Shown here: piece after piece, positions 1 through 64,000 of the stretch | How the letters are laid out: each line of letters begins with the position of its first letter | Numbering within the stretch: position 1 is the first letter of the stretch | Assembly: GCF_018326305.1 (NCBI RefSeq) | Contig: NZ_AP023417.1 | Coordinates: forward strand, 78,481 to 142,480 | DNA length: 64,000 nucleotides | Reading direction: 5' to 3' | Source: Vescimonas fastidiosa | GTDB taxonomy: Bacteria > Bacillota > Clostridia > Oscillospirales > Oscillospiraceae | Translations under genes and position numbers: made by a program | Notes under the pieces: generated by a model | Database searches by the model: none | Seen by the model: only the letters and a program-made list of their open reading frames with translations | What the model was told of the DNA's origin: nothing

Positions 1-434
1 TGGCGGCTGAAGGCTATATGCTTCGGGTCAACCGTTTTGAAATTGTAGATTATCGTGCCTATACTTCAGCTTTGCAGTATGACGGGACCGATCGAAGTCG
101 GATCCCCGATAAGGTCGCATTGGTCAGCGTTACTGTTTCGCAGCAGAATAGTCCCGCAGAAGGATTCCCTTTAACAGAACTATCATTATACACCACGGAT
201 ATGCTCATGAATATGGATTGGGATCTCTTGGGTGTGGTCAATCCTATATTGGACGGTGCCACCGGGATTCGGTTACAGGATGGCGCCTCATGTGATATTT
301 TGCTGCCATTTGATCTGTATAGATATCGCTTCACATCCGCTGAATGGAATCGTTTAGAGCAAAGCAATATCTGGCTGCAAGTGACAAATTATCCTACCAG
401 AAAAATCGTTCGAGTGAATATAGGTGAGGAGTAA
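1..434 (+). CDS. 3' part of an unrecognised protein, 5' end outside the window
   Basis: The reading frame is open from the first bases of the window: codons upstream of the first ATG at 18 read A-A-E-G-Y without a stop, so the gene very likely begins before position 1. At least 138 residues are visible, with no signal peptide or membrane segment in this part. The pattern (an early R-I-P-D-K segment, a central NPILDGATGIRL, then DILLPFDLYRYRF and a closing beta-strand-like tail) reminds me of the DUF5028-type domain of secreted Firmicutes proteins, from memory only. It is followed by a strong hairpin terminator. Function unknown. Confidence 0.6.
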   Translation, partial: AAEGYMLRVNRFEIVDYRAYTSALQYDGTDRSRIPDKVALVSVTVSQQNSPAEGFPLTELSLYTTDMLMNMDWDLLGVVNPILDGATGIRLQDGASCDILLPFDLYRYRFTSAEWNRLEQSNIWLQVTNYPTRKIVRVNIGEE

Positions 435-493
435 CTGTAGTTCCGGATTTTCGTATTACTAAGTAGATGTTGCCATCCCTTATCTGTGCATTA

Positions 494-538
494 GTAGAAC
501 ATACACCATCCCGCAAGGGTAGTGTATGTTCTACTTTT
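494..538 (+). terminator. Intrinsic terminator-like hairpin
   Basis: A 13-bp perfect stem pairs GTAGAACATACAC (494-506) with GTGTATGTTCTAC (522-534). Inside it a CCC/GGG stem closes a GCAA tetraloop, and TTTT follows. It ends the partial gene to its left. The rest of 435-824 shows no convincing gene; the ORF at 626-931 overlaps the signal peptidase start and has no supporting signals. Confidence 0.75.
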
Positions 539-824
539 AGAATATTGACAACTTGGGCTGCTGTTTTACAGGCTGAGTCATAAAGCATTCTTCCAGGACT
601 CTCGTGAAAAGCCGCTTTTCAGCCCTTGCTTCATCAGTTCCACTCAGAACCAGTACTTCTTGTAGAACTCGCAGCAAATACCGCGGTATTGGTTCACAAT
701 AATTATTCTTTGATTTGTCCTATCAATTCAATCATTCCGACGGATTCTAAAAGTCGAAAGACTTGCTACTTTCTCATGCGGTCTCCCTTCCGTTGTCCTG
801 TTTTCTTATTTAGAGGTATCCAAA

Positions 825-1232
825 ATGAGGAAAAAGAAGTTATGTCTAAGCCGTTTGCTGCCTGTTATAGCGGCGCTGCTTGTACTCGTTATGTTTCGCA
901 CGGTTTTTATCCTGGGCTATGTGCCTACTAACTCTATGAAACCGACGCTCGAAGCTGGTAGCTTGATCCTCGGTGTACGAATCAAAGGCAGCTTTGAAGT
1001 CGGAGACGTTGTTATCTTTTGCCATGGCGGGAATCTTTTTGTCAAGCGTATTGCAGCGGTTGGTGGGAATGTGGTCATGCATAACGGAATCAACATGTCT
1101 GTACCCGAAGGCTCCTACTACATGCTGGGAGACAATGCGGATGACTCCTATGATTCCCGTTACTGGGACGAACCATTTGTACCAGTAACAACAGTTGTTG
1201 CTAAAGTATGGCTCCCGATAGGAGGTCGATAA
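825..1232 (+). CDS. lepB: Signal peptidase I (S26 family)
   Basis: Membrane-anchored serine protease that removes signal peptides from exported preproteins outside the membrane. The protein is 135 residues. A basic start is followed by one membrane segment (residues 8-30), then the catalytic serine box PTNSMKPTL (about 34-42), the catalytic lysine box VKRIAAVGG (about 73-81) and the C-terminal box GDNADDSYDSRYW (about 102-114). Both catalytic residues are present. The length is short, as in minimal Gram-positive SipS-type enzymes. The ATG at 825 has AGAGG 8 nt upstream. It sits alone, not in an obvious operon, and converges on the small gene at 1252-1443. It could help process the many exported proteins encoded from 4232 on, but no link beyond proximity is visible. 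Confidence 0.93.
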   Translation: MRKKKLCLSRLLPVIAALLVLVMFRTVFILGYVPTNSMKPTLEAGSLILGVRIKGSFEVGDVVIFCHGGNLFVKRIAAVGGNVVMHNGINMSVPEGSYYMLGDNADDSYDSRYWDEPFVPVTTVVAKVWLPIGGR

Positions 1233-1251
1233 TAGAGGGGCAATCGCACGA

Positions 1252-1443
1252 TTAGGTTGGCCGTGTGATGATGGATGCCAGTTTTTCCAAACCGTGCCGT
1301 TCAACAAAACGATAGGCATCAAAAAGATCGGAGAATTCCAGTGCTTCACTATAATATTCAGTGTAGCCCTGCGCTGACCTCATCAATGGATGTTGGCCGT
1401 TTACATTGATGGAAATATAGTATCTCAGCTCTGCCTGTTTCAT
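1252..1443 (-). CDS. Small hypothetical protein
   Basis: A reverse-strand ORF of 63 residues beginning MKQAELRYYISINVNG when started at 1443. An AAAGGA lies 13 nt upstream, and a start at 1467 (71 residues) is also possible. The upstream DNA contains a TATAAT-like box (reverse strand, 1480-1485) without a clear -35. I recognise no domain. The mixed sequence with AYRFVERHGLEKLASII looks like a small folded protein. It lies leftward of the invertible segment but is separated from it by the terminator at 1540-1580. Confidence 0.45.
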   Translation of the reverse strand: MKQAELRYYISINVNGQHPLMRSAQGYTEYYSEALEFSDLFDAYRFVERHGLEKLASIITRPT

Positions 1444-1539
1444 TTTGTTTCGATTATCCTTTCTCACAGCATAGCTCTCATTATACGCCAGGGAATAGCC
1501 TTAATAAAGTTTTTTTGATAATTCCGCATCTTTTTCGAC

Positions 1540-1580
1540 AAAAAAAGCCCGTCACTCAGAGGTAAACTCTCAGTGATGGG
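1540..1580 (-). terminator. Strong intrinsic terminator for leftward transcription
   Basis: On the reverse strand a 9-bp outer stem (1548-1556 with 1572-1580, one G-T pair) and a 4-bp inner stem (AGAG/CTCT) are followed by seven T (1540-1546). It lies just outside the left inverted repeat of the invertible segment. It would stop the recombinase transcript now, and would stop the cassette promoter if the segment were flipped. Confidence 0.85.
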
Positions 1581-1653
1581 TCTTTATGAGTTTGTATGAG
1601 GAATAACAAGCCGAACTCGGCACAGCTGCCCTTGGCAAAAAAACAAGGCGGAG

Positions 1654-1682
1654 CTTTCGTAAATCTATACAATTTGCGAAAG
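1654..1682 (+). repeat. Left 29-bp inverted recombination site
   Basis: The exact reverse complement of 3062-3090. The site is itself an imperfect dyad: CTTTCG-N-AAAT arms facing ATTT-N-CGAAAG around a short A/T-rich centre. This is the layout of a two-monomer tyrosine-recombinase core site. Bases flanking the 29 bp do not match between the two copies. The recombinase stop codon (1665-1667) lies inside this repeat. Confidence 0.9.
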
Positions 1683-2861
1683 GTTCGGAAAAACCCGTTG
1701 TCGCAGCGCCGTTTCCGGCCCGTGTGACGGAAATGCTGACGGCGCAAAGTCCGCCGCCGGGGCAAGAGAAAGGAAGCATATGCTTTGAACCACCCGCATC
1801 TTGTGCTCCAGGGAGGAATGGACATAGACCTGGAGCGTAGTCCGGACATCGGCATGGCCCAGCATCTCGCTCAAGCTCTTGATGTCCACACCCTGCTCCA
1901 CGCAGCGCGACGCATAGGTGTGCCGCAGCACATGGAAATTTCGATAAGGGATCCCCGCCGCCTTCAGCAATGCGCGGTACTGGTATTGCAGTGTCCGCGG
2001 TTCCAGCGGAGCAGACTTACCGGTCAGAAAATAGTTCTCCTCATTCCTGGCCGGGCAAACCGTTTGCCTTAAAAGGGCCAGCATATCCTCTGGCAGCGGG
2101 ATCGTGCGCCGGGCGTTGTCGGTTTTCGGCGGTTGCACCACCAGGTGGGTGTGCATGCCCTTTTTCATTCGCTGGGCCGTCTTGGTGACATGGATCACCC
2201 CATTACATAAATCAATATCCTTATACTGGAGCGCACATAGCTCCCCCAAGCGCAGACCGGCATTCAGCGCAAGCAGGACCCCAACGCCCGCCATGCTGGG
2301 CGCTTCCAGGACCTTTTTTGCCAACCGCCCAATCTCGTCTGCGAAAAATACCTCGATCTTTTTTCGGTGATAGACGGGCAGTTCGGCATTCACACCGGGA
2401 CAGCTGCAGTCCAGCTTTTTGGCTGTATACTTCAGAATTGACTTTAGTAATACGCCGATGTCCCTGGCGCTTTTGCCGGATAGTCCGCTTCGCTGCAAGC
2501 GGCGCAGGAAATCAGAAATCTGATCCGCCGTCAGCTGGCAGATAGGGGCCGTTCCCAAAGCAGGCAAGATATAATGCTGCGTCAGATAGGAATACCGATT
2601 CCAGGATGATGCTTTCAGAACATGGCTTTTCTCGCTTAAAAACAGTTCTGCGGCCTGGGCCAAGGTCGCAGCAGATGCTTGCACGGCAGGCTTCTCTGGC
2701 AGCGTCTCAATGCATTGCTGCCGCTTGGCCCGGCACGCCTTATAGCTGTCGGCGTAAACATACCCATACTCAGCCTGCCCGGAAGCTGTGCGGCCGCGAA
2801 TATATCGCCCCTCCCAGCGTCCGTCTTTCCGCTTGTAAATATTTTCTCCTCTTTTAGGCAT
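1665..2861 (-). CDS. Tyrosine recombinase/invertase of the promoter cassette
   Basis: A 398-residue phage-integrase-family recombinase. I start it at 2861 (MPKRGENIYKRK) because AAGGAGGAG lies 8 nt upstream; longer versions lack this. The order is an N-terminal arm-binding-like segment (1-60), a SAM-like core-binding domain (about 75-170) and a catalytic domain (about 185-360). Catalytic residues are visible: Arg in AGLRLGELCAL, His-x-x-Arg in HVLRHTYASR, His in EMLGHADVRTT and the Tyr in QVYVHSS. About 40 extra residues follow the tyrosine, and the last six (NLSQIV) are encoded by the left recombination site. It is the only gene inside the cassette, so I infer that it catalyses the inversion. 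A simple integrase of a small element is the alternative, but no other element genes or direct repeats accompany it. Confidence 0.9.
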   Translation of the reverse strand: MPKRGENIYKRKDGRWEGRYIRGRTASGQAEYGYVYADSYKACRAKRQQCIETLPEKPAVQASAATLAQAAELFLSEKSHVLKASSWNRYSYLTQHYILPALGTAPICQLTADQISDFLRRLQRSGLSGKSARDIGVLLKSILKYTAKKLDCSCPGVNAELPVYHRKKIEVFFADEIGRLAKKVLEAPSMAGVGVLLALNAGLRLGELCALQYKDIDLCNGVIHVTKTAQRMKKGMHTHLVVQPPKTDNARRTIPLPEDMLALLRQTVCPARNEENYFLTGKSAPLEPRTLQYQYRALLKAAGIPYRNFHVLRHTYASRCVEQGVDIKSLSEMLGHADVRTTLQVYVHSSLEHKMRVVQSICFLSLAPAADFAPSAFPSHGPETALRQRVFPNLSQIV

Positions 2862-2988
2862 GACCAACGCTCCTCCTTGACGATGTTTTTGACGGCGTAA
2901 ACGATTTTGTGATTGGGAATATTTGTAAAATAGGCCCTTGAGTAGCAAGTGATTCTATGCGGCATTTATAATTTGTACCTACTTTTCG

Positions 2989-3007
2989 CTAAATTTCCGC
3001 AATTTAG
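2989..3007. promoter_or_regulatory. Palindromic operator-like site between recombinase and promoter
   Basis: CTAAATT (2989-2995) and AATTTAG (3001-3007) form a 7-bp dyad around TCCGC, ending 3 bp before the -35 box at 3011. It lies in the divergent region upstream of the recombinase. It could bind a regulator or an accessory factor of inversion. Confidence 0.5.
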
Positions 3008-3010
3008 GTA

Positions 3011-3039
3011 TTGACTTCCCTCAAAAAAGACGATACAAT
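3011..3039 (+). promoter_or_regulatory. Sigma-A promoter inside the invertible segment
   Basis: TTGACT at 3011-3016 and TACAAT at 3034-3039 with exactly 17 nt between them. Transcription would begin near 3046, cross the right inverted repeat and enter the riboswitch leader. No gene lies between the promoter and the cassette edge, so its only use is to drive DNA outside the cassette. Confidence 0.85.
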
Positions 3040-3061
3040 GTGGATACATAGGTGGATTCTA

Positions 3062-3090
3062 CTTTCGCAAATTGTATAGATTTACGAAAG
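3062..3090 (-). repeat. Right 29-bp inverted recombination site
   Basis: The exact reverse complement of 1654-1682. It lies 22 bp downstream of the -10 box of the cassette promoter and about 78 bp upstream of the riboswitch-like RNA, the place expected for the crossover of an invertible promoter. Confidence 0.9.
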
Positions 3091-3167
3091 AAAACTTCAC
3101 CTCTACACCAACCAAAATCATTATCCCCCTAAAAGGATAAATAATACCGTAAAATTTCATAAGAAGT

Positions 3168-3390
3168 CCGAGGATGCTGCACGGCTGTTGCCCGAGCTGT
3201 AAAAGGCCAGGCGACCGCCTAAAAGGAAAGGGGTGCAATTCCCCATGCGGTCGGCACTGTAAGCGCAAGGATATGATCGAGGCGGGAAACCACTGGGACG
3301 AAAGTCCGTCATTGCGAGAAAATCGTGAGAAGACAGATCATAAACGCAGAGAGTATCTCATGGCGCAAGTCAGTAGAATTGTGTAGTTAG
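3168..3390 (+). promoter_or_regulatory. Cobalamin (B12) riboswitch-like leader RNA
   Basis: The core reads AAAGGAAAGGGGTGCAATTC, then CCC, then ATGCGGTCGGCACTGTAAGCG split across 3221-3265. This follows the cobalamin riboswitch consensus (GGGAA, GGTG-AA-TCC, C-GC, ACTGTAA). Downstream, ACCACTGGGA (3289-3298) and AGTCAG (3368-3373) match the later conserved blocks, though GGGAAGGC is degenerate. An intrinsic terminator follows at 3443-3480. Known: such riboswitches bind adenosyl- or methylcobalamin and usually switch expression off when B12 is plentiful. A covariance-model search was not possible here; the boundaries are approximate. Confidence 0.78.
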
Positions 3391-3442
3391 GACTCAAAGG
3401 CAGCGGGCGCTCTCTCCGTGGTGCTGATATGGCAGAAGTGTA

Positions 3443-3480
3443 CGCTGATGACCCGGTATGGGTTTATCAGCGCTTTTTTT
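3443..3480 (+). terminator. Riboswitch expression-platform terminator
   Basis: CGCTGATGACCC (3443-3454) pairs with the G-G-G-T...ATCAGCG arm (3460-3472) over about 12 bp with one bulge, then seven T (3474-3480). It lies between the riboswitch core and the first coding start at 3508, so it can act as the transcription-attenuation switch. Confidence 0.88.
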
Positions 3481-3507
3481 GTCATGAATCATTAAGGAGG
3501 TGTGCCC

Positions 3508-3975
3508 ATGGGTAAAGTAGCAGGTGCGCAAAATTTTGACGGAGCGAATTGGTACGAGCAGCACATTGCCAAAAGAACACGGGATGCATTGGCTGAGCAG
3601 GACCGCGCTTTTGCGGAAAAACACGCAGGCGACAGCCTGGATCAGCTGGCGGCCTATCTCCGGCGCTGCGCCGGACATTGGGGAAAGTCCCCTGCCCCCA
3701 TCGAGATCGTCGGTGGCAGTTACATCGCAGAGCGCTTTGGCGATTGGAAAGATGCGCTGAGAGCCGCCCACTTGAATCCTATATACAAAAAACCCCGCAA
3801 TAGAGATTGCGGGCGCTATCAAAACGAAAAGAAAATCCAAATTCAGATGCATCGGAGCGAGCGTGACGCTAAACGGGCAGCACGGGTTGAGCGAGTCAAG
3901 CAACGCCAAAGCAAATGCGCTGTTCACGAAGCCACAGAGGAAACCTTCGTTGCAACAGATGTAATGCTTGAGTAA
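3508..3975 (+). CDS. Small HNH-repeat (homing-endonuclease-associated) protein
   Basis: A 155-residue protein started at the ATG at 3508 because AAGGAGG lies 7 nt upstream; a GTG at 3502 is too close. Residues about 36-88 carry the pattern P-x-x-x-E-I ... YIAERFGDWKDALRAAHL, which resembles the homing-endonuclease-associated (HNH_repeat) helical repeat used to bind DNA. No nuclease HNH core is visible. The second half is very basic (many Lys/Arg/Gln), with no signal peptide, so it should be a cytoplasmic nucleic-acid binder. It is the first gene after the riboswitch terminator and so would be B12-controlled. A regulator of the cluster or of inversion is possible. Function unknown. Confidence 0.7.
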   Translation: MGKVAGAQNFDGANWYEQHIAKRTRDALAEQDRAFAEKHAGDSLDQLAAYLRRCAGHWGKSPAPIEIVGGSYIAERFGDWKDALRAAHLNPIYKKPRNRDCGRYQNEKKIQIQMHRSERDAKRAARVERVKQRQSKCAVHEATEETFVATDVMLE

Positions 3976-4018
3976 GGTTTGCCAAGTCGAGGGCGGAGAT
4001 CCGCCAGCTTTTCCATAT

Positions 4019-4051
4019 GGGCAGAAGGGGCTTAGCCAGCCCCTTCCGCCC
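4019..4051. other. Long intergenic hairpin
   Basis: GGGCAGAAGGGGCT (4019-4032) pairs with AGCCCCTTCCGCCC (4038-4051), 14 bp with one mismatch. No T-run follows on either strand, so it is not a standard terminator. A smaller GGCGG/CCGCC hairpin followed by AGCTTTT precedes it (about 3992-4012). They may lower read-through from the riboswitch-controlled gene into the surface cluster. Confidence 0.6.
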
Positions 4052-4093
4052 AACCTCTTAACGAAAGCACCTTTCGCCTTGGACAGATCGGAA

Positions 4094-4122
4094 CGCGACA
4101 CCAATTATAATAGGGTGTCGCG
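4094..4122. promoter_or_regulatory. Inverted repeat enclosing a -10-like box upstream of the surface cluster
   Basis: CGCGACACC (4094-4102) and GGTGTCGCG (4114-4122) are perfect 9-bp arms around an 11-bp centre containing TATAAT (4106-4111). No good -35 is spaced at 17 nt; TTGGAC lies 21 nt upstream. It could be a repressor operator over a second promoter for the surface genes, or an RNA hairpin. If it is a real promoter, the cluster would not depend only on the invertible promoter and riboswitch. Confidence 0.5.
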
Positions 4123-4231
4123 CCCCTATATAACCTTGTTATTTTCTTATTGGATGCGAAAATGTGCTCGCAGCTAAGGTAATAATGCCAGCAGGCCTTA
4201 TTATAAAAAAATTTCTGAGAGGAGATTGGAA

Positions 4232-7200
4232 ATGCAAAAGACAGCGAAAAAGTTCCTTTCAATGCTGCTTGCGCTCATGATGGTTCTATCCATCCTTCCC
4301 ACGGCAGTCTTTGCAACGGAACAAGGCACAGTAGCTGCGCCGCTGGATAGTATTGTTCCCTATGGTGCGAATGACCAGACCACAGGAACGGCAACTATCA
4401 GTGTGCAGAACTCTGTGACCTTTACCGGCTACTCTGCTTTCGAGAATGTGCCCTACTACTTGGTCACCGTTCCCGCAGGCACGACCTATGTAAAGGCCAC
4501 ATACAAAGACGCTGCCATACTGACCAATGCCACAAGCGGTGTTGCATCCGGCTACTACGCCGATGTGCCGCAGTGGACTGGCGGCGGTGTAGAAATGGCC
4601 TATACGGAGAGCGGTGGGGATATCACAATTACAATTCCCTTGAACTACTCCCGTACCGCCGAGGATGGGACTACGGTCCAAAAGAGCTTTGTGCTGGGTG
4701 CAGATGGTAGCGGAACTGCCTATGCGCCGGAGTATGACGGCAGCGCCAGCTATGCGCCCGTCCATTTCCTCGCCTTCACCTATGAAGGCAAGTCGGCACC
4801 TACGGTCGCTCCCGGTGCAATTGCCACAGCTAATGTAACACTCGGTAATGCCTGGACGCTGGATGTGGCTGAAATGTTTACGGATGCCGATGGCGATGCG
4901 CTGACCTATACGGCAACCGTCAACGGCGCTACGCAAACGCTGAACGGCTCTACCTTGAGCTATACCCCTACTGCGGCTGGTGAGTATACGATCGTGCTTA
5001 CCGCTACCGACGACAGCGGCACGGCCACCCACACCATTGTTCTGACCGCTGCGGAGGGCACACAGGTCCCGCGGCTGAAGAGCGGCGTCCCGGTCACCGC
5101 AAGTGCAACCGTTTCGGTAGGATACGCCTATAACCTGTCCGATCTGCAGGCTGGCAACATCTTCGAGAATCCGGACGGTTCTTCCTTGAGCTACACCGAC
5201 TACTATTATTATAGAACAGCCGGGACTGGCGAAAGGAAGGGGCCTTACTACTTCTCCACGGCTCTGTTCGGTGCTACCACGATCCAAATCACGGAGAACA
5301 CCGCCGATACATATGTCTATGAGTTCCATGCCATGAACTCTGCCGGTCTGTCCACGGACACCTGGACGCTGACACTGACCGTAAGTGACTCGATCGAGCA
5401 GCACTATACTTTCCATGTTGGTCAGGATATGAACTATTCCACCAATGGCAGCCAGTATCCGCTGATCAAGCTCTACAAGACGGCTGGTCTTGACGATAAG
5501 GGCGCTGACTACCTGGCTTCCTATGAAGTTGATGGCAAGACCCAGTACATCTATGAGGACCATGACCAGTCCATCGCCGTGGTTAACGGCAAATACATGA
5601 TCACTGTCAAGGGGCAGGATTATGAGCTGAAAGGTTACAGCCCTCTGACCTTTAAGGCCAGTGATTTTACCACGGCTGACCCCAATTCCACCGGCACGCT
5701 GGCAGATAACTACAACAATTTCTATGCCAGCCTGGCCGCCGGCAGATATTCCTTCCGCGCCTATGGCTACAAAGCTTCGGAAACCAGCGCAAATGTTTAC
5801 CTGGGCGGCCACAGCTTGACCCTGCCCACTGAGACCAATGTGGACGGCGGCACCGGCGGCGGCGCGGATATTTATCTGCGCCTGCACTCCATCTATACCA
5901 CGAGCAAAAAGAACAGCAGCGACTATTTTACTGCTGATGACTATACGGCTCGTGTGGTCATGCCCAGCATGGGCGGCGATGTGCAGCATGGTACGCCCTA
6001 TCCTTCCGGCAATTATACTTACTACCCCTTCATGCTGTACTCTGCCGGAAACGCAGCCCTTTGGAATGCCTATGTGGAACCCATCGGCACCTGTGCCGAG
6101 GACTACATCTTCACTCAGGCGATCAACAACACGACTGCCGCCGGATACACGGTTGTTACAAAGAATCTGGCGCTTTCCCAGGCCATCAACCTGACGGTGA
6201 CGGTTCCTGCCTATGCGGACTTCAACCTGTTTTTCCAGTATAATAATTTCAACACACAGATCATTGAGCCGAAGACGGGCAGCACCAGTGGCGATGCAAG
6301 CGCATCCGCTGACGCTACCAGGACGCTGATCTACAAAATTAGCAAGAGCAATTCCAACTACACCTGGCGCTTGAAGGACATCCGCAGCGGCACCACTTAT
6401 GTGACCAAGGCCGGATGGCTCCAGAGCAGCACCACCAGTTTTGCGAAGGAATTCACCTTCAATGCTGGAGACTCCACGGATCAGTATTCTCACAGCTTCT
6501 CTAATCTTGGCACGATAGCCAAGACCCGTGACGAAGCGGAGATTCAGACCTTCTTGTCCCCCAGCGGCTACAAGTATACGAGCGGGACAGAGCGTATCCG
6601 TTCTTACCGCCTGTGGCAGATCATCAACTCTGACGCGGCAAATATCATGATCGAGCCCGAGTTCAAGGTCAAAGTGCTGAGCGGCGACGAAAACGCTGTC
6701 ACAGCAGTGACCGGCGGCAACGCCAAGGGCAACTGGCTGGATGTCACACCCAATGGCACAACGATCGTTGCCGTGAACTATAAGGCACTGGATGTCTACA
6801 CGACCGCTGACGAGCACGGCACCCACGGCGGCCTCTACCCGGCCACCAATCCCGAGCGCACCAGCGTGTTCGTGCTTACCAACGACAAGGATGAACACGG
6901 CAACGCGAAAGCCAATATCGCCTATAATTCCAATGGTCTGACATCTTCCCGTCCGTCGGCCTGGGATTATAACTACGACAACTGGTTCTATCTGAGTAAC
7001 GACACCGCTCCCACTCTGGACTTCTCGGTGTCCAGCAGCGGCACAACGACGGTCCAGTACGCCATCGTCACCACCGATGCAAGTGACCTGGATACCCATC
7101 TTTCCGGCTGGACCACCTTGACGGCGGATTCCAACGGCAAGTACCATGCAAGTCTCCTGGGCTTCCGCAATGCTGGGCTGGCTGGCGGTACTGTGATCAT

Positions 7201-9238
7201 CAAGATGCATGATAGCACCGGCACCTCCTACAGTCTGGCTCGCGTGGCCGAAGTGACCGCCACGGTCACCAACGCCTCCAATCCCCAGGAGACGGAGATC
7301 ATGCCCGGCGATAAGGTGTCTCTCACCTTCGAGGGCAGCTACCGTGGCATCTACAAGTACAGTGGTATCTTCAACCCCACTACCTACAACCTGTTCTATT
7401 CCATCGGCGATACGGCCTATAAGACCAATGTCGCCCAGTATCAGCAGATGGATCAGGCCAAGCTGGAGCTGACAATCCCGACGAATGTGGACTTTGGCTC
7501 CGGCAGCACCGCCAATGTTCAGCTCACCAACGGTTATACCTACGGCTCCATGTACTCGGCGGCGAATCCGTTTGCCACCCTGTATAACATGTCGAATACC
7601 GGCGTGGGCACGAACTTCAATGCGGTCACGGTGAACTTCTGCTTGAACCGTTTCCCCAATGTGAATGTGGAGGTCACTCCGCGCTATAACTTCAAGCTGA
7701 AGCTGAATATTACCAATCCCACCACCGCCACGCCCACTGTGACGCTGACGGATGCCGCAGGCAATGTCCATACCGCCAACAGCAACGGCGAGTATGAGAA
7801 CCTGCCCTACGGCACTTACACCTATGCGGTGCTCTGCGCCGGCTGCGACTATGTCTACGGCAGCTTCTACCTGGGCAGTGCAGACAAGGCCAATGTGTCC
7901 GGCGGTGTGCTGACCAAGACCATTCCGCTGACGGCCTCTGCTGCCGGCGCATGGGACGGCACCACCAAGACGCAGCCCACTCTGACCGATGGCGTGTATC
8001 AGATTGGTACCGCAGCGGAGCTGGCTTGGTTTGCGGCGCAAGTCAACGGCGGGAGCTATGCCATCAACGGTGCGCTGACGGGTGATATTGACCTGGCCGG
8101 CTACAACTGGACGCCCATCGGCGGCACTACCGCCAGCACAGCCTTCAAGGGCAGCTTTAACGGTAATAATCATACCGTGAAGAACATGGGCATCTACTAT
8201 AGTGCCACCACTACCTCGGCTCCGTATAAGGGACTGTTCGGCTATGTGAACGGCACCAGCAGCAGCTACGCCACCATTCAGAATCTGAAGGTGACCGGCA
8301 AGATGTACCTGACCTCCACGGGCAGCGTTGCCAACGCCTATTCCGGCGGCGTGGTGGCCTACGCCAACTATACCAACATCTCCGGCGTTGTCTCCGATGT
8401 TGACATCACCGTTACCCGTGTGAATGGCAACTGGAGCAGCGTGGGCGGCGTTGCAGGCCGTCTGGTGAATTCCAACGCCACCAACTGCGGCAACGAAGGC
8501 ACCATCCATGCCTACCAGTATGTGGGCGGCATCACCGGCTACGCTACCGGTACCATTACCGGCTGCTACAACGGCGGTGCGATCACCGGCAACGGCTATG
8601 TGGCCGGCATCGTGGGTCAGACCACCAAGGGCGTCACCGCTTGCTACAACACCGGCAGCATCACCGGTGCCGGCAACTATGTGGCGGGTATCGTGGCCTT
8701 TGCCTCCGGCGCGTCTGCCTCCGTCAAGAACTGCTACAACCGGGCCTATGTGGAGAGCACCGGCAGCAATGTGGGCGCAGTGGTCGGCATGACCAACAAC
8801 GCCTCCGCAGCGATGTCCAACCTGTATTATCTGGACTTCACCTGCAGTCAGGGCATTGGCAGTGCCAAGAGCACCTCTCAGACGGCTACCGCTAAGACCA
8901 GAGCAGAAATGGCCTCCGCTGATTTCGTGACGACCATGAACACTGGTATGGCGGGTACCTTTGGCTCCAGCAGGTATAGCCCTGCTTTGAGTTGGCAGAC
9001 CGGCTTGATTGGTTTGTCCACACCCACCAAGGGCAATGTGAATTTGGATCCCTTCGGATATGTGGACGAGGATGATTTGACATTGCTACAGGAGTGGGTC
9101 GATGAGGGTAAGGACATAAATCAACTCACGCTGGAACAGAGGGCACAAGCGGATATGGACGGAAGCGGAGACCTTGACGAAGAGGATGTTAATGCCCTCA
9201 TCCAGTATTTGGAAGATCCTAGGGAAAACCCGCTTTGA
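4232..9238 (+). CDS. Large secreted surface protein with GLUG repeats and dockerin
   Basis: A 1668-residue exported protein. The ATG at 4232 has GAGAGGAG 7 nt upstream. The signal peptide ends about residue 28 (AVFA). A cadherin/Ig-like module with FTDADGDALTYT lies at about 189-275, followed by a second related module and a long beta-rich region rich in Thr, Ser, Tyr and Asn. Residues about 1243-1535 hold GLUG-type repeats (GGVAG, YVGGITGYA, YVAGIVGQ), a fold seen in bacterial surface adhesins. The C-terminus (about 1600-1662) has two calcium-loop segments, NLDPFGYVDEDD and DMDGSGDLDEED, as in dockerins. I infer attachment to a cohesin partner, most simply one of those encoded at 9396, 11705 or 14816. 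It is the largest cluster protein; its ligand is unknown. Confidence 0.85.
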   Translation: MQKTAKKFLSMLLALMMVLSILPTAVFATEQGTVAAPLDSIVPYGANDQTTGTATISVQNSVTFTGYSAFENVPYYLVTVPAGTTYVKATYKDAAILTNATSGVASGYYADVPQWTGGGVEMAYTESGGDITITIPLNYSRTAEDGTTVQKSFVLGADGSGTAYAPEYDGSASYAPVHFLAFTYEGKSAPTVAPGAIATANVTLGNAWTLDVAEMFTDADGDALTYTATVNGATQTLNGSTLSYTPTAAGEYTIVLTATDDSGTATHTIVLTAAEGTQVPRLKSGVPVTASATVSVGYAYNLSDLQAGNIFENPDGSSLSYTDYYYYRTAGTGERKGPYYFSTALFGATTIQITENTADTYVYEFHAMNSAGLSTDTWTLTLTVSDSIEQHYTFHVGQDMNYSTNGSQYPLIKLYKTAGLDDKGADYLASYEVDGKTQYIYEDHDQSIAVVNGKYMITVKGQDYELKGYSPLTFKASDFTTADPNSTGTLADNYNNFYASLAAGRYSFRAYGYKASETSANVYLGGHSLTLPTETNVDGGTGGGADIYLRLHSIYTTSKKNSSDYFTADDYTARVVMPSMGGDVQHGTPYPSGNYTYYPFMLYSAGNAALWNAYVEPIGTCAEDYIFTQAINNTTAAGYTVVTKNLALSQAINLTVTVPAYADFNLFFQYNNFNTQIIEPKTGSTSGDASASADATRTLIYKISKSNSNYTWRLKDIRSGTTYVTKAGWLQSSTTSFAKEFTFNAGDSTDQYSHSFSNLGTIAKTRDEAEIQTFLSPSGYKYTSGTERIRSYRLWQIINSDAANIMIEPEFKVKVLSGDENAVTAVTGGNAKGNWLDVTPNGTTIVAVNYKALDVYTTADEHGTHGGLYPATNPERTSVFVLTNDKDEHGNAKANIAYNSNGLTSSRPSAWDYNYDNWFYLSNDTAPTLDFSVSSSGTTTVQYAIVTTDASDLDTHLSGWTTLTADSNGKYHASLLGFRNAGLAGGTVIIKMHDSTGTSYSLARVAEVTATVTNASNPQETEIMPGDKVSLTFEGSYRGIYKYSGIFNPTTYNLFYSIGDTAYKTNVAQYQQMDQAKLELTIPTNVDFGSGSTANVQLTNGYTYGSMYSAANPFATLYNMSNTGVGTNFNAVTVNFCLNRFPNVNVEVTPRYNFKLKLNITNPTTATPTVTLTDAAGNVHTANSNGEYENLPYGTYTYAVLCAGCDYVYGSFYLGSADKANVSGGVLTKTIPLTASAAGAWDGTTKTQPTLTDGVYQIGTAAELAWFAAQVNGGSYAINGALTGDIDLAGYNWTPIGGTTASTAFKGSFNGNNHTVKNMGIYYSATTTSAPYKGLFGYVNGTSSSYATIQNLKVTGKMYLTSTGSVANAYSGGVVAYANYTNISGVVSDVDITVTRVNGNWSSVGGVAGRLVNSNATNCGNEGTIHAYQYVGGITGYATGTITGCYNGGAITGNGYVAGIVGQTTKGVTACYNTGSITGAGNYVAGIVAFASGASASVKNCYNRAYVESTGSNVGAVVGMTNNASAAMSNLYYLDFTCSQGIGSAKSTSQTATAKTRAEMASADFVTTMNTGMAGTFGSSRYSPALSWQTGLIGLSTPTKGNVNLDPFGYVDEDDLTLLQEWVDEGKDINQLTLEQRAQADMDGSGDLDEEDVNALIQYLEDPRENPL

Positions 9239-9335
9239 TAATTGATTATCCAAGTAAAACCGGGTAATGTTCATCTGATCAGCCGTATTAACTGAAACAC
9301 TCGGTAGGCCAAAAGGCTTGTACCCCTTTGAACGC

Positions 9336-9371
9336 AGGTCCGGGGAATCCGCTTGCGGATTCCCCGGACCT
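9336..9371 (+). terminator. Perfect 16-bp intergenic hairpin
   Basis: Positions 9336-9351 pair perfectly with 9356-9371 around a CTTG loop. No poly-T follows, so it is more likely a partial terminator or mRNA-stability element between the first two surface genes than a full stop. Confidence 0.6.
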
Positions 9372-9395
9372 TATACTTATATACTGGAGAATAGT

Positions 9396-11588
9396 ATGAA
9401 AAAACAGATTTTTTCGTTTATACTTGCGATTGCAATGCTCTTAAGCGTAGTTCCTGTGGCTTTTGCCGTTGAAACTGGTCAAATCTTCACTTTAACTTTT
9501 GATAATAAAGCTCCTCATGCTGGAGATAAAATAACTGCAACGATTAATTTGGATCAAACTCCATCTGACTACTATAAAGTCACTACCACTCTTAAGTATA
9601 ACAAGGATGTCTTGACTTATGAGAGTTATACCTGCTCTTGGGAGGGTATGACTTGTACCGTAACGGAAAAAAACTCTGGTGACGACAAATCGAAGGTTTT
9701 CTTCAAAATCGACAGCAACAAAGGCAAAGATACAGATATTTTGAATAAAATTCAGACGCGCCAAACTGGTGCGTTTGCCACAGTTACATTCAAGGTAAAT
9801 GACTCCTGTAAGGTTGGACAAGCGATCAACTACACATTTCTCGGCTCATTTTATGATGCAAAAGCAATGGCTGCCATCAATAACGCCAGAGTAACAGGCT
9901 CTCTTGCTGTTACTGAGCAGGGTGGCAGTATAATCACCGTTCCAAAAACTGAAACCGGCTACTCTGTTTCCATGGGTGCTGACCAGCAGCTTGTTTCGGG
10001 TCAGCGGGTGCGTATCCCCGTGACCGTCGCCTCCTCCGAGAAAAAGATCACCGGCTTCAACGCCTATGACATGACCTTCACCTATGACCCGGCGGCCCTG
10101 ACCCTGAACACCAAGACCGGTGCCGCCGCCAACCTGACGGTGGAGGACAACAACGGTACCGTTCGGGTCCGCCGCTACGGCGATGCCGTGCCCTTGGGCG
10201 AGGCCCTGGCCCTGGAGTTCACCGCCAAGGCGACTGCCACCTCCGCCGTGACGCTGACCAACGCCAAATTTGATCTGGATGCCAACTCCATCAACTTTGA
10301 CGCTCCGGAGGCCACCATTTCCGACGCCGACACCGTGGTCAACGCCAATAACTTCACCGTGACCCTGCCGGATGCGTTCACCTCTGACGAGACCCGCCTG
10401 GTCCCCAAGGGCGGCAGCTTCACCTTCAAGCCCGTGGACAGCCACTATACCTACACCTTCACCGTGAAGATGGGCGACAGCGCCACCGAGGGCTTGACCT
10501 TCGGCGCAAATGACACCTACACCATCGAGAATATCTCCGGCAATGTGGAGGTCACCTACACCGGCAAGACCCCCAAGCAGTACGATGTGAAATACAAGAT
10601 TGACGAAGATGTGGAGCAGGATGTGACCAAGGGCCCGGAGACAGTCACCTATCTGAATGACTACTCCTTCGTCGTCACCCCGAGGGCCGGCTACTCCTAC
10701 CGTGTAATTTACAGTGTAGACAACGGGGATCCCTTTGTCCATACAGTCATAGCGGTCCCCACTGCCAATGACGATGGCACCCTCACCTACACGATCCCTG
10801 GAAAAGAAATCGTTGGAGGTGTGGAAATATGGATCGACCCCAACACAGAATCTGGTATTCCGGTCGTGTTCACCGGCAACGGCGTTGAGGACGCAGCCTC
10901 CGGGAATGCAAGCTCTATGGGCAAGAATATGCCCTACTACTTCACGCTGAACCAGCGCGAGAGCTGCGACTACACCGTCACGGCTTACTATCAGCCCCTC
11001 GCCACTCCCACAGCTTCTAAGAGGCCCGCCACCGTGCGCAGCCTTGGCAATGGGAAATATGTGGTCGAGGCCGTGAATTATAACGACTATCTGTATGTAT
11101 ACGCCAGAAGCTGGAACCTGGTCGTGAAGGTGGAAAAGGTCTCCCACAGCGCGGAGGAAGTGACCGTGTCCAAATATCTGGAGCTGAATGACAAGACCAT
11201 GATGCTCATAACGGTCAAGGGCACCCCCGAGGGAGGCAAAGCCTTCACCTATGACTGCAACACCATGTATAAGGTCAATGCCTACGGCACGGATCAGTAC
11301 GCATGGCTGGTGATCGTGGACAAGGGTCAAACTCTGACCCAGGAGGAGGCCGCCGCCAAGGTCGCCATCTCTGCCGCAGACAATGTGGTCACCATCACCC
11401 TGGGCTTCGATGTGAACATGACCGGGAAGGTGGATGTTAACGATGCGCAGCTGGTCTACGATATGTATAACGGCAAATACAGTGACTTCACCAAGGTTTC
11501 CGTGGAGAAGTTCCTGCGGGCCGATGTAAACGCCACTAAGGTGGTGGATCACACCGACGCTGTGGCCATCGTGAATCAGTTTAAGTAA
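9396..11588 (+). CDS. Secreted adaptor protein with two cohesin-like modules and a dockerin-like end
   Basis: A 730-residue exported protein. I use the ATG at 9396 (CTGGAGA just upstream) because it begins a clean signal peptide ending at AFA (about 26). Two cohesin-like beta-sandwich modules follow (about 28-175 and 188-315), the second with YDMTFTYDPAALTLN. Repeated beta modules occupy 320-580. The C-terminus (about 669-730) has two dockerin-like calcium segments, DVNMTGKVDVNDAQLVYDM and a second containing RADVNATKVVDHTDAV. Carrying both cohesin-like and dockerin-like parts suggests an adaptor that chains to other members. It is a paralogue of the protein at 14816-16882: same order, related second cohesin, nearly the same dockerin. 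No enzyme motif is seen. Confidence 0.82.
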   Translation: MKKQIFSFILAIAMLLSVVPVAFAVETGQIFTLTFDNKAPHAGDKITATINLDQTPSDYYKVTTTLKYNKDVLTYESYTCSWEGMTCTVTEKNSGDDKSKVFFKIDSNKGKDTDILNKIQTRQTGAFATVTFKVNDSCKVGQAINYTFLGSFYDAKAMAAINNARVTGSLAVTEQGGSIITVPKTETGYSVSMGADQQLVSGQRVRIPVTVASSEKKITGFNAYDMTFTYDPAALTLNTKTGAAANLTVEDNNGTVRVRRYGDAVPLGEALALEFTAKATATSAVTLTNAKFDLDANSINFDAPEATISDADTVVNANNFTVTLPDAFTSDETRLVPKGGSFTFKPVDSHYTYTFTVKMGDSATEGLTFGANDTYTIENISGNVEVTYTGKTPKQYDVKYKIDEDVEQDVTKGPETVTYLNDYSFVVTPRAGYSYRVIYSVDNGDPFVHTVIAVPTANDDGTLTYTIPGKEIVGGVEIWIDPNTESGIPVVFTGNGVEDAASGNASSMGKNMPYYFTLNQRESCDYTVTAYYQPLATPTASKRPATVRSLGNGKYVVEAVNYNDYLYVYARSWNLVVKVEKVSHSAEEVTVSKYLELNDKTMMLITVKGTPEGGKAFTYDCNTMYKVNAYGTDQYAWLVIVDKGQTLTQEEAAAKVAISAADNVVTITLGFDVNMTGKVDVNDAQLVYDMYNGKYSDFTKVSVEKFLRADVNATKVVDHTDAVAIVNQFK

Positions 11589-11597
11589 GGTCCTGCC

Positions 11598-11627
11598 AGC
11601 CTCCCTTCCCCGGCGGGAGGGGAGGCT
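11598..11627 (+). terminator. Intergenic hairpin
   Basis: AGCCTCCCTTCCC (11598-11610) pairs over 13 bp with 11615-11627 around CGGC. No T-run follows. Like the hairpins at 9336 and 16900 it separates adjacent surface genes and probably tunes their relative expression. The remainder of the gap to 11705 holds two further G/C hairpins and no gene. Confidence 0.6.
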
Positions 11628-11704
11628 ATCCCCCGTTGGGGGCTTCGCACCGGCCAGGCCGGGCAAAAAACGGCCCAACCGGTCGGAGAGAGAAGGAGAT
11701 CAGC

Positions 11705-12751
11705 ATGAGAAAACGCATTTTTACACTATTGGCAGCCCTGTGTCTGCTGCTGTGTCTGCTGCCCACCGCAGCCTTTGCCTCGCAGACAGGCAGCAAAACA
11801 GACGAGGGCCGCAGCTACAATTTTGACCTGTCCGTAGGCGGTGCATCTGAGGTGCGGGCCACCACTGGCGAGACCATCACCGTGACCCTGGTGCTCAAGC
11901 GCACCGACGCCCAGGAAAGCGCCGATATGTACGGTATGCAGACCGAGATTGAGTACGACGACACCTTCCTCCAGCTGGTGGACGGCAGCGTCATGACCGC
12001 CCCCGGCATCCGCTGGAGCGATTTAGGCCGCCGCACCGGCGGGCGGGCCTTCTATCTGAACTTCGTGTCCTTTAAGGGCGGCGAGGCTTGGGAGCCGGAG
12101 GTGGTAGTCGGCAGCTTTCAGATGAAGGTCATCGGCACGAAGGGTGTGTCGCAGCTTATCCCCACCAACACCCTGGTTTCCACCCAGGACGGCATGGCCG
12201 GATACACCGTGAAGGATAATAGCGTGTCCGTCATCGTCACCACGGACTGCACCGTTACCTTTGAAAGCAACGGCGGCACGGAGGTCCCCTCCCAGACCGT
12301 CCAGTACGGTGAAAAGGTGAAAAAGCCCGAGGACCCCATCCGGGAGGGCTACCACCTGGAGGGGTGGTACAGAGACCTGGACCGCACCCAAAAGTGGGAC
12401 TTCCACAAGGACACCGTTAAGGGCAACATGACCCTCTACGCCAACTGGGCCGAGGGTGCCGCCGCAGGAAGCGTCACCTGGTGGATCATCGGTGGCGTGG
12501 GCCTGCTGGCCCTGCTGCTGATTCTGCTGGCTCTGCTGGGCAAGAAGAAGGTTCGCTTTGAGACCAGCGGCGGCACAGAGCTGGAGGCCGTTTCCGTGAA
12601 GCGGGGCAGCGTCATTGGCGAAGTCATGACGCCCACGAAGCCCGGCGCAGTGTTCGGCGGCTGGTATGCAGATCAGGCGCTCACCAAGCCCTGGGATACA
12701 CAGAAAGACCCGGTGCGCAGCAACATGACGCTCTACGCACGCTGGATGTAA
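11705..12751 (+). CDS. Membrane-anchored cohesin protein with InlB-type repeats
   Basis: A 348-residue protein; the ATG at 11705 follows GAAGGAG and starts a clean signal peptide (to about residue 25). A single cohesin-like module spans about 34-175, with MQTEIEYDDTFLQLVDG. Residues about 182-250 are an InlB B-repeat (Listeria-Bacteroides type): FESNGGTEVPSQTVQYG ... EGWYRD ... NMTLYANW. A transmembrane helix follows (about 257-280), then KKK. A second InlB-like repeat (about 283-348) follows the helix, ending NMTLYARWM. The topology predicts an extracellular cohesin on a membrane stalk, so this is the best candidate for the cell-surface anchor of dockerin-bearing neighbours. An InlB repeat on the predicted cytoplasmic side is odd. 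Confidence 0.82.
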   Translation: MRKRIFTLLAALCLLLCLLPTAAFASQTGSKTDEGRSYNFDLSVGGASEVRATTGETITVTLVLKRTDAQESADMYGMQTEIEYDDTFLQLVDGSVMTAPGIRWSDLGRRTGGRAFYLNFVSFKGGEAWEPEVVVGSFQMKVIGTKGVSQLIPTNTLVSTQDGMAGYTVKDNSVSVIVTTDCTVTFESNGGTEVPSQTVQYGEKVKKPEDPIREGYHLEGWYRDLDRTQKWDFHKDTVKGNMTLYANWAEGAAAGSVTWWIIGGVGLLALLLILLALLGKKKVRFETSGGTELEAVSVKRGSVIGEVMTPTKPGAVFGGWYADQALTKPWDTQKDPVRSNMTLYARWM

Positions 12752-12777
12752 TCTACGCATAGATGAGGTAAACAAAT

Positions 12778-14790
12778 ATGAGAAAACGCATACTATCTCT
12801 GCTGCTGGCACTGACTTTGGCTCTGTCGGCAGGCGTATTCGGCGTCATACCGGCGCTGGCTGCGGATTCCTGCGTTTCCGTGAAGGCGGATGCCGTCACC
12901 ACCGGCGAGGTTGTGGCCGGCAGCTTGCTGGAGATCAAGCTTTCAGATGTCTTTGAAGATACGGACGGCCATACGCTGACCTACACGCTGACCAACGCAG
13001 CGCAGTTCAGCGTCCAAACCAAGGTCAAGGACGGCTCACTCTATGTATCAGAGAAAGACCCCGGCACCTATGAGCCAAAGGTCAAGGCGACCTGCTCGGA
13101 CGGCAAAGAGCTTACAGCGACCTTTACCATCACGGTCAAGGAAGCTCCCCACGGATTGGACGCACAGTATAACTACGATGAGACCCCCGCCAAGGAGGTC
13201 ACGGTGTATGTGACCATCTCCAACGACGGCGTACCCATCAGGGGCCGCGACGGCACGGTGCTGTGCCACAAGGCCATCACCGTCCCCTACTTTGACTTGG
13301 GCCGGTACAACTTGAGCGAATACTACCGCTATCACACGGAAAACGGAGAAGGCAAATACATCGACGAGAACATCGTGGAGCGGCCCACCGGCCTGCACCT
13401 GTATCTCTATCTGCTGGAGCGCTACTTCATCGGCCTGCCGGAGGAGCAATGCTGCAAGGGTGCCTATCCTCGTGACGCGCTGGCGAGCTTTAAGCTGGGT
13501 GAAGATGTTTGTTACATGGATGAAACACCGGCCTATACGGCAGACAGCTTTGCCGCTCTGACTATCACCGGCTCGCCCACCAGCCTGTATATGGCCAACT
13601 TCTGGGGTCATGATGAGAACCTGATGTACTACCGCAACCACTGCTTTCCCTACATGAGTCCCGGCTGGGGCTCCACCTCCGACTACATCGTGCTGTCGGA
13701 CGGCGATACGTGGGATGTGGCCATGTTCACCAACTGGAGCTTCTGGTCCAGCGGCGGTGCATTTACCTGCTTTGACAAGGACGCGTACAATGCCCGCCCC
13801 GGCATGGAGATGACGATCTCCTCTCAGGCTTACGGCACGACCTTTGAGGGCAGCGACTTCTATCCCTTCTCGAACCTGGATGTGTTCCTGTATAACGACA
13901 AGTGGGAGCAAATCGAGCAGTACAAGGAAGCGGCTGACGGAAAGAGCACCTTCTCCTTCACCGCCCCCACAGAGGAGGGCACCTACTACCTCGTGGGCAT
14001 GGACCCCAACCGGACGATCCCCAAGGACGACAGCGGCGGCACGAACTATGCCAAGATCGCACCGGCCACAGCCATCCTGAACGTGGCGGCGGACGCCGAG
14101 TTGGAGCGCCCCTTCCAGGACGCTGCCGTGAATGGTGAAAAGCTGGCAGCAAAGAATACCAGCTACGAGGGCATCACCACGCTGACCAGCGCGGACGGCC
14201 AGACGACCTATAAGGAAGTGCCCAAGTACCATGTGACCGTGCCCGAAGGCGCGGAAACGGTGACCGTGACCTACAACAAGGACGTGGACATCCGTCACGA
14301 CGGCACCACGGTCTACGCCTATGAGGTGGAGTTCGCGGCGACTGCCGTGAACCGTGCGGCGGCGCAGGCAAGCGGCTATACCCTCAAGCCCATCACGCTG
14401 GAGAACAGCTATACCCTCAATGCGGACGGCACGCAGACCGTGATCATGCCGGTGACAGGGTATGTCCGCAACGAGGACGGCAGCGGCAAGGCGATCACGC
14501 TGAGTGCCCCCGCTGACAAGAACTCCGCGCCCGTCGCGCTGTTCACCTTTGAGTATGCAAAGGCAGACACGAAGCCGGATGTGACATATGGGGATGTGAA
14601 CGGAGATGGCATCATAAATTCCACGGATGCAGCAATCGTCTATCGCTCGGTTAATGGAAGATACACACTGACAGATTCTCAGAAGTTGTCGGCAGATGTT
14701 AACGGCGATGGTGCTGTAAACTCCACAGATGCTGCGTTGATCTATCGTTATACAAACGGGAAAATGAGTAAATTCCCCGCAGAATCCTAA
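12778..14790 (+). CDS. Secreted dockerin protein with cadherin-like and DUF4430-like modules
   Basis: A 670-residue exported protein beginning 27 bp after the anchor gene. The signal peptide ends near residue 28; a cadherin-like module follows (about 30-120), related to modules in the 1668-aa protein. The middle (about 130-440) is a distinctive domain with HKAITVPYFDLGRYNLSEYY, a di-Cys EQCCKG, and FWGHDENLMYYRNHCFPYM before SDGDTWDVAMFTNW. This loosely matches the Y-NG...DGD layout of DUF4430, by eye. A beta module follows (465-590). The C-terminus is a classical type I dockerin (about 603-665), with DVNGDGIINSTDAAIVYR and DVNGDGAVNSTDAALIYR, nearly identical to that of the protein at 24428-28834. 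I infer that both dock to the same cohesin class. Confidence 0.8.
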   Translation: MRKRILSLLLALTLALSAGVFGVIPALAADSCVSVKADAVTTGEVVAGSLLEIKLSDVFEDTDGHTLTYTLTNAAQFSVQTKVKDGSLYVSEKDPGTYEPKVKATCSDGKELTATFTITVKEAPHGLDAQYNYDETPAKEVTVYVTISNDGVPIRGRDGTVLCHKAITVPYFDLGRYNLSEYYRYHTENGEGKYIDENIVERPTGLHLYLYLLERYFIGLPEEQCCKGAYPRDALASFKLGEDVCYMDETPAYTADSFAALTITGSPTSLYMANFWGHDENLMYYRNHCFPYMSPGWGSTSDYIVLSDGDTWDVAMFTNWSFWSSGGAFTCFDKDAYNARPGMEMTISSQAYGTTFEGSDFYPFSNLDVFLYNDKWEQIEQYKEAADGKSTFSFTAPTEEGTYYLVGMDPNRTIPKDDSGGTNYAKIAPATAILNVAADAELERPFQDAAVNGEKLAAKNTSYEGITTLTSADGQTTYKEVPKYHVTVPEGAETVTVTYNKDVDIRHDGTTVYAYEVEFAATAVNRAAAQASGYTLKPITLENSYTLNADGTQTVIMPVTGYVRNEDGSGKAITLSAPADKNSAPVALFTFEYAKADTKPDVTYGDVNGDGIINSTDAAIVYRSVNGRYTLTDSQKLSADVNGDGAVNSTDAALIYRYTNGKMSKFPAES

Positions 14791-14815
14791 ATACCATAAG
14801 GAGGTTAAACACAAA

Positions 14816-16882
14816 ATGAAAAGAACTCTTTCCATTCTGTTGACAATCGCCATGATTATCAGCCTTATCCCTGCTGTATTTGCTGCTGATGTTCCGACGA
14901 TGTCAACAACAGTTGATAAGACAGAGGTTCAGCCGGGTGATACGATTACGCTTACACTGTCGATCGACAAGACCATTACGAACCTGAATAACTGGGAGTG
15001 GGCAATTTATTTTGACAAGACTGCTTATGTCAAAACCAGCGGCGAGCTTGAACCTGGATGTATGTCGGGCACGGGCATTACTGGCGCAGTGGGAGATAAT
15101 GTTGATATCCTTGGTAAAAATGCCATCCGGGTATCCGGCCTGAGCACTACAGGCGACCCTGTCACTCTTAACACCGGCAAGATTGCCACTGTTACCTTTA
15201 CGGCAACGGAGAACATCACGGCAGAAAACGCTCGCATTGAGGTCAAAACCGAAGCGCTGCCTGACTATGATACGCTTAAAGACAACGATGTCAAATTAAC
15301 CGGCAACATCATTGATGTCACAGTGAAGTCCAGTGAAGCCAAGGGCTACACCGTGTCCTTGGGTGCGGACAAGCAGGTAGCCTCCGGCCAAATCGTGGAG
15401 ATCCCTGTGGCCATCGGCAACAACGACGGCAAGACCACCTACAACGCCTACGACATGACCTTCTCTTTTGACCCCGCCATTCTGACGCTGAACATGGAAG
15501 CCACCAGCATCGAGGGTTATCGCGTGATCCCCGGCAACGGCACCGTGCGAATCGTGCGTTACGGCAAAGCCGCCGAGCTGGGCGATGCACTGACTCTGAG
15601 CTTTGTGGCAGCCGGCCAGGGTAGATCTGATGTGAAAGTAACGGAAGCGTGTGTGGATGCCAATGCAAACGCCGTTGAGTTTGACGCACCTGCGGCTGCC
15701 ATTTTGGATGACACCGCCGTTATTACCGTCAGCGGCTACACCGTGACTCTGCCGGATGACTTCACCCGCACCGACGCGGAGGGCTCCGTGATCGCAGCAG
15801 GCGGCAACCTGACCTTCGTTCCCAAAGACCCCAACTATAACTACACTGTCACCGTCACCGTCGGCGGCGGTGAGGCAACGACAGTTAGCCCGGACGAGGA
15901 TGGCATCTACACCGTGCCCAATGTCAACGGCAATGTGTTTGTCTCCAGCACCAAGACCGCCAAGAGTTTCAACGTCACCCTGGGCGCGGATACCACCGGT
16001 GCTGCGACTGCTACTTACCAGACTGACTACACCTTCAAGCTGACCCCTGTGGATGGCTATGTCTACAAGATGGCTGTGACCATCGGCGACAAGGCATACA
16101 CCGGCTTTACGGCCAAGGTAAATGACGACGGCACCACCACCTACACCATCCCCGGTGTGGATGTGATCGGCGACATCGTCATCAACAGCAATAAGCAGGT
16201 CAAGCCGCTGGAAACCTACAAGGTCACCTTTGCAGGTACCGGCGCAGGTGATGCTACCGGCGAGAGCACCGTTCAGGAAAAGGCTAACTACACCTTCACC
16301 GTGGCCAAGCAGAAGAACTTTGAGTACACCATCACTGCCACTATGGGCGGCAAGAATGTGACTATCACCGAGGGAGCCGATAACACCTACACTATCGTCA
16401 ATGTCACCGGCGATCTGGTCATCACCATCGAGAAGAAATCCACTCTGACCATGGAGGTAGCTGTTTCCGAGTATGTGCAGATGGATAACAAGACCGTGTT
16501 TCTGGTAACCGTGACCGGCACCCCCGAAGAGGGCAAGGCTTTTGCCTACGGCGATAATGTCATGTATAAGACTACCGCTTACGGTGAGAATGTGTACAGC
16601 TGGCTGGTGATCGTGGACAAGAATGAGACATTCGACCAGGCTGCGGCTGAGGCCAAGATCACGCAGGCCAGTGCTACTGCCGAGGAAGTGACCCAGAGCT
16701 ATGATGTCAACGAGACGGGCCTTGTGGACATCAACGATGCTCAACTTACTTATGACATCTACAGCGGCAAGTACACCGACTTCGAAAAAGTCTCTGTGCG
16801 GAAGTTTCTGCGCGCGGATGTGACCAAAGATAAGGTCGTCAACTCCACTGACGCCGTTGCGATCATCGCAAACAGCAAATAA
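14816..16882 (+). CDS. Secreted adaptor protein with two cohesin-like modules and a dockerin-like end (paralogue)
   Basis: A 688-residue exported protein; ATG at 14816 with AAGGAGG upstream. The signal peptide ends at FAA (about 23). The first cohesin-like module (about 25-165) begins STTVDKTEVQPGDTITLTL; the second (about 177-300) has YDMTFSFDPAILTLN. Three repeated beta modules follow, each with a Y-T-F...Y pattern, and a dockerin-like end (about 628-688) with DVNETGLVDINDAQLTYDI. Order and sequence parallel the 9396-11588 protein, so this is an in-cluster duplication. The first cohesins differ more than the second, so the two paralogues may recruit different partners. It is extracellular, with no catalytic motif. 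Confidence 0.82.
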   Translation: MKRTLSILLTIAMIISLIPAVFAADVPTMSTTVDKTEVQPGDTITLTLSIDKTITNLNNWEWAIYFDKTAYVKTSGELEPGCMSGTGITGAVGDNVDILGKNAIRVSGLSTTGDPVTLNTGKIATVTFTATENITAENARIEVKTEALPDYDTLKDNDVKLTGNIIDVTVKSSEAKGYTVSLGADKQVASGQIVEIPVAIGNNDGKTTYNAYDMTFSFDPAILTLNMEATSIEGYRVIPGNGTVRIVRYGKAAELGDALTLSFVAAGQGRSDVKVTEACVDANANAVEFDAPAAAILDDTAVITVSGYTVTLPDDFTRTDAEGSVIAAGGNLTFVPKDPNYNYTVTVTVGGGEATTVSPDEDGIYTVPNVNGNVFVSSTKTAKSFNVTLGADTTGAATATYQTDYTFKLTPVDGYVYKMAVTIGDKAYTGFTAKVNDDGTTTYTIPGVDVIGDIVINSNKQVKPLETYKVTFAGTGAGDATGESTVQEKANYTFTVAKQKNFEYTITATMGGKNVTITEGADNTYTIVNVTGDLVITIEKKSTLTMEVAVSEYVQMDNKTVFLVTVTGTPEEGKAFAYGDNVMYKTTAYGENVYSWLVIVDKNETFDQAAAEAKITQASATAEEVTQSYDVNETGLVDINDAQLTYDIYSGKYTDFEKVSVRKFLRADVTKDKVVNSTDAVAIIANSK

Positions 16883-16899
16883 AACCAGGCGGGGCCATA

Positions 16900-16927
16900 G
16901 CTTCCCCTCCCTTTTGGGAGGGGAGGC
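16900..16927 (+). terminator. Intergenic hairpin
   Basis: A stem of about 12 bp (16900-16911 with 16916-16927) closes a TTTT loop and is followed by AATTCGCC, not a T-run. It separates the cohesin/dockerin block from the membrane-protein block beginning at 17016 and may be a partial terminator. Confidence 0.6.
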
Positions 16928-17015
16928 AATTCGCCATATTTTGAGGCTTTACCATTGCCTCCTGTTTTAGGAGACGATGGTAAGAATCCAAAATAAGCAT
17001 TTGGAGGATACCCGT

Positions 17016-18962
17016 ATGAAAAAACATAGCGGCCTATATAGCGCCGTGAGTATTTTGCTGGTCATTGTGCTGGTGGCAGGGATCAGCCTCTCACTTCTTT
17101 CCTCCGGTCGGACAAGGCCGGAGAATCCCATCAGCACTCAGCCGGATCGGCTCCAGGCAGAGTCGCTGCAAGGCTCCGGCAGCACCGGCGGACAAAGCTC
17201 CGGCAAGGATAATACAGAGAATACGGATACTGCCCAGGACCCATCAGAGCCGCAGAAGCCCGACGAGCCGCAGAAGCCCGACGAGCCGCAGAAACCTGAT
17301 GAGCCACAGAAGCCGGATGACACGCAGAAACCCGATGACACCAAGCCGGATCCATCGGGCCCCACAGACCCCACGGATAACCCCGGCAAGGGCGACCAGG
17401 GCGGCTCCAAGTCAGACGATAACAAAGGCGGCTCCGAGGATTCCGGTGACCATGGTGATGGCACCGGCGGAGACGATGGGGACCACGGCGGCAGCGGAGG
17501 TGACCACGGCAGCGGCGGTGAGGAGGATGATACCCCCCGCATTTATACGACACTGAAAACCCAGCAGCTTACCAAGGCAGAGCTGCCCGACAGCAAGCTG
17601 ACCTTTGTGGCCTATCCCCTGGGTAAGGGCGATCTGCATATCCGTGTCCGGCTGAAAAATGAGACCAATTCCGGAAACGGATTGCTGCTTACTTCTCAGA
17701 ATAACCAGGACTACGAGGCACAGCTGGATTTCAACGCAGATAACCTCTTTGTGCTGTCTCTTTATGATGGGGAGACCTTTTTGGGACTTGTTCAGTACCG
17801 GGTGGGCTATTACGCGAATCTTGCGGACGATACCCACCCGACGGTGGGGGACTATCCACCCTCCATCGTTACCAATCTGGACGGGGCCAGCCTGGACATG
17901 AGCTCCCAAACCTTCCCCTTGACGGTGATTGCCCGTGCCAACGCAGAGCTGGGAGCCGGTGTGATCTATTCCAATCAAATTCGGGTCACGCTGGACGGCA
18001 AAACTGTGGAAAAGAGCTACGGCGATTCTCAACCCACCTACGAGTTGTATTTCGATCCCCCTCAGTCGGGCGATGAAGAAACCCACATTGTCCGGGTGCT
18101 GGCCTGGGATGGTAACGGAAACTCCACCATGAAGGTCTACACCGTCACCTATCACCAGATCAGTGAGGGCGACCCGGCAGGCTCGGTGGATGTGGTGCTG
18201 GATGCGACCACCATCGGCCTGGGCATTCTGGATACCGGTACGCTGGACATCGTGGAGGGCGAAACGGCGGCATCCGTGCTGCTGCGCTTCCTGCAGGAGC
18301 GCGGTTATGAGCCGGATTACCAGGGGTCCACCACTATGAACTTCTATCTGCGCCGGATTAGCCGGGGCGACATTGCCTACCGTGCCAATGTCCCGGAGCA
18401 TCTTTGGGAGCTGATCCTGCGGGACGGCATCACCACCAATGACAACTATGACCGGGACAGCATCGGGGAGTTTGACTATACCCAAGGCTCGGGCTGGATG
18501 TACTCCATCAACGGCACCCTGTATGAGGGTACCGGCATGAGTGGCTACAAGGTCCGCAACGGCATTACCATTTATGTGCGCTTCACCCTGTCCTACGGCA
18601 AGGACATCGGCGGCTACGATTCCACCGGAGGCGGCTACGGTTCACTGAGCAGCTACTGCGGCCTGTGGATCAACGGCAGCTACCAAGCCCTGGGCCACGA
18701 CTTCGTGGAGACGGACCGTTTGGAACCCACCGAAACAGAGGATGGTTACATCCACTACTGCTGCTCCAAGTGCCATGAGGAGAAAACAGATATTCTCCCG
18801 GCCACCGGCGGCGGAACGGAGCCAATAGAGCCTGCCCCTACGGAGCCGGTCCCCACGGAACTGACGCCCACGGAACCCAGCGACCCGGTCGTTACGGACT
18901 CCACCGAACCAAGTCCCACGGACCCCAGTGACCCTACGCCCACAGAGCCAACTTTCGAATAG
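17016..18962 (+). CDS. Membrane-anchored DUF4430 (transcobalamin C-terminal-like) protein
   Basis: A 648-residue protein; I use the ATG at 17016 (TTGGAGG 8 nt upstream), not the one at 16977. One N-terminal membrane helix (about 8-33) is followed by a low-complexity linker with tandem EPQKPD repeats and Gly/Asp-rich stretches (about 34-175), then two Ig-like beta domains (180-385). Residues about 391-525 match the DUF4430/transcobalamin-like C-terminal domain: ETAASVLLRFL, then GSGWMYSINGTLYEG, then VRNGITIYVRFTL. This family includes the C-terminal beta domain of animal intrinsic factor and transcobalamin. A CCSKCHEEK zinc-ribbon-like segment and a Pro/Thr/Glu-rich tail end it. I infer surface binding of a corrinoid or a related ligand, together with the next gene. 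Confidence 0.82.
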   Translation: MKKHSGLYSAVSILLVIVLVAGISLSLLSSGRTRPENPISTQPDRLQAESLQGSGSTGGQSSGKDNTENTDTAQDPSEPQKPDEPQKPDEPQKPDEPQKPDDTQKPDDTKPDPSGPTDPTDNPGKGDQGGSKSDDNKGGSEDSGDHGDGTGGDDGDHGGSGGDHGSGGEEDDTPRIYTTLKTQQLTKAELPDSKLTFVAYPLGKGDLHIRVRLKNETNSGNGLLLTSQNNQDYEAQLDFNADNLFVLSLYDGETFLGLVQYRVGYYANLADDTHPTVGDYPPSIVTNLDGASLDMSSQTFPLTVIARANAELGAGVIYSNQIRVTLDGKTVEKSYGDSQPTYELYFDPPQSGDEETHIVRVLAWDGNGNSTMKVYTVTYHQISEGDPAGSVDVVLDATTIGLGILDTGTLDIVEGETAASVLLRFLQERGYEPDYQGSTTMNFYLRRISRGDIAYRANVPEHLWELILRDGITTNDNYDRDSIGEFDYTQGSGWMYSINGTLYEGTGMSGYKVRNGITIYVRFTLSYGKDIGGYDSTGGGYGSLSSYCGLWINGSYQALGHDFVETDRLEPTETEDGYIHYCCSKCHEEKTDILPATGGGTEPIEPAPTEPVPTELTPTEPSDPVVTDSTEPSPTDPSDPTPTEPTFE

Positions 18963-19056
18963 GACCGGCTGATGCGGCGGAGGATGGGAAACGCTCTAAC
19001 GGGACACGGGAACGGTAAAGTAGAAGGGCGTTGAAACGAACGATGGAGGATACTGC

Positions 19057-20181
19057 ATGAAAAGAGCAACACGAATATTAGCGGCACTTCTTTGTGTGCT
19101 GCTTCTGCTCCCAACGGTGGTCTTTGCGCAAGCGCAGCCTTCTTTGGAAAAACAGATCGCACAGAGTGCGGAGGGAATGTCCGCTCTGGGCGGCAAGAAG
19201 GGTGAATTGCTGAAAGACCGGGAACTGTTTCCTGCAGGCGATTCCGTCTGCGATTGGTTGGCCATAGCTATGGCGCTGTCCGGCACAAGGGAGAGCTATT
19301 CCGACTATTTGGCGGAACTGAAGGCCCATGTGGAGGACGCATACGCCAAAAACGGATGCCTGGACCGCAACAAGGCCACGGAATACCACCGGATTTCTTT
19401 AACGGTGCTGGCACTGGGGGGCAACCCCACCAACTTCGGCACGAAGCCCGACGGCTCGGCCATTGACCTGATCGCAGAGGGTACTTATAACTACGCCGGT
19501 GATCCGGGCGCTCAGGGCTTAAATGGCTGGATATGGGCGCTGCTGGCTCTGGATGCCGAGGATACGGAGGTCCCGGACGATGCACGGTATTCCAGAGAGG
19601 ACATGGTAAATGCCATTGCCGTTGCCCAGGAGCCGGACGGCGGCTTTGGCCTGATCCCCGGAAAATCGGATGTGGACATCACCGCTATGGCGGTGCAGGC
19701 ACTGGCCCCCTATCGGAACCAGCTGGAGACCGAGATCGACGCAGCGCTTACTTATCTTTCCGGCCAGCTGACGGACACCTGCGGGTATATCGCCTACGGC
19801 GATGAGAACGCGGAAAGCACAGCCCAGGTCATCCTGGCCCTGTGCGCCCTGGGCATTGACCCGGAGACGGATAGCCGTTTTATCAAGGACGAGCACACCC
19901 TGCTGACGGAGCTTTCCCAGTTCCGGGAAGCGGACGGCACCTACCGCCATGTGCTGGAGGGGGCCGGCGACGGCCTGGCAACGGCCCAATCCGTCCTGGC
20001 CTTAGTGGCTGTGCAGCGTGTGCGGTCCGGGCAGCCGTGGGTGCTGCATTTTGACGGCACTCAAGCGCCCCGTGAGGCATTCGGCACAAATGGAATCATC
20101 ATCTGCGCCGTGATCGGTGCGGTAGTCGTAATCGCCGCCGGTGCGATCTACATCATCGGCAGAAAGAGGAAAAAGGCATGA
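19057..20181 (+). CDS. Membrane-anchored alpha/alpha-toroid (prenyltransferase/squalene-cyclase-like repeat) protein
   Basis: A 374-residue type I membrane protein. The signal peptide ends about residue 24 (VVFA). The extracellular part (25-335) has repeats of the terpene-cyclase/prenyltransferase toroid type, with EPDGGFGLIPGKSDVDITAM, DTCGYIAYGDENAESTAQ and EADGTYRHV...GLATAQ. A C-terminal helix (about 346-367) and RKRKKA anchor it. The same fold forms the N-terminal domain of intrinsic factor and transcobalamin, which together with a DUF4430-like domain encloses B12. The DUF4430 gene lies directly upstream, so the pair looks like a split version. It overlaps moxR by 4 bp. No terpene-cyclase DxDD motif was seen, which argues against an enzyme. 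Confidence 0.82.
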   Translation: MKRATRILAALLCVLLLLPTVVFAQAQPSLEKQIAQSAEGMSALGGKKGELLKDRELFPAGDSVCDWLAIAMALSGTRESYSDYLAELKAHVEDAYAKNGCLDRNKATEYHRISLTVLALGGNPTNFGTKPDGSAIDLIAEGTYNYAGDPGAQGLNGWIWALLALDAEDTEVPDDARYSREDMVNAIAVAQEPDGGFGLIPGKSDVDITAMAVQALAPYRNQLETEIDAALTYLSGQLTDTCGYIAYGDENAESTAQVILALCALGIDPETDSRFIKDEHTLLTELSQFREADGTYRHVLEGAGDGLATAQSVLALVAVQRVRSGQPWVLHFDGTQAPREAFGTNGIIICAVIGAVVVIAAGAIYIIGRKRKKA

Positions 20182-21125
20182 ACAAGCTGACAGATCAAAT
20201 TCAGGCAGAGGTCAACAAGGTCGTTTTGGGCAAGGAGGACATCGTCCGCAAGGTGCTGCTGGCCATCCTGGCACAGGGCCATGTGCTGCTGGAGGATGTC
20301 CCCGGCGTGGGCAAGACGACGCTGGCCAAGGCATTTTCCAAAACGCTAGGTCTGGACTCCAAGCGTGTCCAGTTCACCTCCGACACCCTGCCATCGGATA
20401 TTATCGGGTTTTCCGTATTCGATAAGGCAGACGGCAAGCTGAAATATCAGTCCGGAGCCATTATGACCAATCTGCTGCTGGCGGACGAGATCAACCGTAC
20501 CTCCAGCAAGACCCAATCCGCTCTGCTGGAGGCTATGGAGGAGTTGCAGGTCACCGTGGACGGCGTGACCCGGCCCCTGCCGAAGCCCTTTATCGTGCTG
20601 GCAACGGAAAACCCGGTGGGTTCTGCGGGTACGCAGATGCTGCCCGCATCCCAGCTGGACCGTTTTATGCTCCAACTGAGCATGGGCTATCCCAATCGGG
20701 CCAGCACGGCGGCACTGCTGAAGGATCGCCATCATGTGGACCCGCTCTCTGCCTGCCAGACAGTGACTTCCCCTGCCGAGCTGGAAAAGCTCATTGCAGA
20801 GGTCAGCAATATCCATGTGGCAGACCGAATTTATGACTATATTGCAGAGCTGGTGGATCTGACCCGCTCCAACGCCTATGTGACCCTGGGTGTCAGTCCC
20901 CGTGGCGCTTTGGCTGTGACCCGTGCGGCCAAGGCCAACGCCTACTTAGAGGGCCGGGACTATGTGATCCCTGACGATGTGTGCGCCGTGTTCCCGGATG
21001 TGTGCGTCCACCGTCTGATCCTCAACTCCAAGGCGCGGCTCCAGGACTATACAGCGGCACTGATCCTGCAAAATGTACTTACCTCCGTCCAGAAGCCGGA
21101 TGTCCGGGAATTTTCCAGCAAATGA
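20178..21125 (+). CDS. MoxR-family AAA+ ATPase
   Basis: A 315-residue cytoplasmic AAA+ protein. It has Walker A (VPGVGKTTLAKAF, about 41-53), Walker B (LLADEINRT, about 96-104), sensor 1 (LATENPV) and the arginine-containing lid domain (VSPRGALAVTRAA). MoxR ATPases act as chaperones that mature or remodel partner proteins, usually encoded with DUF58 and transglutaminase proteins. That is exactly the arrangement here: a 4-bp overlap with the toroid gene upstream and a 4-bp overlap with the DUF58 gene downstream. I infer that it services assembly or maturation of the surface apparatus. Confidence 0.93.
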   Translation: MNKLTDQIQAEVNKVVLGKEDIVRKVLLAILAQGHVLLEDVPGVGKTTLAKAFSKTLGLDSKRVQFTSDTLPSDIIGFSVFDKADGKLKYQSGAIMTNLLLADEINRTSSKTQSALLEAMEELQVTVDGVTRPLPKPFIVLATENPVGSAGTQMLPASQLDRFMLQLSMGYPNRASTAALLKDRHHVDPLSACQTVTSPAELEKLIAEVSNIHVADRIYDYIAELVDLTRSNAYVTLGVSPRGALAVTRAAKANAYLEGRDYVIPDDVCAVFPDVCVHRLILNSKARLQDYTAALILQNVLTSVQKPDVREFSSK

Positions 21126-22219
21126 GAAAAACGATCTTAGGCAGCGCCCTGTGTTATCTGATCCTGCTGCTGGCGTTGGCGGCGCTGCTTCTTACAAGCG
21201 GCTCCTTCTGGGCGCTGGCCGGACTCTGCTTGCTGCTCCTGCTGCCCCTGGCCTCCTGGGCGGTCAATTTCTATGTTCGCAGGCACCTGCAGGCGGACAT
21301 TCTGACCCCGGCCACAGCGGCAAAACGCACGGCAGTCAGCTGTCGGGTGCGTATCCGCAACGGAGCGTTTCTGCCCGTAATGCGCTATGGCTGTCAGGTC
21401 TCTATCCGCAATGATCTCACTGAGGAAGACCAGACAGTGACGCTGACCGGCAGCATCGGAGCCAAGGGCGAAAGCAGCCAAACCATCCTGCTGCAAAGCA
21501 GCTTCTGCGGCAGAGTGTATGTGCAGATCAGCCGGTTTACCCTGCTGGACTATCTGGGCCTGCTTCCCATGAAGGCCCTCGTGAAAGCGGATGCCCGTCT
21601 GACCATCCTCCCGGACCTGTATCCAATGGAGGCGGACATGACCGCCCGACCGGCCTATGCCGACGACGGCACTTCCAATCGACGGGGTGAGGACCGCAGC
21701 GAGGTGTACCAGCTCCGGGAGTATCGCCCCGGCGATGATATCCGGCAAATTCACTGGAAGCTGTCCTCCAAGTTAGATGAGCTGATTCTGAAAGAGGCCA
21801 GCCAGCCGGAGAGCCGTTCCCTTTTGGTATTCTGGGATAAGCGTCCCGGCGGTAACCCCCAGCAGATGGACGCACTGGCGGAGGTCGTGTCCTCCGCAGG
21901 CATGGCACTGCTGCAAAGTGGTGTACCCTATACCCTGTGCTGGACGGACCGGGACGATCTGCAGGTCCAGGACATTTCAGAGGAAAACCAGCTTTTGCAG
22001 GCCATCCCGTCTCTGGTAAAAACCAGGGGCAGCGCTGAGTGCCGCCTGCCCAAAACTGACGGTTACAGCCGAATTCTCTGTTTCGGCACAGCGCCGGAAG
22101 AACAGCTGCTCACGGACGGACGGGTGCATTTCATCCTCTGTACCGAAGAACAGTACCCCGGTGCGACCACCTTTGCCCCGCAGAATTATTCCGAGGCCAT
22201 GCAGCGACTGGAGGTTTAA
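21122..22219 (+). CDS. DUF58 membrane protein
   Basis: A 365-residue protein; the ATG at 21122 overlaps the moxR stop. Two membrane helices lie at the N-terminus (about 6-24 and 27-47), followed by beta-rich and vWA-like parts. The DUF58 signature is seen at about 195-225: EVYQLREYRPGDDIRQIHWK, followed by SSKLDELILKEA. DUF58 proteins are regular partners of MoxR ATPases and probable scaffolds, function not firmly known. Translational coupling suggests a complex with MoxR and the following transglutaminase-like protein. Confidence 0.92.
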   Translation: MRKTILGSALCYLILLLALAALLLTSGSFWALAGLCLLLLLPLASWAVNFYVRRHLQADILTPATAAKRTAVSCRVRIRNGAFLPVMRYGCQVSIRNDLTEEDQTVTLTGSIGAKGESSQTILLQSSFCGRVYVQISRFTLLDYLGLLPMKALVKADARLTILPDLYPMEADMTARPAYADDGTSNRRGEDRSEVYQLREYRPGDDIRQIHWKLSSKLDELILKEASQPESRSLLVFWDKRPGGNPQQMDALAEVVSSAGMALLQSGVPYTLCWTDRDDLQVQDISEENQLLQAIPSLVKTRGSAECRLPKTDGYSRILCFGTAPEEQLLTDGRVHFILCTEEQYPGATTFAPQNYSEAMQRLEV

Positions 22220-22225
22220 TCCATC

Positions 22226-24409
22226 ATGCGAAAAAATGAAAACGGACTCCAGTGGATTGTCACCGAAACGGCACAGAAAAAGCTGCACTTTCCCTGGGGT
22301 GCTTGGGTGGTCTGTGCCGTTCTGACGGTGGGCTTCTGCTTGCTTTTAACCGCTGCATTTCCCTCTGTTCCCTACCCATGGTGGGCCATGACAGCAGCTG
22401 CGATTTTGGTGCAGGCGGCGTTGCTGATAGTATACCAAACCAGAATCGGGAACTGGCTCGTTCCAGCGGGCATCGGCGTGTTGCTTCTTCTGAGCTTGGC
22501 ACTGAACAAATTTGTCCTACCCGGTTTTGGAACACTGGCAAATGATTTCCTGACCCTGCTGACGAAAAAGACCGGGAAGATCTACCTGGACCTTGCGGCA
22601 GCGGATGCCCAATTTCTGCCTCTGGCGGTAACGGTTCTGCTACTGGCGGTGTCGCTGCTTCTCAGCCGTAGCGCATGGAGCGGACGGATGCTGCTGGCCT
22701 TGCCGATTCTGCTGCCCTGCTATGCAGCCCTGTTGCTGGGCTTGTTTCCCATAGGCATCGGCGGTGGGCTGCTGATTATTGGCACGGTGCTGCTGATGGT
22801 GCAGCACACGGCAGAGGGAGAAGCCCTTGCAGGCGTTCCGGCGCAGCTGATCTTGCCGGTCCTGTGTGCAGCGCTGTGTCTGCTGATGGGCCTGTCCTGC
22901 CAAGACAAGCTGAATACAGACATGGTCGAGACGATGCAAACCCAGCTTCACCAGCGGCACTACGACAGCGATACCAATTCCATGCCGGAAGGAAACCTCA
23001 AGAACTTACCCGCCTGGAATAAAAGCGACACCCCGGCGCTGGAAGTCACAATGGAGCAGCCGGAAAAGGTGTATCTGCGTGGGCAGGTCTACGACACCTA
23101 CACCGGCACCGGCTGGAAAGCAGCCGATACCGAAGAAACTGCCCAATATGAGGACCTTTTCTATTGGCTCCATGAGGCGGGTTTCTACGGCCAGAGTCAA
23201 ATTGCACTGGCGGATGGCTATACGGAGACGGCCACACCGTTGTCCATGACTATACGAAATCTCTCCGCCTGTTCCGCCCACGGCTACTACCCCTACGCCG
23301 TCTACGGCAGCGAAACGCTGGCAGCGGACCGCATCGGGGACACGAATCTGCCCCCGGCAGAGAGCCTGTATTATCTGAAAGGCAGCGTCCCGGACTGGTA
23401 TCAGATCCAGCGGAACCTCTCCACAGCCCAGGGCCGGGAAAACATCGAGACCTATCTATCCAAGGAGCAGGCCTATGCCGACTATCTCCGGGCCGTGGAC
23501 CTGCAAATGACCCAGGATAGCTGGGCCGTCCTCCAGCGGCAATTGAAGCTGGACACCCAGACCCGGACCATCAGCGACATCCGCACCATCATCTTTGACT
23601 ATCTACGGGAAGCCATGACCTACGATGCGACTGCCCGGACCATGAACGGCAGCGGCGACTTCCTGCAATATACGCTGGAGCGCAGCGGACACGGCTACAG
23701 CGTCCATTACGCCACGGCAGCGGTGCTGATGCTGCGCTACATGGGCGTTCCGGCCCGCTATGTGGAGGGATATTACCTCTCGGCAGAGGATGCCGCCCGC
23801 TACAAGGCCGGTGAGACCATTACCCTGACGGAAGAAAACGCCCACGCCTGGGCGGAATACTATGTCAGCGGTGTCGGCTTTGTGCCGTTCGAGGTGACTC
23901 CCGGCTACATAGACGACGAGGAACTGTCCCTGGGCGGCGACAGCCCTGATGAGAATACCTATGAGAACAACACCCAGCAATTTGTAGAGGTGGAGCAGCC
24001 AGAGGAGATCAACGAGCACAAGCAGGACCGATTTACCTTCTCACTGAATGCCCACTACCTACTGCTTCTTCCCTTGCTGCTGATCCTGCTGCTGGCCGGG
24101 TGCATTTTCCATCGCCGCAGGGTGTTTCGGAAGAAGATGGCCGCTATCGACGCCGCAAACGACCGGGAGGCCATTGCCATGCGCTATGGCTATGCCGTTT
24201 GCCTGCTGCGCCACAGTACGGTGCAGTTCCCGGAGGATGCTGCGGAGGCCGCAGAACTGAATCAAAAGGCGCTGTTCAGCACCCAGGAGATGACCCCGGA
24301 GCAGCGCAAGCAGGTTGACTCATTTGCCGTGCGTGTACTGGATGCCTGCAAGGGCAGCTGGACAACCTGGGAGAAAATACGGTACCGGCTATGGAACTGC
24401 CTGTATTGA
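22226..24409 (+). CDS. Multi-pass transglutaminase-like membrane protein (TgpA type), Ser in place of catalytic Cys
   Basis: A 727-residue protein, 6 bp after the DUF58 gene. About six membrane helices (residues 20-220) precede an extracellular transglutaminase-like domain (about 440-570), and a further helix (about 609-628) leads to a cytoplasmic tail. The core motif reads GHGYSVHYATAAVLMLRYMG, where the usual active-site Cys (G-Y-C-x-H-F-A) is Ser. The His motif ENAHAWAEYY and the later VPFEVTPGY are kept. The change may remove cysteine-protease/transglutaminase chemistry or define a serine-bearing subgroup. With MoxR and DUF58 it completes a familiar three-gene set that may modify or assemble surface proteins. 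Confidence 0.88.
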   Translation: MRKNENGLQWIVTETAQKKLHFPWGAWVVCAVLTVGFCLLLTAAFPSVPYPWWAMTAAAILVQAALLIVYQTRIGNWLVPAGIGVLLLLSLALNKFVLPGFGTLANDFLTLLTKKTGKIYLDLAAADAQFLPLAVTVLLLAVSLLLSRSAWSGRMLLALPILLPCYAALLLGLFPIGIGGGLLIIGTVLLMVQHTAEGEALAGVPAQLILPVLCAALCLLMGLSCQDKLNTDMVETMQTQLHQRHYDSDTNSMPEGNLKNLPAWNKSDTPALEVTMEQPEKVYLRGQVYDTYTGTGWKAADTEETAQYEDLFYWLHEAGFYGQSQIALADGYTETATPLSMTIRNLSACSAHGYYPYAVYGSETLAADRIGDTNLPPAESLYYLKGSVPDWYQIQRNLSTAQGRENIETYLSKEQAYADYLRAVDLQMTQDSWAVLQRQLKLDTQTRTISDIRTIIFDYLREAMTYDATARTMNGSGDFLQYTLERSGHGYSVHYATAAVLMLRYMGVPARYVEGYYLSAEDAARYKAGETITLTEENAHAWAEYYVSGVGFVPFEVTPGYIDDEELSLGGDSPDENTYENNTQQFVEVEQPEEINEHKQDRFTFSLNAHYLLLLPLLLILLLAGCIFHRRRVFRKKMAAIDAANDREAIAMRYGYAVCLLRHSTVQFPEDAAEAAELNQKALFSTQEMTPEQRKQVDSFAVRVLDACKGSWTTWEKIRYRLWNCLY

Positions 24410-24427
24410 AAACAAGGAGGAAGGAAA

Positions 24428-27400
24428 ATGCACAAAAGAGTAATGGCTCTGCTGCTGAGTCTGGTGCTTCTGCTCTCTGCCGCCATGCCGGTCACGGCGA
24501 TGGCCGCAGAGGAGTACGCCGGTAGCTTTGTGCTTGTGGCTATGAACGCCAACAGCACCATCGTGGAGCCGACCCGTATCCAGTATAAATCTGGGCAAAC
24601 CATTCAACAGGCGCTGGCGGATTCAGATATTGACTTTGTCGGCCTGGAAAACGGATTCGTCTATGAGATCAACGGCGTTTCCGCCAATTACCTGCTCTAT
24701 TATGACAAGGGTGGCTATAAGCTGGACGCTCCGGCTTCTTCCGTCAAGGCCCTTTGCTTCCATGTATCTTCGACTTATTCGGACGCAGCTATCCAGCTGA
24801 TTATCCAAATGGCGGATTACCTGGACATGACCAACCATGTGCAGAATTATCCGGCAGCGGCCAATGCCTACGCAACGGCGCTGAAGGGCCTGCGGACGGC
24901 AACTGCCGACTCGGCAGGACCATTGCTGAAAAACCTGAAAGACGCCATTGCCGAATATGCGGCCCTTCTGGACGGGACCAAATACACCGTCTCCGCCACA
25001 GCAACCCAAAACGGCAATGCGGTGGAGGCACCGATCCTCTCCCTTACGGATGTCTATGGCAATGTTACCACCGGCACCGGCAGCGTCCAAGTCATCGCCG
25101 GCGACTATAAGTTCTGTGTGTCCGACGGCGGATATAACCGCACAGAGGGAACGCTGACGGTCTCCGCCGACGCCCAGGTCGCTGCGACCCTGCCCTACGG
25201 CGAGTGGTTCGGCAATATCCGGCTGCTGGATGTCGATCAAGAACCCTACCGCGCTGCACAAAACCGTGCAAACCACACGGCGCAGTATTGGATCGAGGAT
25301 ACAGCCAATGCTCTGAGCAGCGTGTATCTGAATGCGGCGATGGGCAATGTCCCGAATACCAAGACCACCAAGCTCCGCACCATCTATACCGGCACCAACG
25401 GCAAGGATATGTCGGGCATATCCCGCAGCTGGAACAGCACAGCCACATCCCTTACTTATCTGCTGACCTCTGGCATGGAGGGCAAGACCTTCGCGCTGGA
25501 AGCACAGTATACAGGCTCGGACGGCTACACGCAGATTCAGTCCTACGATGTCACCGTGACCCGTGTGCCCACGCTGAAGGCTCTGGCAGCCACGGCGGAG
25601 GGGACCAAGCTGCCCCTGGAGTTTGCGCCCAACACCCGGGAGTACAGCCTAAAAACCGTGTCCTCCACTGTGGATATTGACGCCGCACCATTTGGTGAGG
25701 ATTATACCGTCACCGGAACCGGGGCGGTGCAGCTGACCGGAGACACGCAGGATCACATGATTCAGGTAGCAGCGCCCAACGGGGAGCAGAGCACCTATAC
25801 CCTCCACATTCAGAAGGTAGCTTCCGTACCGGTGACGCTGGCTGTGCCTTCCGGAACAACGGTGCAGGTGATCAATGGAGCAGGCTCCGAGATTGCCCCG
25901 GTGGACGGGATCTATCACCTGGTCCCCGGCGAGAGCTATACCTGCATCGCCACGAAGAACACCTGGTATCATACGCAGATCACCTTCACGGCCTCCAGCG
26001 GACTGAATGTGTCCGTCCCGGAGCCTGTCACCACCGACTGGCTGACCGATCTGGCATTCTACAACGGCACCTATGCTTCCAGCCGGATCGCCTACGCCGC
26101 CGACAAGACCTTCACGGCGGCAGACCACACCTACAACTATACGGTGTCCGACTGCAACAGCTCCGTTGCCATGCAGGCCACGGCAACCGGAACCGTGACG
26201 GCGCTGTATCGGACCCAAAGCACCGTGCCGGAGATTCATAATCTCGCACGGATGGAGACGATCACAACGCCTGTCAGCAAAACGGGTCTTGCTCAGAGCC
26301 TGACCTACGCCGTGGCCAAGGCCGGTTACGGCCAGACGGTGACGATCCGCATTTCCAAGACAGAAAACGGCACTACCTACTATCAGGACTACGATATTCA
26401 GCTGCTGCGGCAGCTGCACCTGTCCAGCCTGACTATTGCCACAAAGGATGAGACACTGCCCTTTGTAACTCTAAAGGGCGGAACGGCCCGCTTTGATCGA
26501 GATACCACGGATTATTATGTTAAGGTAGACCGGGAGACCACCGCTCTCTACCTCTCCGGCACCTATCCCAACAGCAGCACAGACACCGCCTGCTGCGGCG
26601 GGTACTATGCCAAGGTCAACGGCGTACGCTATGATGCGCTGGCCGGCGCGGAAGCGGTTCTGAACACAGACCTTTATAATGAGGATATTTCGGTACAGGT
26701 CTGCCACGCAGATACCGGCAGCATTGAGCTGACCTATACCGTCCATGTTCAGAAGAGTGACCCCATCCAACTGACCATCCAAACGACTCCGGCGGATGCC
26801 ACGGTGTTCCTGACCAACGACCTGAACGGCAAGCGCATCGTGGAGAAAAACGGCACCTACAGCCTGACCCCCGGTGCCAGCTATTCCTACACTACCACCT
26901 GCGCCGGGTACATCGGTCAAACGGTGGAGCACTATACCGCCCCCGACAAGGACGGTACACTGACCATTACGCTAAAGAAGGCTCCAGCCAACGACAAGCT
27001 CATCAATTTCGATTCTGCGTGGCCCCACTTACGCCAAAACAATGAGAATAACGGTGTGGTGGACTACAAGACGCCGGTCTACGCCAAGGATGCCGAGCTG
27101 TACTGGGCTACCTCCATTGGATCCGGCTACGATGTGAACGCCTGCGGCTGCCCCATTTTGGTGGACGGTGCCATCTACACCTACTCCGGCTCCCGCATTT
27201 ACAAGGTGGATGCTATCTCCGGCGAAATTCTCATTGATAAGCCCATGGATCACAACTCCAGCTTCGCCATCAACCCGCCCACCTACGCCAACGGCATGAT
27301 TTTCGTGGGCCTGTCTGACGGCACGATCCAGGCGTTCGACGCCAATACCCTGGACTCCCTGTGGATCTACCGGGACTCCATCGGCGGTCAGCCCAACAGC

Positions 27401-28834
27401 TCTATTGTCTATCACGACGGCTACATCTACACCGGCTTCTGGGTAGGCGAGATCAACGAAGCCCATTATGTCTGCCTGAGCGCCACCGACGAGGACCCCA
27501 CCCAGACGATGGAAGAAAAGCTCCCCACTTGGTACTACACCAGCAAGGGCGGCTTCTATTGGGCCGGTGCCTATGTGTGCGACGACTTCCTGCTGATCGG
27601 CACGGATGACGGCGCTTCCGGCTACACCACCGGCAAGCCCAGTCTGCTGTCCTTTAACCCCAAAACCGGCGAACTGCTGTCCTCCTACAAGATGAATGTG
27701 ACCGGCGACATCCGCAGCTCTATCACCCATTACAACGGCAAGTATTACTTCACCAGCAAGGGCGGCTACTTCTACGAGGCCACTGTGGACGAAAAGGGTA
27801 CCATTGAGGATGTCCGCACCTTGAAGCTCTACAACTATGCGGACGATCCCGCCAATCCCGCCATGTCCACCTGCACACCCACCATTTACAATGGGCGGGC
27901 CTATATCGGCATCTCCGGCACGGCACAGTTCGGCGCATACAGTGGCCATAACCTTACGGTCATCGACATCCCCAACTGGGAGATTGCCTATACGGTACGC
28001 ACCCACGGCTATCCCCAGACCAGCGGTGTTCTGACCACGGCCTATATGGAGGAGACAGGCTGCGTCTATGTGTACTTCTTCGATAACTTCACCCCCGGCA
28101 AGCTCCGGGTGCTGGAGGACAAGCCCGGCCAAACCGAGGTGTCTCTGAAGACCATGGAGACCAACACGGCCAGCGGCCAGACGGAGACCTATACGACGCC
28201 CTACAACATCTTTACGCCCAGCGGCGCACAGGCCCAGTATGCCATTTGCAGCCCCATCATGGATGAGTACGGCACGATCTACTTCAAAAACGACTCCGCC
28301 TACCTGATGGCCGTGGGCAGCACCATTGAACGCATCGAGGTCACGAAGCTGCCGGACAAGACGACCTACAATGTAAAAGACACCTTCGACCCCACCGGTA
28401 TGCAGGTAACGGCCTACTACGCCAACGGCATGACCCGTGATGTGACAAAGTATGTCACCTGGTCCGATAAGCCGCTGAAGGCCAGTGATACCGACTTCCA
28501 GATCACCTTCCCCTACGCCATGTACCAAAACCGAGAAAACAGCGACACCCTGGAGATGGAATACGGCGTCCACTGCGATAAGCCCATGACTACCCTGACC
28601 CTGACCATTGGGGACCAGACCGAGGTCAAATACGGTGATGTAAATGGGAATGGTAAAGTCGATTCCACGGATGCCGCCATTGTCTACCGTTATGCAAATG
28701 GAAAATATCAGTTGTCTGCGGATCAACTTTTGGCAGCTGATGTAAATGGTGATGGTGTCGTGAACACGACGGATGCTGCATTGATCTACCGTGTAGCAAA
28801 CGGAAAGCTGTCAAAGTTCCCGGTGGAACAATAA
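24428..28834 (+). CDS. Giant secreted beta-propeller/cadherin-like dockerin protein
   Basis: A 1468-residue exported protein; ATG at 24428 after AAGGAGGAAGG. The signal peptide ends about 27. Residues about 30-115 (YKSGQTIQQALADSDIDFVG ... VYEINGVSANY) look like a DUF4430-type module. Cadherin-like beta-sandwich modules occur at about 381-460 and 662-780 (TREYSL and TDYYV patterns), a PEGA-like module at 780-857, and a PQQ-type beta-propeller at about 858-1298 (ISGEILIDKP, DGTIQAFDANTLDSLW). A Big_3 Ig-like module (1299-1395) and a type I dockerin (1401-1466; DVNGNGKVDSTDAAIVYR, DVNGDGVVNTTDAALIYR) follow. The dockerin nearly equals that of 12778-14790. It is the last gene before the cluster terminator and probably a ligand-binding effector on the cohesin scaffold. 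Confidence 0.83.
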   Translation: MHKRVMALLLSLVLLLSAAMPVTAMAAEEYAGSFVLVAMNANSTIVEPTRIQYKSGQTIQQALADSDIDFVGLENGFVYEINGVSANYLLYYDKGGYKLDAPASSVKALCFHVSSTYSDAAIQLIIQMADYLDMTNHVQNYPAAANAYATALKGLRTATADSAGPLLKNLKDAIAEYAALLDGTKYTVSATATQNGNAVEAPILSLTDVYGNVTTGTGSVQVIAGDYKFCVSDGGYNRTEGTLTVSADAQVAATLPYGEWFGNIRLLDVDQEPYRAAQNRANHTAQYWIEDTANALSSVYLNAAMGNVPNTKTTKLRTIYTGTNGKDMSGISRSWNSTATSLTYLLTSGMEGKTFALEAQYTGSDGYTQIQSYDVTVTRVPTLKALAATAEGTKLPLEFAPNTREYSLKTVSSTVDIDAAPFGEDYTVTGTGAVQLTGDTQDHMIQVAAPNGEQSTYTLHIQKVASVPVTLAVPSGTTVQVINGAGSEIAPVDGIYHLVPGESYTCIATKNTWYHTQITFTASSGLNVSVPEPVTTDWLTDLAFYNGTYASSRIAYAADKTFTAADHTYNYTVSDCNSSVAMQATATGTVTALYRTQSTVPEIHNLARMETITTPVSKTGLAQSLTYAVAKAGYGQTVTIRISKTENGTTYYQDYDIQLLRQLHLSSLTIATKDETLPFVTLKGGTARFDRDTTDYYVKVDRETTALYLSGTYPNSSTDTACCGGYYAKVNGVRYDALAGAEAVLNTDLYNEDISVQVCHADTGSIELTYTVHVQKSDPIQLTIQTTPADATVFLTNDLNGKRIVEKNGTYSLTPGASYSYTTTCAGYIGQTVEHYTAPDKDGTLTITLKKAPANDKLINFDSAWPHLRQNNENNGVVDYKTPVYAKDAELYWATSIGSGYDVNACGCPILVDGAIYTYSGSRIYKVDAISGEILIDKPMDHNSSFAINPPTYANGMIFVGLSDGTIQAFDANTLDSLWIYRDSIGGQPNSSIVYHDGYIYTGFWVGEINEAHYVCLSATDEDPTQTMEEKLPTWYYTSKGGFYWAGAYVCDDFLLIGTDDGASGYTTGKPSLLSFNPKTGELLSSYKMNVTGDIRSSITHYNGKYYFTSKGGYFYEATVDEKGTIEDVRTLKLYNYADDPANPAMSTCTPTIYNGRAYIGISGTAQFGAYSGHNLTVIDIPNWEIAYTVRTHGYPQTSGVLTTAYMEETGCVYVYFFDNFTPGKLRVLEDKPGQTEVSLKTMETNTASGQTETYTTPYNIFTPSGAQAQYAICSPIMDEYGTIYFKNDSAYLMAVGSTIERIEVTKLPDKTTYNVKDTFDPTGMQVTAYYANGMTRDVTKYVTWSDKPLKASDTDFQITFPYAMYQNRENSDTLEMEYGVHCDKPMTTLTLTIGDQTEVKYGDVNGNGKVDSTDAAIVYRYANGKYQLSADQLLAADVNGDGVVNTTDAALIYRVANGKLSKFPVEQ

Positions 28835-28866
28835 ATCATAGTGGTACACGGAAATAACCCGGATAT

Positions 28867-28915
28867 GAAATGACCTCCCCAGCTTGACCCTATCGCAAGC
28901 AGGGGAGGCCATTTC
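28867..28915 (+). terminator. Terminator closing the surface cluster
   Basis: A long hairpin: GAAATG-ACCTCCCC (28867-28880) pairs with 28902-28915 with one mismatch, and an inner GCTTG/CAAGC stem closes the loop. It lies 33 bp after the last surface gene and marks the end of the transcription unit. Confidence 0.8.
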
Positions 28916-28952
28916 TATAATCACAGAAGAATTGATAAAATGGGGTGGATGT

Positions 28953-29591
28953 ATGGCTGAGTCTAAGAGCAGACTCCTATATATTTTGCAATATCTTTGG
29001 CTAAAAACAGATGCTGAGCATTATGCCACGACCGGGGATATCCTTACATACTTGCGGGAGAATGATATTCGCTGCGACCGGAAGACTATACCCGGGGATA
29101 TTCAGAAGCTCTGTGACATTGGCATTGACATTGAGGAGGAGCGTAGCCGGGAAAATCGCTATTCTTTGAGCAGTCATCTGCTTACGCTGCCGGAATTGAA
29201 GCTACTGATCGATGCCGTGGAATCCTCTAAGTTTATTACAGCCAAGAAAAGCGCAGAGCTTATCGAAAAGCTCTCCCGGATGAGCAGCATATACCAGGCT
29301 GCGGAGTTAAAAAGCAATCTGTATGTCTCCGAACGGGTCAAGTCGTTCAATGAGCAGATATACTATCTGGTAGATAACATCAATACGGCCATCAATCATG
29401 GAAAACAAATCTCATTTCGCTACTTCCATTTCGATCAGCATCGCAAGGAAGTCCCCAATAATGGCGGCAAACGCTCTGGGCAGCTAAAAGCTCAAACACC
29501 TGTACCTCTAAAACGATTTATATCCAGCGTGAAACATAAGAGCAGTCCCATATCCACTCAGGCAGAAGCATTGGCGCAGGAAAGGATATAA
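28953..29591 (+). pseudogene. Truncated WYL/HTH transcriptional regulator
   Basis: A 212-residue ORF; ATG at 28953 with GGGGTGG upstream. Residues 1-80 form the HTH (RLLYILQYLWLKTDAEHYA ... RCDRKTI) typical of WYL-domain regulators. The WYL domain begins properly (NHGKQISFRYFHFDQHRKEV) but after the NNGGK segment the frame runs into unrelated sequence (RSGQLKAQTPVPLKRFISSV...). The ligand-binding half and C-terminal extension, about 100 residues in intact relatives, are lost. A deletion or frameshift near 29470 is the simplest reason. The HTH could still be made. A terminator-like hairpin follows at once. Confidence 0.75.
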
Positions 29592-29635
29592 TGGAAGCGC
29601 CCCGCATCCCTTTTAGGGAACGGAGTGCTTCCATT
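29590..29635. terminator. Bidirectional hairpin between convergent genes
   Basis: AATGGAAGC (29590-29598) pairs with GCTTCCATT (29627-29635), with an inner CCCTTTTAGGG. It lies between the WYL remnant and the convergent ATPase gene. The T-run is weak. Confidence 0.55.
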
Positions 29636-29649
29636 GCCGTTCTGGTATT

Positions 29650-31002
29650 TCACAGTTTGAATTTATCCACAGAAATATCGATAAACCCAATCGGTTCGTC
29701 TTGCAGGAACATGACCATGTAAATGGGGAGATAGGTCAGCTTTCCGTCAGTCTTTACATTATCATTCGTGAATACATAGGCTTCCTGAATCCCGTATTCC
29801 GGAACCGCCATCACATTGTCCAGTGCCGAGTGCTTTTCGTAGTCCTTTCCGCTCTTCACTTCAATGGGGAGTACCCGCCCTGCTTGCTCGACAACAAAAT
29901 CAAGTTCCCCCTTTTTCTTGCTGTTATAATAATACAGGGAATATTTGTGGGCATAAAGTTCCTGAGCCACCACATTCTCATAGACGGCACCTTTGTTGAT
30001 ATCTTTCTCTTTGGTGACGATTTTCAGCTTACAGGCTTTTCCGTATAAGGTGGTGAGCAGTCCCACATCTGACAGGAACAGCTTGAACAGCGTGCTTTTT
30101 TCATTCAGCATGAGCGGCACCGTAGGTTCCGTTGTGTTGAACACACCCAAAGCAACACCAGCTTTCCAAAGCCAGGTGAAGCTGTCCTCGATCCGGTCAA
30201 AGCGCAGTCCTTTCTTGATGTCCGCAATCATAAACCGCTTGTTCTTCTCATTCAGTTCGGCCGGGATAAGTTCATAAATGTGCGTGAGGAGCAGTTTGCG
30301 GTTTTCCGCTTCATACTGCGTAAAATCCAGCTTGTACTGCTCGATGATCGCTCTGTGTTCATCCATCACATCATCAATGCTTCCGGTCGTCCGGTATTTT
30401 TCCACCGCAGCAGGCATCCCGCCGATAATCAGATAGAGATTGAACATCTCCATGATTTTCCCGTGAATGACTTCCTCTACGGGCGTTTTGGATGTAAACG
30501 CCTTCCGCAGCGTATCCAATACGGGCTGGCCGACATGGAAGATTTGCAGGAACTCTTCAAAATCCAGCGGGTACATATTGAGCGTCTGCAAATAGCCGAC
30601 CGGTGCGGATTTCAGATTCACGATCTCCACACCCAACAGGGAGCCGGACAGAATGTACCGGAATCGTTTATCGTCCACGAGAAACTTGACCTTCGTGGCG
30701 ATCTCCTTGTATTTCTGAATCTCATCAAAGAAAAAGACGGTCTTACCGGGAACTATTTTTTGATCGCTGTACAGGGATAGCTTCAGAATCAGGTCATCAA
30801 TGCTTGTTGCACCGGCCAGAATTTCGACAATTTCCGGCTGCCGTATGAGATTGAACTCGATATAGTCACACCCCGCCGCTTTCAGACACTCCCGAATAAT
30901 AAATGTCTTTCCAGCCTGACGGACACCATAGATCAGCAAAGCCTTGTCGCTGCTCTCGATCCAGTGCATAATCTCTTTTTCAATTTTCCTTTTTAGCATC
31001 AT
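29650..31002 (-). CDS. AAA ATPase with DUF4143 domain
   Basis: A 450-residue cytoplasmic ATPase started at the ATG at 31002 (GGAGGTG upstream; an adjacent ATG at 30999 is equally possible). The N-terminal AAA_14 domain has Walker A GVRQAGKTF (about 27-35) and Walker B VFFFDEIQ (about 96-103). The C-terminal DUF4143 domain has the nuclease-like core ELDFVVEQAGRVLPIEVKSG (about 373-392), resembling a restriction-endonuclease fold. Such proteins are common single-gene accessory loci in gut bacteria, with function unproven (defence or nucleic-acid related). The gene has its own strong promoter (31041-31069) and no operon partner. Confidence 0.9.
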   Translation of the reverse strand: MMLKRKIEKEIMHWIESSDKALLIYGVRQAGKTFIIRECLKAAGCDYIEFNLIRQPEIVEILAGATSIDDLILKLSLYSDQKIVPGKTVFFFDEIQKYKEIATKVKFLVDDKRFRYILSGSLLGVEIVNLKSAPVGYLQTLNMYPLDFEEFLQIFHVGQPVLDTLRKAFTSKTPVEEVIHGKIMEMFNLYLIIGGMPAAVEKYRTTGSIDDVMDEHRAIIEQYKLDFTQYEAENRKLLLTHIYELIPAELNEKNKRFMIADIKKGLRFDRIEDSFTWLWKAGVALGVFNTTEPTVPLMLNEKSTLFKLFLSDVGLLTTLYGKACKLKIVTKEKDINKGAVYENVVAQELYAHKYSLYYYNSKKKGELDFVVEQAGRVLPIEVKSGKDYEKHSALDNVMAVPEYGIQEAYVFTNDNVKTDGKLTYLPIYMVMFLQDEPIGFIDISVDKFKL

Positions 31003-31040
31003 CAGCACCTCCACATCTATCCTGTGCGTTTTACAAGGTT

Positions 31041-31069
31041 ATTATACCTATGATGTGACACTTTTTCAA
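31041..31069 (-). promoter_or_regulatory. Promoter of the AAA/DUF4143 gene
   Basis: On the reverse strand: TTGAAA (31064-31069), 17-nt spacer, TATAAT (31041-31046). The -35 overlaps one of two TGACACTTTTT copies (31056-31066 and 31089-31099), which may be regulator sites. Confidence 0.8.
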
Positions 31070-31132
31070 GGGAAATGCGATTATAAATTGACACTTTTTC
31101 TTTTAACCGCATCAATAAGTGTAGCAGTCAAG

Positions 31133-31228
31133 AAAAGTAGACACGAAAAATATTAATTTTTAATTTACTTTTTCAAAAGTAGACATGAGGAACATTTTTG
31201 CAGAAGTTGTTTTTTCAAAAGTGGACAC
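31133..31228 (+). repeat. Three 12-bp direct repeats at 42-bp intervals
   Basis: AAAAGTAGACAC (31133-31144), AAAAGTAGACAT (31175-31186) and AAAAGTGGACAC (31217-31228) begin exactly 42 bp apart (four helical turns). Two reverse-oriented relatives (TGACACTTTTT) lie at 31056 and 31089. Repeats near the end of an IS (IS21 ends have such arrays) or a helically phased protein-binding array are the candidates. Confidence 0.65.
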
Positions 31229-31671
31229 GGACAATAATTTTTGCCGAAATCCTTTTAAGGCTTACCCGCAGATTTTCCAGACAGCGTCTGGAAAATCTCT
31301 ATGCAGCATACCACTGTCTACGGACGGTTGATGATTTGCCAGTGCGGAAACAAATTCAACTTGCGGTTTCATTCCCGTGACGGACGGACAGACGGCGTTG
31401 ATTACCAATGCTACACATTGGTAAACCGGGGGAGCGTCGCCAAACGCCTGAACAAAGGCATCTCCATCCATTTCAATCTATCAGTCTAACAGAAGCTTGA
31501 ACCATGGGCGGCGGGACAGTAAACTGCCCCGCCGCTCTGATTTTCAGCGGGCATGGTCTTTCTCGTGCGCAATGGTTCTCCACGCCGAGGCTGTCTCTAC
31601 CAATATTTTGCATGGCAAGGCGGTGCGTTTTTTCGGAATATGACAGAATGACGGTATAATTCCTCCGAAAA
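31229..31671. other. Gene-free intergenic region with three hairpins
   Basis: No convincing gene. A 13-bp perfect stem with a 3-nt loop lies at 31270-31298 (AGATTTTCCAGAC arm), a 9-bp stem at 31402-31424 (TTACCAATG arm), and a strong G/C hairpin at 31508-31535. ORFs here match none of the start-site rules. The region may be a decayed mobile element or carry small RNA. Confidence 0.5.
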
Positions 31672-31672
31672 T

Positions 31673-31704
31673 ATCTTGACAAGATTTATCAAGATTGATA
31701 GAAT
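31673..31704 (+). promoter_or_regulatory. Promoter with overlapping operator for the Rrf2 gene
   Basis: TTGACA (31676-31681), 17-nt spacer, TAGAAT (31699-31704). A dyad, ATCTTGA (31673-31679) and TCAAGAT (31689-31695), covers the -35 and most of the spacer. This placement suits autorepression by the Rrf2 regulator encoded 32 bp downstream. Confidence 0.82.
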
Positions 31705-31735
31705 GGGTATATAACAAAAAAGGAGATGCAGGGAT

Positions 31736-32173
31736 ATGCTCATCACAAGGGAAACGGACTATGCGCTGCGGATGCTGCGGGTGCTGCTGGACGGAGAGAA
31801 GCACTCCGCCGCCGAGATGGCGGAAACGGAGCTGATCCCCATGCAGTTTGCCTATCAGATCCTGCGAAAGCTCTCCGCTGGGGAGCTGGTGCAGGTGAGC
31901 CGGGGCGCAGCCGGCGGCTGCCGGCTGTCCTGCGACCTGTGTGGCGTTTCCCTCTACGACCTCATGGTCGTCATGGGAGAGCATGACGTCCTGTGTGCCT
32001 GCATGGAGCCGGGGTATGACTGCCGCTGGCAAAGCGAACATGGGAAATGCGCCATCCACTGCCAGCTAACGGAGCTGCAGCGAAAGCAGGACGAGGCGTT
32101 CCGCGCCGTGAGCCTGCACCGGCTGCTGACCGGCGAAGCAATTCAAAAAGAGGAAATGACCCAACAAATGTGA
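31736..32173 (+). CDS. Rrf2-family transcriptional regulator
   Basis: A 145-residue winged-helix regulator; ATG at 31736 after AAGGAGATG. The N-terminus MLITRETDYALRMLRVLLDG and the wing sequence VSRGAAGGCRLS are typical of the family. Cysteines cluster at about 62-97 (CRLSCDLC, CACMEPGYDC) and 105-109 (CAIHC), more than the three that bind an Fe-S cluster in IscR/NsrR. A redox, NO or iron-sulphur signal is therefore likely. It lies 18 bp upstream of the acyl-CoA dehydrogenase-rubredoxin fusion and probably controls that gene, the flavodiiron gene and itself. Confidence 0.88.
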   Translation: MLITRETDYALRMLRVLLDGEKHSAAEMAETELIPMQFAYQILRKLSAGELVQVSRGAAGGCRLSCDLCGVSLYDLMVVMGEHDVLCACMEPGYDCRWQSEHGKCAIHCQLTELQRKQDEAFRAVSLHRLLTGEAIQKEEMTQQM

Positions 32174-32191
32174 CATAAGGAGGTACACCGT

Positions 32192-34105
32192 ATGCTGTTT
32201 CAGACCACACCCGCGCACGAGGAGCTGCGCGCCAAGATCCGAGCCTTTGCGGAGGAGGAGATCAAGCCTCTTGCATTCCTGCTGGATCAGAACAATGAAT
32301 TCCCTGACGAACCTGTCAAAAAGATGGGACAGCTGGGCTGGCTGGGGCTGCCATTCCCCAAGGAATACGGCGGCGCGGGCCTTGACATTCTCAGCTACGC
32401 CATGGCGGTGGAGGAGCTGGCCCGTGTGGACGGCGGTGCAGGCGTGATCCTCTCCGCCCACGTGTCGCTGGGCGCGTGGCCCATCTTCGCCTACGGCACG
32501 GAGGAGCAGAAGCAGAAGTATCTCGTGCCGCTGGCAAGAGGCGAGAAGTTGGGTGCCTTCGGCCTTACCGAGCCTAACGCAGGGTCGGACGCCGGCGGCA
32601 CGGAAACCACAGCACTGGACAAGGGCGACCACTACCTGCTCAACGGCGGCAAGATCTTCATCACCAACGCGCCCAAGGCGGACACCTATGTGGTATTCGC
32701 CGTCACCACGCCGGACATCGGCACCCGGGGCATCTCCGCCTTCATCGTGGAGAAGGGCTGGAAGGGCTTTGAATTCGGCGACCACTACGACAAGATGGGA
32801 ATTCGCTCCTCCTCCACGGCGGAGTTGATCTTCAACGACGTGAAGGTGCCCAAGGAGAACCTGCTGGGCAAGGAGGGCGACGGCTTTAAGATCGCCATGT
32901 CCACGCTGGACGGCGGCCGCATCGGTATCGCGGCGCAGGCGCTGGGTATCGCTCAGGGGGCCTTTGAGCACGCGCTGGCCTACGCCAAGGAGCGCGTCCA
33001 GTTCGGAAAGCCCATCGCGGCACAGCAGGCCGTTTCCTTCAAGCTGGCGGATATGGCCACCAAGCTGCGCTGCGCCCGCTTCCTCGTCTACTCCGCGGCG
33101 GAGCTGAAGGAGCAGCACGCCCCCTACGGCATGGAGTCCGCCATGGCGAAGATGTACGCCTCAGACATCGCACTGGAGGTCACCAACGACGCCGTGCAGA
33201 TCCACGGCGGCACCGGCTTCCTCAAGGGGATGGAGGTGGAGCGGGCCTACCGCGACGCCAAGATCACCACCATCTATGAGGGTACCAACGAGATCCAGCG
33301 GGTGGTCATCGCCTCCCATCTCATCGGCAGGCTGGGCAAGAGCAGCGGCGGCGAAAGCCGCTCAACGGCCAAGAAGCCCGCGCCCATCACCGGTATCCGC
33401 AAGCGCACCATCTTCCGGGAGGGCGACGCCGCCCAGCAGGTCAACGATCTGGTGGCGGCACTGAAAAAGGACGGCCATGACTTCTCCGTGGGTATCCCCA
33501 TGGATACGCCCATTCCCAAGGCGGAGCGTGTGGTCTCCGCCGGTAAGGGCATCGGCGAGAAGAAGAACATGAAGCTGGTGGAGGGCTTGGCCAAGGCCGC
33601 CGGCGCGGCTATCGGCTCCTCCCGTCCCGTGGCGGAGACGCTGAAATATCTGCCCCTTGACCGCTATGTGGGTATGTCCGGGCAGAAGTTCACCGGCAAC
33701 CTCTATATCGCCTGCGGCATCTCCGGCGCCACCCAGCACCTCAAGGGCATCAAGGATGCCTCCACCATCGTGGCCATCAATAAAAATGGCAACGCGCCTA
33801 TCTTCAAGAACTGCGACTACGGCATCGTGGGCGACGTGATGGAGATTTTGCCCCTGCTCACTGCCGCGATGGACAGCGGCGAGAAGCTGCCCGCGCCGCC
33901 GATGGTGAAGATGAAGCGTCCCACGCCGCCCAAGCCCACGCCCATCGGCGACACCTATGTGTGCGGCGGCTGCGGCTACGAATATGTGCCGGAGCTGGGC
34001 GACGAGGACGGCGAGATCGCGCCGGGTACATTGTTTGAGCAGCTCCCCGCCGACTGGGTATGCCCGGAGTGCGCGGAGGGCAAGGATCAATTTGTGAAGG
34101 CTTGA
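32192..34105 (+). CDS. Acyl-CoA dehydrogenase - EtfA C-terminal domain - rubredoxin fusion
   Basis: A 637-residue three-part flavoprotein; ATG at 32192 with AAGGAGG upstream. Residues 1-380 are a full acyl-CoA dehydrogenase ([14 protein letters not shown] flavin motif, [16 protein letters not shown], and [12 protein letters not shown] carrying the Glu base as in short-chain enzymes). Residues about 437-563 are the FAD-binding C-terminal domain of ETF alpha ([39 protein letters not shown]). Residues about 588-637 are a rubredoxin with CGGC and CPEC iron ligands. Electrons could thus pass from an acyl-CoA through two flavins to rubredoxin within one chain. The next gene is a flavodiiron protein, the classical rubredoxin-fed O2/NO reductase. 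Confidence 0.93.
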
Positions 34106-34123
34106 GCCGGGAGGGTATGAGAT

Positions 34124-35335
34124 ATGTATTGTGTGCGTAATGTGACCAGCGACCTCTACTGGGTGGGTGCCAACGACCACCGCCTTGCCTTGTTTGAAAA
34201 CTGCTTCCCCATTCCCCGCGGCGTCAGCTACAACGCCTACTGTCTGCTGGACGAGAAAACGGTGCTGTTCGACACCGTGGACTGGTCCGCCTGCCGCCAG
34301 CTGCTGGAGAACCTGAACCACGTCCTGAACGGGCGGGAGCTGGACTATCTGCTCATCAACCACCTGGAGCCGGATCACGCCGCCTGCATCGAGGAGATCC
34401 TGCTGCGGCACCCCAAGGTGAAGGTCATCTCCAACGAAAAGGCCTTCATGCTCATGCGGCAGTTCGGCTTCCACGTGGACGACCACGAGTGCATCGAGGT
34501 GAAGGAGGGGGACACCTTCTCCTTCGGCCGGCACACCGTCACCTTTGTGGGCGCGCCCATGGTGCATTGGCCGGAGGCCATGGTGACCTTCGATGTTACC
34601 GACGGCGTGCTGTTCTCCGCCGACGCCTTCGGCACCTTCGGCGCGCTGGACGGCAAGCTGTTTGCCGACGAGGTGGACTTTGAGCGGGACTGGCTGGACG
34701 ATGCCCGCCGCTATCTCACCAACATCGTGGGCAAGTACGGCCCCCACATCCAGCTCCTGCTGAAAAAGGCCGGCGGGATCCTGGATCAGATCAGGTATAT
34801 CTGCCCCCTCCACGGCCCGGTGTGGCGGGAGAAGCTGGGCTGGTTCATTGAGAAGTACGACACGTGGAGCCGGTACGCGCCGGAGGAAAAGGGCGTGCTG
34901 ATCGTCTACGCCTCCATGTACGGCAACACGGAGAACGCGGCGCAGGCACTTGCGGCACGGCTCTGCGACAAGGGCATGCGCCGTGTGGCGCTGTACGACG
35001 TGTCCTCCACCCATGTGTCCCAGTTGATCTCCGAGGCGTTCAAGTACAGCCACATCGTGCTGGCCTCGGTGACCTACAATCTGGGCATCTACCCCGCCAT
35101 GCACGACTTCCTTATGGACATGAAGGCGTTGAACCTGCAAAACCGTACCTTTGCCCTCATTGAAAACGGCTCATGGGCGGTGAAGTCCGGCGACCTCATG
35201 CAAAAATTCGTCAACGACGAGCTGAAGAACATGACGGTGCTCAACGAGCGGCTCAGTCTTGCCTCCTCGCTGGGGGAGGACAAGGCCGTTGAGCTGGAAA
35301 CGCTGGCGGACGCGATTTTGGAGTCCGTGCAGTGA
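34124..35335 (+). CDS. Flavodiiron protein (O2/NO reductase, FprA type)
   Basis: A 403-residue class A flavodiiron protein. The metallo-beta-lactamase domain carries the diiron ligands H80-x-E82-x-D84-H85 (NHLEPDHAACIEE), then the His of APMVHWPEAM, the Asp of SADAFGTFG and the His of CPLHGPVW. The flavodoxin domain (about 255-400) has the FMN loop YASMYGNTENAAQ. Such proteins reduce O2 to water or NO to N2O with electrons from rubredoxin. It lies 18 bp after the dehydrogenase-rubredoxin fusion and shares its transcript, which ends at the terminator 35406-35444. A second flavodiiron gene follows at 36462. Confidence 0.95.
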   Translation: MYCVRNVTSDLYWVGANDHRLALFENCFPIPRGVSYNAYCLLDEKTVLFDTVDWSACRQLLENLNHVLNGRELDYLLINHLEPDHAACIEEILLRHPKVKVISNEKAFMLMRQFGFHVDDHECIEVKEGDTFSFGRHTVTFVGAPMVHWPEAMVTFDVTDGVLFSADAFGTFGALDGKLFADEVDFERDWLDDARRYLTNIVGKYGPHIQLLLKKAGGILDQIRYICPLHGPVWREKLGWFIEKYDTWSRYAPEEKGVLIVYASMYGNTENAAQALAARLCDKGMRRVALYDVSSTHVSQLISEAFKYSHIVLASVTYNLGIYPAMHDFLMDMKALNLQNRTFALIENGSWAVKSGDLMQKFVNDELKNMTVLNERLSLASSLGEDKAVELETLADAILESVQ

Positions 35336-35405
35336 CCGGCGCAGGGAGTGAAAGAAAGAAATAGGCTGCCGCCTCCCTGCCGGGGAGACCGCATTCCGCG
35401 AGATG

Positions 35406-35444
35406 GGGCGGACAAGCACGATCCCGCGCTTGTCCGCCCTTTTT
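35406..35444 (+). terminator. Terminator of the Rrf2-fusion-flavodiiron operon
   Basis: GGGCGGACAAGC (35406-35417) pairs perfectly with GCTTGTCCGCCC (35428-35439), then five T. It marks the end of the operon starting at 31676. Confidence 0.93.
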
Positions 35445-35504
35445 CCAAAAGAGGCACAGCAAGTCAGAACGTAACAAAACGAGTTTCGGAAAGGAGATGC
35501 TACC

Positions 35505-36368
35505 ATGAATTACAGTGCTATGATCCAAAACCGCAAGTCCGTTCGCGCCTTTCGCGGAAAGGAGGTGCCGAACGAGGCACTCGCCCAGCTTCGCACCTAC
35601 TACGAAAAGACCTGCCCCCGCCTTGTTCCGGAGATCGCCACGGAGCTGATCGTGCTGGATAAGGACGCGCAGCCGGCACTGGAAAGCTCCGCGGGCTACC
35701 AGCAGTTCCTCATCGGTGCGCCGCACTATCTGCTCCTTATGTCCGCCCGGCACATCCACGCAGGCGTCAACGCCGGGTACATGATGGAGGATCTTGTCCT
35801 CAAGCTGACGGAGCTGGACATCGACACCTGCTGGCTGACCTTTACCGACAGCGACAAGATCAAAAAGGCTCTGTCCCTTACCACCCCGCTGGAGGTGGCG
35901 GCCATCGTGGCCTTCGGCTACGGGGAAAAGACGGCGAAAAAGCTGCGGATGAACATTCAGAGCATGTCGCAGATCGACGTGCAGGCCGAGCAGCAGTATT
36001 ACGCGCCGAAAAAGAGCGTGCATGAGCTGGTTCACATGGAAAGCTGGAGCAACAAGTCCGGTCTTGATGAAATGATGGACTTCTATGACGATATGCTCTG
36101 GCAGGCATTCTACGCCGCCTCCCTGTCCCCCAGCTACCTCAACCGCCAGCCCTACGGCTTCCTTGTCCGCGGCCACAGCATCTATCTGGTGCAGCAGGAG
36201 GACGCCTACACCGACAACCTTGACGCCGCGCTGGATCTGGGCATCGTGCTGCTCCACTTCTCCGCTGTCGCCTCCCGGTGGGCGGGAGAGGTGCGCTGGG
36301 AGCTTTCTCCGGATGCGCCGGACGGCCTGCCCGCAGGGCATCGCGCGGCGGCCGTGTGCCGGGTGTAG
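35505..36368 (+). CDS. Nitroreductase-family protein
   Basis: A 287-residue flavoprotein; ATG at 35505 after GGAAAGGAG. The N-terminal half begins like FMN-dependent nitroreductases (NYSAMIQNRKSVRAFRGKEV). The second half (about 195-275) holds a second nitroreductase-like lobe (AASLSPSYLNRQPYGFLVRG ... ALDLGIVLLHF), as in the fused TM-nitroreductase type. These enzymes use NAD(P)H to reduce nitro compounds, quinones or flavins. Placement between two flavodiiron genes suggests a role in redox or oxygen defence, perhaps supplying electrons. Substrate unknown. Confidence 0.85.
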   Translation: MNYSAMIQNRKSVRAFRGKEVPNEALAQLRTYYEKTCPRLVPEIATELIVLDKDAQPALESSAGYQQFLIGAPHYLLLMSARHIHAGVNAGYMMEDLVLKLTELDIDTCWLTFTDSDKIKKALSLTTPLEVAAIVAFGYGEKTAKKLRMNIQSMSQIDVQAEQQYYAPKKSVHELVHMESWSNKSGLDEMMDFYDDMLWQAFYAASLSPSYLNRQPYGFLVRGHSIYLVQQEDAYTDNLDAALDLGIVLLHFSAVASRWAGEVRWELSPDAPDGLPAGHRAAAVCRV

Positions 36369-36461
36369 CGGAGCTGCTTCCGTCCCTATTGGGGCATTCG
36401 ATTCAGATAGAAAAACCGGATAATGCCGGTTCCAAACAGAAGATCAGGAGGTGTTTTTCCG

Positions 36462-37643
36462 ATGGCCATTCGAACGGTAACGGATGCGATCCGCTATGTA
36501 GGGGCGGACGACAACACATTGACACTCTTTGAAAACCAGTACCCCGTCCAGCCTATGGGAGTGAGCTACAACTCCTATGTCATTCTGGATGAGAAGATCG
36601 CCGTGATGGACAGCGTGGACGCACGGGCGGCGGAGGAATGGCTTTCCAATGTAGCGCAGGTGTTGGAGGGGCGTAGCCCCGACTATCTTGTGGTCACACA
36701 CATGGAGCCGGATCATTCCGGCAGCCTCATGCATCTGGCGCAAAGGTACCCGGAGATGAAGCTCGTGGGAAATGCGAAAACATTTACCATGATCAAGCAG
36801 TTCTTCGGCACAGGTGCGCTGACGGAGGGCCGTATGCTGGAGGTCGGCGAAGGAGATACGCTTTCCTTGGGTACGCACCGACTGCGCTTCCTGATGGCGC
36901 CGATGGTACACTGGCCGGAGGTAATGACAGCGTATGAGGAAACGGAAAAGATCCTGTTTTCAGCGGATGCCTTTGGCCGCTTCGGCGCACTGGAGCGGAC
37001 TGCCCGCGCCCCGTGGGCGCCGCAGGCGCGGCGGTATTATTACAATATCGTCGGGAAATACGGCGCACAGGTGCAGGCTCTGCTGAAAAAGGTCTCCGCA
37101 CTGGAGATCAAAACGATCTGCCCGCTCCATGGCCCGATGCTCACAGAGGGGTTGGAGGAGTATCTGCAGCTTTATGACCTGTGGTCACAGTGGAAACCGG
37201 AGGAACCGAAGAGCATACTGATCGCGCATGCGTCCATCCACGGAAACACCGCCCGCGCGTCGGAGACCCTAAAGGGTAAGCTGGAGGGAAAAGGCGTGCG
37301 AGTTACCTTGTGCGATTTGACAGTGACAGACCTCTCCTATGCCGTGACCAGCGCATTCTACTGCGGGAAGCTGGTGTTGGCCAGCTCCACCTATGACGGA
37401 GGACTGTTTCCACCCATGAAGGCCTTTTTGGAGCATTTGCAGGCCAAGGGCTTTCGGAGCCGCCGGGTCGGCTTGATGGAAAACGGATCCTGGGCACCCG
37501 CCGCTGCGCGGCTGATGCGCGCCGAGCTGGAAAAGATGAAGGATCTCCGACTGTGCGAAACGGAGGTATCGCTGCGCGGCGCACTGAACCAAACCAGTGA
37601 GGCGCAGATGGATGCTCTGGTGGCTGAGCTCTGCGCGGAGTAG
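36462..37643 (+). CDS. Second flavodiiron protein
   Basis: A 393-residue paralogue of the protein at 34124; I use the ATG at 36462 (ATCAGGAGGTG upstream) rather than an in-frame start at 36423. Diiron ligands are kept in THMEPDHSGSL, APMVHWPEVM, SADAFGRFG and CPLHGPML, and the flavodoxin loop reads HASIHGNTARASE. The two copies are clearly diverged, so this is not a recent duplication. They may split O2 and NO reduction or respond to different signals. A bidirectional terminator follows at 37778. Confidence 0.94.
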   Translation: MAIRTVTDAIRYVGADDNTLTLFENQYPVQPMGVSYNSYVILDEKIAVMDSVDARAAEEWLSNVAQVLEGRSPDYLVVTHMEPDHSGSLMHLAQRYPEMKLVGNAKTFTMIKQFFGTGALTEGRMLEVGEGDTLSLGTHRLRFLMAPMVHWPEVMTAYEETEKILFSADAFGRFGALERTARAPWAPQARRYYYNIVGKYGAQVQALLKKVSALEIKTICPLHGPMLTEGLEEYLQLYDLWSQWKPEEPKSILIAHASIHGNTARASETLKGKLEGKGVRVTLCDLTVTDLSYAVTSAFYCGKLVLASSTYDGGLFPPMKAFLEHLQAKGFRSRRVGLMENGSWAPAAARLMRAELEKMKDLRLCETEVSLRGALNQTSEAQMDALVAELCAE

Positions 37644-37777
37644 GCGGAGGGAGACCGGACGGTATGCCAGCGCCGAGGCTGGCTTCGTCCAGCCACCCGA
37701 TACTTCAAAAGTGAAACGGCGTTGCTGATTTAGACGGCAATATGGTGCTGCGTGAGGCTGAAGCCTTGAGAATGGAT

Positions 37778-37816
37778 AAAAGCGCAGCCGCAGATGTTCT
37801 CTGCGGCTGCGCTTTT
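37778..37816. terminator. Bidirectional terminator
   Basis: AAAAGCGCAGCCGCAG (37778-37793) pairs with CTGCGGCTGCGCTTTT (37801-37816). A-run on one side and T-run on the other, so it serves both the flavodiiron gene and the convergent ClbS-like pseudogene. Confidence 0.93.
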
Positions 37817-37835
37817 TGCTGCACTTCCTTGCAAT

Positions 37836-38354
37836 TTACAGCACTGCCTTTTTCCATTTCCTGATCTTCGTCCGAAACGTTCCGAAGGGCGCGACGGTAT
37901 TGACGTGGATAAATTTGTAAACCTCCCACACCGCTGTTTTGGTGGCGTCATCCGCCCACCGTCTCATGTGCGGCTGGAACAGCTCCTCCTCGCTCATGGA
38001 ATCGATCATGGTCTGGATAGCGGCGATATTTTCACATAATTTGCCCTTCAATTCCGCCAAGGACAAATGGGCGTAGGTGTCCGTGAACCATTAGTACAGG
38101 CCGCCCAGCTGGTTCCACTTGAACTGCTCCGACGGTGTTTTCGCGTCCATTCCGCGCTTCTCGTCAGCCTCCCAGCTCAAAAGCAGCGTTGTCCATCCCA
38201 CCTGATACGCAAGATTCTCTGCCGGTGTCCTGTCCACACCGGGTACTCTTTTATCCTTCAGGGCTTCCGGGACCGTATCAAACTCAGAAATGTACTTTTC
38301 AAAGCTCTGACGGATCTCGCTTTTGAGATCCTCTTTATCCCTGTATGTTCTCAA
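37836..38354 (-). pseudogene. ClbS/DfsB-type (DUF1706) protein with one internal stop codon
   Basis: The frame from 38354 encodes 87 residues of a DUF1706 four-helix protein and stops at TAA (38091-38093). The same frame continues at once with WFTDTYAHLSLAELKGKL and runs in frame to 37836, giving the normal family length of about 172. The expected residue at the stop is Gln (LGGLYQWF), so a single CAA-to-TAA change explains it. ClbS itself is the colibactin-resistance protein and relatives are DinB-like. The break is probably recent because nothing else has decayed; a sequencing error is also possible. Confidence 0.88.
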
Positions 38355-38365
38355 GACAGTCTCCT

Positions 38366-39289
38366 TTACCGGTTCTCCGCCAGATATTCTTCCGCGTAGT
38401 GGACAGCCACCGCGCCGTCCGATACGGCGGTGACCACCTGCCGCAGCGCCTTGGTGCGCACGTCGCCCGCGGCGAACACACCGGGGAGACTGGTTCGGGT
38501 GGATTCGTCCGCGATGATGTAGCCGGACTTGTCCAGTGCCAGCTCGCGTCGGAACAGCTCCGTCGCCGGGGCACGTCCCACGCTGATGAACACGCCGTCG
38601 CAGGCGAGGTCATGTTCCGCGTCGGTGTTGACATCTTTTAGCCGAAGCCCCGTCAGGCGGCTGTCGTGCAGCAGAGCGGAAACGGTGCTGTTCCAGCAAA
38701 ATTCTACGTTGGGCGCGTTCATCAACGGCTCATGATAGACCTTCGTAGCCCGCAGGCTGTCCCGGCGGTGAATGAGGTAGACCTTTTTTGCAATGCGGGA
38801 CAGGGTCAGGGCATCTGCCGCAGCAGAGTTGCCGCCGCCCACCACCGCCACGGTCTTGCCCCGATAGGGCGCGCCGTCGCAGGCGGCGCAGTAGTGAACG
38901 CCCTTGCCAACGAGTGCCTCCTCGCCGGGAACGCCCAGGGGGCGGGGTGTCGCGCCGGTGGCGATGACCACCGTGCGGCTCTGAAAGACGCCCTCGCTGG
39001 TGTCCAAGGTCTTGATCCTCCCGGAAAGGCTTGCCTTGTAGACCTCCGCCAGCTCCGTCACCGCACCGAAGCGCTCGGCGCTCTGCTGCATTTTTTCGCC
39101 CAGCGTAAAGCCATCGATGCCGTCCTCGAAGCCGGGGTAGTTGTCGATCTGCTCCGTCAGCGCCATCTGCCCGCCGGCGGAGAGCTTTTCCAGCACCAGC
39201 GTGGAAAGCCCGGCACGGGCGGCGTACAGGGCGGCGGTGTATCCGGCGGGGCCGCCGCCGATGATGATCATATCATAGATCCGCTCCAT
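38366..39289 (-). CDS. trxB: Thioredoxin reductase
   Basis: A 307-residue NAD(P)H-dependent flavoenzyme that reduces thioredoxin. The ATG at 39289 begins MERIYDMIIIGGGPAGYTA with the FAD dinucleotide motif. The redox site reads HYCAACDGAPYRGK (about 131-144), where CAAC replaces the commoner CATC. The NAD(P)H motif is GGGNSAAADAL, and the C-terminal FAD motif is PGVFAAGDVRTK. It starts 10 bp after the thioredoxin stop codon, so the two genes and the Rrf2 gene before them form one leftward operon from the promoter at 40102-40130. Confidence 0.95.
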   Translation of the reverse strand: MERIYDMIIIGGGPAGYTAALYAARAGLSTLVLEKLSAGGQMALTEQIDNYPGFEDGIDGFTLGEKMQQSAERFGAVTELAEVYKASLSGRIKTLDTSEGVFQSRTVVIATGATPRPLGVPGEEALVGKGVHYCAACDGAPYRGKTVAVVGGGNSAAADALTLSRIAKKVYLIHRRDSLRATKVYHEPLMNAPNVEFCWNSTVSALLHDSRLTGLRLKDVNTDAEHDLACDGVFISVGRAPATELFRRELALDKSGYIIADESTRTSLPGVFAAGDVRTKALRQVVTAVSDGAVAVHYAEEYLAENR

Positions 39290-39299
39290 AGCCACGCCC

Positions 39300-39620
39300 T
39301 CACTGCGCCAGCGTTTCCCGGATAAATGTCTCAATGGCCGCCTTGGAGCCAGGCGCGACAATGGAGCCGAGCACCTCGCCGTTCTTGAAGAGCATCAGCG
39401 TGGGGATGGTGTCGATGCCGAAGCGCTCGATGAGCTGCGGCTCCTCGTCGTAGTTGATCTTGCCAGCGATGAGCGTGTCGGCGTACTGCTCACCCACCTT
39501 GTCAAAGGCCGGGGCAATACGGCGGCAGTAGGGGCACCACTGGGCCCAGAAATCCACCAGCACGGGCTTGTCCGCATGCAGGACGTCATTTTCAAAGCTG
39601 TTGGTCGTAATGGTAAGCAT
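39300..39620 (-). CDS. trxA: Thioredoxin with CPYC active site
   Basis: A 106-residue thioredoxin; ATG at 39620 after AGGAGGATATACG. The active site is WAQWCPYCRRIAP (about 25-37), with CPYC as in glutaredoxins instead of the usual CGPC. The cis-Pro loop IDTIPTLMLFKNGE (about 69-82) is normal. The altered dipeptide should change its redox potential or partner choice. It is encoded just before its reductase and after an Rrf2 regulator, within a block of oxygen-defence genes. Confidence 0.95.
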   Translation of the reverse strand: MLTITTNSFENDVLHADKPVLVDFWAQWCPYCRRIAPAFDKVGEQYADTLIAGKINYDEEPQLIERFGIDTIPTLMLFKNGEVLGSIVAPGSKAAIETFIRETLAQ

Positions 39621-39631
39621 CGTATATCCTC

Positions 39632-40048
39632 CTATTTCTGTGCAAAAAGTTGTGTTTCAATATCTGTGATCGTGATGTGCGAGAGGTAGGCGGCGCACTG
39701 CTCGTTCATCTGCCGGTACAGCGCGTCCATCACGCCTGCCATACCGGAGCAGATGGCGCAGTCCCGGTCAATGTCCCCGCTGTGCCACGCGCAGTCCACA
39801 AAGCGGGTATTTATCGCCTCCGCCACCTGCCGGAGAGAAAGGGCTGCGGGGTCGGTGCAAAGGCGATAGCCGCCGTCCAGACCCTCCCGGGTCTCCACCA
39901 TTCCCGCCTTTTTCAGCCCCGCCAGCACCCGACGAACGCGGGTGGGGTTGGTGCAGATGTTCTCCGCCAGAGCCTCGCTGCTGAGAGAGCGTCCGCTGTG
40001 GCTCAGGCAGACCAGCGCGTGAACCGCCAGATTAAAGGAACTGTCCAT
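39632..40048 (-). CDS. Rrf2-family regulator of the thioredoxin operon
   Basis: A 138-residue winged-helix protein. I start at the ATG at 40048 (MDSSFNLAVHALVCL), 7 nt after GGAGG; the ATG at 40054 is too close. The HTH (SSEALAENICTNPTRVRRVL) and wing (ETREGLDGGYRL) are typical. The Cys-rich segment VDCAWHSGDIDRDCAICSG (about 93-111) gives three cysteines placed as in Fe-S or NO-sensing members. It is the first gene of the trxA-trxB operon and probably controls its own promoter, which contains an ACAGT-4-ACTGT dyad (40087-40100). Confidence 0.9.
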   Translation of the reverse strand: MDSSFNLAVHALVCLSHSGRSLSSEALAENICTNPTRVRRVLAGLKKAGMVETREGLDGGYRLCTDPAALSLRQVAEAINTRFVDCAWHSGDIDRDCAICSGMAGVMDALYRQMNEQCAAYLSHITITDIETQLFAQK

Positions 40049-40086
40049 GGTCATCCCTCCTGCGATAATCTGTGCTTGTGGCAAGT

Positions 40087-40130
40087 ACAGTTTCTACTGT
40101 GACTATAACAGATACAGTTCGGCGTGTCAA
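40087..40130 (-). promoter_or_regulatory. Promoter and dyad for the rrf2-trxA-trxB operon
   Basis: On the reverse strand: TTGACA (40125-40130), 17-nt spacer, TATAGT (40102-40107). An ACAGT/ACTGT dyad lies just downstream at 40087-40100, in position to block transcription. Confidence 0.82.
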
Positions 40131-40170
40131 GCTTTTTCGTCAATTTTTCAGCGGAAGCCCTCCATAGCTG

Positions 40171-40227
40171 TTGACAACAGGGCGAATATGCGTATAATGG
40201 AAAACAAGAATAAGAATAGTTCTTATT
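40171..40227 (+). promoter_or_regulatory. Promoter and Fur/PerR-type operator of the fur-ferritin operon
   Basis: TTGACA (40171-40176), 16-nt spacer, TATAAT (40193-40198). A 19-bp palindrome AATAAGAA-TAG-TTCTTATT lies at 40209-40227, just after the start point. The A/T-rich dyad suits Fur-family binding and suggests autorepression. Confidence 0.85.
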
Positions 40228-40242
40228 TTGGAGGGGCGCAGT

Positions 40243-40632
40243 ATGCCGAAATACGCAGAGGAGATATTGGCCGCCGTAACGGAGCTGCAGCAGCATCCCA
40301 CGGCGGAGCAGGTGTTCCTGGAGATGAAGAGGGAGCATCCCAGCATCGCTCTGGGTACGGTATATAAGCACCTGAACGGTTTGGCGGAGGAGGGGCTTTT
40401 GCTCCGCATCACCGAGCAGGGTTCGCCGGACCGGTACGACCGGACGGAACGACATGATCACCTGATTTGCAGCCGGTGCGGGAAAATCGCGGACGTTCAC
40501 CTGCCGGATATACAGAGCCGGATCGAGCACGCGCTGGGACGGGAGATCCTCTCGTATGATCTTAAAATCAGGTATATCTGTCCCGATTGCAGGAAACAGG
40601 AAGAAAACAACGCTGAAGGAGGCACCCAATGA
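40243..40632 (+). CDS. Fur-family regulator, probably PerR
   Basis: A 129-residue metal-dependent repressor started at the ATG at 40243 (GGAGGGG upstream). The winged helix (PTAEQVFLEMKREHPSIALG) is followed by the metal-binding dimer domain with TERHDHLICSRCGKIADVHLP (about 71-91) and a second CPDC near the C-terminus. The two CxxC pairs form the structural zinc site. The short length, the ferritin partner and the oxygen-defence setting favour PerR (peroxide sensing) over Fur. The palindrome at 40209-40227 is its likely operator. It overlaps ferritin by 4 bp. Confidence 0.9.
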   Translation: MPKYAEEILAAVTELQQHPTAEQVFLEMKREHPSIALGTVYKHLNGLAEEGLLLRITEQGSPDRYDRTERHDHLICSRCGKIADVHLPDIQSRIEHALGREILSYDLKIRYICPDCRKQEENNAEGGTQ

Positions 40633-41138
40633 ACGCTAATGTATCGAAGCTGCTCAACGAGCAAATCAACAAGGAGTTCTACTCCGCCTATCTGTATCTG
40701 GATTTTGCCAACTACTACGCCGCCGTGGGCTTAGACGGCTTTGAGAACTGGTACCGGGTACAGGCGCAGGAGGAGCGGGATCACGCCATGCTGTTCTATC
40801 AGTATTTGCAGAATAACGGCGAGGGCGTCACCTTTGAGGCTATCGCAAAGCCGGAGTGGGAACGAGGCGACCACATGACCCCGCTGAAGAAAGCGCTGGA
40901 GCATGAGAAGCTGGTCACCGCCAGCATCGACGCCATCTACGCCGCCGCGTATGAGGCCAGGGACTTCCGCGCCATGCAGATGCTGGACTGGTTCATTAAG
41001 GAGCAGGGCGAGGAGGAGAAGAACGCCGCCGATCTTATCACCAAAATGGAGCTGTTCGGCGGTGACAGCAAGGGGCTGTATATGCTCAACAGCGAGCTGA
41101 AGGCACGGGTCTACACAGCGCCCTCGCTGGTGTTGTAA
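40629..41138 (+). CDS. ftnA: Ferritin
   Basis: A 169-residue non-haem ferritin that oxidises Fe(II) and stores iron, limiting hydroxyl-radical chemistry. Ferroxidase residues are visible in NEQINKEFYSAYLYLDFA (about 10-27), QEERDHAMLFYQYL (about 47-60) and KEQGEEEKNAADL (about 124-136). The start overlaps the regulator stop by 4 bp, so the two are co-translated. Derepression by PerR under peroxide stress would raise ferritin. Confidence 0.95.
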   Translation: MNANVSKLLNEQINKEFYSAYLYLDFANYYAAVGLDGFENWYRVQAQEERDHAMLFYQYLQNNGEGVTFEAIAKPEWERGDHMTPLKKALEHEKLVTASIDAIYAAAYEARDFRAMQMLDWFIKEQGEEEKNAADLITKMELFGGDSKGLYMLNSELKARVYTAPSLVL

Positions 41139-41164
41139 GCCCTGCGCGGCTGCGGGCCTTCGCA

Positions 41165-41211
41165 TCAGACAAAAGGCAGACTGCATACAGGTGGCCTGCC
41201 TTTTCTTCTGA
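41165..41211 (+). terminator. Terminator after ferritin
   Basis: TCAGAC-AAAAGGCAG (from 41165) pairs with CTGCCTTTT-CTTCTGA (to 41211), with TTTTCTT as part of the right arm. It closes the fur-ferritin operon. Confidence 0.7.
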
Positions 41212-41262
41212 CAGGCAGTTAGATGAAACTAACCGTGTATAAAACAGAAAGGAATTCGGAGC

Positions 41263-41618
41263 TTGAACAAGGAAAAGGAGATCGAAACCGTTACCCTCAT
41301 GGTGCGCCGGTATTGCCGAGACGTGCATGGGGGAAGGGGTGAAGAGCTTTGCCCGGCGTGTGCCGCCCTGCTGGAATACGCCCGGCAGCGGCGGGACAGA
41401 TGCCCACACGGGGAGATAAGCGGCTGCTGTCCTATTTCTCGGAATGCATCAAGCGCACCGGCAGCTATGAATTCGACATCCCCTACAACCGCCAGCAGCT
41501 GGCGGACTACCTGAACGTGGAGCGCAGCGCGCTGAGCAACGAGCTGTCCCTCATGCAGCGGGACGGGCTGATCCGGTATGAGAAAAACCACTTTGCCGTG
41601 ACGGAGCAGTTAGGGTAG
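41263..41618 (+). pseudogene. Chimeric remnant: YgbA_NO N-terminus joined out of frame to Crp/Fnr HTH
   Basis: The frame from TTG 41263 encodes about 50 residues of the YgbA_NO family (ETVTLMVRRYCRDVHG ... LCPACAALLEYARQRRDRCPHGE), proteins linked to nitrosative stress in enterics. After about 41415 it turns to nonsense and stops at 41514. In another frame, from about 41415 to 41618, there is a clean C-terminal Crp/Fnr helix-turn-helix: KRLLSYFSECIKRTGSYEF, then NRQQLADYLNVERSALSNEL. A deletion of about 0.7-0.9 kb (the YgbA tail and Crp sensor domain) that fused two neighbouring genes explains the layout. Confidence 0.8.
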
Positions 41619-41900
41619 CGGTGAAAAAAACAGGGAAGCGTGCGGCGTGGTAGGATGGTTCGCTTTTGTCGGCGTGTGCGCTATAAGTGTGCTGCGAGCC
41701 GGCTTTTTGAGATTTGTTGACCTTTCAACGAAAAAATTTGACTTAATTAGGCAAATAATACTCTGATGTACCAAAAAACGGCATAAATTTCCTTGCGACT
41801 ATAAGTATATAGGCGGTTGCACATTTAGGATATTAAAACATGAGCAAAATGCACATACAATACAAGTTAAGAACACTTCATCTGCAGGAGACTTGTTTGT

Positions 41901-42248
41901 ATGATAGACTACGCATTTATAGGCGCACGGCTCAAGGAAGCGCGCATACGGAAAAACATGACGCAGGAGCAGCTGGCTGCGATGACTGATGTGGGGTCTA
42001 CACATATCAGCCATATTGAAACCGGCATGACGATTCCCAGCACAAAGCTGCTTGTGCAAATGATGAATATTCTGAACTGTGATCCCGCCGAGGTGCTGTG
42101 CATGGAAATGCGCAGTGCGCGGCCTGTCCTGAACAGTTGGCTTTCTGATCTGGTCGCAGATTGTAACGAGGATGAAGTAAAAATCATCACGGATACTGTC
42201 ACGGCACTGAAGGCAAGCCTGCACCGTAACCGAAGCGAAGATAAATAA
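41901..42248 (+). CDS. XRE-family (Cro/cI-type) regulator
   Basis: A 115-residue protein with an N-terminal HTH_3 domain (GARLKEARIRKNMTQEQLAA ... THISHIETGMTIPSTKLL, residues 8-60) and a short helical C-terminus. Weak AGGAG precedes the ATG. The gene stands alone between two terminators near the left side of the mobile region; such regulators commonly control integrative elements. It is a candidate for the repressor acting at the palindrome 57360-57379, but nothing in the sequence proves that. No promoter with both boxes is clear in 41640-41900. Confidence 0.9.
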   Translation: MIDYAFIGARLKEARIRKNMTQEQLAAMTDVGSTHISHIETGMTIPSTKLLVQMMNILNCDPAEVLCMEMRSARPVLNSWLSDLVADCNEDEVKIITDTVTALKASLHRNRSEDK

Positions 42249-42251
42249 AGG

Positions 42252-42292
42252 GGATAAGCCCTCTTTTGCATATTCTGCAAAGGTTGGGCTTC
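42252..42292 (+). terminator. Hairpin after the XRE gene
   Basis: AAGCCC...GGGCTT with an inner TTTGCA/TGCAAA stem, followed by CATTTTTACC. Probable terminator of the 41901 gene. Confidence 0.7.
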
Positions 42293-42407
42293 ATTTTTAC
42301 CGACACACACCAAAAAGACCTTGCCTGAACTATGGACAAGATACAAAGTGACGCTAAAGACAGCCCTTTACGCGAATACGTTTTGAGCTGAGACAACGCC
42401 GTATATC

Positions 42408-42449
42408 AAAACGCCCGCATTCTGCCCTGAGCAGAATGCGGGCGTTTTT
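42408..42449. terminator. Strong bidirectional terminator
   Basis: ACGCCCGCATTCTGC and its complement GCAGAATGCGGGCGT (42411-42445) form a 15-bp stem with a CCTGA loop, flanked by AAA and TTTTT. It insulates the next two genes from the left. Confidence 0.92.
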
Positions 42450-42549
42450 CTTGTGTCGAAAAGCAACGAAAAATGTCGTGCGGTGCAGAGGTCCGCCCAT
42501 AATGGCCGTTCCCCCAACGAAACCATTATGATAAAGGAGGCCTGCTGCC

Positions 42550-42954
42550 ATGCGGGATAGTCAGTACAAGTCGTGCGCGGTACAGAACCAGTTTACAGCC
42601 TATCTGATTGCCGCGATTCGCAATTACAAAAGAACGTATTTAAGGAGAATTTCCACAGCTCTTCGGACAGAACTGTCCATGGAGGGACACAGCGAGGTGA
42701 TGGAATTATGTGAGGAAACGGACTTCTTCTGTGGGCTGCCGCTGATGCAGCGATTGGAGAATGAGCGTCTGTTCGCTGCTATGCAAGGGTTAAGCGAGCG
42801 AGAGCGTTACATATTTCTGTCTAAAGTCCTTGGAGAGATGAGTCTTTCCGAGATCGCGCTGTCGCTCGGTATCACCTATGGAGCTGCGGCCATGTCCTAT
42901 CATCGCACGGTCTTGCGCCTGAGAAACGCTGTGGGAGGTGGTAAAGGTGAATGA
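42550..42954 (+). CDS. Sigma-70-like factor (region 4), mobile-element type
   Basis: A 134-residue protein; ATG at 42550 after AAAGGAGG. The C-terminal part (about 70-128) is a sigma region 4 helix-turn-helix (GLSERERYIFLSKVLGEMSL, then SLGITYGAAAMSYHRTVLRL). The N-terminal part has NQFTAYLIAAIRNYKRTYL, as in small sigma-like regulators of Tn916-type elements. It overlaps the next gene by 8 bp, matching the paired orf7/orf8-like arrangement of those elements. It probably helps transcribe or control genes of the integrative element to its right. Confidence 0.82.
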   Translation: MRDSQYKSCAVQNQFTAYLIAAIRNYKRTYLRRISTALRTELSMEGHSEVMELCEETDFFCGLPLMQRLENERLFAAMQGLSERERYIFLSKVLGEMSLSEIALSLGITYGAAAMSYHRTVLRLRNAVGGGKGE

Positions 42955-43135
42955 TTTCATGGAGCTGTTCATGAGTGCGAAGAACGGGGATTCGTCTGCA
43001 ATGGAGGAACTTCTGCATATGTACTACCCGCTCTTATACAAGGAATCCGTGGTCAACGGGATCTTTGATGAGGATCTGCTTCAGGAACTGTGCCTGCTGT
43101 TCTTGAAGTGCGTGGCAAAGTTCAATATTCGATAG
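42947..43135 (+). CDS. Small HTH-type helper protein of the element
   Basis: A 62-residue protein started at GTG 42947, 7 nt after GGAGGTG and overlapping the sigma-like gene; a GTG at 42938 would leave no ribosome-binding site. The sequence (FMELFMSAKNGDSSAMEELL ... DLLQELCLLFLKCVAKFNI) is the HTH_16/sigma-region-2-like module that accompanies the preceding gene in Tn916-like elements. The two probably act together. Confidence 0.75.
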   Translation: MNDFMELFMSAKNGDSSAMEELLHMYYPLLYKESVVNGIFDEDLLQELCLLFLKCVAKFNIR

Positions 43136-43189
43136 AGAGAAATCTCCCGTCGCATTCTAAGGAAATTATGGTTTAGCCGCTGCATGGAA

Positions 43190-43224
43190 GAAGCCCAGTT
43201 CGCATGAAAGGCGAGCTGGGCTTC
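43190..43224. terminator. Hairpin between convergent transcripts
   Basis: GAAGCCCAGTTCGC (43190-43203) pairs with GCGAGCTGGGCTTC (43211-43224) over 14 bp with one G-T. It lies between the rightward HTH gene and the end of the long leftward operon. Confidence 0.75.
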
Positions 43225-43240
43225 CCAATTTCACTAATAA

Positions 43241-44284
43241 CTATGCATTTTCAAGTCTCTCAACGGCTTCTTCATAGGTGTATACCGGCAGAAACCTCGT
43301 CCCTTCGCAGACCGCCGAGAACACGGGTGGATGACCTCCTGCATCGCAGGCGAACACCCCGTCTGCCTCTACGGCGGCATTCAGTCGCTCCAAGTACATA
43401 TAGAGGTTCCCGGAACGATCCATCCTATATTCCGGTGCAGAGCCAATCTGATGCTGCCCCATATAAAGCCGCGTTTCTTCCGGCAGGGGCATCAACAGCT
43501 TACATGTGGCTGCCCGCGACGGTCTTTCCACCATCGGAGCAAAGAGGCTGCTTTGCTCTCCAAACATGGAGCCGCGTGCGTGTACGCGCTCCTTATACGG
43601 GAAGTGACAGGTGTTTTGCCAAAACATAGCGGTTAGCCTGCGGACATTCTCGCACATGGCATAGGTGTCGATCATCTCATGGGGACGGTGTTCATTGAAA
43701 TAACCTGCGCTGATATTGACAGCCGCAGTTTTCAAGTGCGGTGCGACCACAGAGATATCGCTGAACGAGCCGGAGTTCTCCTTGAAACCGAAGCTGCAAA
43801 CGAACTCTGTGAAGTCAGGATTATCGCAGTGATAGAATACGGCGTCATTTCTGCCGCGCCGATCCAATTCAACGATATAGTTGACCTCCGGACGCAGCTT
43901 GCTGTTGGTAAATTTCCTTGCACCCACACCGCCGAGCTCCTCGTCTTCGCAAAATAAGATATGACAATGGCACTCGCGCATCAGCATCAGGATCATATAC
44001 ACACCGGCACGGTCATCACCACCGATCCCGTAGGGCGACATCAGGTAGCGTCCATCCTCGGAGCAGCAGATGATATCCGGCCGGTGGGTATGAACTGTGT
44101 CCAGATGGGCGACCAGCAACACGGGGACAGTACCTTCTGCATAAAGAAATCCGCTTTTGCAGACGGGTTCATAGTCGTGCGTGCGCAGCTGCTGCACAAG
44201 ATGCTCTTTCAGCTCGCGCTGGGTCATCTTCAAGATGCTTTCAAAATGGGATATACTCATTCCCATAGCTTCGCAAATATTCAT
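43241..44284 (-). CDS. M20/M28-type zinc aminopeptidase-like protein
   Basis: A 347-residue protein; ATG at 44284 after AAGGAGGAG. Residues about 50-260 look like a co-catalytic zinc peptidase: the His-Asp motif VAHLDTVH (about 57-64), the bridging Asp in GIGGDDRAGVY (about 86-96), the Glu pair in CEDEELGGVGA (about 112-122), and a later NEHRPHEMID. The last 90 residues are unrelated (YTYEEAVERLENA). It is the terminal gene of the leftward operon, 11 bp after the zinc-ribbon gene. Peptidases of this kind recur in gut integrative elements; the role there is unknown. Confidence 0.75.
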   Translation of the reverse strand: MNICEAMGMSISHFESILKMTQRELKEHLVQQLRTHDYEPVCKSGFLYAEGTVPVLLVAHLDTVHTHRPDIICCSEDGRYLMSPYGIGGDDRAGVYMILMLMRECHCHILFCEDEELGGVGARKFTNSKLRPEVNYIVELDRRGRNDAVFYHCDNPDFTEFVCSFGFKENSGSFSDISVVAPHLKTAAVNISAGYFNEHRPHEMIDTYAMCENVRRLTAMFWQNTCHFPYKERVHARGSMFGEQSSLFAPMVERPSRAATCKLLMPLPEETRLYMGQHQIGSAPEYRMDRSGNLYMYLERLNAAVEADGVFACDAGGHPPVFSAVCEGTRFLPVYTYEEAVERLENA

Positions 44285-44295
44285 TATGCTCCTCC

Positions 44296-45651
44296 TTACG
44301 CCACCGCCACGGTGGCTTTTTCACAAAGCGTATGACCCATAGCACGACAGGCGGAGGCCATGCTGCACGATGCGCAACCGGAGGTCAACTGCTGGTAGCA
44401 GTCCTGACAGACCTCCACCAAGGTGCCGCGCCGGTTATAGGCTGGGTACATAGTGCCTAAAGTGGGGCGGCCGCAGGCGGCGCAAATATGCAGGCACGTC
44501 TTACAATAAAAACCATCTTCAAGATAGATTCCTTGACCACGCGCTACCGTCTGCCCGCATTTACGGCAGACGACCACCTCTTTGCAAGAACACTTGATGG
44601 CACCATTGCTCCGCAGCTCATTGCCGCAGCAGACACACCGAGCCGCAGCTCCGATGGTCAACTCCGTGTCTTTTCTATGTCCCTGCAGGACCGAGAGATT
44701 GCCGTGATAATTATAGTCCGGATAATGTAAGCTGCCTCGGTAGGTCGAGAGATGGGCGTTCAAGTCAGGACGTTTTGTTTTCAGATACCAGAGGTTTGGT
44801 TCCGTCAGGCATCGGGAAATAGCCTTCTGCACCAGATGGCGGAACAGCTTGGACACTTCCAGCGCGTTTCCTGTATCGGCAGGATAAAGCCGGGACTGGA
44901 ACAGGGTGCCGTTTTCATAGAAAAACATCTGCCGGTATCGGCGTATGGCTTTGCGGTATTCCCCAGAAACATCGGCATCTACGGCATAAAATACCATGCT
45001 GACTCTATCGTTCATATAGGAAAGACAACCCGCCTGGTATCCTCCGTCGCTAAGGCGATGGCAGGACACCCATGTGTTGGATTTGCTGGACATCTCCAAA
45101 AAGTCACAGGGATGTACGGAGAGAACTCCGATCTCCTGCATGGTCAACGGGTTCAGAGCGTCGGCAAGCTGTGCAAAAACGGCGTTGTACCGGGTATGTC
45201 TATCGACGCCGTATTTCTTGCAGAGTTTTCCGATAATGCGGCTGGCCTTCTGATCTTTGGCACAGCGTATCCCGCCGCGCTGGCGTAGGATCTCCAGATT
45301 TTCTTCAGAAACGGTGCAGCTATAGCCTGACACGGCCGCATGCAGTGCTGTGCGAAAATCCTCCAGCTGCTCACCGCTGAGTATCTCAGAGGCGATGTCC
45401 AGCAGCGTGAAGGCCGTTTCATCTACCATATCAGGCTGAATAGAGAGGGCCTGATTACAGTCGAAGATGATGGCCTGTTCATCCTCGTTCCAACTGGGAT
45501 GACGCCGCAGCAGTGAAAGCAGATCCGCTTTCGCTGTCTGCCAGGCTGTCAGATTAGCCATAACACCCTCTTCCGAAAAACTCTTTTCGTATTTGTACAT
45601 AACCTCATAAAACTCGTTTTTCAGCTCTGTGAGCTCTTTCACTTCATTCAC
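44296..45651 (-). CDS. Hypothetical protein with C-terminal zinc ribbons
   Basis: A 451-residue protein I do not recognise as a whole. GTG at 45651 is the longest start, though AAAGG lies very close to it, so an internal GTG a few codons later is possible. The first 330 residues are mixed helical. The last 110 contain repeated CxxC pairs (CVCCGNEL, CRKCGQTV, CKTCLHICAACGRP, CQDCYQQL, CASC), giving two or three zinc ribbons or a LIM-like array. It lies between the ligase and peptidase genes in the element operon. A nucleic-acid-binding or protein-binding role is plausible. Confidence 0.75.
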   Translation of the reverse strand: MNEVKELTELKNEFYEVMYKYEKSFSEEGVMANLTAWQTAKADLLSLLRRHPSWNEDEQAIIFDCNQALSIQPDMVDETAFTLLDIASEILSGEQLEDFRTALHAAVSGYSCTVSEENLEILRQRGGIRCAKDQKASRIIGKLCKKYGVDRHTRYNAVFAQLADALNPLTMQEIGVLSVHPCDFLEMSSKSNTWVSCHRLSDGGYQAGCLSYMNDRVSMVFYAVDADVSGEYRKAIRRYRQMFFYENGTLFQSRLYPADTGNALEVSKLFRHLVQKAISRCLTEPNLWYLKTKRPDLNAHLSTYRGSLHYPDYNYHGNLSVLQGHRKDTELTIGAAARCVCCGNELRSNGAIKCSCKEVVVCRKCGQTVARGQGIYLEDGFYCKTCLHICAACGRPTLGTMYPAYNRRGTLVEVCQDCYQQLTSGCASCSMASACRAMGHTLCEKATVAVA

Positions 45652-45726
45652 ACCTTTCTTGCATTTTAGAGTGGAGGGGTAGAGAGCACTGCGCTCTCTA
45701 CCCCTTTTGCGACTAACGCCTGCGCC

Positions 45727-47724
45727 TCATTCTCCGATCATCCGGAAAAACTCGCCCGGTGACAGTACACGGATGCCCAAGGCACGTGCCTTGTCCAGCT
45801 TACTGCCGGCGTTTTCACCACAGATCAGATAGTCGGTCTTTTTTGTTACAGAACTGCCGGCCACAGCACCCAACGATTCGATCTTCGCGTTGATGCCGCT
45901 GCGGGTATAAGGCTCGACCTTTCCGGTCACAACCATCGTGCAGCCCACGAACGGGTTGTCCTCCATTGAGTGCGTTTCGGTAGTTACGGTTTGGATCGTC
46001 ACCATTTCTTGTAATTCCTCCCAAAGAATACGATTCTCTTCTTGTGCAAACCATTGATGAATGTTTTGGCGCAGTGTTTCTCCAAAATCGGGAAGCTGTG
46101 AGAAATCGAAATCATTTTCCACGGCTTCTTCGAAAGCGGAAGGCGAGCTGCCAAACTGCTTCGCCAGCACTTTGCTGGCGTGATTACCTATCATCGGGAT
46201 GTCCATGGCAATCAGGTACCTCTCAAATGTGGTATTTCTGCTGCGCTGTATAGCACCCCACAGATTATCCCACGATTTCTCGCCAAATCCGTCCATGCAG
46301 ATAATCTCCTGCATATAGTGATCCAGGCGATAGACGTCTGTGAAACTGTGTAGCCAGCCGCGAGCAATCAAACGCTCCAGTGTGGCCTCGGATAAGCCCT
46401 CAATATCCATAGCTTTTTTACTGGCAAAATGCACGAACCGCCGAAGCTTTCGCATGGCGCAGTCTGGGTTATCACAGAAGAGTGCCTTTTTCCCTCCGTC
46501 TGTAATATGAAACCGCGTTTCTGCACCGCAGCAAGGGCAGTGCTTCGGCGTTACAGCATCTAGATCAAAATGCCCACGTTCCAGATTTTCCTCAATATGA
46601 GGAATGATCATATTCCGCTTGGACACCAGCACACGGCAGCCGGGCATCAGCTCAAGACTCTCAATGAAAGATAAGTTGTGCAGGCTGGCACGCGATACGG
46701 TGCATCCATCGATCACTACGCTGTCGAGTACCGCCACCGGCGCGATCTCGCCGGTGCGCGAAGGAGTCCATTCGATATCCCGCAGGACGCTTTCGTATAA
46801 CTCGTCCTCAAATTTGAAGGCGAGTCCATCCTTGAAGTGGTGACCGGTGCGCCCGCAGGTCCTGGAGTAGTCCACCTCATCGTAGGTCAGGACAAGACCA
46901 TCGATGGGGAGATCGCTCATTTCTGCGGCCTCGCGCATTTGGGCTATGAGCTGTTCATATTGTGCCTTGTCGCCATCCTGCAACTGTACGGCATGAATGA
47001 CGCCGAACCCAAACTCAGTGAGTTTCAGAAGCCGCGCATGTTTTCCGTTTGCCCAGTCCGTGTACTCCTCGAATCCCTCCAAAACCGAGAAGGGAAGAAA
47101 TGACACATGGCGCTGGGCGCAGATCGCTGCGTCAAAAGCCCTTATGGAACCGGCTGCCAGATTGCGGCTGTTTTTATACGGATTGCCTGCGCTGTCCGTG
47201 ATGGATTTCAGACTCTCAAAATCGCTGTTGTGGATGAAGCTCTCGCCGACAACCACCAATCGATCTTCATAGGGGATGCGTTCGGGAATGCCGGAGATCG
47301 CCTTTGCGTTGTGTGTGATATTCTCACCGATAGACCCATCTCCGCGCGTTGAGAGGCGGATAAGCTGACCGTTTTCATAGATCAACTCTGTTGTCAGACC
47401 ATCCAGCTTCAGTGACAGATCAACTGTACGCCCTGCCTGAAATGCGATCAGATCCTCAATGCTCTTGGTCTTATCCAGCGATAGCAGGGGAATGTCGTGT
47501 GCGACCTTTGGTAATGCTGACACGACAGGATACCCAACCGTCTGTGTGGGCGAATTCGCCATGCAGACACCGGTGTGCTCCTCCAACGCCAGTAATTCAT
47601 CGTACATATAGTCGTACACATCATCTGCTACGCTGGGGGCATTGAGGTTGTAGTATTCGTGCCGGTATTGGTTGAGTTGTGCGACCAGCTTTCTCATAGT
47701 GCTCATTTCTACTGCGTTAGCCAT
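45727..47724 (-). CDS. ligA: NAD-dependent DNA ligase carried by the mobile element
   Basis: A 665-residue ligase that seals nicks using NAD+. The ATG at 47724 has AAAGGA upstream. Order: Ia domain (EYYNLNAPSVADDVYDYMYD), adenylation domain with lysine motif LSLKLDGLTTELIYENG (about 105-121), OB fold, four-Cys zinc finger (CPCCGAET ... CDNPDCAMR), helix-hairpin-helix region (AMDIEGLSEATLERL) and a BRCT domain (about 585-665; GCTMVVTGKVEPYTR ... YLICGENAGSKLDKA). The length is normal for LigA. Its company (primase-like, RecD2, exonuclease, PcfJ/PcfK) shows that it is an element-borne accessory copy, not the housekeeping gene. Confidence 0.93.
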   Translation of the reverse strand: MANAVEMSTMRKLVAQLNQYRHEYYNLNAPSVADDVYDYMYDELLALEEHTGVCMANSPTQTVGYPVVSALPKVAHDIPLLSLDKTKSIEDLIAFQAGRTVDLSLKLDGLTTELIYENGQLIRLSTRGDGSIGENITHNAKAISGIPERIPYEDRLVVVGESFIHNSDFESLKSITDSAGNPYKNSRNLAAGSIRAFDAAICAQRHVSFLPFSVLEGFEEYTDWANGKHARLLKLTEFGFGVIHAVQLQDGDKAQYEQLIAQMREAAEMSDLPIDGLVLTYDEVDYSRTCGRTGHHFKDGLAFKFEDELYESVLRDIEWTPSRTGEIAPVAVLDSVVIDGCTVSRASLHNLSFIESLELMPGCRVLVSKRNMIIPHIEENLERGHFDLDAVTPKHCPCCGAETRFHITDGGKKALFCDNPDCAMRKLRRFVHFASKKAMDIEGLSEATLERLIARGWLHSFTDVYRLDHYMQEIICMDGFGEKSWDNLWGAIQRSRNTTFERYLIAMDIPMIGNHASKVLAKQFGSSPSAFEEAVENDFDFSQLPDFGETLRQNIHQWFAQEENRILWEELQEMVTIQTVTTETHSMEDNPFVGCTMVVTGKVEPYTRSGINAKIESLGAVAGSSVTKKTDYLICGENAGSKLDKARALGIRVLSPGEFFRMIGE

Positions 47725-47926
47725 TATGTTCATTCCTTTCGTTGGTACTATCACCGAAATTCAGCTTTCGGATCATGGCAAGAATAGCGTTATCGTCATT
47801 CCACGGTGCAGACCATGGCTGCGGGGAAATGGTGTCACAACGCACGAAGACCTGGCCCTCCGAAATATGCAAGGATACATCTGCGCGTTTTGCGCAGACG
47901 ATGGCAAGATTTCCTAATTGTTTCAT
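47717..47926 (-). CDS. Small hypothetical protein overlapping the ligase start
   Basis: A 69-residue ORF starting MKQLGNLAIVCAKRADVSLH at the ATG at 47926, with AAGGAG 9 nt upstream. The stop overlaps the ligase start by 8 bp and the start lies 17 bp after the PcfJ-like stop, so it fits the operon exactly. I recognise no domain. Confidence 0.65.
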   Translation of the reverse strand: MKQLGNLAIVCAKRADVSLHISEGQVFVRCDTISPQPWSAPWNDDNAILAMIRKLNFGDSTNERNEHNG

Positions 47927-47943
47927 ACTGTCCAACTCCTTTT

Positions 47944-49959
47944 TTAAGCTGCGGTCTTATCTGCGGCACACAGCACCTGTCGTTTCCATCGTTCAATAAA
48001 AGCCTTGATTTTTGCCGGAGGGTCTTCGTTATCGAAACCCCTTGTCTGCACAACCTGTCCGTCTCTGACCTCTACGGTACAAAGCGACTTGTCCGGTTCG
48101 GCTACCTTTCGCACAAATAAAATGACGCATTCACGCTGCGCGACCCGCTTAACATACCTGCCGACACAGTGGCGAAGAGCAGTGCCCTCGTCTATCAGTT
48201 CTTTCGAGGAATGGGGAGGGATCACCATAAGGTCTTTCCCCTTATATTGGTATAGCCTCTGCCATTCCTCAAAGCTGTCTGCAATAGCTTTTTCCTGCTC
48301 CGCTGTACGTTTGACATCCAGTGCCTCAACCACATGATCATGCGCGGATTTGAGATTACGCGGGAACAGTATAAAGCTGCTCTCTACGTTATATTGCATC
48401 TCCTTACACATACGAAGATAGTCACGATAATCGGCAAGAAGATTTGCCATGCTGTAGTACCGTATATATTCGGGAGTCTTTGTGGATGCAATGCGTATCT
48501 CGTATTGTGCGTCCGCATAGCGCATCAACTTGTGCATAGTCATATGAGAAAGCAACTCAGCCAAGACCGAAACGTCCTGTATGGCATTATTTGCGCACCA
48601 CTTCATCATAGAAGCATCAGGCTTTTTCCCGGCGTAAATAAACCATTGGATAACGTTAAGCTGTGCAATGCCGGGATCAACTTCCTGCAGCAATGGTAGC
48701 CAGGAACGGTCGAGCTTCAGGACGTCTTGCAGATTCTTCCCCTCGCAGTTTACCGTTTTGCCTATCATAAAATGATAAGATCCATATACGATGTCTGAGA
48801 CCAGTCTGAACAGCTTTGCCTTGACCAAATATTCGATCACCGGCCACTGTACGTATGCGTTCAGGTACGGGATGGCATCCATGGTGGCAGCGATTCGGGC
48901 AAATCTTTCTATTTGTGAATACTGCCACGGGGTGTTCCGTAAGAGTTCTGCAAGATTCCTAAAGTATAGATGCCCTGCTGTGTCCCCTTCAAAACTATCG
49001 CGCCACGAGAAGAAATGCGGGCGATACCCACATTTCCAGGGCGTCAGATCATCCTTGTAGGCGGGCGCAAGATAATAGGGCGACGTACTGCAATGACCAT
49101 CTGAACAAAGTGAAATAAAATGACGTGCATTTTCATATACGGAAAAGTAAACCGGCGTATCCGCATCGGTAAAAGTGCGGTATGCTTTTACGATCCGCAG
49201 CAACAGCTCGCCATTTTTTGCCTTTTGCAGCACTTGAACCGTTTCGCGGTCAAAAACACGTCCACGCCTTCCTCTGCACTTGAATGTGATCTTCTTTTTG
49301 CAGCGAGGGCAGAGGCCGGAGGTGTTGTGCTTAGCTGCCGCAATACTGACCTCGTGCCGACAAGCGGTACAATATGCATGCCCCGGCGCTTTCCGTTGGT
49401 AATCATAGAAGATATACTGCGGCATGACTTCGCGGTGGATAAAACCTTTCAGGTCGCGGGGCAGCACTGGCACATATTTCATCCGCTCTATGATCGCACG
49501 CTGCTTTTTCCTCTTACGCTCCAGAGCCTTGCGACGAGAAATCAACCATTGCAGACAAATTAACGCCGAAATGGCACTGTGCGCGCATTTGCAAAAATGG
49601 GCTGCGCGAGCCTCGTCCTGCTGCCGATAGAAAGCGCATTTGGTGTCAAAACGGCATACCCGATTCAAATAATCAAATGGTGAGCATTGCCATGTTGCAC
49701 TGGCATTTTCTCTAAGGGAAAGAGTGGCAAAATCATCCCGTCCTTGGAAAACGACCCAACGGGGCTTGATACTGCCCGCCAGAATGTTCTCACTCTGATA
49801 GATATAGAGTACCAGGATACGCTGCCCGGAAATATTGTGCACCGCTGTGCGGATAATATAAGGGCAGCGCTCCACATGAAGTATACCTTCATTCAGATTG
49901 AATTCCAGCTCCGGTATGGCAAACTTGCGGCAGGCGCGTTTGTCTATCTTCCGCGTCAT
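47944..49959 (-). CDS. PcfJ-like protein
   Basis: A 671-residue protein resembling PcfJ of the enterococcal conjugative plasmid pCF10 and relatives in gut elements. The start (ATG 49959, GGAGGTG upstream) overlaps the PcfK-like stop by 4 bp. A zinc-ribbon-like segment CTACRHEV ... CPRCKKKITFKCRGRRGR lies at about 198-232, with a long central helical region. The C-terminal PcfJ domain (about 570-660) contains LIDEGTALRHCVGRYVKRVA and EVRDGQVVQTRGFDNEDP. The function in conjugation or replication is unproven. Confidence 0.88.
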   Translation of the reverse strand: MTRKIDKRACRKFAIPELEFNLNEGILHVERCPYIIRTAVHNISGQRILVLYIYQSENILAGSIKPRWVVFQGRDDFATLSLRENASATWQCSPFDYLNRVCRFDTKCAFYRQQDEARAAHFCKCAHSAISALICLQWLISRRKALERKRKKQRAIIERMKYVPVLPRDLKGFIHREVMPQYIFYDYQRKAPGHAYCTACRHEVSIAAAKHNTSGLCPRCKKKITFKCRGRRGRVFDRETVQVLQKAKNGELLLRIVKAYRTFTDADTPVYFSVYENARHFISLCSDGHCSTSPYYLAPAYKDDLTPWKCGYRPHFFSWRDSFEGDTAGHLYFRNLAELLRNTPWQYSQIERFARIAATMDAIPYLNAYVQWPVIEYLVKAKLFRLVSDIVYGSYHFMIGKTVNCEGKNLQDVLKLDRSWLPLLQEVDPGIAQLNVIQWFIYAGKKPDASMMKWCANNAIQDVSVLAELLSHMTMHKLMRYADAQYEIRIASTKTPEYIRYYSMANLLADYRDYLRMCKEMQYNVESSFILFPRNLKSAHDHVVEALDVKRTAEQEKAIADSFEEWQRLYQYKGKDLMVIPPHSSKELIDEGTALRHCVGRYVKRVAQRECVILFVRKVAEPDKSLCTVEVRDGQVVQTRGFDNEDPPAKIKAFIERWKRQVLCAADKTAA

Positions 49960-50804
49960 GCGCTCACCTCCAGACTATCGAAGGAGAGTTGGTCGTCCAA
50001 CGACTCATTTTCCTTTGCTGTATTGGCAGCCTTCTCCTTCTTGGCGGCGGGCTTCTCCGCTTTTTTCTTCTCTGCCTTTTTCGTCGTGCTGCTCCTGCCG
50101 CCGTAATACGGTCTGGGAACAAACTTTTCTTCTTGTCCGCGATCCTCCTTTGCGTTCAGATCCTTGAAATACTCTTCCGCCCATTGGTAGCAAAGCCCGT
50201 CCGGCACATCGGTGCCATAGCCTTCAGCTGAGGGCTTAACGTCATTGTCCTCCATCTCCTGCTTGGCAAACTCAAGCGCCTTGCGGTTGATATAGCGGAA
50301 GCAGTTGACCATGTTCTTGCGGGGGTGCATGACATTCCGGGCAAAGGCCACATCCTCAAGGCAAAGCGTCTGGATATACTCGGTGACGCACTGCTTCATG
50401 TTGCGGCGTGTCAGTCGTTCGGAATCGTCGCCCACACGCTTCATAGAGGCGGCCATCACTTCGTCATCGCTCATCGCTACCGCGTTTTCCCATGCGGCCT
50501 GTTCAGCTTCCTCCTTGGCTCGCTGCCTGGCCTCCCACTCGGCTTTCCGCTTGGCCTCAGCCTGCTCATGCTCCTGCCGCTTACGATCCTCTTCCGCCTT
50601 TTTATCTGCTTCCAGATTGGAAGGTGAAGGGGAATCATCTGCGTTTTGCTGCATCTGGGAGAGCAGAGCCTTCGCCTGCTCCTCCTCAGCCTGCTGCCGG
50701 TCGTCTGCCCGTCTGGACGCCAACTCTGCGGCGTCCTGTATCGTCGGGCTTCGATCCTGTACATTATCCCGCAAGTCTGCGGCTATCTCTGAATATACTC
50801 CCAT
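49956..50804 (-). CDS. PcfK-like protein
   Basis: A 282-residue protein started at the ATG at 50804 (GGAGG 6 nt upstream; upstream codons lack such a site). Residues about 35-110 form a highly charged coiled coil rich in Glu, Lys, Gln and Ala. The middle (about 118-205) is the conserved PcfK-like region (MSDDEVMAASMKRVGDDSER ... DVAFARNVMHPRKNMVNCFR). A Lys-rich tail ends it. PcfK and PcfJ genes travel together in conjugative plasmids and integrative elements, as here with a 4-bp overlap. Confidence 0.82.
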   Translation of the reverse strand: MGVYSEIAADLRDNVQDRSPTIQDAAELASRRADDRQQAEEEQAKALLSQMQQNADDSPSPSNLEADKKAEEDRKRQEHEQAEAKRKAEWEARQRAKEEAEQAAWENAVAMSDDEVMAASMKRVGDDSERLTRRNMKQCVTEYIQTLCLEDVAFARNVMHPRKNMVNCFRYINRKALEFAKQEMEDNDVKPSAEGYGTDVPDGLCYQWAEEYFKDLNAKEDRGQEEKFVPRPYYGGRSSTTKKAEKKKAEKPAAKKEKAANTAKENESLDDQLSFDSLEVSA

Positions 50805-50888
50805 AAGGCTCCTCCATTTCAAAATAAAACGGCATTGGGCGGGTGATAGAAACACCTGCCCGATGCCGTTCGTTTATGGTGGAACAGC

Positions 50889-52583
50889 TCAGTGCCGTTC
50901 CCGTTTATCTTTTGCCAGCTTTGGCGAGAATTTTACCGGCAGGAATTTATCATTCCCATCACAGTAAAAGTATCTGCGCCCGTTTTCGTCAAAGAACTCA
51001 ATCACCGTAGAGGGTGAAACGCTGCGTCCATGATAGTCCGCAGGCAGCTCGCCGCTGTATCGCGCCGCCACCAGTTTCAGGCGGATGGCGTTGTCCTGCT
51101 GCACTTCACACACCAGAGTTCCTTCATAGACCAGCGCGTACTCCGAGGCGGGCGGCTGTTCATAGCCGGCCTTCTGCAAAGCCCTGATCCCGCCAAAGGC
51201 GAAATCTGCGGCCTTGCCCTCAGATACATCCGGCTGGTAGATACGGAAATACTGCTGCGCTCGCAGGGATAAAAGATACTGCTCCAGTGCCGCGTCACCA
51301 TCCCGCAAAAAGCGGGCGTACTCCTGCTCACTCAGACCCAGGTGATCGTGGAGCGTACTGCTGCCGGTGTTCCTCTCGTGCCATGCGGCGATCTCCTCAC
51401 TGATGGCGTCAAAGGAACAGAGCCCGCAGACAAACCGCGTTCTGAAATTCATTTGAGAAACATCTCTTTGCTCTTTTTTCTGCCGCATGGCAAGCTGCCA
51501 GTCATCAATGCCTTTATAATTCGGATCCCACGTCAGGCGGCGGCACTCCAACCCATGGCTGCGTGCCATGAGATAGATTTTCGACGCGCCCTTGCTGACA
51601 GCGGCGTTGTGATACTTGTCCATATCCTCGGCTTCAATGATGACCTCTGTGCCATTGGCAGATAGCAGCGCGAACAGCATATCCAGCTTGTTGACGTTGT
51701 TGGCGCCTGCCGTAGCCGCAAAGGAGCGATCCATCAGAAAGTGGGCCACGTCCGCTTTCAACAGCCCTTCCGTCACATAGACAACCCGCGCAAACGGATC
51801 GCCCACGAAATGGACAGGACTGCCGGAGGATACTCCGCGTTTCTTGGAAGCAGAGGATAGCCACAGGTACTTTGTCCCGCTCTTGTCAGGGTCGCTCTCC
51901 TGATCTCGGATAGGCGTATCCAACCGGATCTGTGCGCCGCGTATCATCCCATCAATACTTTTGGCGGGGATGATGATCCCTGCCGTGACGGAATTGAAGT
52001 TGACCGTCCATTTGTCATCCTTACCTACATAGAAGCCGGGAACGCCCTCCACCTTACAGCCTCGGCTGCGCAGCTTTTGCGCCAGTGACCGGCACAGGTA
52101 GAAGGGCGGGGTACTTTTGTACCCCAGCCGTTCTATCTGTTCGTCGGACAGCCCGCGCACCTCCCGGAGATGCTTGCGGTGTTGAGACGTAAGCGTCAAC
52201 AGCTCCAGCAGCATGGAAAATGTCTGGTGGATCTCCTGCGGTGAGGCAAGGACGGATTGCTCGATCGCCGTCTGCTCCGGCAGTTCCTTTACGGTGTACT
52301 CCGGCGCCGTAAGGCCGTTTTGCAGCGTGTCGCAGATCTCACGGTAGGCTTCGGAATTGCTGATCCCGTATACCTTTCCGTAGAGAGACAGCATCCCGCC
52401 GCCTTCGTTGCAGTAGTTGCAGCGCCAGAGGTTTTTAGCAAAGTTGATGTTCATCTTCCCCCGCTTATCACCGCAGATCGGGCAGTCGGCATATACGCTG
52501 TCCGCCTGCCTACGCCGGATATGCAGATGCAGCAGCTCAGCCACATCCATGATATTGAACGGGAACTCCTGTGGCTGCGCCAC
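50889..52583 (-). CDS. DNA primase-like protein with CHC2 zinc finger
   Basis: A 564-residue replication protein started at GTG 52583 (AAGGAGG 8 nt upstream). The N-terminus has the CHC2 zinc finger CPICGDKRGKMNINF ... WRCNYCNEGGGML (about 34-65). The middle (about 180-370) is a TOPRIM-like region (VVYVTEGLLKADVAHFLMDR, GTEVIIEAEDMDKYHNAAVS). The last 190 residues are not recognised. It probably primes replication of the excised element. Confidence 0.88.
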   Translation of the reverse strand: MAQPQEFPFNIMDVAELLHLHIRRRQADSVYADCPICGDKRGKMNINFAKNLWRCNYCNEGGGMLSLYGKVYGISNSEAYREICDTLQNGLTAPEYTVKELPEQTAIEQSVLASPQEIHQTFSMLLELLTLTSQHRKHLREVRGLSDEQIERLGYKSTPPFYLCRSLAQKLRSRGCKVEGVPGFYVGKDDKWTVNFNSVTAGIIIPAKSIDGMIRGAQIRLDTPIRDQESDPDKSGTKYLWLSSASKKRGVSSGSPVHFVGDPFARVVYVTEGLLKADVAHFLMDRSFAATAGANNVNKLDMLFALLSANGTEVIIEAEDMDKYHNAAVSKGASKIYLMARSHGLECRRLTWDPNYKGIDDWQLAMRQKKEQRDVSQMNFRTRFVCGLCSFDAISEEIAAWHERNTGSSTLHDHLGLSEQEYARFLRDGDAALEQYLLSLRAQQYFRIYQPDVSEGKAADFAFGGIRALQKAGYEQPPASEYALVYEGTLVCEVQQDNAIRLKLVAARYSGELPADYHGRSVSPSTVIEFFDENGRRYFYCDGNDKFLPVKFSPKLAKDKRERH

Positions 52584-52622
52584 CGCGCCACCTCCTTACC
52601 ATCATCTTGAACGATTCGTCTG

Positions 52623-53531
52623 TCAGCTGGCATTTGCCAGACGCTGGAGCTTGTCCAGCATCAGTTTGGCGCCGGCCCGCAGGATATTGTCATCCCCGGA
52701 ATAGCCCTTCACATACCACTTGAGGCTGGCTGGCCGCCGCTCGGCGACTTGCTTGAGCGTCTGTCCGCTGCATGTGCCGATGGGCACGATGATTTCCTCG
52801 GCCTCCGCTTCGGTCATCAGAGTGCAGATGGTATCCACATCCATGTCCTTGGTATAACTGGCGGCACTGGGCTCGTCATATACGAAGGGCAGTTCCGATT
52901 CTACCGCAGGCTCTACAACGGCCTCCGCAGGCTGTTCCGCAGAGACTTCCACCGGCGCCGTGTCAGGTACGGCTTTTTCTGCATGGTGAACCACGTCCTG
53001 TTCAGGCTGCTGTACGACCACAGGCTCAATGTCGGCCCGTACCGCAGCAGGTTCCGTTCTGACCTGTTCCGCTGCCGCTTGAGGTGCAGGGGCAGGCTCG
53101 CTCCGCATAACAGGCGTGGTCGGCTCTGCGTAAGGCGTATCCGCCTTGGGCATCGGTGCGAACTGGATGCCGAAGCCGGCGTTGGTCAGTGCCATGTCCA
53201 GAGCATCATGCTCCGCAGCCTGAATATACAGACCGGCAGGCGCGTTTTCCTGTGTCATGGTGGCAATGTAGCTGCTGGCGGGGTCGGCATCATCCTTGTC
53301 GAAGAAGACCTTTGCCTCGATGATCGCCAACTGATCCGTGATGCGCAGCGGCGTCAGCCGCGTGCGTCCGGCAGGATATTTCAGACGGAACCAGAGCTTT
53401 TTATATCGCAGGTCCAGCTCGTGTCCGTTGGCAGTCTTTTTCAAGAATCGCAACGGATCGAAGCCTGCGACACGGTTCAGCTCAGACACGACGGGGACAG
53501 CATTGAACAAAGTGGATTCGGGTGTATTCAT
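52623..53531 (-). CDS. Hypothetical element protein with proline/alanine/glutamate-rich linker
   Basis: A 302-residue protein; ATG at 53531 after GAAAGGAG. The N-terminal domain (1-128) has FDPLRFLKKTANGHELDLRY and FRLKYPAGRTRLTPL, seen in proteins of conjugative elements beside primase and helicase genes. A low-complexity linker rich in P, A, E and V covers about 130-225. A small C-terminal domain (about 235-300) has IGTCSGQTLKQVAERRPASL, then KWYVKGYSGDDNILRAGAKL, like an exonuclease-associated helical module. No catalytic motif. It may bind single-stranded DNA or tether the primase. Confidence 0.72.
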   Translation of the reverse strand: MNTPESTLFNAVPVVSELNRVAGFDPLRFLKKTANGHELDLRYKKLWFRLKYPAGRTRLTPLRITDQLAIIEAKVFFDKDDADPASSYIATMTQENAPAGLYIQAAEHDALDMALTNAGFGIQFAPMPKADTPYAEPTTPVMRSEPAPAPQAAAEQVRTEPAAVRADIEPVVVQQPEQDVVHHAEKAVPDTAPVEVSAEQPAEAVVEPAVESELPFVYDEPSAASYTKDMDVDTICTLMTEAEAEEIIVPIGTCSGQTLKQVAERRPASLKWYVKGYSGDDNILRAGAKLMLDKLQRLANAS

Positions 53532-53619
53532 TTCAAAAGCTCCTTTCTAAATAAAAACATGAGACAGGGCGTAGATTTAACGCGCTTGCCTCATTTTTAC
53601 AAAATATTCACAGTGATAC

Positions 53620-55851
53620 TCAAGCACTGCGCTGCTGCACTTTGAACGTATTGGTATAGAGTGAGATCCTATGTCCTAACTGCGTGTTGCGTTTTCCGGT
53701 ATCGTCTTTATGGACCGCCATGTAGAGCATGCCGATCTGACCCACCAGAATAACCTTTGACTTAGCGCGGGTGATAGCCGTGTAGACAAGGCTTCGCGTC
53801 AGCATCCGAGCATGGCTCCTCAGTAAAGGGAATAACACCACATCAAACTCACTGCCCTGCGCCTTATGGACGGTGGTGGCATAGGCAAGCTCCACATGGC
53901 CCATTTCCTCCATGGAGTACTCCACGACCCTCGTGGGCGAAAACTGGATCGATATGCGCATACCGTCCCGCTCATCATGGCGAAAACTGCGGATAAATCC
54001 AATATCGCCATTGGACGCCTTAATACTGTTCTTGTTCTGCATCACCTTATCACCTACCCGAAAATAGAGGCTGCCCACCTTCAGATCGGCTTCCTCCGTC
54101 TGCGGGTTCACCAGCTCGCGGATCGCCTCGTTGAGTTGGTCAACGGAGGCCGCGCCGGTGGAGCGGAAGGGCGATAGGATCTGCACGCGGTCTACACCGT
54201 ATTGCTTCACCTGTGCCAGATAGAGATTCCGTAGGTGTTCGGAGGCTTCCTCCTGGTTGGCGCATTTGCAGACAGTAAAATCATTGCCGTAGAAAAAGCC
54301 GGTGTCATTGTTGTTGATCTTCTGTGCGTTATAGGCGATAAGGCTGTCCTTCTTCTGACGGAATATCTCATTGAGCACCGTCACAGGGATCAGCCTGCAG
54401 TCGATCAACTCACGGAACACATCACCGGCTCCAACGCTTTGCAGCTGGTCTGCATCGCCCACCAGCAGAACCTTCGTGTTCGGCCCAATGCGGGAGAAGA
54501 ACTGCCGCGCCAGCCACATATCCATCATAGACGATTCATCCACGATGATAAGGCCTGCGTCCAGCATATCTTCTTCACATTTCCGGAAGCCACCATCCTC
54601 ACCAAACAGTCCCAGCAGGCTGTGCAGCGTGCTGGCATTGTTTACGCCGGTACTCTCCGCCATGCGGCGGCTTGCCCGGCCGGTGGGGGCTGCCAGCAGG
54701 ATATTCTCCGATGGCTTCAGCAGCTTGAACACCTCAATGACCGCTTTCAGGACGGTGGTCTTGCCGGTACCGGGTGAGCCGGTAATGATGGACAGATCGC
54801 TGCGGAATACCATGTGAACAGCCTCCGTCTGCTGCAGAGAGAGCTCGACCCCCAACTGACGCCGTACCCTTGTCAGCAAGTCCTGCACATCCACCCGTTC
54901 TACCGGGCGGCAGAGCAGCCTTGCGATGCTGCGGGCGGTTTCGTCCTCCTGCGCGAAGGTCTTGACCAGATAATAGTTGCCGTTGCTGTTGATGATCTTG
55001 CCTTGCAGCAGCATGTCGTCGATCACAGCCTCCAGATCATCTGCCTTTACCCGCATCTGAGGAACGGGGATCATGCTGTTCAGCAGAGCCATGGACTCCT
55101 TGCGAAGCTGCTCTGCATCCAGATACAGATGACCGCCATCTCCCTTTGCGCCCTCCAGCGCGGCAAATACCGCGCCGCGGATGCGCATGGGTGAGTTCAG
55201 CGGCCAATTGTTCTTTCGCATGATCGCGTCCACGCGCTTGAAGCCAAATCCGGATATCTGACAGAGTTCGAAGGGGTTATTCCGCAGAATATCCACGCTG
55301 TGTGCGCCGAAATGGTCATAAATCTTCGTGGCGGTGGTGGGGGTGATCTGAAAGGGGGCCAATAGCAGCATCAGATCACGAAGGGTTCGGCTCTCGTTAT
55401 AGGAGGCAATGATCTCCTCCAGCTTTGCCTTGCTGACGCCCCGTATCTCCAAAAGCCTCTCCGGTTCATTCTCCAGCACATGCAGTGTATCTGCGCCAAA
55501 CCGGTCTACGATCAGCTCGGCGGTTTTGCCGCCAATGCCCTTGATAAGCCGTGAGGAAAGATACCCCTTGATCCCTTCGCGGGTCTGAGGTACGACCTCC
55601 TCGCATTTCGTCACATGCAACTGAAAGCCGTTTTTACCCTCTTTCCACTCACCGTCCAGTATCATGCTGACCTGATCGGTGCGCGGCAGCTCATAGCCCA
55701 CGGCGGCAAAATGGATCATATTGTCCCGATGCCGGTACGCGCTGCGAGCCTTTTCTGGGATAGAACGGTCTGAGGTCTTTACGCTGATCACGCTGTACTT
55801 GTTGACAGGGTTATAGAAGATCGTCCGTTCATAGATGCCTGTATAAGCCAA
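53620..55851 (-). CDS. recD2: RecD2-type helicase
   Basis: A 743-residue superfamily 1 helicase started at TTG 55851, 9 nt after GAGGAGG. The N-terminal OB-like and helix-hairpin-helix regions (ILEGIKG...KGIGGKTAELIVDRFGA) are typical of RecD2. Helicase motifs are clear: Walker A ITGSPGTGKTTVLKA (about 355-369), motif II LIIVDESSMMD, motif III LVGDADQLQSVG, and the C-terminal YATTVHKAQGSEFD and YTAITRAKSKV. It unwinds DNA 5' to 3'. It begins directly at the exonuclease stop, so the two likely act together in recombination or replication restart of the element. Confidence 0.95.
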   Translation of the reverse strand: MAYTGIYERTIFYNPVNKYSVISVKTSDRSIPEKARSAYRHRDNMIHFAAVGYELPRTDQVSMILDGEWKEGKNGFQLHVTKCEEVVPQTREGIKGYLSSRLIKGIGGKTAELIVDRFGADTLHVLENEPERLLEIRGVSKAKLEEIIASYNESRTLRDLMLLLAPFQITPTTATKIYDHFGAHSVDILRNNPFELCQISGFGFKRVDAIMRKNNWPLNSPMRIRGAVFAALEGAKGDGGHLYLDAEQLRKESMALLNSMIPVPQMRVKADDLEAVIDDMLLQGKIINSNGNYYLVKTFAQEDETARSIARLLCRPVERVDVQDLLTRVRRQLGVELSLQQTEAVHMVFRSDLSIITGSPGTGKTTVLKAVIEVFKLLKPSENILLAAPTGRASRRMAESTGVNNASTLHSLLGLFGEDGGFRKCEEDMLDAGLIIVDESSMMDMWLARQFFSRIGPNTKVLLVGDADQLQSVGAGDVFRELIDCRLIPVTVLNEIFRQKKDSLIAYNAQKINNNDTGFFYGNDFTVCKCANQEEASEHLRNLYLAQVKQYGVDRVQILSPFRSTGAASVDQLNEAIRELVNPQTEEADLKVGSLYFRVGDKVMQNKNSIKASNGDIGFIRSFRHDERDGMRISIQFSPTRVVEYSMEEMGHVELAYATTVHKAQGSEFDVVLFPLLRSHARMLTRSLVYTAITRAKSKVILVGQIGMLYMAVHKDDTGKRNTQLGHRISLYTNTFKVQQRSA

Positions 55852-55852
55852 C

Positions 55853-56911
55853 TCATGCAGCCTCCTCTCGTTGTTTTTTCACATAGAAGCGCCGGCTTTC
55901 CGAAACAGTGACGTACTGCTCGTAGATGTCCGGGTGCTGCGCCTGCAAACGCTGCAGGTTGTCCTTACTGATGCCGGATTTACGCACAGGCTTATAGCTG
56001 ATACTGTAAGCCGCTTCACGCCCCTGGCAGACAGCCGTGCAGCTTCGTCCCATTTCTGCGACGATACGGCCTTGCAGCCGCCGCATTTCCGCTTCAATGT
56101 GCTCATAGTTTCGTTTCTCCGCGTTTCGCTGGGTCTGAAGCTCCAGATACCGGGTGATCAGCAGTGCCATATTCCCCTCCAGTATCAGCTCCGGTGCCGA
56201 TGGGTCAGCAGGCCCGAAATGACGCCTGACGCTGTTGAGGATCAGATCGCCGTCCTCCGTATAGGGTGGGGGCATGCCGGTGAGAATGTGGTTCTCCCAG
56301 AAATCCCGCTCCAGCGCGATCAGCTCCGCCTCATAGTCCCGGTCACGGTCGATATGCCGGATGATGACTTCATCTTCATTGTTGCCGTACAGGCAGCAGT
56401 AGAAGACCTCATCAATGTTCATCACGGACATATAGTGCCGCCCCTGAGCCTCATAGTTGAGGGGAACGATCTCCTGCCCATCCTCGGACCACCAGTGATC
56501 CTTTGCATTATAGTTGGTGGTTTTTATTTCGAGGATCGCGGTTCGCCCTCCGGGAAGCTCTACAAAATAGTCAATATCCGCCAGCATAAACGTATGCACC
56601 GGATGATAAAACATCTTCTTGATCTGATAGATGCGATACCCCGTTTTCACATGGAATATCTCTGCTACCAGATCCTCCAGCAGATGCCCCATCTTCTTGG
56701 CTACCCAGTTGCTCTCCGAGTCGTCAAAAGGCACGATTTTCAGCTTGTCATAGTAGAGATCCCGTGCCGTAGCAAACGGTGAGATTCCTAATATGGCGGC
56801 TGCATCGCTGCCGCCGATCCCCCTGCGCCGGTATTCCAGCCAGTCTTTCTCAGGAAGACGCTCCGTGCTGACCAGGACTGACGGCGCATAAGACTCGCTT
56901 GCGACTGCCAT
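55853..56911 (-). CDS. YqaJ-family viral-type recombination exonuclease
   Basis: A 352-residue protein. I start at the ATG at 56911 (GGAGGG 7 nt upstream); the longer frame to 57289 crosses a separate small gene and two terminators. The lambda-exonuclease-like core is seen at about 25-160: EYRRRGIGGSDAAAILGISP, then GHLLEDLVAEIF, then MLADIDYFV and AILEIKTTNYN with the catalytic Asp, Glu and Lys. The C-terminal 120 residues form a coiled coil and DNA-binding tail. These nucleases resect ends for single-strand annealing; no annealing protein was recognised next to it. Confidence 0.92.
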   Translation of the reverse strand: MAVASESYAPSVLVSTERLPEKDWLEYRRRGIGGSDAAAILGISPFATARDLYYDKLKIVPFDDSESNWVAKKMGHLLEDLVAEIFHVKTGYRIYQIKKMFYHPVHTFMLADIDYFVELPGGRTAILEIKTTNYNAKDHWWSEDGQEIVPLNYEAQGRHYMSVMNIDEVFYCCLYGNNEDEVIIRHIDRDRDYEAELIALERDFWENHILTGMPPPYTEDGDLILNSVRRHFGPADPSAPELILEGNMALLITRYLELQTQRNAEKRNYEHIEAEMRRLQGRIVAEMGRSCTAVCQGREAAYSISYKPVRKSGISKDNLQRLQAQHPDIYEQYVTVSESRRFYVKKQREEAA

Positions 56912-56913
56912 GG

Positions 56914-57069
56914 CTATACCCTCCGCTGCCCCGTCTGATGGGGTACAACGCGGGTATAGCTGCGGCGGTATTTTGCCGCCTTCCGCTCCGTTTTCCTGAG
57001 TTTCTGCCTGCGCCGGTCTCCTTCTCGATACCGATACAAGCGTTTGCCGGGATAATTCCTTCTGCTCAT
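56914..57069 (-). CDS. Small very basic protein, first gene of the leftward operon
   Basis: A 51-residue ORF: ATG at 57069 with AAAGGTGG upstream, stop two bases before the exonuclease ATG. About 18 residues are Arg or Lys (MSRRNYPGKRLYRYREG ... RKTERKAAKYRRSYTR). The position, ribosome-binding site and tight spacing support a real gene, perhaps a nucleic-acid-binding or antitermination factor acting on the leader terminators just upstream. No family recognised. Confidence 0.62.
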   Translation of the reverse strand: MSRRNYPGKRLYRYREGDRRRQKLRKTERKAAKYRRSYTRVVPHQTGQRRV

Positions 57070-57120
57070 GTGGATGCCACCTTTCAAATATATTCCAAAG
57101 CCTTACGGCATTTGGGTAAA

Positions 57121-57197
57121 TAAAAAAAGCGAGAATGACATCCTGATCCTCTCGGATACTTGCGCCTGCCGATGGCATGGCCGGTGTCATTCTCGCT
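57121..57197 (-). terminator. Second leader terminator of the leftward operon
   Basis: On the reverse strand a 13-bp perfect stem (57185-57197 with 57128-57140, AGCGAGAATGACA) is followed by seven T. The 44-nt loop contains further pairing. It stands between the operon promoter and its first gene. Confidence 0.9.
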
Positions 57198-57220
57198 GCA
57201 GGGGAAAATGTCCCCTCAAA

Positions 57221-57270
57221 AACAAAAAAGTCAACAGCCCACTGCTCTACGGCATAGTGGTGTTGTTGAC
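57221..57270 (-). terminator. First leader terminator of the leftward operon
   Basis: On the reverse strand GTCAACA...TGTTGAC (57264-57270 with 57230-57236), extended by the CCACT/AGTGG part with one bulge, then TTTTTT-G-TTTTT. With the hairpin at 57121 it makes a tandem terminator leader. Confidence 0.85.
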
Positions 57271-57355
57271 TAAAATACAAGCTTAACAACGTGTGCGGTT
57301 CAGAAACACTCTGAAATGCCTATATAGGCGTTGCACAAAAAACAATTACATGGTG

Positions 57356-57384
57356 ATATTACCACAATATATTGTGGTAGTCAA
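57356..57384 (-). promoter_or_regulatory. Main leftward promoter of the element with palindromic operator
   Basis: On the reverse strand: TTGACT (57379-57384), 17-nt spacer, TAATAT (57356-57361). The 20-bp perfect palindrome TACCACAATATATTGTGGTA (57360-57379) fills the spacer and touches both boxes. A repressor bound here would shut the whole leftward operon; the XRE protein or an unseen regulator is a candidate. Confidence 0.85.
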
Positions 57385-57735
57385 GAAACAATATCCACTC
57401 ATATAGAGAATTTGAAAAAATATTCCTTCGCATGTTAAATTTACGGTGCCTGCTTTCTTTTTATTTAGTGTAAGGCTAAGCCAGTCAGAAGATGGCTGGT
57501 TCTATTACATGCACCTTGAAAACTGAACAGCCCCACCGGAGGTTATACAGGAGCGGCGGATAGTGTGCGAGAACATAAGGGAGCGCACCCACCGCATAAG
57601 TGCCGCACAGCGGCAGCCTGCTAATACGCGGTCGAAGAGAGCGCAGGAAATGGGCCGGTGGTTGGCGAGCAAAGCGAAAAGCGAGATGTGTTACCTTCAT
57701 TTTGAGCCGCTATAAAACAGCAGGAGGAACACAAT
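57385..57735. other. Intergenic region upstream of the excisionase
   Basis: No convincing gene. The stretch TGCACCTTGAAAACTGAACAG (split at 57510-57530) resembles sequence I associate with Tn916-like elements upstream of xis. Several short stems (AGCCA/TGGCT near 57480, others in 57590-57700) suggest structured RNA or Int/Xis arm sites. AGCAGGAGGAAC before 57736 is the excisionase ribosome-binding site. Confidence 0.5.
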
Positions 57736-57969
57736 ATGTCTGAAAAATTATACCAAGGATGCGAGCCACGCATAATAGAGAGAGTTCCCATACACTTAAA
57801 AATGGTCTTAACAATCCGTGAAGCGGCCGAGTACAGTAATATAGGCATCAATAAGATAGAATCTATGCTCAGACAGCCAAACTGTCCATTTGTCCTTTAT
57901 GTTGGGACGCGCAAGCTCGTAAAGCGCAGGGCGTTTGAGGAATATATTTCCGGCAAGGTGCTAATTTGA
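57736..57969 (+). CDS. xis: Excisionase (Tn916 Xis type)
   Basis: A 77-residue DNA-bending protein that directs the integrase to excise the element. The helix-turn-helix LTIREAAEYSNIGINKIESM (about 25-44) and the wing FVLYVGTRKLVKRRAFEEYI (about 53-72) match the Tn916 excisionase family. ATG at 57736 after GCAGGAGG. It lies 129 bp upstream of the integrase start, as in Tn916. Confidence 0.92.
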   Translation: MSEKLYQGCEPRIIERVPIHLKMVLTIREAAEYSNIGINKIESMLRQPNCPFVLYVGTRKLVKRRAFEEYISGKVLI

Positions 57970-58009
57970 TGAAATTACTCCAGGTGCGCACCAAAATAGT
58001 GGCGAGTGA

Positions 58010-58038
58010 TTGAAAATAACAGGAAGCTATGCTATAAT
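58010..58038 (+). promoter_or_regulatory. Integrase promoter
   Basis: TTGAAA (58010-58015), 17-nt spacer, TATAAT (58033-58038), 60 bp before the integrase ATG. It gives the integrase its own transcript, separate from xis. Confidence 0.82.
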
Positions 58039-58098
58039 ATAAATATTGTCGCGTTGGGCTCTTTCTCTTGAGTGGACTGCTTGAGGAGGAATTCAACA

Positions 58099-59283
58099 AT
58101 GGGAAAAAACTTGAAAGGCAGAGAATGCGGAAAAGGTATCTGCCAAAGGAAGGATGGTAAATACTCGGCAAGATATAACAATAAGCATGGAAGGCGTCTT
58201 GAAAAGCACTTTGATACATTGGTTGAGGCACGAAATTGGCTGGCAGATGCAAAGTACAATGATCGGCATGACGTAATAACCACAGATTCCGAGATGACGG
58301 TCGAGGAATGGTATACTTACTGGATGGGCAATCTAATCTGCGATTTGGCTCTCAATACCAGACGTAATTATGAGGAAAGATACCGGATCAACATTCGCCC
58401 GGTGATAGGTGCCATGCGCATATGCGATGTCAAGCCCATGCACTGCAAAGCGGTCTTGAACCGGATGGAACTCAAATATGCCGGCTCGACGATCCGCCAA
58501 GCCTACATTGCAATGGGAACGATGTTTCGGGCGGCTGTGATGAACGACATTCTCATAAAGCACCCTATGAACGGTGTGAGGTATACCAAACCGGTTCGAG
58601 CTGTTGATGACATTAAATTTTTGACAGTGGATGAGCAGGAAAAGTTTATGGAAGTTGCGCGGCAATCGCACAATTACAGGCAATACCTGTTGTTGCTGGA
58701 AACCGGACTGCGGACTTCCGAGTTGATTGGATTGACTTGGGATGCCATAGATTGGGAAAAGCGGACTCTGACGATCAACAAGGCTTTGGAATACCGGCAC
58801 GACCAGCACTGTTGGCGTGCAGGGCCGCCCAAAAGCAAGAAAAGCTATCGAACGATACCGCTCACGGCGAAAGCATATAACGTGCTGTTAGAATGCTATG
58901 GCGAACGCTACGAGCGAAAAGAGGCTGAAATCATGTCATGCTGTCTTGAGTACATAGACCGGCGCACGGGAGAAAAGAACACTCTGTTTATGCACGATCT
59001 AGTCTTTGTGAACTGGCGAACAGGAGAGCCTGCAAAAAACAGTTCCTATGACACCCACCTCTATAAGCTTTGTGATAAGGCGGGGATAAAGCGCTTCTGT
59101 ATGCACGCCCTGCGGCATACTTATGCAACCCGCGCTATCGAATATGGCATGCCGCCAAAGACGCTTCAAAAACTGCTTGGTCACGCGAGTATTAAAACCA
59201 CCATGGATCGCTATGTGCACGTCTCCGAGGACTTCATGCTGAGCGCTGTCCGGATTTTCGAGACAAAAGGGGAAGCCGGCTGA
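58099..59283 (+). CDS. int: Tn916-type tyrosine integrase
   Basis: A 394-residue integrase started at the ATG at 58099 (GAGGAGGA 8 nt upstream). Domains: N-terminal arm-binding domain (ICQRKDGKYSARYNNKHGRR, about 14-35), SAM-like core-binding domain (about 65-160), catalytic domain (about 170-385) with the Arg of ETGLRTSELIGL, HALRHTYATR, LLGHASIKTT and the nucleophile in DRYVHVSE. It lies at the right edge of the element; the attachment site should be in the 85 bp between it and ychF. It is unrelated in detail to the cassette recombinase at 1665. Confidence 0.95.
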   Translation: MGKNLKGRECGKGICQRKDGKYSARYNNKHGRRLEKHFDTLVEARNWLADAKYNDRHDVITTDSEMTVEEWYTYWMGNLICDLALNTRRNYEERYRINIRPVIGAMRICDVKPMHCKAVLNRMELKYAGSTIRQAYIAMGTMFRAAVMNDILIKHPMNGVRYTKPVRAVDDIKFLTVDEQEKFMEVARQSHNYRQYLLLLETGLRTSELIGLTWDAIDWEKRTLTINKALEYRHDQHCWRAGPPKSKKSYRTIPLTAKAYNVLLECYGERYERKEAEIMSCCLEYIDRRTGEKNTLFMHDLVFVNWRTGEPAKNSSYDTHLYKLCDKAGIKRFCMHALRHTYATRAIEYGMPPKTLQKLLGHASIKTTMDRYVHVSEDFMLSAVRIFETKGEAG

Positions 59284-59292
59284 GCTGGGACA

Positions 59293-59315
59293 AAATGGTG
59301 CGGAAATGGTGCGGA
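59293..59315 (+). repeat. Tandem AAATGGTGCGG repeat at the element/ychF junction
   Basis: AAATGGTGCGG occurs twice in tandem (59293-59303 and 59304-59314) directly after the integrase stop. It may be part of the integrase arm or core site at the right end (attR). No matching copy was found by eye at a left end, so the element border there remains unplaced. Confidence 0.45.
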
Positions 59316-59368
59316 GCGATCCTGTAAAAGACGGGAAACCCTTGAAAATAAAGGAGTTGTGAGAAAAG

Positions 59369-60484
59369 ATGAAATTAGGTATCGTCGGCCTGCCCAATGT
59401 AGGCAAGTCCACCCTCTTTAACGCCATCACCAACGCCGGCGCCGAGAGCGCTAACTACCCCTTCTGCACCATCGAGCCCAATGTGGGCGTGGTGGCGGTG
59501 CCGGATGCGCGGCTGGATAAGCTGGCTGAGATGTACCAGCCGGATAAAAAGACCCCGGCGGTCATTGAGTTCGTGGACATTGCGGGTCTGGTCAAAGGAG
59601 CCAGCCAAGGCGCGGGTCTGGGTAATAAGTTCCTGGAGAACATCCGCCGCACCGACGCCATTATTCATGTGGTCCGCTGCTTTGACGATGAAAACATTAT
59701 GCATGTGGTGGCCGATGCCGGCACCAATGTCCCCGTGGACCCCCTGGGTGACATTGAGACCATCGATCTGGAGCTGATTATGGCCGATTTGGAAATGGTG
59801 AATCGCCGCGTGGATAAGGCGGCCAAGGCCGCCAAGGGCGACAAGAAATTCCTCCATGAGGCTGAGGTATTCAAGGCCCTGGCGGAGCATCTGGATGCCG
59901 GCAAGTCCGCCCGCACCTTCCCCTGCGACAAGGATGACGCCGCCCTGCTCGCCACCGCCGACCTCCTGAGCCGCAAGCCCATTATCTACGCCGCCAATAT
60001 GGATGAGGCGGGCTTCGCCAACTGCGATGCCAACCCCTATTTTAATGATGTCAAGGCTTTGGCCCAGAAGGAGGGAGCCCAGGTGCTGCCTATCTGTGCC
60101 AAGCTGGAGCAGGACATTGCCGAGCTGGACGACCCCGAGGAGCGGGCCATGTTCCTCTCGGAGCTGGGGGTGGAAAAGTCGGGTCTTGACCGGCTGATTC
60201 AGTGCAGCTATGATCTCCTGGGCCTCATCTCCTTCCTCACCTATGGCAAGGACGAGTGCCGGGCCTGGACCATCAAAAAGGGCACCAAGGCTCCCCAGGC
60301 TGCCGGAAAGATCCATTCGGACATTGAGCGGGGCTTTATCCGCGCCGAGACCATCAACTTCGATGAAATGATGGCCTGTGGCGGCAGCGTCGCCGCCGCA
60401 AAGGAAAAGGGCCTGCTCCGGTCCGAGGGGAAGGACTATGTGGTCAAGGACGGTGACATGATCTACTTCCGCTTCAATGTCTAA
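59369..60484 (+). CDS. ychF: YchF/OLA1-type ATPase of the Obg family
   Basis: A 371-residue housekeeping P-loop NTPase that binds ribosomes and, in relatives, prefers ATP. G1 is [11 protein letters not shown] (about 6-16), G3 is [11 protein letters not shown] (about 69-79), and the altered G4 reads YAANMDEAG. The C-terminal TGS domain ends in [19 protein letters not shown] at 59369 after AAAGGAG. It belongs to the host chromosome; the integrative element sits directly upstream, so its native promoter may have been displaced or lie within the element end. Confidence 0.96.
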
Positions 60485-60648
60485 AGGGCGTGGTACGCTT
60501 ACTTAACGCGGCGGAAGCACCGCCGACAATGCTCTCTCTATGATTGGCAGTTCATGGATGACTGTCTTTCATAGAGGGGGCACTTTGTTTTGCGGGCCTT
60601 TTGTTCTGTATATCTGCAAAAAATTCGGCATTACTGAACGGCGAAATA

Positions 60649-60677
60649 TTTACAAGGCCACAAAAGTGCGTTACAAT
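60649..60677 (+). promoter_or_regulatory. Promoter of the iclR-transporter operon
   Basis: TTTACA (60649-60654), 17-nt spacer, TACAAT (60672-60677). The preceding 60485-60600 contains a CTCTATGA/TCATAGAG hairpin that may terminate ychF. Confidence 0.72.
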
Positions 60678-60857
60678 ACAGTAAATGTGGCTGATCCGGA
60701 CTGCCGATAAGGCTGAGATACCGCAATGCCGGTCATAGCGTTGGCGTCCTGCAAGGGATAGGGGATGCGTGGCGCTTTGTTTTTGCAGCGCGTTATCTAT
60801 ACGCGAGAATATCGGCGGACCGGCAAAAAAATGAAAGGACACGGGGGTGAAAATGCC

Positions 60858-61655
60858 ATGGAACAGGCTGAAAAAGGACAGGTCAAGTCTCTTGTCAAGG
60901 CCCTGGAGCTGCTGGACATTCTCAGCAACCAGCAAGCGCCTATGACGCTGCGGGAGCTGTATCAAGTCTCCGGTTATCCAAAAAGCACTATTTACGCGCT
61001 GCTGTCCACCCTGCGCGCCTACGGCTGCATCCGGCAGGAGAGCGATGGCCGATACTACCTGGGAATGAAGCTGTTTCAGTGGGGCTGCAGTGTTTCCGCC
61101 TCCTGGGACATCATCCGTCTGGCCCGCCCCTATCTGGAGCGGCTGGCCCGGGATACCGGGTCCACGGCATTGCTGTCTCGGGTGGAGGGCAGCAGCATCA
61201 CGGTCATTGACCAGTGTGTCAGCGGGGCGGGGATACGGGTGGCCTCGGAGATGGGGAGCCATGTGTCCCTCTATGCTACCTCCCAGGGGAAGCTGCTTTT
61301 GGCGTCCCTTTCCGACTCCGCCGTGCGTCGGCTGATTCCGGAGGGAAAGCTGCAGGCCTTTACACCCCATACGCTGACGGACCTTCCAGCACTGCTGGCA
61401 GACCTGGAGCGCATCCGCACCCAGGGCTATGCTATTGAAAATGGGGAATATAAGATCGGCTTGCGCTCTGTGTCCGCTCCGGTATATAGCCGGGAAAATG
61501 ACATTGCGTATATCGTCAGCGCCGTGGGCCTGTTCCGCAGGGTGGAGTCCGACGAGTTTGACCTGGTGATTCGCCAGACCTGCGACGATGCCCGGGCTCT
61601 GTCGCTGCAAAACGGCGGTGGCGGCTGCGCGGAAAAGCCGTGTCTGCCCCGGTAA
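60858..61655 (+). CDS. IclR-family regulator
   Basis: A 265-residue regulator; I prefer the ATG at 60858 (GGGGGTGA upstream), which gives the usual family length, over upstream starts. The N-terminal winged helix (KALELLDILSNQQAPMTLRE ... YPKSTIYALLSTLRAYG, about 8-60) and the effector domain (about 80-255; GSTALLSRVEGSSITVIDQ, TSQGKLLLASLS, YAIENGEYKIGLRSVSAPVY) are clear. It is the first gene of an operon with a FecCD permease and ATPase, so it probably senses the imported compound or a metabolite of it. Effector unknown. Confidence 0.92.
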   Translation: MEQAEKGQVKSLVKALELLDILSNQQAPMTLRELYQVSGYPKSTIYALLSTLRAYGCIRQESDGRYYLGMKLFQWGCSVSASWDIIRLARPYLERLARDTGSTALLSRVEGSSITVIDQCVSGAGIRVASEMGSHVSLYATSQGKLLLASLSDSAVRRLIPEGKLQAFTPHTLTDLPALLADLERIRTQGYAIENGEYKIGLRSVSAPVYSRENDIAYIVSAVGLFRRVESDEFDLVIRQTCDDARALSLQNGGGGCAEKPCLPR

Positions 61656-61687
61656 AAACCGCAAAATGGAAACGGGAGGGATGCACC

Positions 61688-62707
61688 ATGCGTACCCGAG
61701 AGGGCCGGCGGGGCCTGCTTTTCATCTGCATATTGGCGGTGGTGCTGCTGGCGCTGTTGCTCCTGTCCTTTGGGCTGGGGCGCTACGCTGTGCCGCCGGC
61801 GGAGGTAATACGGATATTGCTCTCCCGCATTTTCCCCGTGACCCCCAGCTGGACGGAGCAAATGGAGACGGCGGTGATCAGTATCCGCCTGCCCCGGATC
61901 TTGCTCGCCTGCATGGTGGGCGGCTGCCTGTCTGCCGCCGGTACGGCCTATCAGAGCGTATTTCGCAATCCCATGGCGGCGCCGGATATTTTGGGCGCCT
62001 CCTCCGGGGCCTGCTTTGGTGCGGCCCTGGCCATTCTGCTGGGCTTTTCCCGCAGCGGCGTTACGGCTCTGGCCTTTGTCAGCAGCCTTTTGTCCGTGGC
62101 ACTGGTGTATGCCATCGCCCGGCGGGCCAAGGGAAATCCCGTGACAATGCTGCTGCTGGCGGGAGTGATGATCGGCTCCCTGTTTTCCGCCTGCACCTCC
62201 TATGTGAAGCTGGTGGCCGATCCCACAAACCAGCTTCCGGCCATCACCTACTGGCTTATGGGCAGCCTCTCGGGTACGCGGATGAATGCGGTGGGCTTTG
62301 CCGCAGTTCCGATGCTCATAGGTCTCGTGCCCCTGCTGGCCTTGCGCTGGCGCATTAACCTGCTGACCCTGGACGAGGAGGAGGCCCGCTCCATGGGTGT
62401 GAACACGGGCTGTTTGCGCCTGGTGGTGATTTTGTGCGCCACGGTACTCACGGCGGCCTGCGTGGCGGTCAGCGGTATGATCGGCTGGGTGGGGCTGGTA
62501 ATTCCGCACCTGAGCCGCAAGCTGGTGGGCAGCAACTGCCGCTATCTTCTTCCGGCTTCAACGATTTTCGGGGCCATATTCCTGCTGCTGGTGGATAACA
62601 TATCCCGCAACCTGTTGGCTACGGAAATCCCCATCGGTATTCTGACGGCCTTCGTGGGCGCTCCCTTTTTCCTGTATCTTATGACGCGTAAGGAGCAGCT
62701 GCTATGA
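61688..62707 (+). CDS. FecCD-family ABC permease (iron/siderophore/corrinoid type)
   Basis: A 339-residue membrane protein with about nine helices; I use the ATG at 61688 (GGGAGGG 7 nt upstream). Family motifs include IRLPRILLACMVGGCLSAAG (about 63-82), QSVFRNPMAAPDILGASSGA and GMIGWVGLVIPHLSRKLVG. Such permeases import ferric siderophores, haem or B12. It overlaps the ATPase gene by 4 bp. A substrate-binding protein is not in the window, so the substrate cannot be named. Confidence 0.93.
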   Translation: MRTREGRRGLLFICILAVVLLALLLLSFGLGRYAVPPAEVIRILLSRIFPVTPSWTEQMETAVISIRLPRILLACMVGGCLSAAGTAYQSVFRNPMAAPDILGASSGACFGAALAILLGFSRSGVTALAFVSSLLSVALVYAIARRAKGNPVTMLLLAGVMIGSLFSACTSYVKLVADPTNQLPAITYWLMGSLSGTRMNAVGFAAVPMLIGLVPLLALRWRINLLTLDEEEARSMGVNTGCLRLVVILCATVLTAACVAVSGMIGWVGLVIPHLSRKLVGSNCRYLLPASTIFGAIFLLLVDNISRNLLATEIPIGILTAFVGAPFFLYLMTRKEQLL

Positions 62708-63480
62708 TCCTTTCGGTACAAAATCTAACCTTTTCCTATGCCGACCATACGGTGCTGGAGGATGTGAGCTTCGATGTGGATAGGGGGGAGTTTCTCTCCC
62801 TTTTGGGCCCCAACGGCGTGGGGAAAAGCACCCTGTTCCGCTGTATGCTGGGCACATTGACAGGCTACCGGGGCCGGGTCCTGGTGGAGGGGCAGGAGAT
62901 ACGCACCCTCCCGCAGTCCCAGCGGGCTCGGCGCATCGCCTATATCCCCCAGATCCATCGGCCTACCTTCGGCTACACGGTGCTGGACACCGTGCTTATG
63001 GGCACGACCCGGCATCTCTCCCCCTTTACCTCGCCCAAGCAGACGCAGATGGAGGCAGCACGGGATGCCCTGGATCGGGTAGGCGTGTCGGCACTTTCAG
63101 ACCGGAGCTTTGCCCATCTTTCCGGCGGTGAGCAGCAGCTGGTGCTCATAGCCCGGGCCCTGGCCCAGCAGTCGGACATCCTCATCATGGACGAGCCTAC
63201 CTCGGCCCTGGACTACGGCAACCAGCTTCGGGTTTTGCAGCAGGTGCGTGCTTTGAGCCGGGAGGGCTACACCGTGCTTTTGAGCACCCACAATCCCCAG
63301 CACGCCCTGACCTTTGCCGACCGGGTGCTGGCGCTCCACCAGGGCGCTGTGGCCGCCCATGGCCCCGCCCGAGAGGTGCTGACCCCGGCGCTGATCCGCA
63401 AACTTTACCGGGTGGAGACTGCCTTGGCGGATACCCGGGGGGGCAGCGTCCTTGTGCCGCTGACGGAGGGGGAAAAGTGA
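62704..63480 (+). CDS. ABC transporter ATPase (FecE/BtuD type)
   Basis: A 258-residue ATPase with Walker A GPNGVGKSTLFR (about 34-45), signature LSGGEQQLVLIARAL (about 138-152) and Walker B ILIMDEPTSALD (about 158-169). It energises the permease encoded upstream, with which it shares 4 bp, and its stop overlaps the start of the methyltransferase gene. Confidence 0.95.
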   Translation: MILSVQNLTFSYADHTVLEDVSFDVDRGEFLSLLGPNGVGKSTLFRCMLGTLTGYRGRVLVEGQEIRTLPQSQRARRIAYIPQIHRPTFGYTVLDTVLMGTTRHLSPFTSPKQTQMEAARDALDRVGVSALSDRSFAHLSGGEQQLVLIARALAQQSDILIMDEPTSALDYGNQLRVLQQVRALSREGYTVLLSTHNPQHALTFADRVLALHQGAVAAHGPAREVLTPALIRKLYRVETALADTRGGSVLVPLTEGEK

Positions 63481-63854
63481 TGTTTCAGTGGAATGAGGAA
63501 ATGGTGCGCTTTATGCGTGACGCTTCGGAATACAGCGACTACCACCGCCGACTGGTGCAGTGGATGCTGCCGGACCTGCACCCCGGGGACCATATATGCG
63601 ATGCCGGGTGCGGCCTGGGCTACCTGAGCCTGGCCCTGTCGCCCTATGTGCGCCGTGTGACTGCGGCAGACCGCAGCCAGGAGGCACTCTCCGTTCTGCG
63701 GGAAAACTGCACCCGCCGGGCCGTTCACAACATCGACATCCTGCCCGGCGATATCCGCGCTGATTCGCCCGATGCAGCTTACGATGCCATGGTGTTCTGC
63801 TTTTTCGGAACCATAGAGGAGGTGGCCGCCATAGCCCGGGGTCAGTGCCGGGGC
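63480..63854 (+). pseudogene. SAM-dependent methyltransferase, 3' part replaced
   Basis: The ATG at 63480 overlaps the ATPase stop. About 120 residues of a class I methyltransferase follow: HICDAGCGLGYLSLALSPYV (SAM loop, about 38-57), then TAADRSQEALSVLRENC and YDAMVFCFFGTIEEVAAIAR. At about 63850 the G/C-rich coding sequence changes abruptly to A/T-rich sequence and the frame ends at 63944 with unrelated residues (NASDENNENTRRKATVVPIK). The C-terminal half is missing. I infer insertion of a mobile element whose left end lies near 63850; the remainder of the gene may lie beyond the window. Confidence 0.78.
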
Positions 63855-64000
63855 ATGGAGGTTGTAGATAACGCAAGTGATGAAAACAACGAAAATACAA
63901 GGAGAAAGGCAACTGTTGTACCTATTAAAATAGAATATGTGTGAGAGGACAAGCCTTTCAATAATGTAGACGTTCAGAAATGAGCGTCTATTTTTATACC
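63855..64000 (+). mobile_element. Left end of an inserted element running out of the window
   Basis: From about 63855 the base composition shifts from G/C-rich to A/T-rich. A 29-codon ORF (63855-63944, starting MEVVDNASDENNENTRR) and a terminator hairpin (63967-63990, 10-bp stem, GAAA loop, then TATTTTTA) are seen. No inverted terminal repeat is visible in the part present. The ORF reads like small proteins at the ends of integrative elements, from memory only. Confidence 0.55.

Follow-up and report, generated by a model that had tools for sequence, protein, structure and literature searches.

A probably riboswitch-led cohesin-dockerin gene cluster of Vescimonas fastidiosa with transcobalamin-type folds and a likely role in corrinoid capture

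Animal transcobalamin, intrinsic factor and haptocorrin pair an alpha/alpha toroid with a DUF4430-type beta-domain. On the surface of gut bacteria, B12 is captured by the BtuG and BtuH lipoproteins of Bacteroides, of which BtuG is a beta-propeller, according to the accessible parts of PMC6143338 and PMC8941943. The latter, in the same part, predicts btuH homologues in three Firmicutes, one of them near an ECF-like cobamide transporter, and treats surface B12 capture in Firmicutes as little known. For ECF-CbrT of Lactobacillus delbrueckii, the accessible text of PMC5997447 mentions no soluble surface capture protein. At the cmrRST operon of Clostridioides difficile, an invertible promoter is combined with a riboswitch; the latter responds to c-di-GMP, is located upstream of the invertible element and works independently of it (accessible part of PMC8844915). 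Our literature search, outside of which lay most subscription papers, found no paper joining a cobalamin riboswitch with a dockerin; the available portions of PMC3766115, PMC6977713 and PMC9600662 name no such system, and that of PMC4350170 mentions DUF4430.

The cluster described here lies in a stretch of 64,000 nucleotides from V. fastidiosa, the whole of which we call the window. Because it combines an apparent B12 sensor with parts shaped like both halves of the animal B12 carriers, it probably catches B12 from the surroundings. We consider it likely to be a surface apparatus capturing corrinoids (vitamin B12 and its analogues) for a B12-using host apparently incapable of its de novo synthesis. 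The region upstream of the genes contains the following elements:

1654..1682, no strand: left recombination site, 29 nt, with 11-nt arms and a 7-nt core; inverted-repeat partner of 3062..3090
1665..2948, minus strand: tyrosine recombinase within a putative invertible segment (PF00589, 94.7 bits)
3011..3039, plus strand: promoter-like site TTGACT-17-TACAAT inside the cassette, directed toward the operon (10 of 12 positions matching)
3062..3090, no strand: right recombination site, perfect inverted repeat with 1654..1682
3184..3398, plus strand: probable cobalamin riboswitch aptamer (RF00174, 28.7 bits, model positions 1-189)
3443..3480, plus strand: intrinsic terminator hairpin with T-run, likely the riboswitch expression platform (sequence and RNA fold)

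A first-pass annotation of this DNA had proposed a cobalamin-riboswitch-like leader with its own terminator. The Rfam check returned a match over the full length of the RF00174 model, with an E-value of 4.6e-5 in the 1.4 kb searched and of 2.0e-5 over the host genome, where it was the better of two matches; its score, however, lies below the Rfam gathering score of 31.5 bits, and the riboswitch is therefore termed probable. Its assignment to RF00174 draws on this full-length match with a small E-value and on an over-threshold riboswitch of 81.4 bits at the equivalent position of the orthologous operon in another genome (G151). A further genome, G125, has a cobalamin riboswitch of 31.9 bits. 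The terminator, a hairpin at 3443-3472 with a run of seven T behind it, was read in the sequence and folds in RNA folding, but is absent from a simple terminator scan.

Downstream of this leader follow the genes:

3502..3975, plus strand: HNH-repeat protein (PF18780, 33.2 bits)
4226..9238, plus strand: 1670-aa secreted surface protein with PKD-like and dockerin-like stretches, all below the Pfam cut-offs
9318..11588, plus strand: 756-aa cohesin protein with a weak dockerin (PF00963, 44.2 bits, cut-off 24.1)
11636..12751, plus strand: 371-aa cohesin-like protein with two Flg_new repeats (PF09479, 129.6 bits) and a membrane segment (by eye)
12778..14790, plus strand: 670-aa dockerin protein (PF00404, 61.7 bits)
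14816..16882, plus strand: 688-aa protein, cohesin-like by eye, with a weak dockerin (PF00404, 14.2 bits, under the cut-off)
16977..18962, plus strand: DUF4430 protein with low-complexity linker, Ig-like region and membrane anchor (by eye)
18159..18593, plus strand: DUF4430/transcobalamin-beta-like domain of the 16977 product (residues about 395-539; 205-349 of the modelled segment)
19057..20181, plus strand: secreted alpha/alpha-toroid protein with C-terminal membrane anchor (by eye)
20178..21125, plus strand: MoxR AAA ATPase (PF07726, 186.6 bits)
21122..22219, plus strand: DUF58 protein, likely start ATG at 21122 (PF01882, 24.4 bits)
22226..24409, plus strand: TgpA-like membrane transglutaminase (PF01841, 70.8 bits)
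24428..28834, plus strand: 1468-aa PQQ-type beta-propeller with C-terminal dockerin (PF13360, 37.5 bits; PF00404, 59 bits)

All genes from 3502 to 28834 are on the same strand, as first described, but their running to one terminator is unproven because the hairpin near 28875-28915 is, by eye, without a good T-run. Since the gap at 3976-4225 contains two further hairpins, a single transcript from 3184 to 28834 is only putative. The HNH-repeat protein has a partial homologue at the equivalent place in G151 (L088, 7485-7673; 37% over 63 aa). The start of the MoxR gene overlaps the stop of the toroid gene.

The DUF4430 profile (PF14478, cut-off 23.8 bits) scored 23.3 bits on the whole 16977 product and 24.5 bits on residues 191-600, and 27 of the 29 aligned rows match it at E <= 0.001. 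Thus, the membrane-anchored DUF4430 protein proposed in the first reading falls short of the cut-off at full length but passes it when trimmed. In a first Foldseek search of the predicted model, the leading matches were L,D-transpeptidases, cadherins and Ig-like chains, with no transcobalamin in the 50 rows listed. In a second structure comparison, whose notes warn of weak scores for individual domains within long models, transcobalamin beta-domains took rows 1-8, which assigns this fold to the model. Against PDB sequences, the DUF4430 profile listed transcobalamin in the third of four rows, at no better than E 1.3.

For the neighbouring 19057 product, structure comparison of the predicted model gave an alpha/alpha-toroid fold, with squalene cyclases ranking first. 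Class II terpene cyclases were also the best matches of the toroid profiles to PDB sequences, where neither intrinsic factor nor transcobalamin appeared up to E 10, and PF01122 gave 14.5 bits, under its cut-off of 25. A PDB sequence search with P0137 listed neither of these two carriers. The toroid is therefore not specifically intrinsic-factor-like, contrary to the first reading, and resembles intrinsic factor no more closely than it does other toroids. These matches raise the alternative that it is an extracellular enzyme of the terpene-cyclase or lyase type, with DUF4430 as an accessory domain. Terpene cyclases carry a D-x-D-D motif, and most rows of the toroid alignment have a similar D-x-D-x-T-A; yet the last position of the latter is acidic in just 1 of 22 rows, the protein looks secreted and membrane-tethered by eye, and B12-riboswitch control and ECF neighbours suit a binder better, which makes an enzyme very unlikely. 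In the transcobalamin family, toroid and beta-domain follow each other in a single chain. Here, in contrast, two genes encode two separate membrane-tethered proteins, the DUF4430 gene comes first, in reverse of the intrinsic-factor order, and both belong to a riboswitch-led cluster with cohesin/dockerin proteins, for which cobalamin binding is putative.

Evidence for a link to B12 also comes from related loci. In G151, CobT and CobS adjoin the orthologous operon. Among the genomes compared, the association between riboswitch and toroid genes is one-sided, the riboswitch lying upstream; a single downstream case appeared when the range was widened to 10-20 kb (16 vs 1 and 17 vs 1, among the riboswitch matches listed). 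After a re-search, 84 of 99 toroid places had no riboswitch within 5 kb upstream among the matches listed, and the genome-wide RF00174 search detected none at the remaining toroid genes of the host. Many of the 150 genomes have one riboswitch, for most of which no linkage to toroid or DUF4430 genes was observed. The window-type operons of G060 and G152 showed no riboswitch in the upstream sequence present. The fetched stretches of L071-L073 and L034 gave no match either; the contigs of L071 and L034 end near the operon, and L072 has a riboswitch beyond the flank originally fetched. L067 (G088), with toroid, PQQ, TgpA and DUF58 genes and any MoxR neighbour outside the stretch, was excluded from the window-type count; riboswitches lie about 16 kb farther upstream on its contig.

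Some relatives have ECF-type genes in the same cluster as toroid and DUF4430 genes. ABC ATPases and S domains were found in L062, L066, L091 and L093, and a T component was recognised in L066 only. As a parallel to ECF-CbrT (PMC5997447, accessible part), some relatives of the toroid/DUF4430 pair are accompanied by genes for ABC ATPases and ECF S domains. The window operon itself lacks a transporter, and the Pfam scan of its proteins found no EcfA, EcfT or S component. An ECF cluster elsewhere in the host genome (L059) includes a DUF4430 gene and has no riboswitch match at E <= 0.01. The sole FecCD permease found in the host genome (61640-62707) has as neighbours an IclR regulator, an ATPase and, by eye, a methyltransferase; no riboswitch in the window scored at its cut-off, nor did the genome search locate one at this permease, and we therefore do not count it as a B12 importer. 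NrdJ was not found in our search. Surface corrinoid capture, already proposed by the first-pass annotation, thus gains from the beta-domain fold, the G151 operon, the one-sided association and the ECF-type genes of relatives, but not from any specific likeness of the toroid to intrinsic factor.

Like cellulosome scaffolds, the cluster encodes type I cohesin and dockerin domains. These are clear for the cohesin of the 9318 product and the dockerins of 12778 and 24428, borderline for the cohesin of 11636 (PF00963, 23.2 bits against 24.1), and below the cut-offs for the dockerins of 4226, 9318 and 14816. The MoxR-DUF58-transglutaminase set was confirmed by all three of its Pfam families. With such domains, the cluster could be a cellulosome-like or adhesive structure for glycans or mucus, in which the riboswitch would only time expression and toroid and DUF4430 would be structural or glycan-binding. 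The 14816 product has a ricin-type lectin match below the cut-off (PF14200, 16.6 of 25.6 bits), and the structural matches of the toroid include sugar epimerases, glucuronyl hydrolases and a polysaccharide lyase. However, unlike in cellulosomes, the Pfam scan of the 12 operon proteins (3502-28834) revealed no glycan-degrading enzyme domain, dockerin-bearing or other. L093 and L091 have riboswitch, DUF4430 and ABC/ECF genes (with a toroid in L093) and have no cohesin/dockerin homologues in the fetched stretches, which, together with CobT/CobS in G151, renders a glycan or mucus role improbable. The idea that the PQQ-type propeller corresponds to BtuG gained no support from sequence: its profile matches BamB and quinoprotein dehydrogenases, and the 38 PDB sequences listed do not include BtuG.

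For the invertible promoter cassette first described upstream, the perfect inverted repeat (29/29 identical) and the enclosed recombinase were recovered, but its sole promoter-like site is an imperfect match, and such sites are no more numerous than expected by chance. In each copy of the 29-nt site the arms match at 10 of 11 positions; with up to three mismatches allowed, the host genome holds only these two copies, and no match to the gapped pattern arose when the 64-kb window was shuffled 100 times. The recombinase has Xer-like NCBIfam matches, every one under its own cut-off. Its gene extends with the 3' end into the left site. Inverted repeats that flank a segment with a site-specific recombinase are one feature of an invertible phase switch, and we predict such a switch for this operon from one genome. 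The search for both orientations covered one assembly of the species and viral contigs; the latter lack the site and therefore showed no alternative orientation. Alternatively, the repeat may have been left behind by a mobile recombinase gene or serve for its attachment, and the operon promoter may be fixed; we assign this possibility a sizeable minority chance. The chance-level count of promoter-like sites fits this, as does the G151 ortholog, which has an ordinary-looking promoter by eye (TTGACA-17-TATAAT) and neither such a recombination site nor a recombinase homologue in the fetched stretch. Against it stand the two perfect inverted copies around the recombinase and a related site in G085, which adjoins a recombinase 40% identical to this one and follows a cobalamin riboswitch located where the orthologous operon ends. 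The predicted switch would differ from that of cmrRST, whose recombinase RecV is encoded elsewhere; here, the cassette carries the recombinase and precedes a cobalamin riboswitch.

From this order we infer that both elements would have to be permissive for expression. With the cassette promoter facing the genes, transcription would pass through the riboswitch; if corrinoid is plentiful, the aptamer would close and the hairpin at 3443-3480 terminate the transcript, and if it is scarce, the operon would be expressed. The DUF4430 and toroid proteins, each tethered by its own membrane segment, may form the two halves of a transcobalamin-type clamp, around which the cohesin/dockerin proteins would assemble further surface modules such as the PKD-like protein and the beta-propeller. 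MoxR, DUF58 and TgpA may aid in building or processing this assembly. Bound corrinoid would be handed to a membrane importer, probably of the ECF type, whose genes lie elsewhere.

Beyond this locus, we lean towards an undescribed, widespread class of surface corrinoid capture in gut Bacillota, in which alpha (toroid) and beta (DUF4430) modules of transcobalamin type, whether fused or split, would supply ECF importers and be controlled by cobalamin riboswitches. Here, they would be mounted on a cohesin-dockerin scaffold and gated also by a DNA inversion that the system itself encodes and that acts in series with the riboswitch, a bacterial counterpart of the animal B12 carriers by descent or convergence. 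In gut communities, competition for B12 is important. Placing DNA inversion in series with a nutrient riboswitch would create a two-key control open to testing. Should the modules bind corrinoids, the large family that now takes its names from DUF4430 and terpene cyclases/prenyltransferases would gain a function, cohesin-dockerin scaffolds would gain a role beyond glycan breakdown, and a bacterial counterpart of intrinsic factor would become testable.

At the left of the region 1654–28834, two copies of a 29-nt site, inverted relative to each other, enclose a tyrosine recombinase gene that points leftward and, after it, a promoter-like site that points rightward. Next comes a cobalamin riboswitch match with a terminator hairpin behind it; the rest consists of an HNH-repeat ORF and 11 same-strand genes. 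The final six of these encode a DUF4430 protein, an alpha/alpha-toroid protein, MoxR, DUF58, a TgpA-like transglutaminase and a PQQ-propeller/dockerin protein. Both the toroid/MoxR and the MoxR/DUF58 junctions overlap by 4 bases (DUF58 start at 21122, by eye), a pattern as expected for genes that would be co-translated. The DUF4430 protein (16977–18962) contains a low-complexity linker at residues about 70–185. Among the matches listed, its 120 homologues measure 624–672 aa with 99–100% identity over residues 190–600, and this spread suggests repeat-length variation in the linker. Residues about 21–180 of the PQQ-propeller/dockerin product (gene start 24428) appeared divergent-DUF4430-like by eye; a Pfam scan of this product gave no match there. 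A signal peptidase S26 gene (825–1232) is located close to the recombinase cassette.

The first-pass annotation had proposed a cobalamin riboswitch in the leader. The covariance search returned a full-length RF00174 match (E 2.0e-5), the stronger of two hits genome-wide, but at 28.7 bits it lies below the curated cut-off of 31.5. We assessed it by comparing the orthologous operons of relatives, and an over-threshold counterpart was found in genome G151, whose contig C41 overlaps JAUMWJ010000013.1 (Eubacteriales MAG) exactly. The G151 operon begins with an RF00174 match of 81.4 bits and has a terminator hairpin of its own in the leader (by eye). Next come a homologue of the HNH-repeat protein, aligned over 63 aa, and a dockerin protein of 1631 aa combining parts like the window's 12778 and 4226 products (Doc670 and PKD1670); after them are a cohesin/dockerin protein, a cohesin-Flg protein and the DUF4430, toroid, MoxR, DUF58, TgpA and PQQ genes. 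This general layout is that of the window, with a differently arranged cohesin/dockerin block; no separate homologue of the cohesin gene at 9318 was hit in the G151 operon. The G151 operon is preceded by another riboswitch (72.6 bits) and by genes for AP_endonuc_2, CobT and CobS, a corrinoid salvage set. In G125, a member of the same genus, the sole RF00174 match (31.9 bits) stops about 36 bases 5′ of the longest possible DUF4430 ORF of the same core. The second hit in the window's own genome (C1:1440767–1440905; L060 8768–8906, minus strand) is partial, covering positions 51–166 with 25.6 bits; the one ORF scanned downstream of it gave no Pfam match, and another riboswitch search did not list it.

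Defining window-type operons by a DUF4430 and/or toroid gene adjoining MoxR, we obtained eleven. A riboswitch lies 5′ of five of them (the window, L037, L072/L088, L079 and L080). None was seen upstream in L033, L034, L035 and L071, where no more than about 3 kb separates the first core gene from the contig end. For L036 (with L089) and L073/L074, upstream sequence is available and no riboswitch was found in it, so these two are genuine negatives. Four further named loci (L075–L078) carry the DUF4430/toroid pair, in L078 with the start of a MoxR gene also downstream. Altogether, 6 of 10 named loci (L072, L075, L076, L078, L079, L080) are preceded by an over-threshold RF00174 match on their own strand, one has an AdoCbl-II match under threshold (L077, 32.5 vs 36.5 bits), and three have none (L071, L073, L074).

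Across 150 family genomes, toroid homologues occurred in 59 (99 places listed), DUF4430 in 103 and RF00174 in 114. We compared the 99 toroid places and 150 DUF4430 places, those listed from a larger number, with 152 riboswitches, namely 150 among the family matches listed and two of the own genome. Within 5 kb on the same strand, none of the 99 toroid places had a listed riboswitch downstream and at least 12 had one upstream, vs about 0.12 places expected by chance (rough Poisson estimate, assuming a mean genome of 2.15 Mb); for the 150 listed DUF4430 places the numbers were at least 13 upstream and 1 downstream within 5 kb. These counts are lower bounds because the riboswitches are those among the matches listed, under stricter filters. 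A laxer search covered 8 genomes, picked as the same genus or because their toroid homologues were close or numerous. Of the 34 riboswitches it found, six had a toroid or DUF4430 place no more than 5 kb downstream (0.2 expected). With these added, upstream vs downstream counts at 5 kb were at least 15 of 99 vs 0 for the toroid and at least 19 of 150 vs 1 for DUF4430; toroid counts were 16 vs 1 at 10 kb and 17 vs 1 at 20 kb (riboswitches listed). Two deeper searches together took in 17 genomes reached through the toroid and DUF4430 genes. Six of these held a single RF00174 match (G125, G096, G153, G154, G157 and G158, the last four of unstated completeness), and in all six this match sits at a toroid/DUF4430 locus or precedes a DUF4430 gene. 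Many of the 150 genomes also had one riboswitch, mostly without seen linkage to toroid/DUF4430 genes among the matches listed. The own 2.5-Mb genome contains nine toroid places (L053–L058), seven in open frames of 1122–2234 aa, and three frames also match DUF4430 (L053, L056, L057); among its toroid places, the RF00174 genome search detected a riboswitch at the window's toroid only.

An invertible promoter cassette had also been proposed. The 29-nt sites flanking the recombinase gene and promoter-like site are perfect, mutually inverted and unique in the genome; inversion itself was not observed. Their 11-7-11 form (arm-core-arm letters) is that expected for tyrosine recombinase crossover sites. 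In G085, a related site (11-7-10 letters) stands beside a 40%-identical recombinase and follows a cobalamin riboswitch (39.1 bits) located where the orthologous operon ends; a second copy, 81% complementary, lies at the contig end. The order there (L033 14362–15740) is riboswitch, terminator, recombination-like site, recombinase gene and second site. Unlike in the window, this riboswitch reads towards the recombinase, which it may control. C. difficile cmrRST likewise combines a riboswitch with an invertible promoter at a single operon, and there the two act independently (PMC8844915); in the window the invertible promoter is predicted.

Toroid and DUF4430 genes also cluster with transport genes. 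L062 and L066 combine them with a double ABC ATPase and ECF S-domain genes, L066 additionally with a CbiQ-like T gene; in L093, ABC/ECF S genes occur together with two riboswitches, a toroid and a DUF4430 protein, and L091 gave no toroid hit but has a riboswitch and DUF4430 beside its ABC/ECF S genes. At L062 6589–8295, a toroid protein with two SLH (cell-wall) stretches precedes the DUF4430, ABC ATPase and ECF S genes; this is a version of the cluster that includes cell-wall domains. The host itself has a strong DUF4430 protein within an ABC/ECF cluster (L059). It also encodes a lysine 5,6-aminomutase adjoining BtuR and a URO-D/B12-binding protein, and searches of its genome for CbiC and NrdJ gave no match, which makes it look like a B12 user relying on uptake. 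Elsewhere in the window, 60765–63944 holds an IclR regulator, an ABC ATPase and the only FecCD permease found in the genome, with a SAM-dependent methyltransferase (by eye) near the contig end. A mobile-element-like region (45727–59283) carries NAD-dependent DNA ligase, PcfJ, YodL and RecD2 helicase genes and a phage-type integrase at 58072.

As to the suggested transcobalamin/intrinsic-factor-like modules, the window proteins depart from the transcobalamin family in PF01122 score and one-chain order, and because of these two features we do not class the apparatus in it. The best explanation of the operon is probably a surface apparatus for corrinoid capture, which is predicted to work, by analogy, like transcobalamin.
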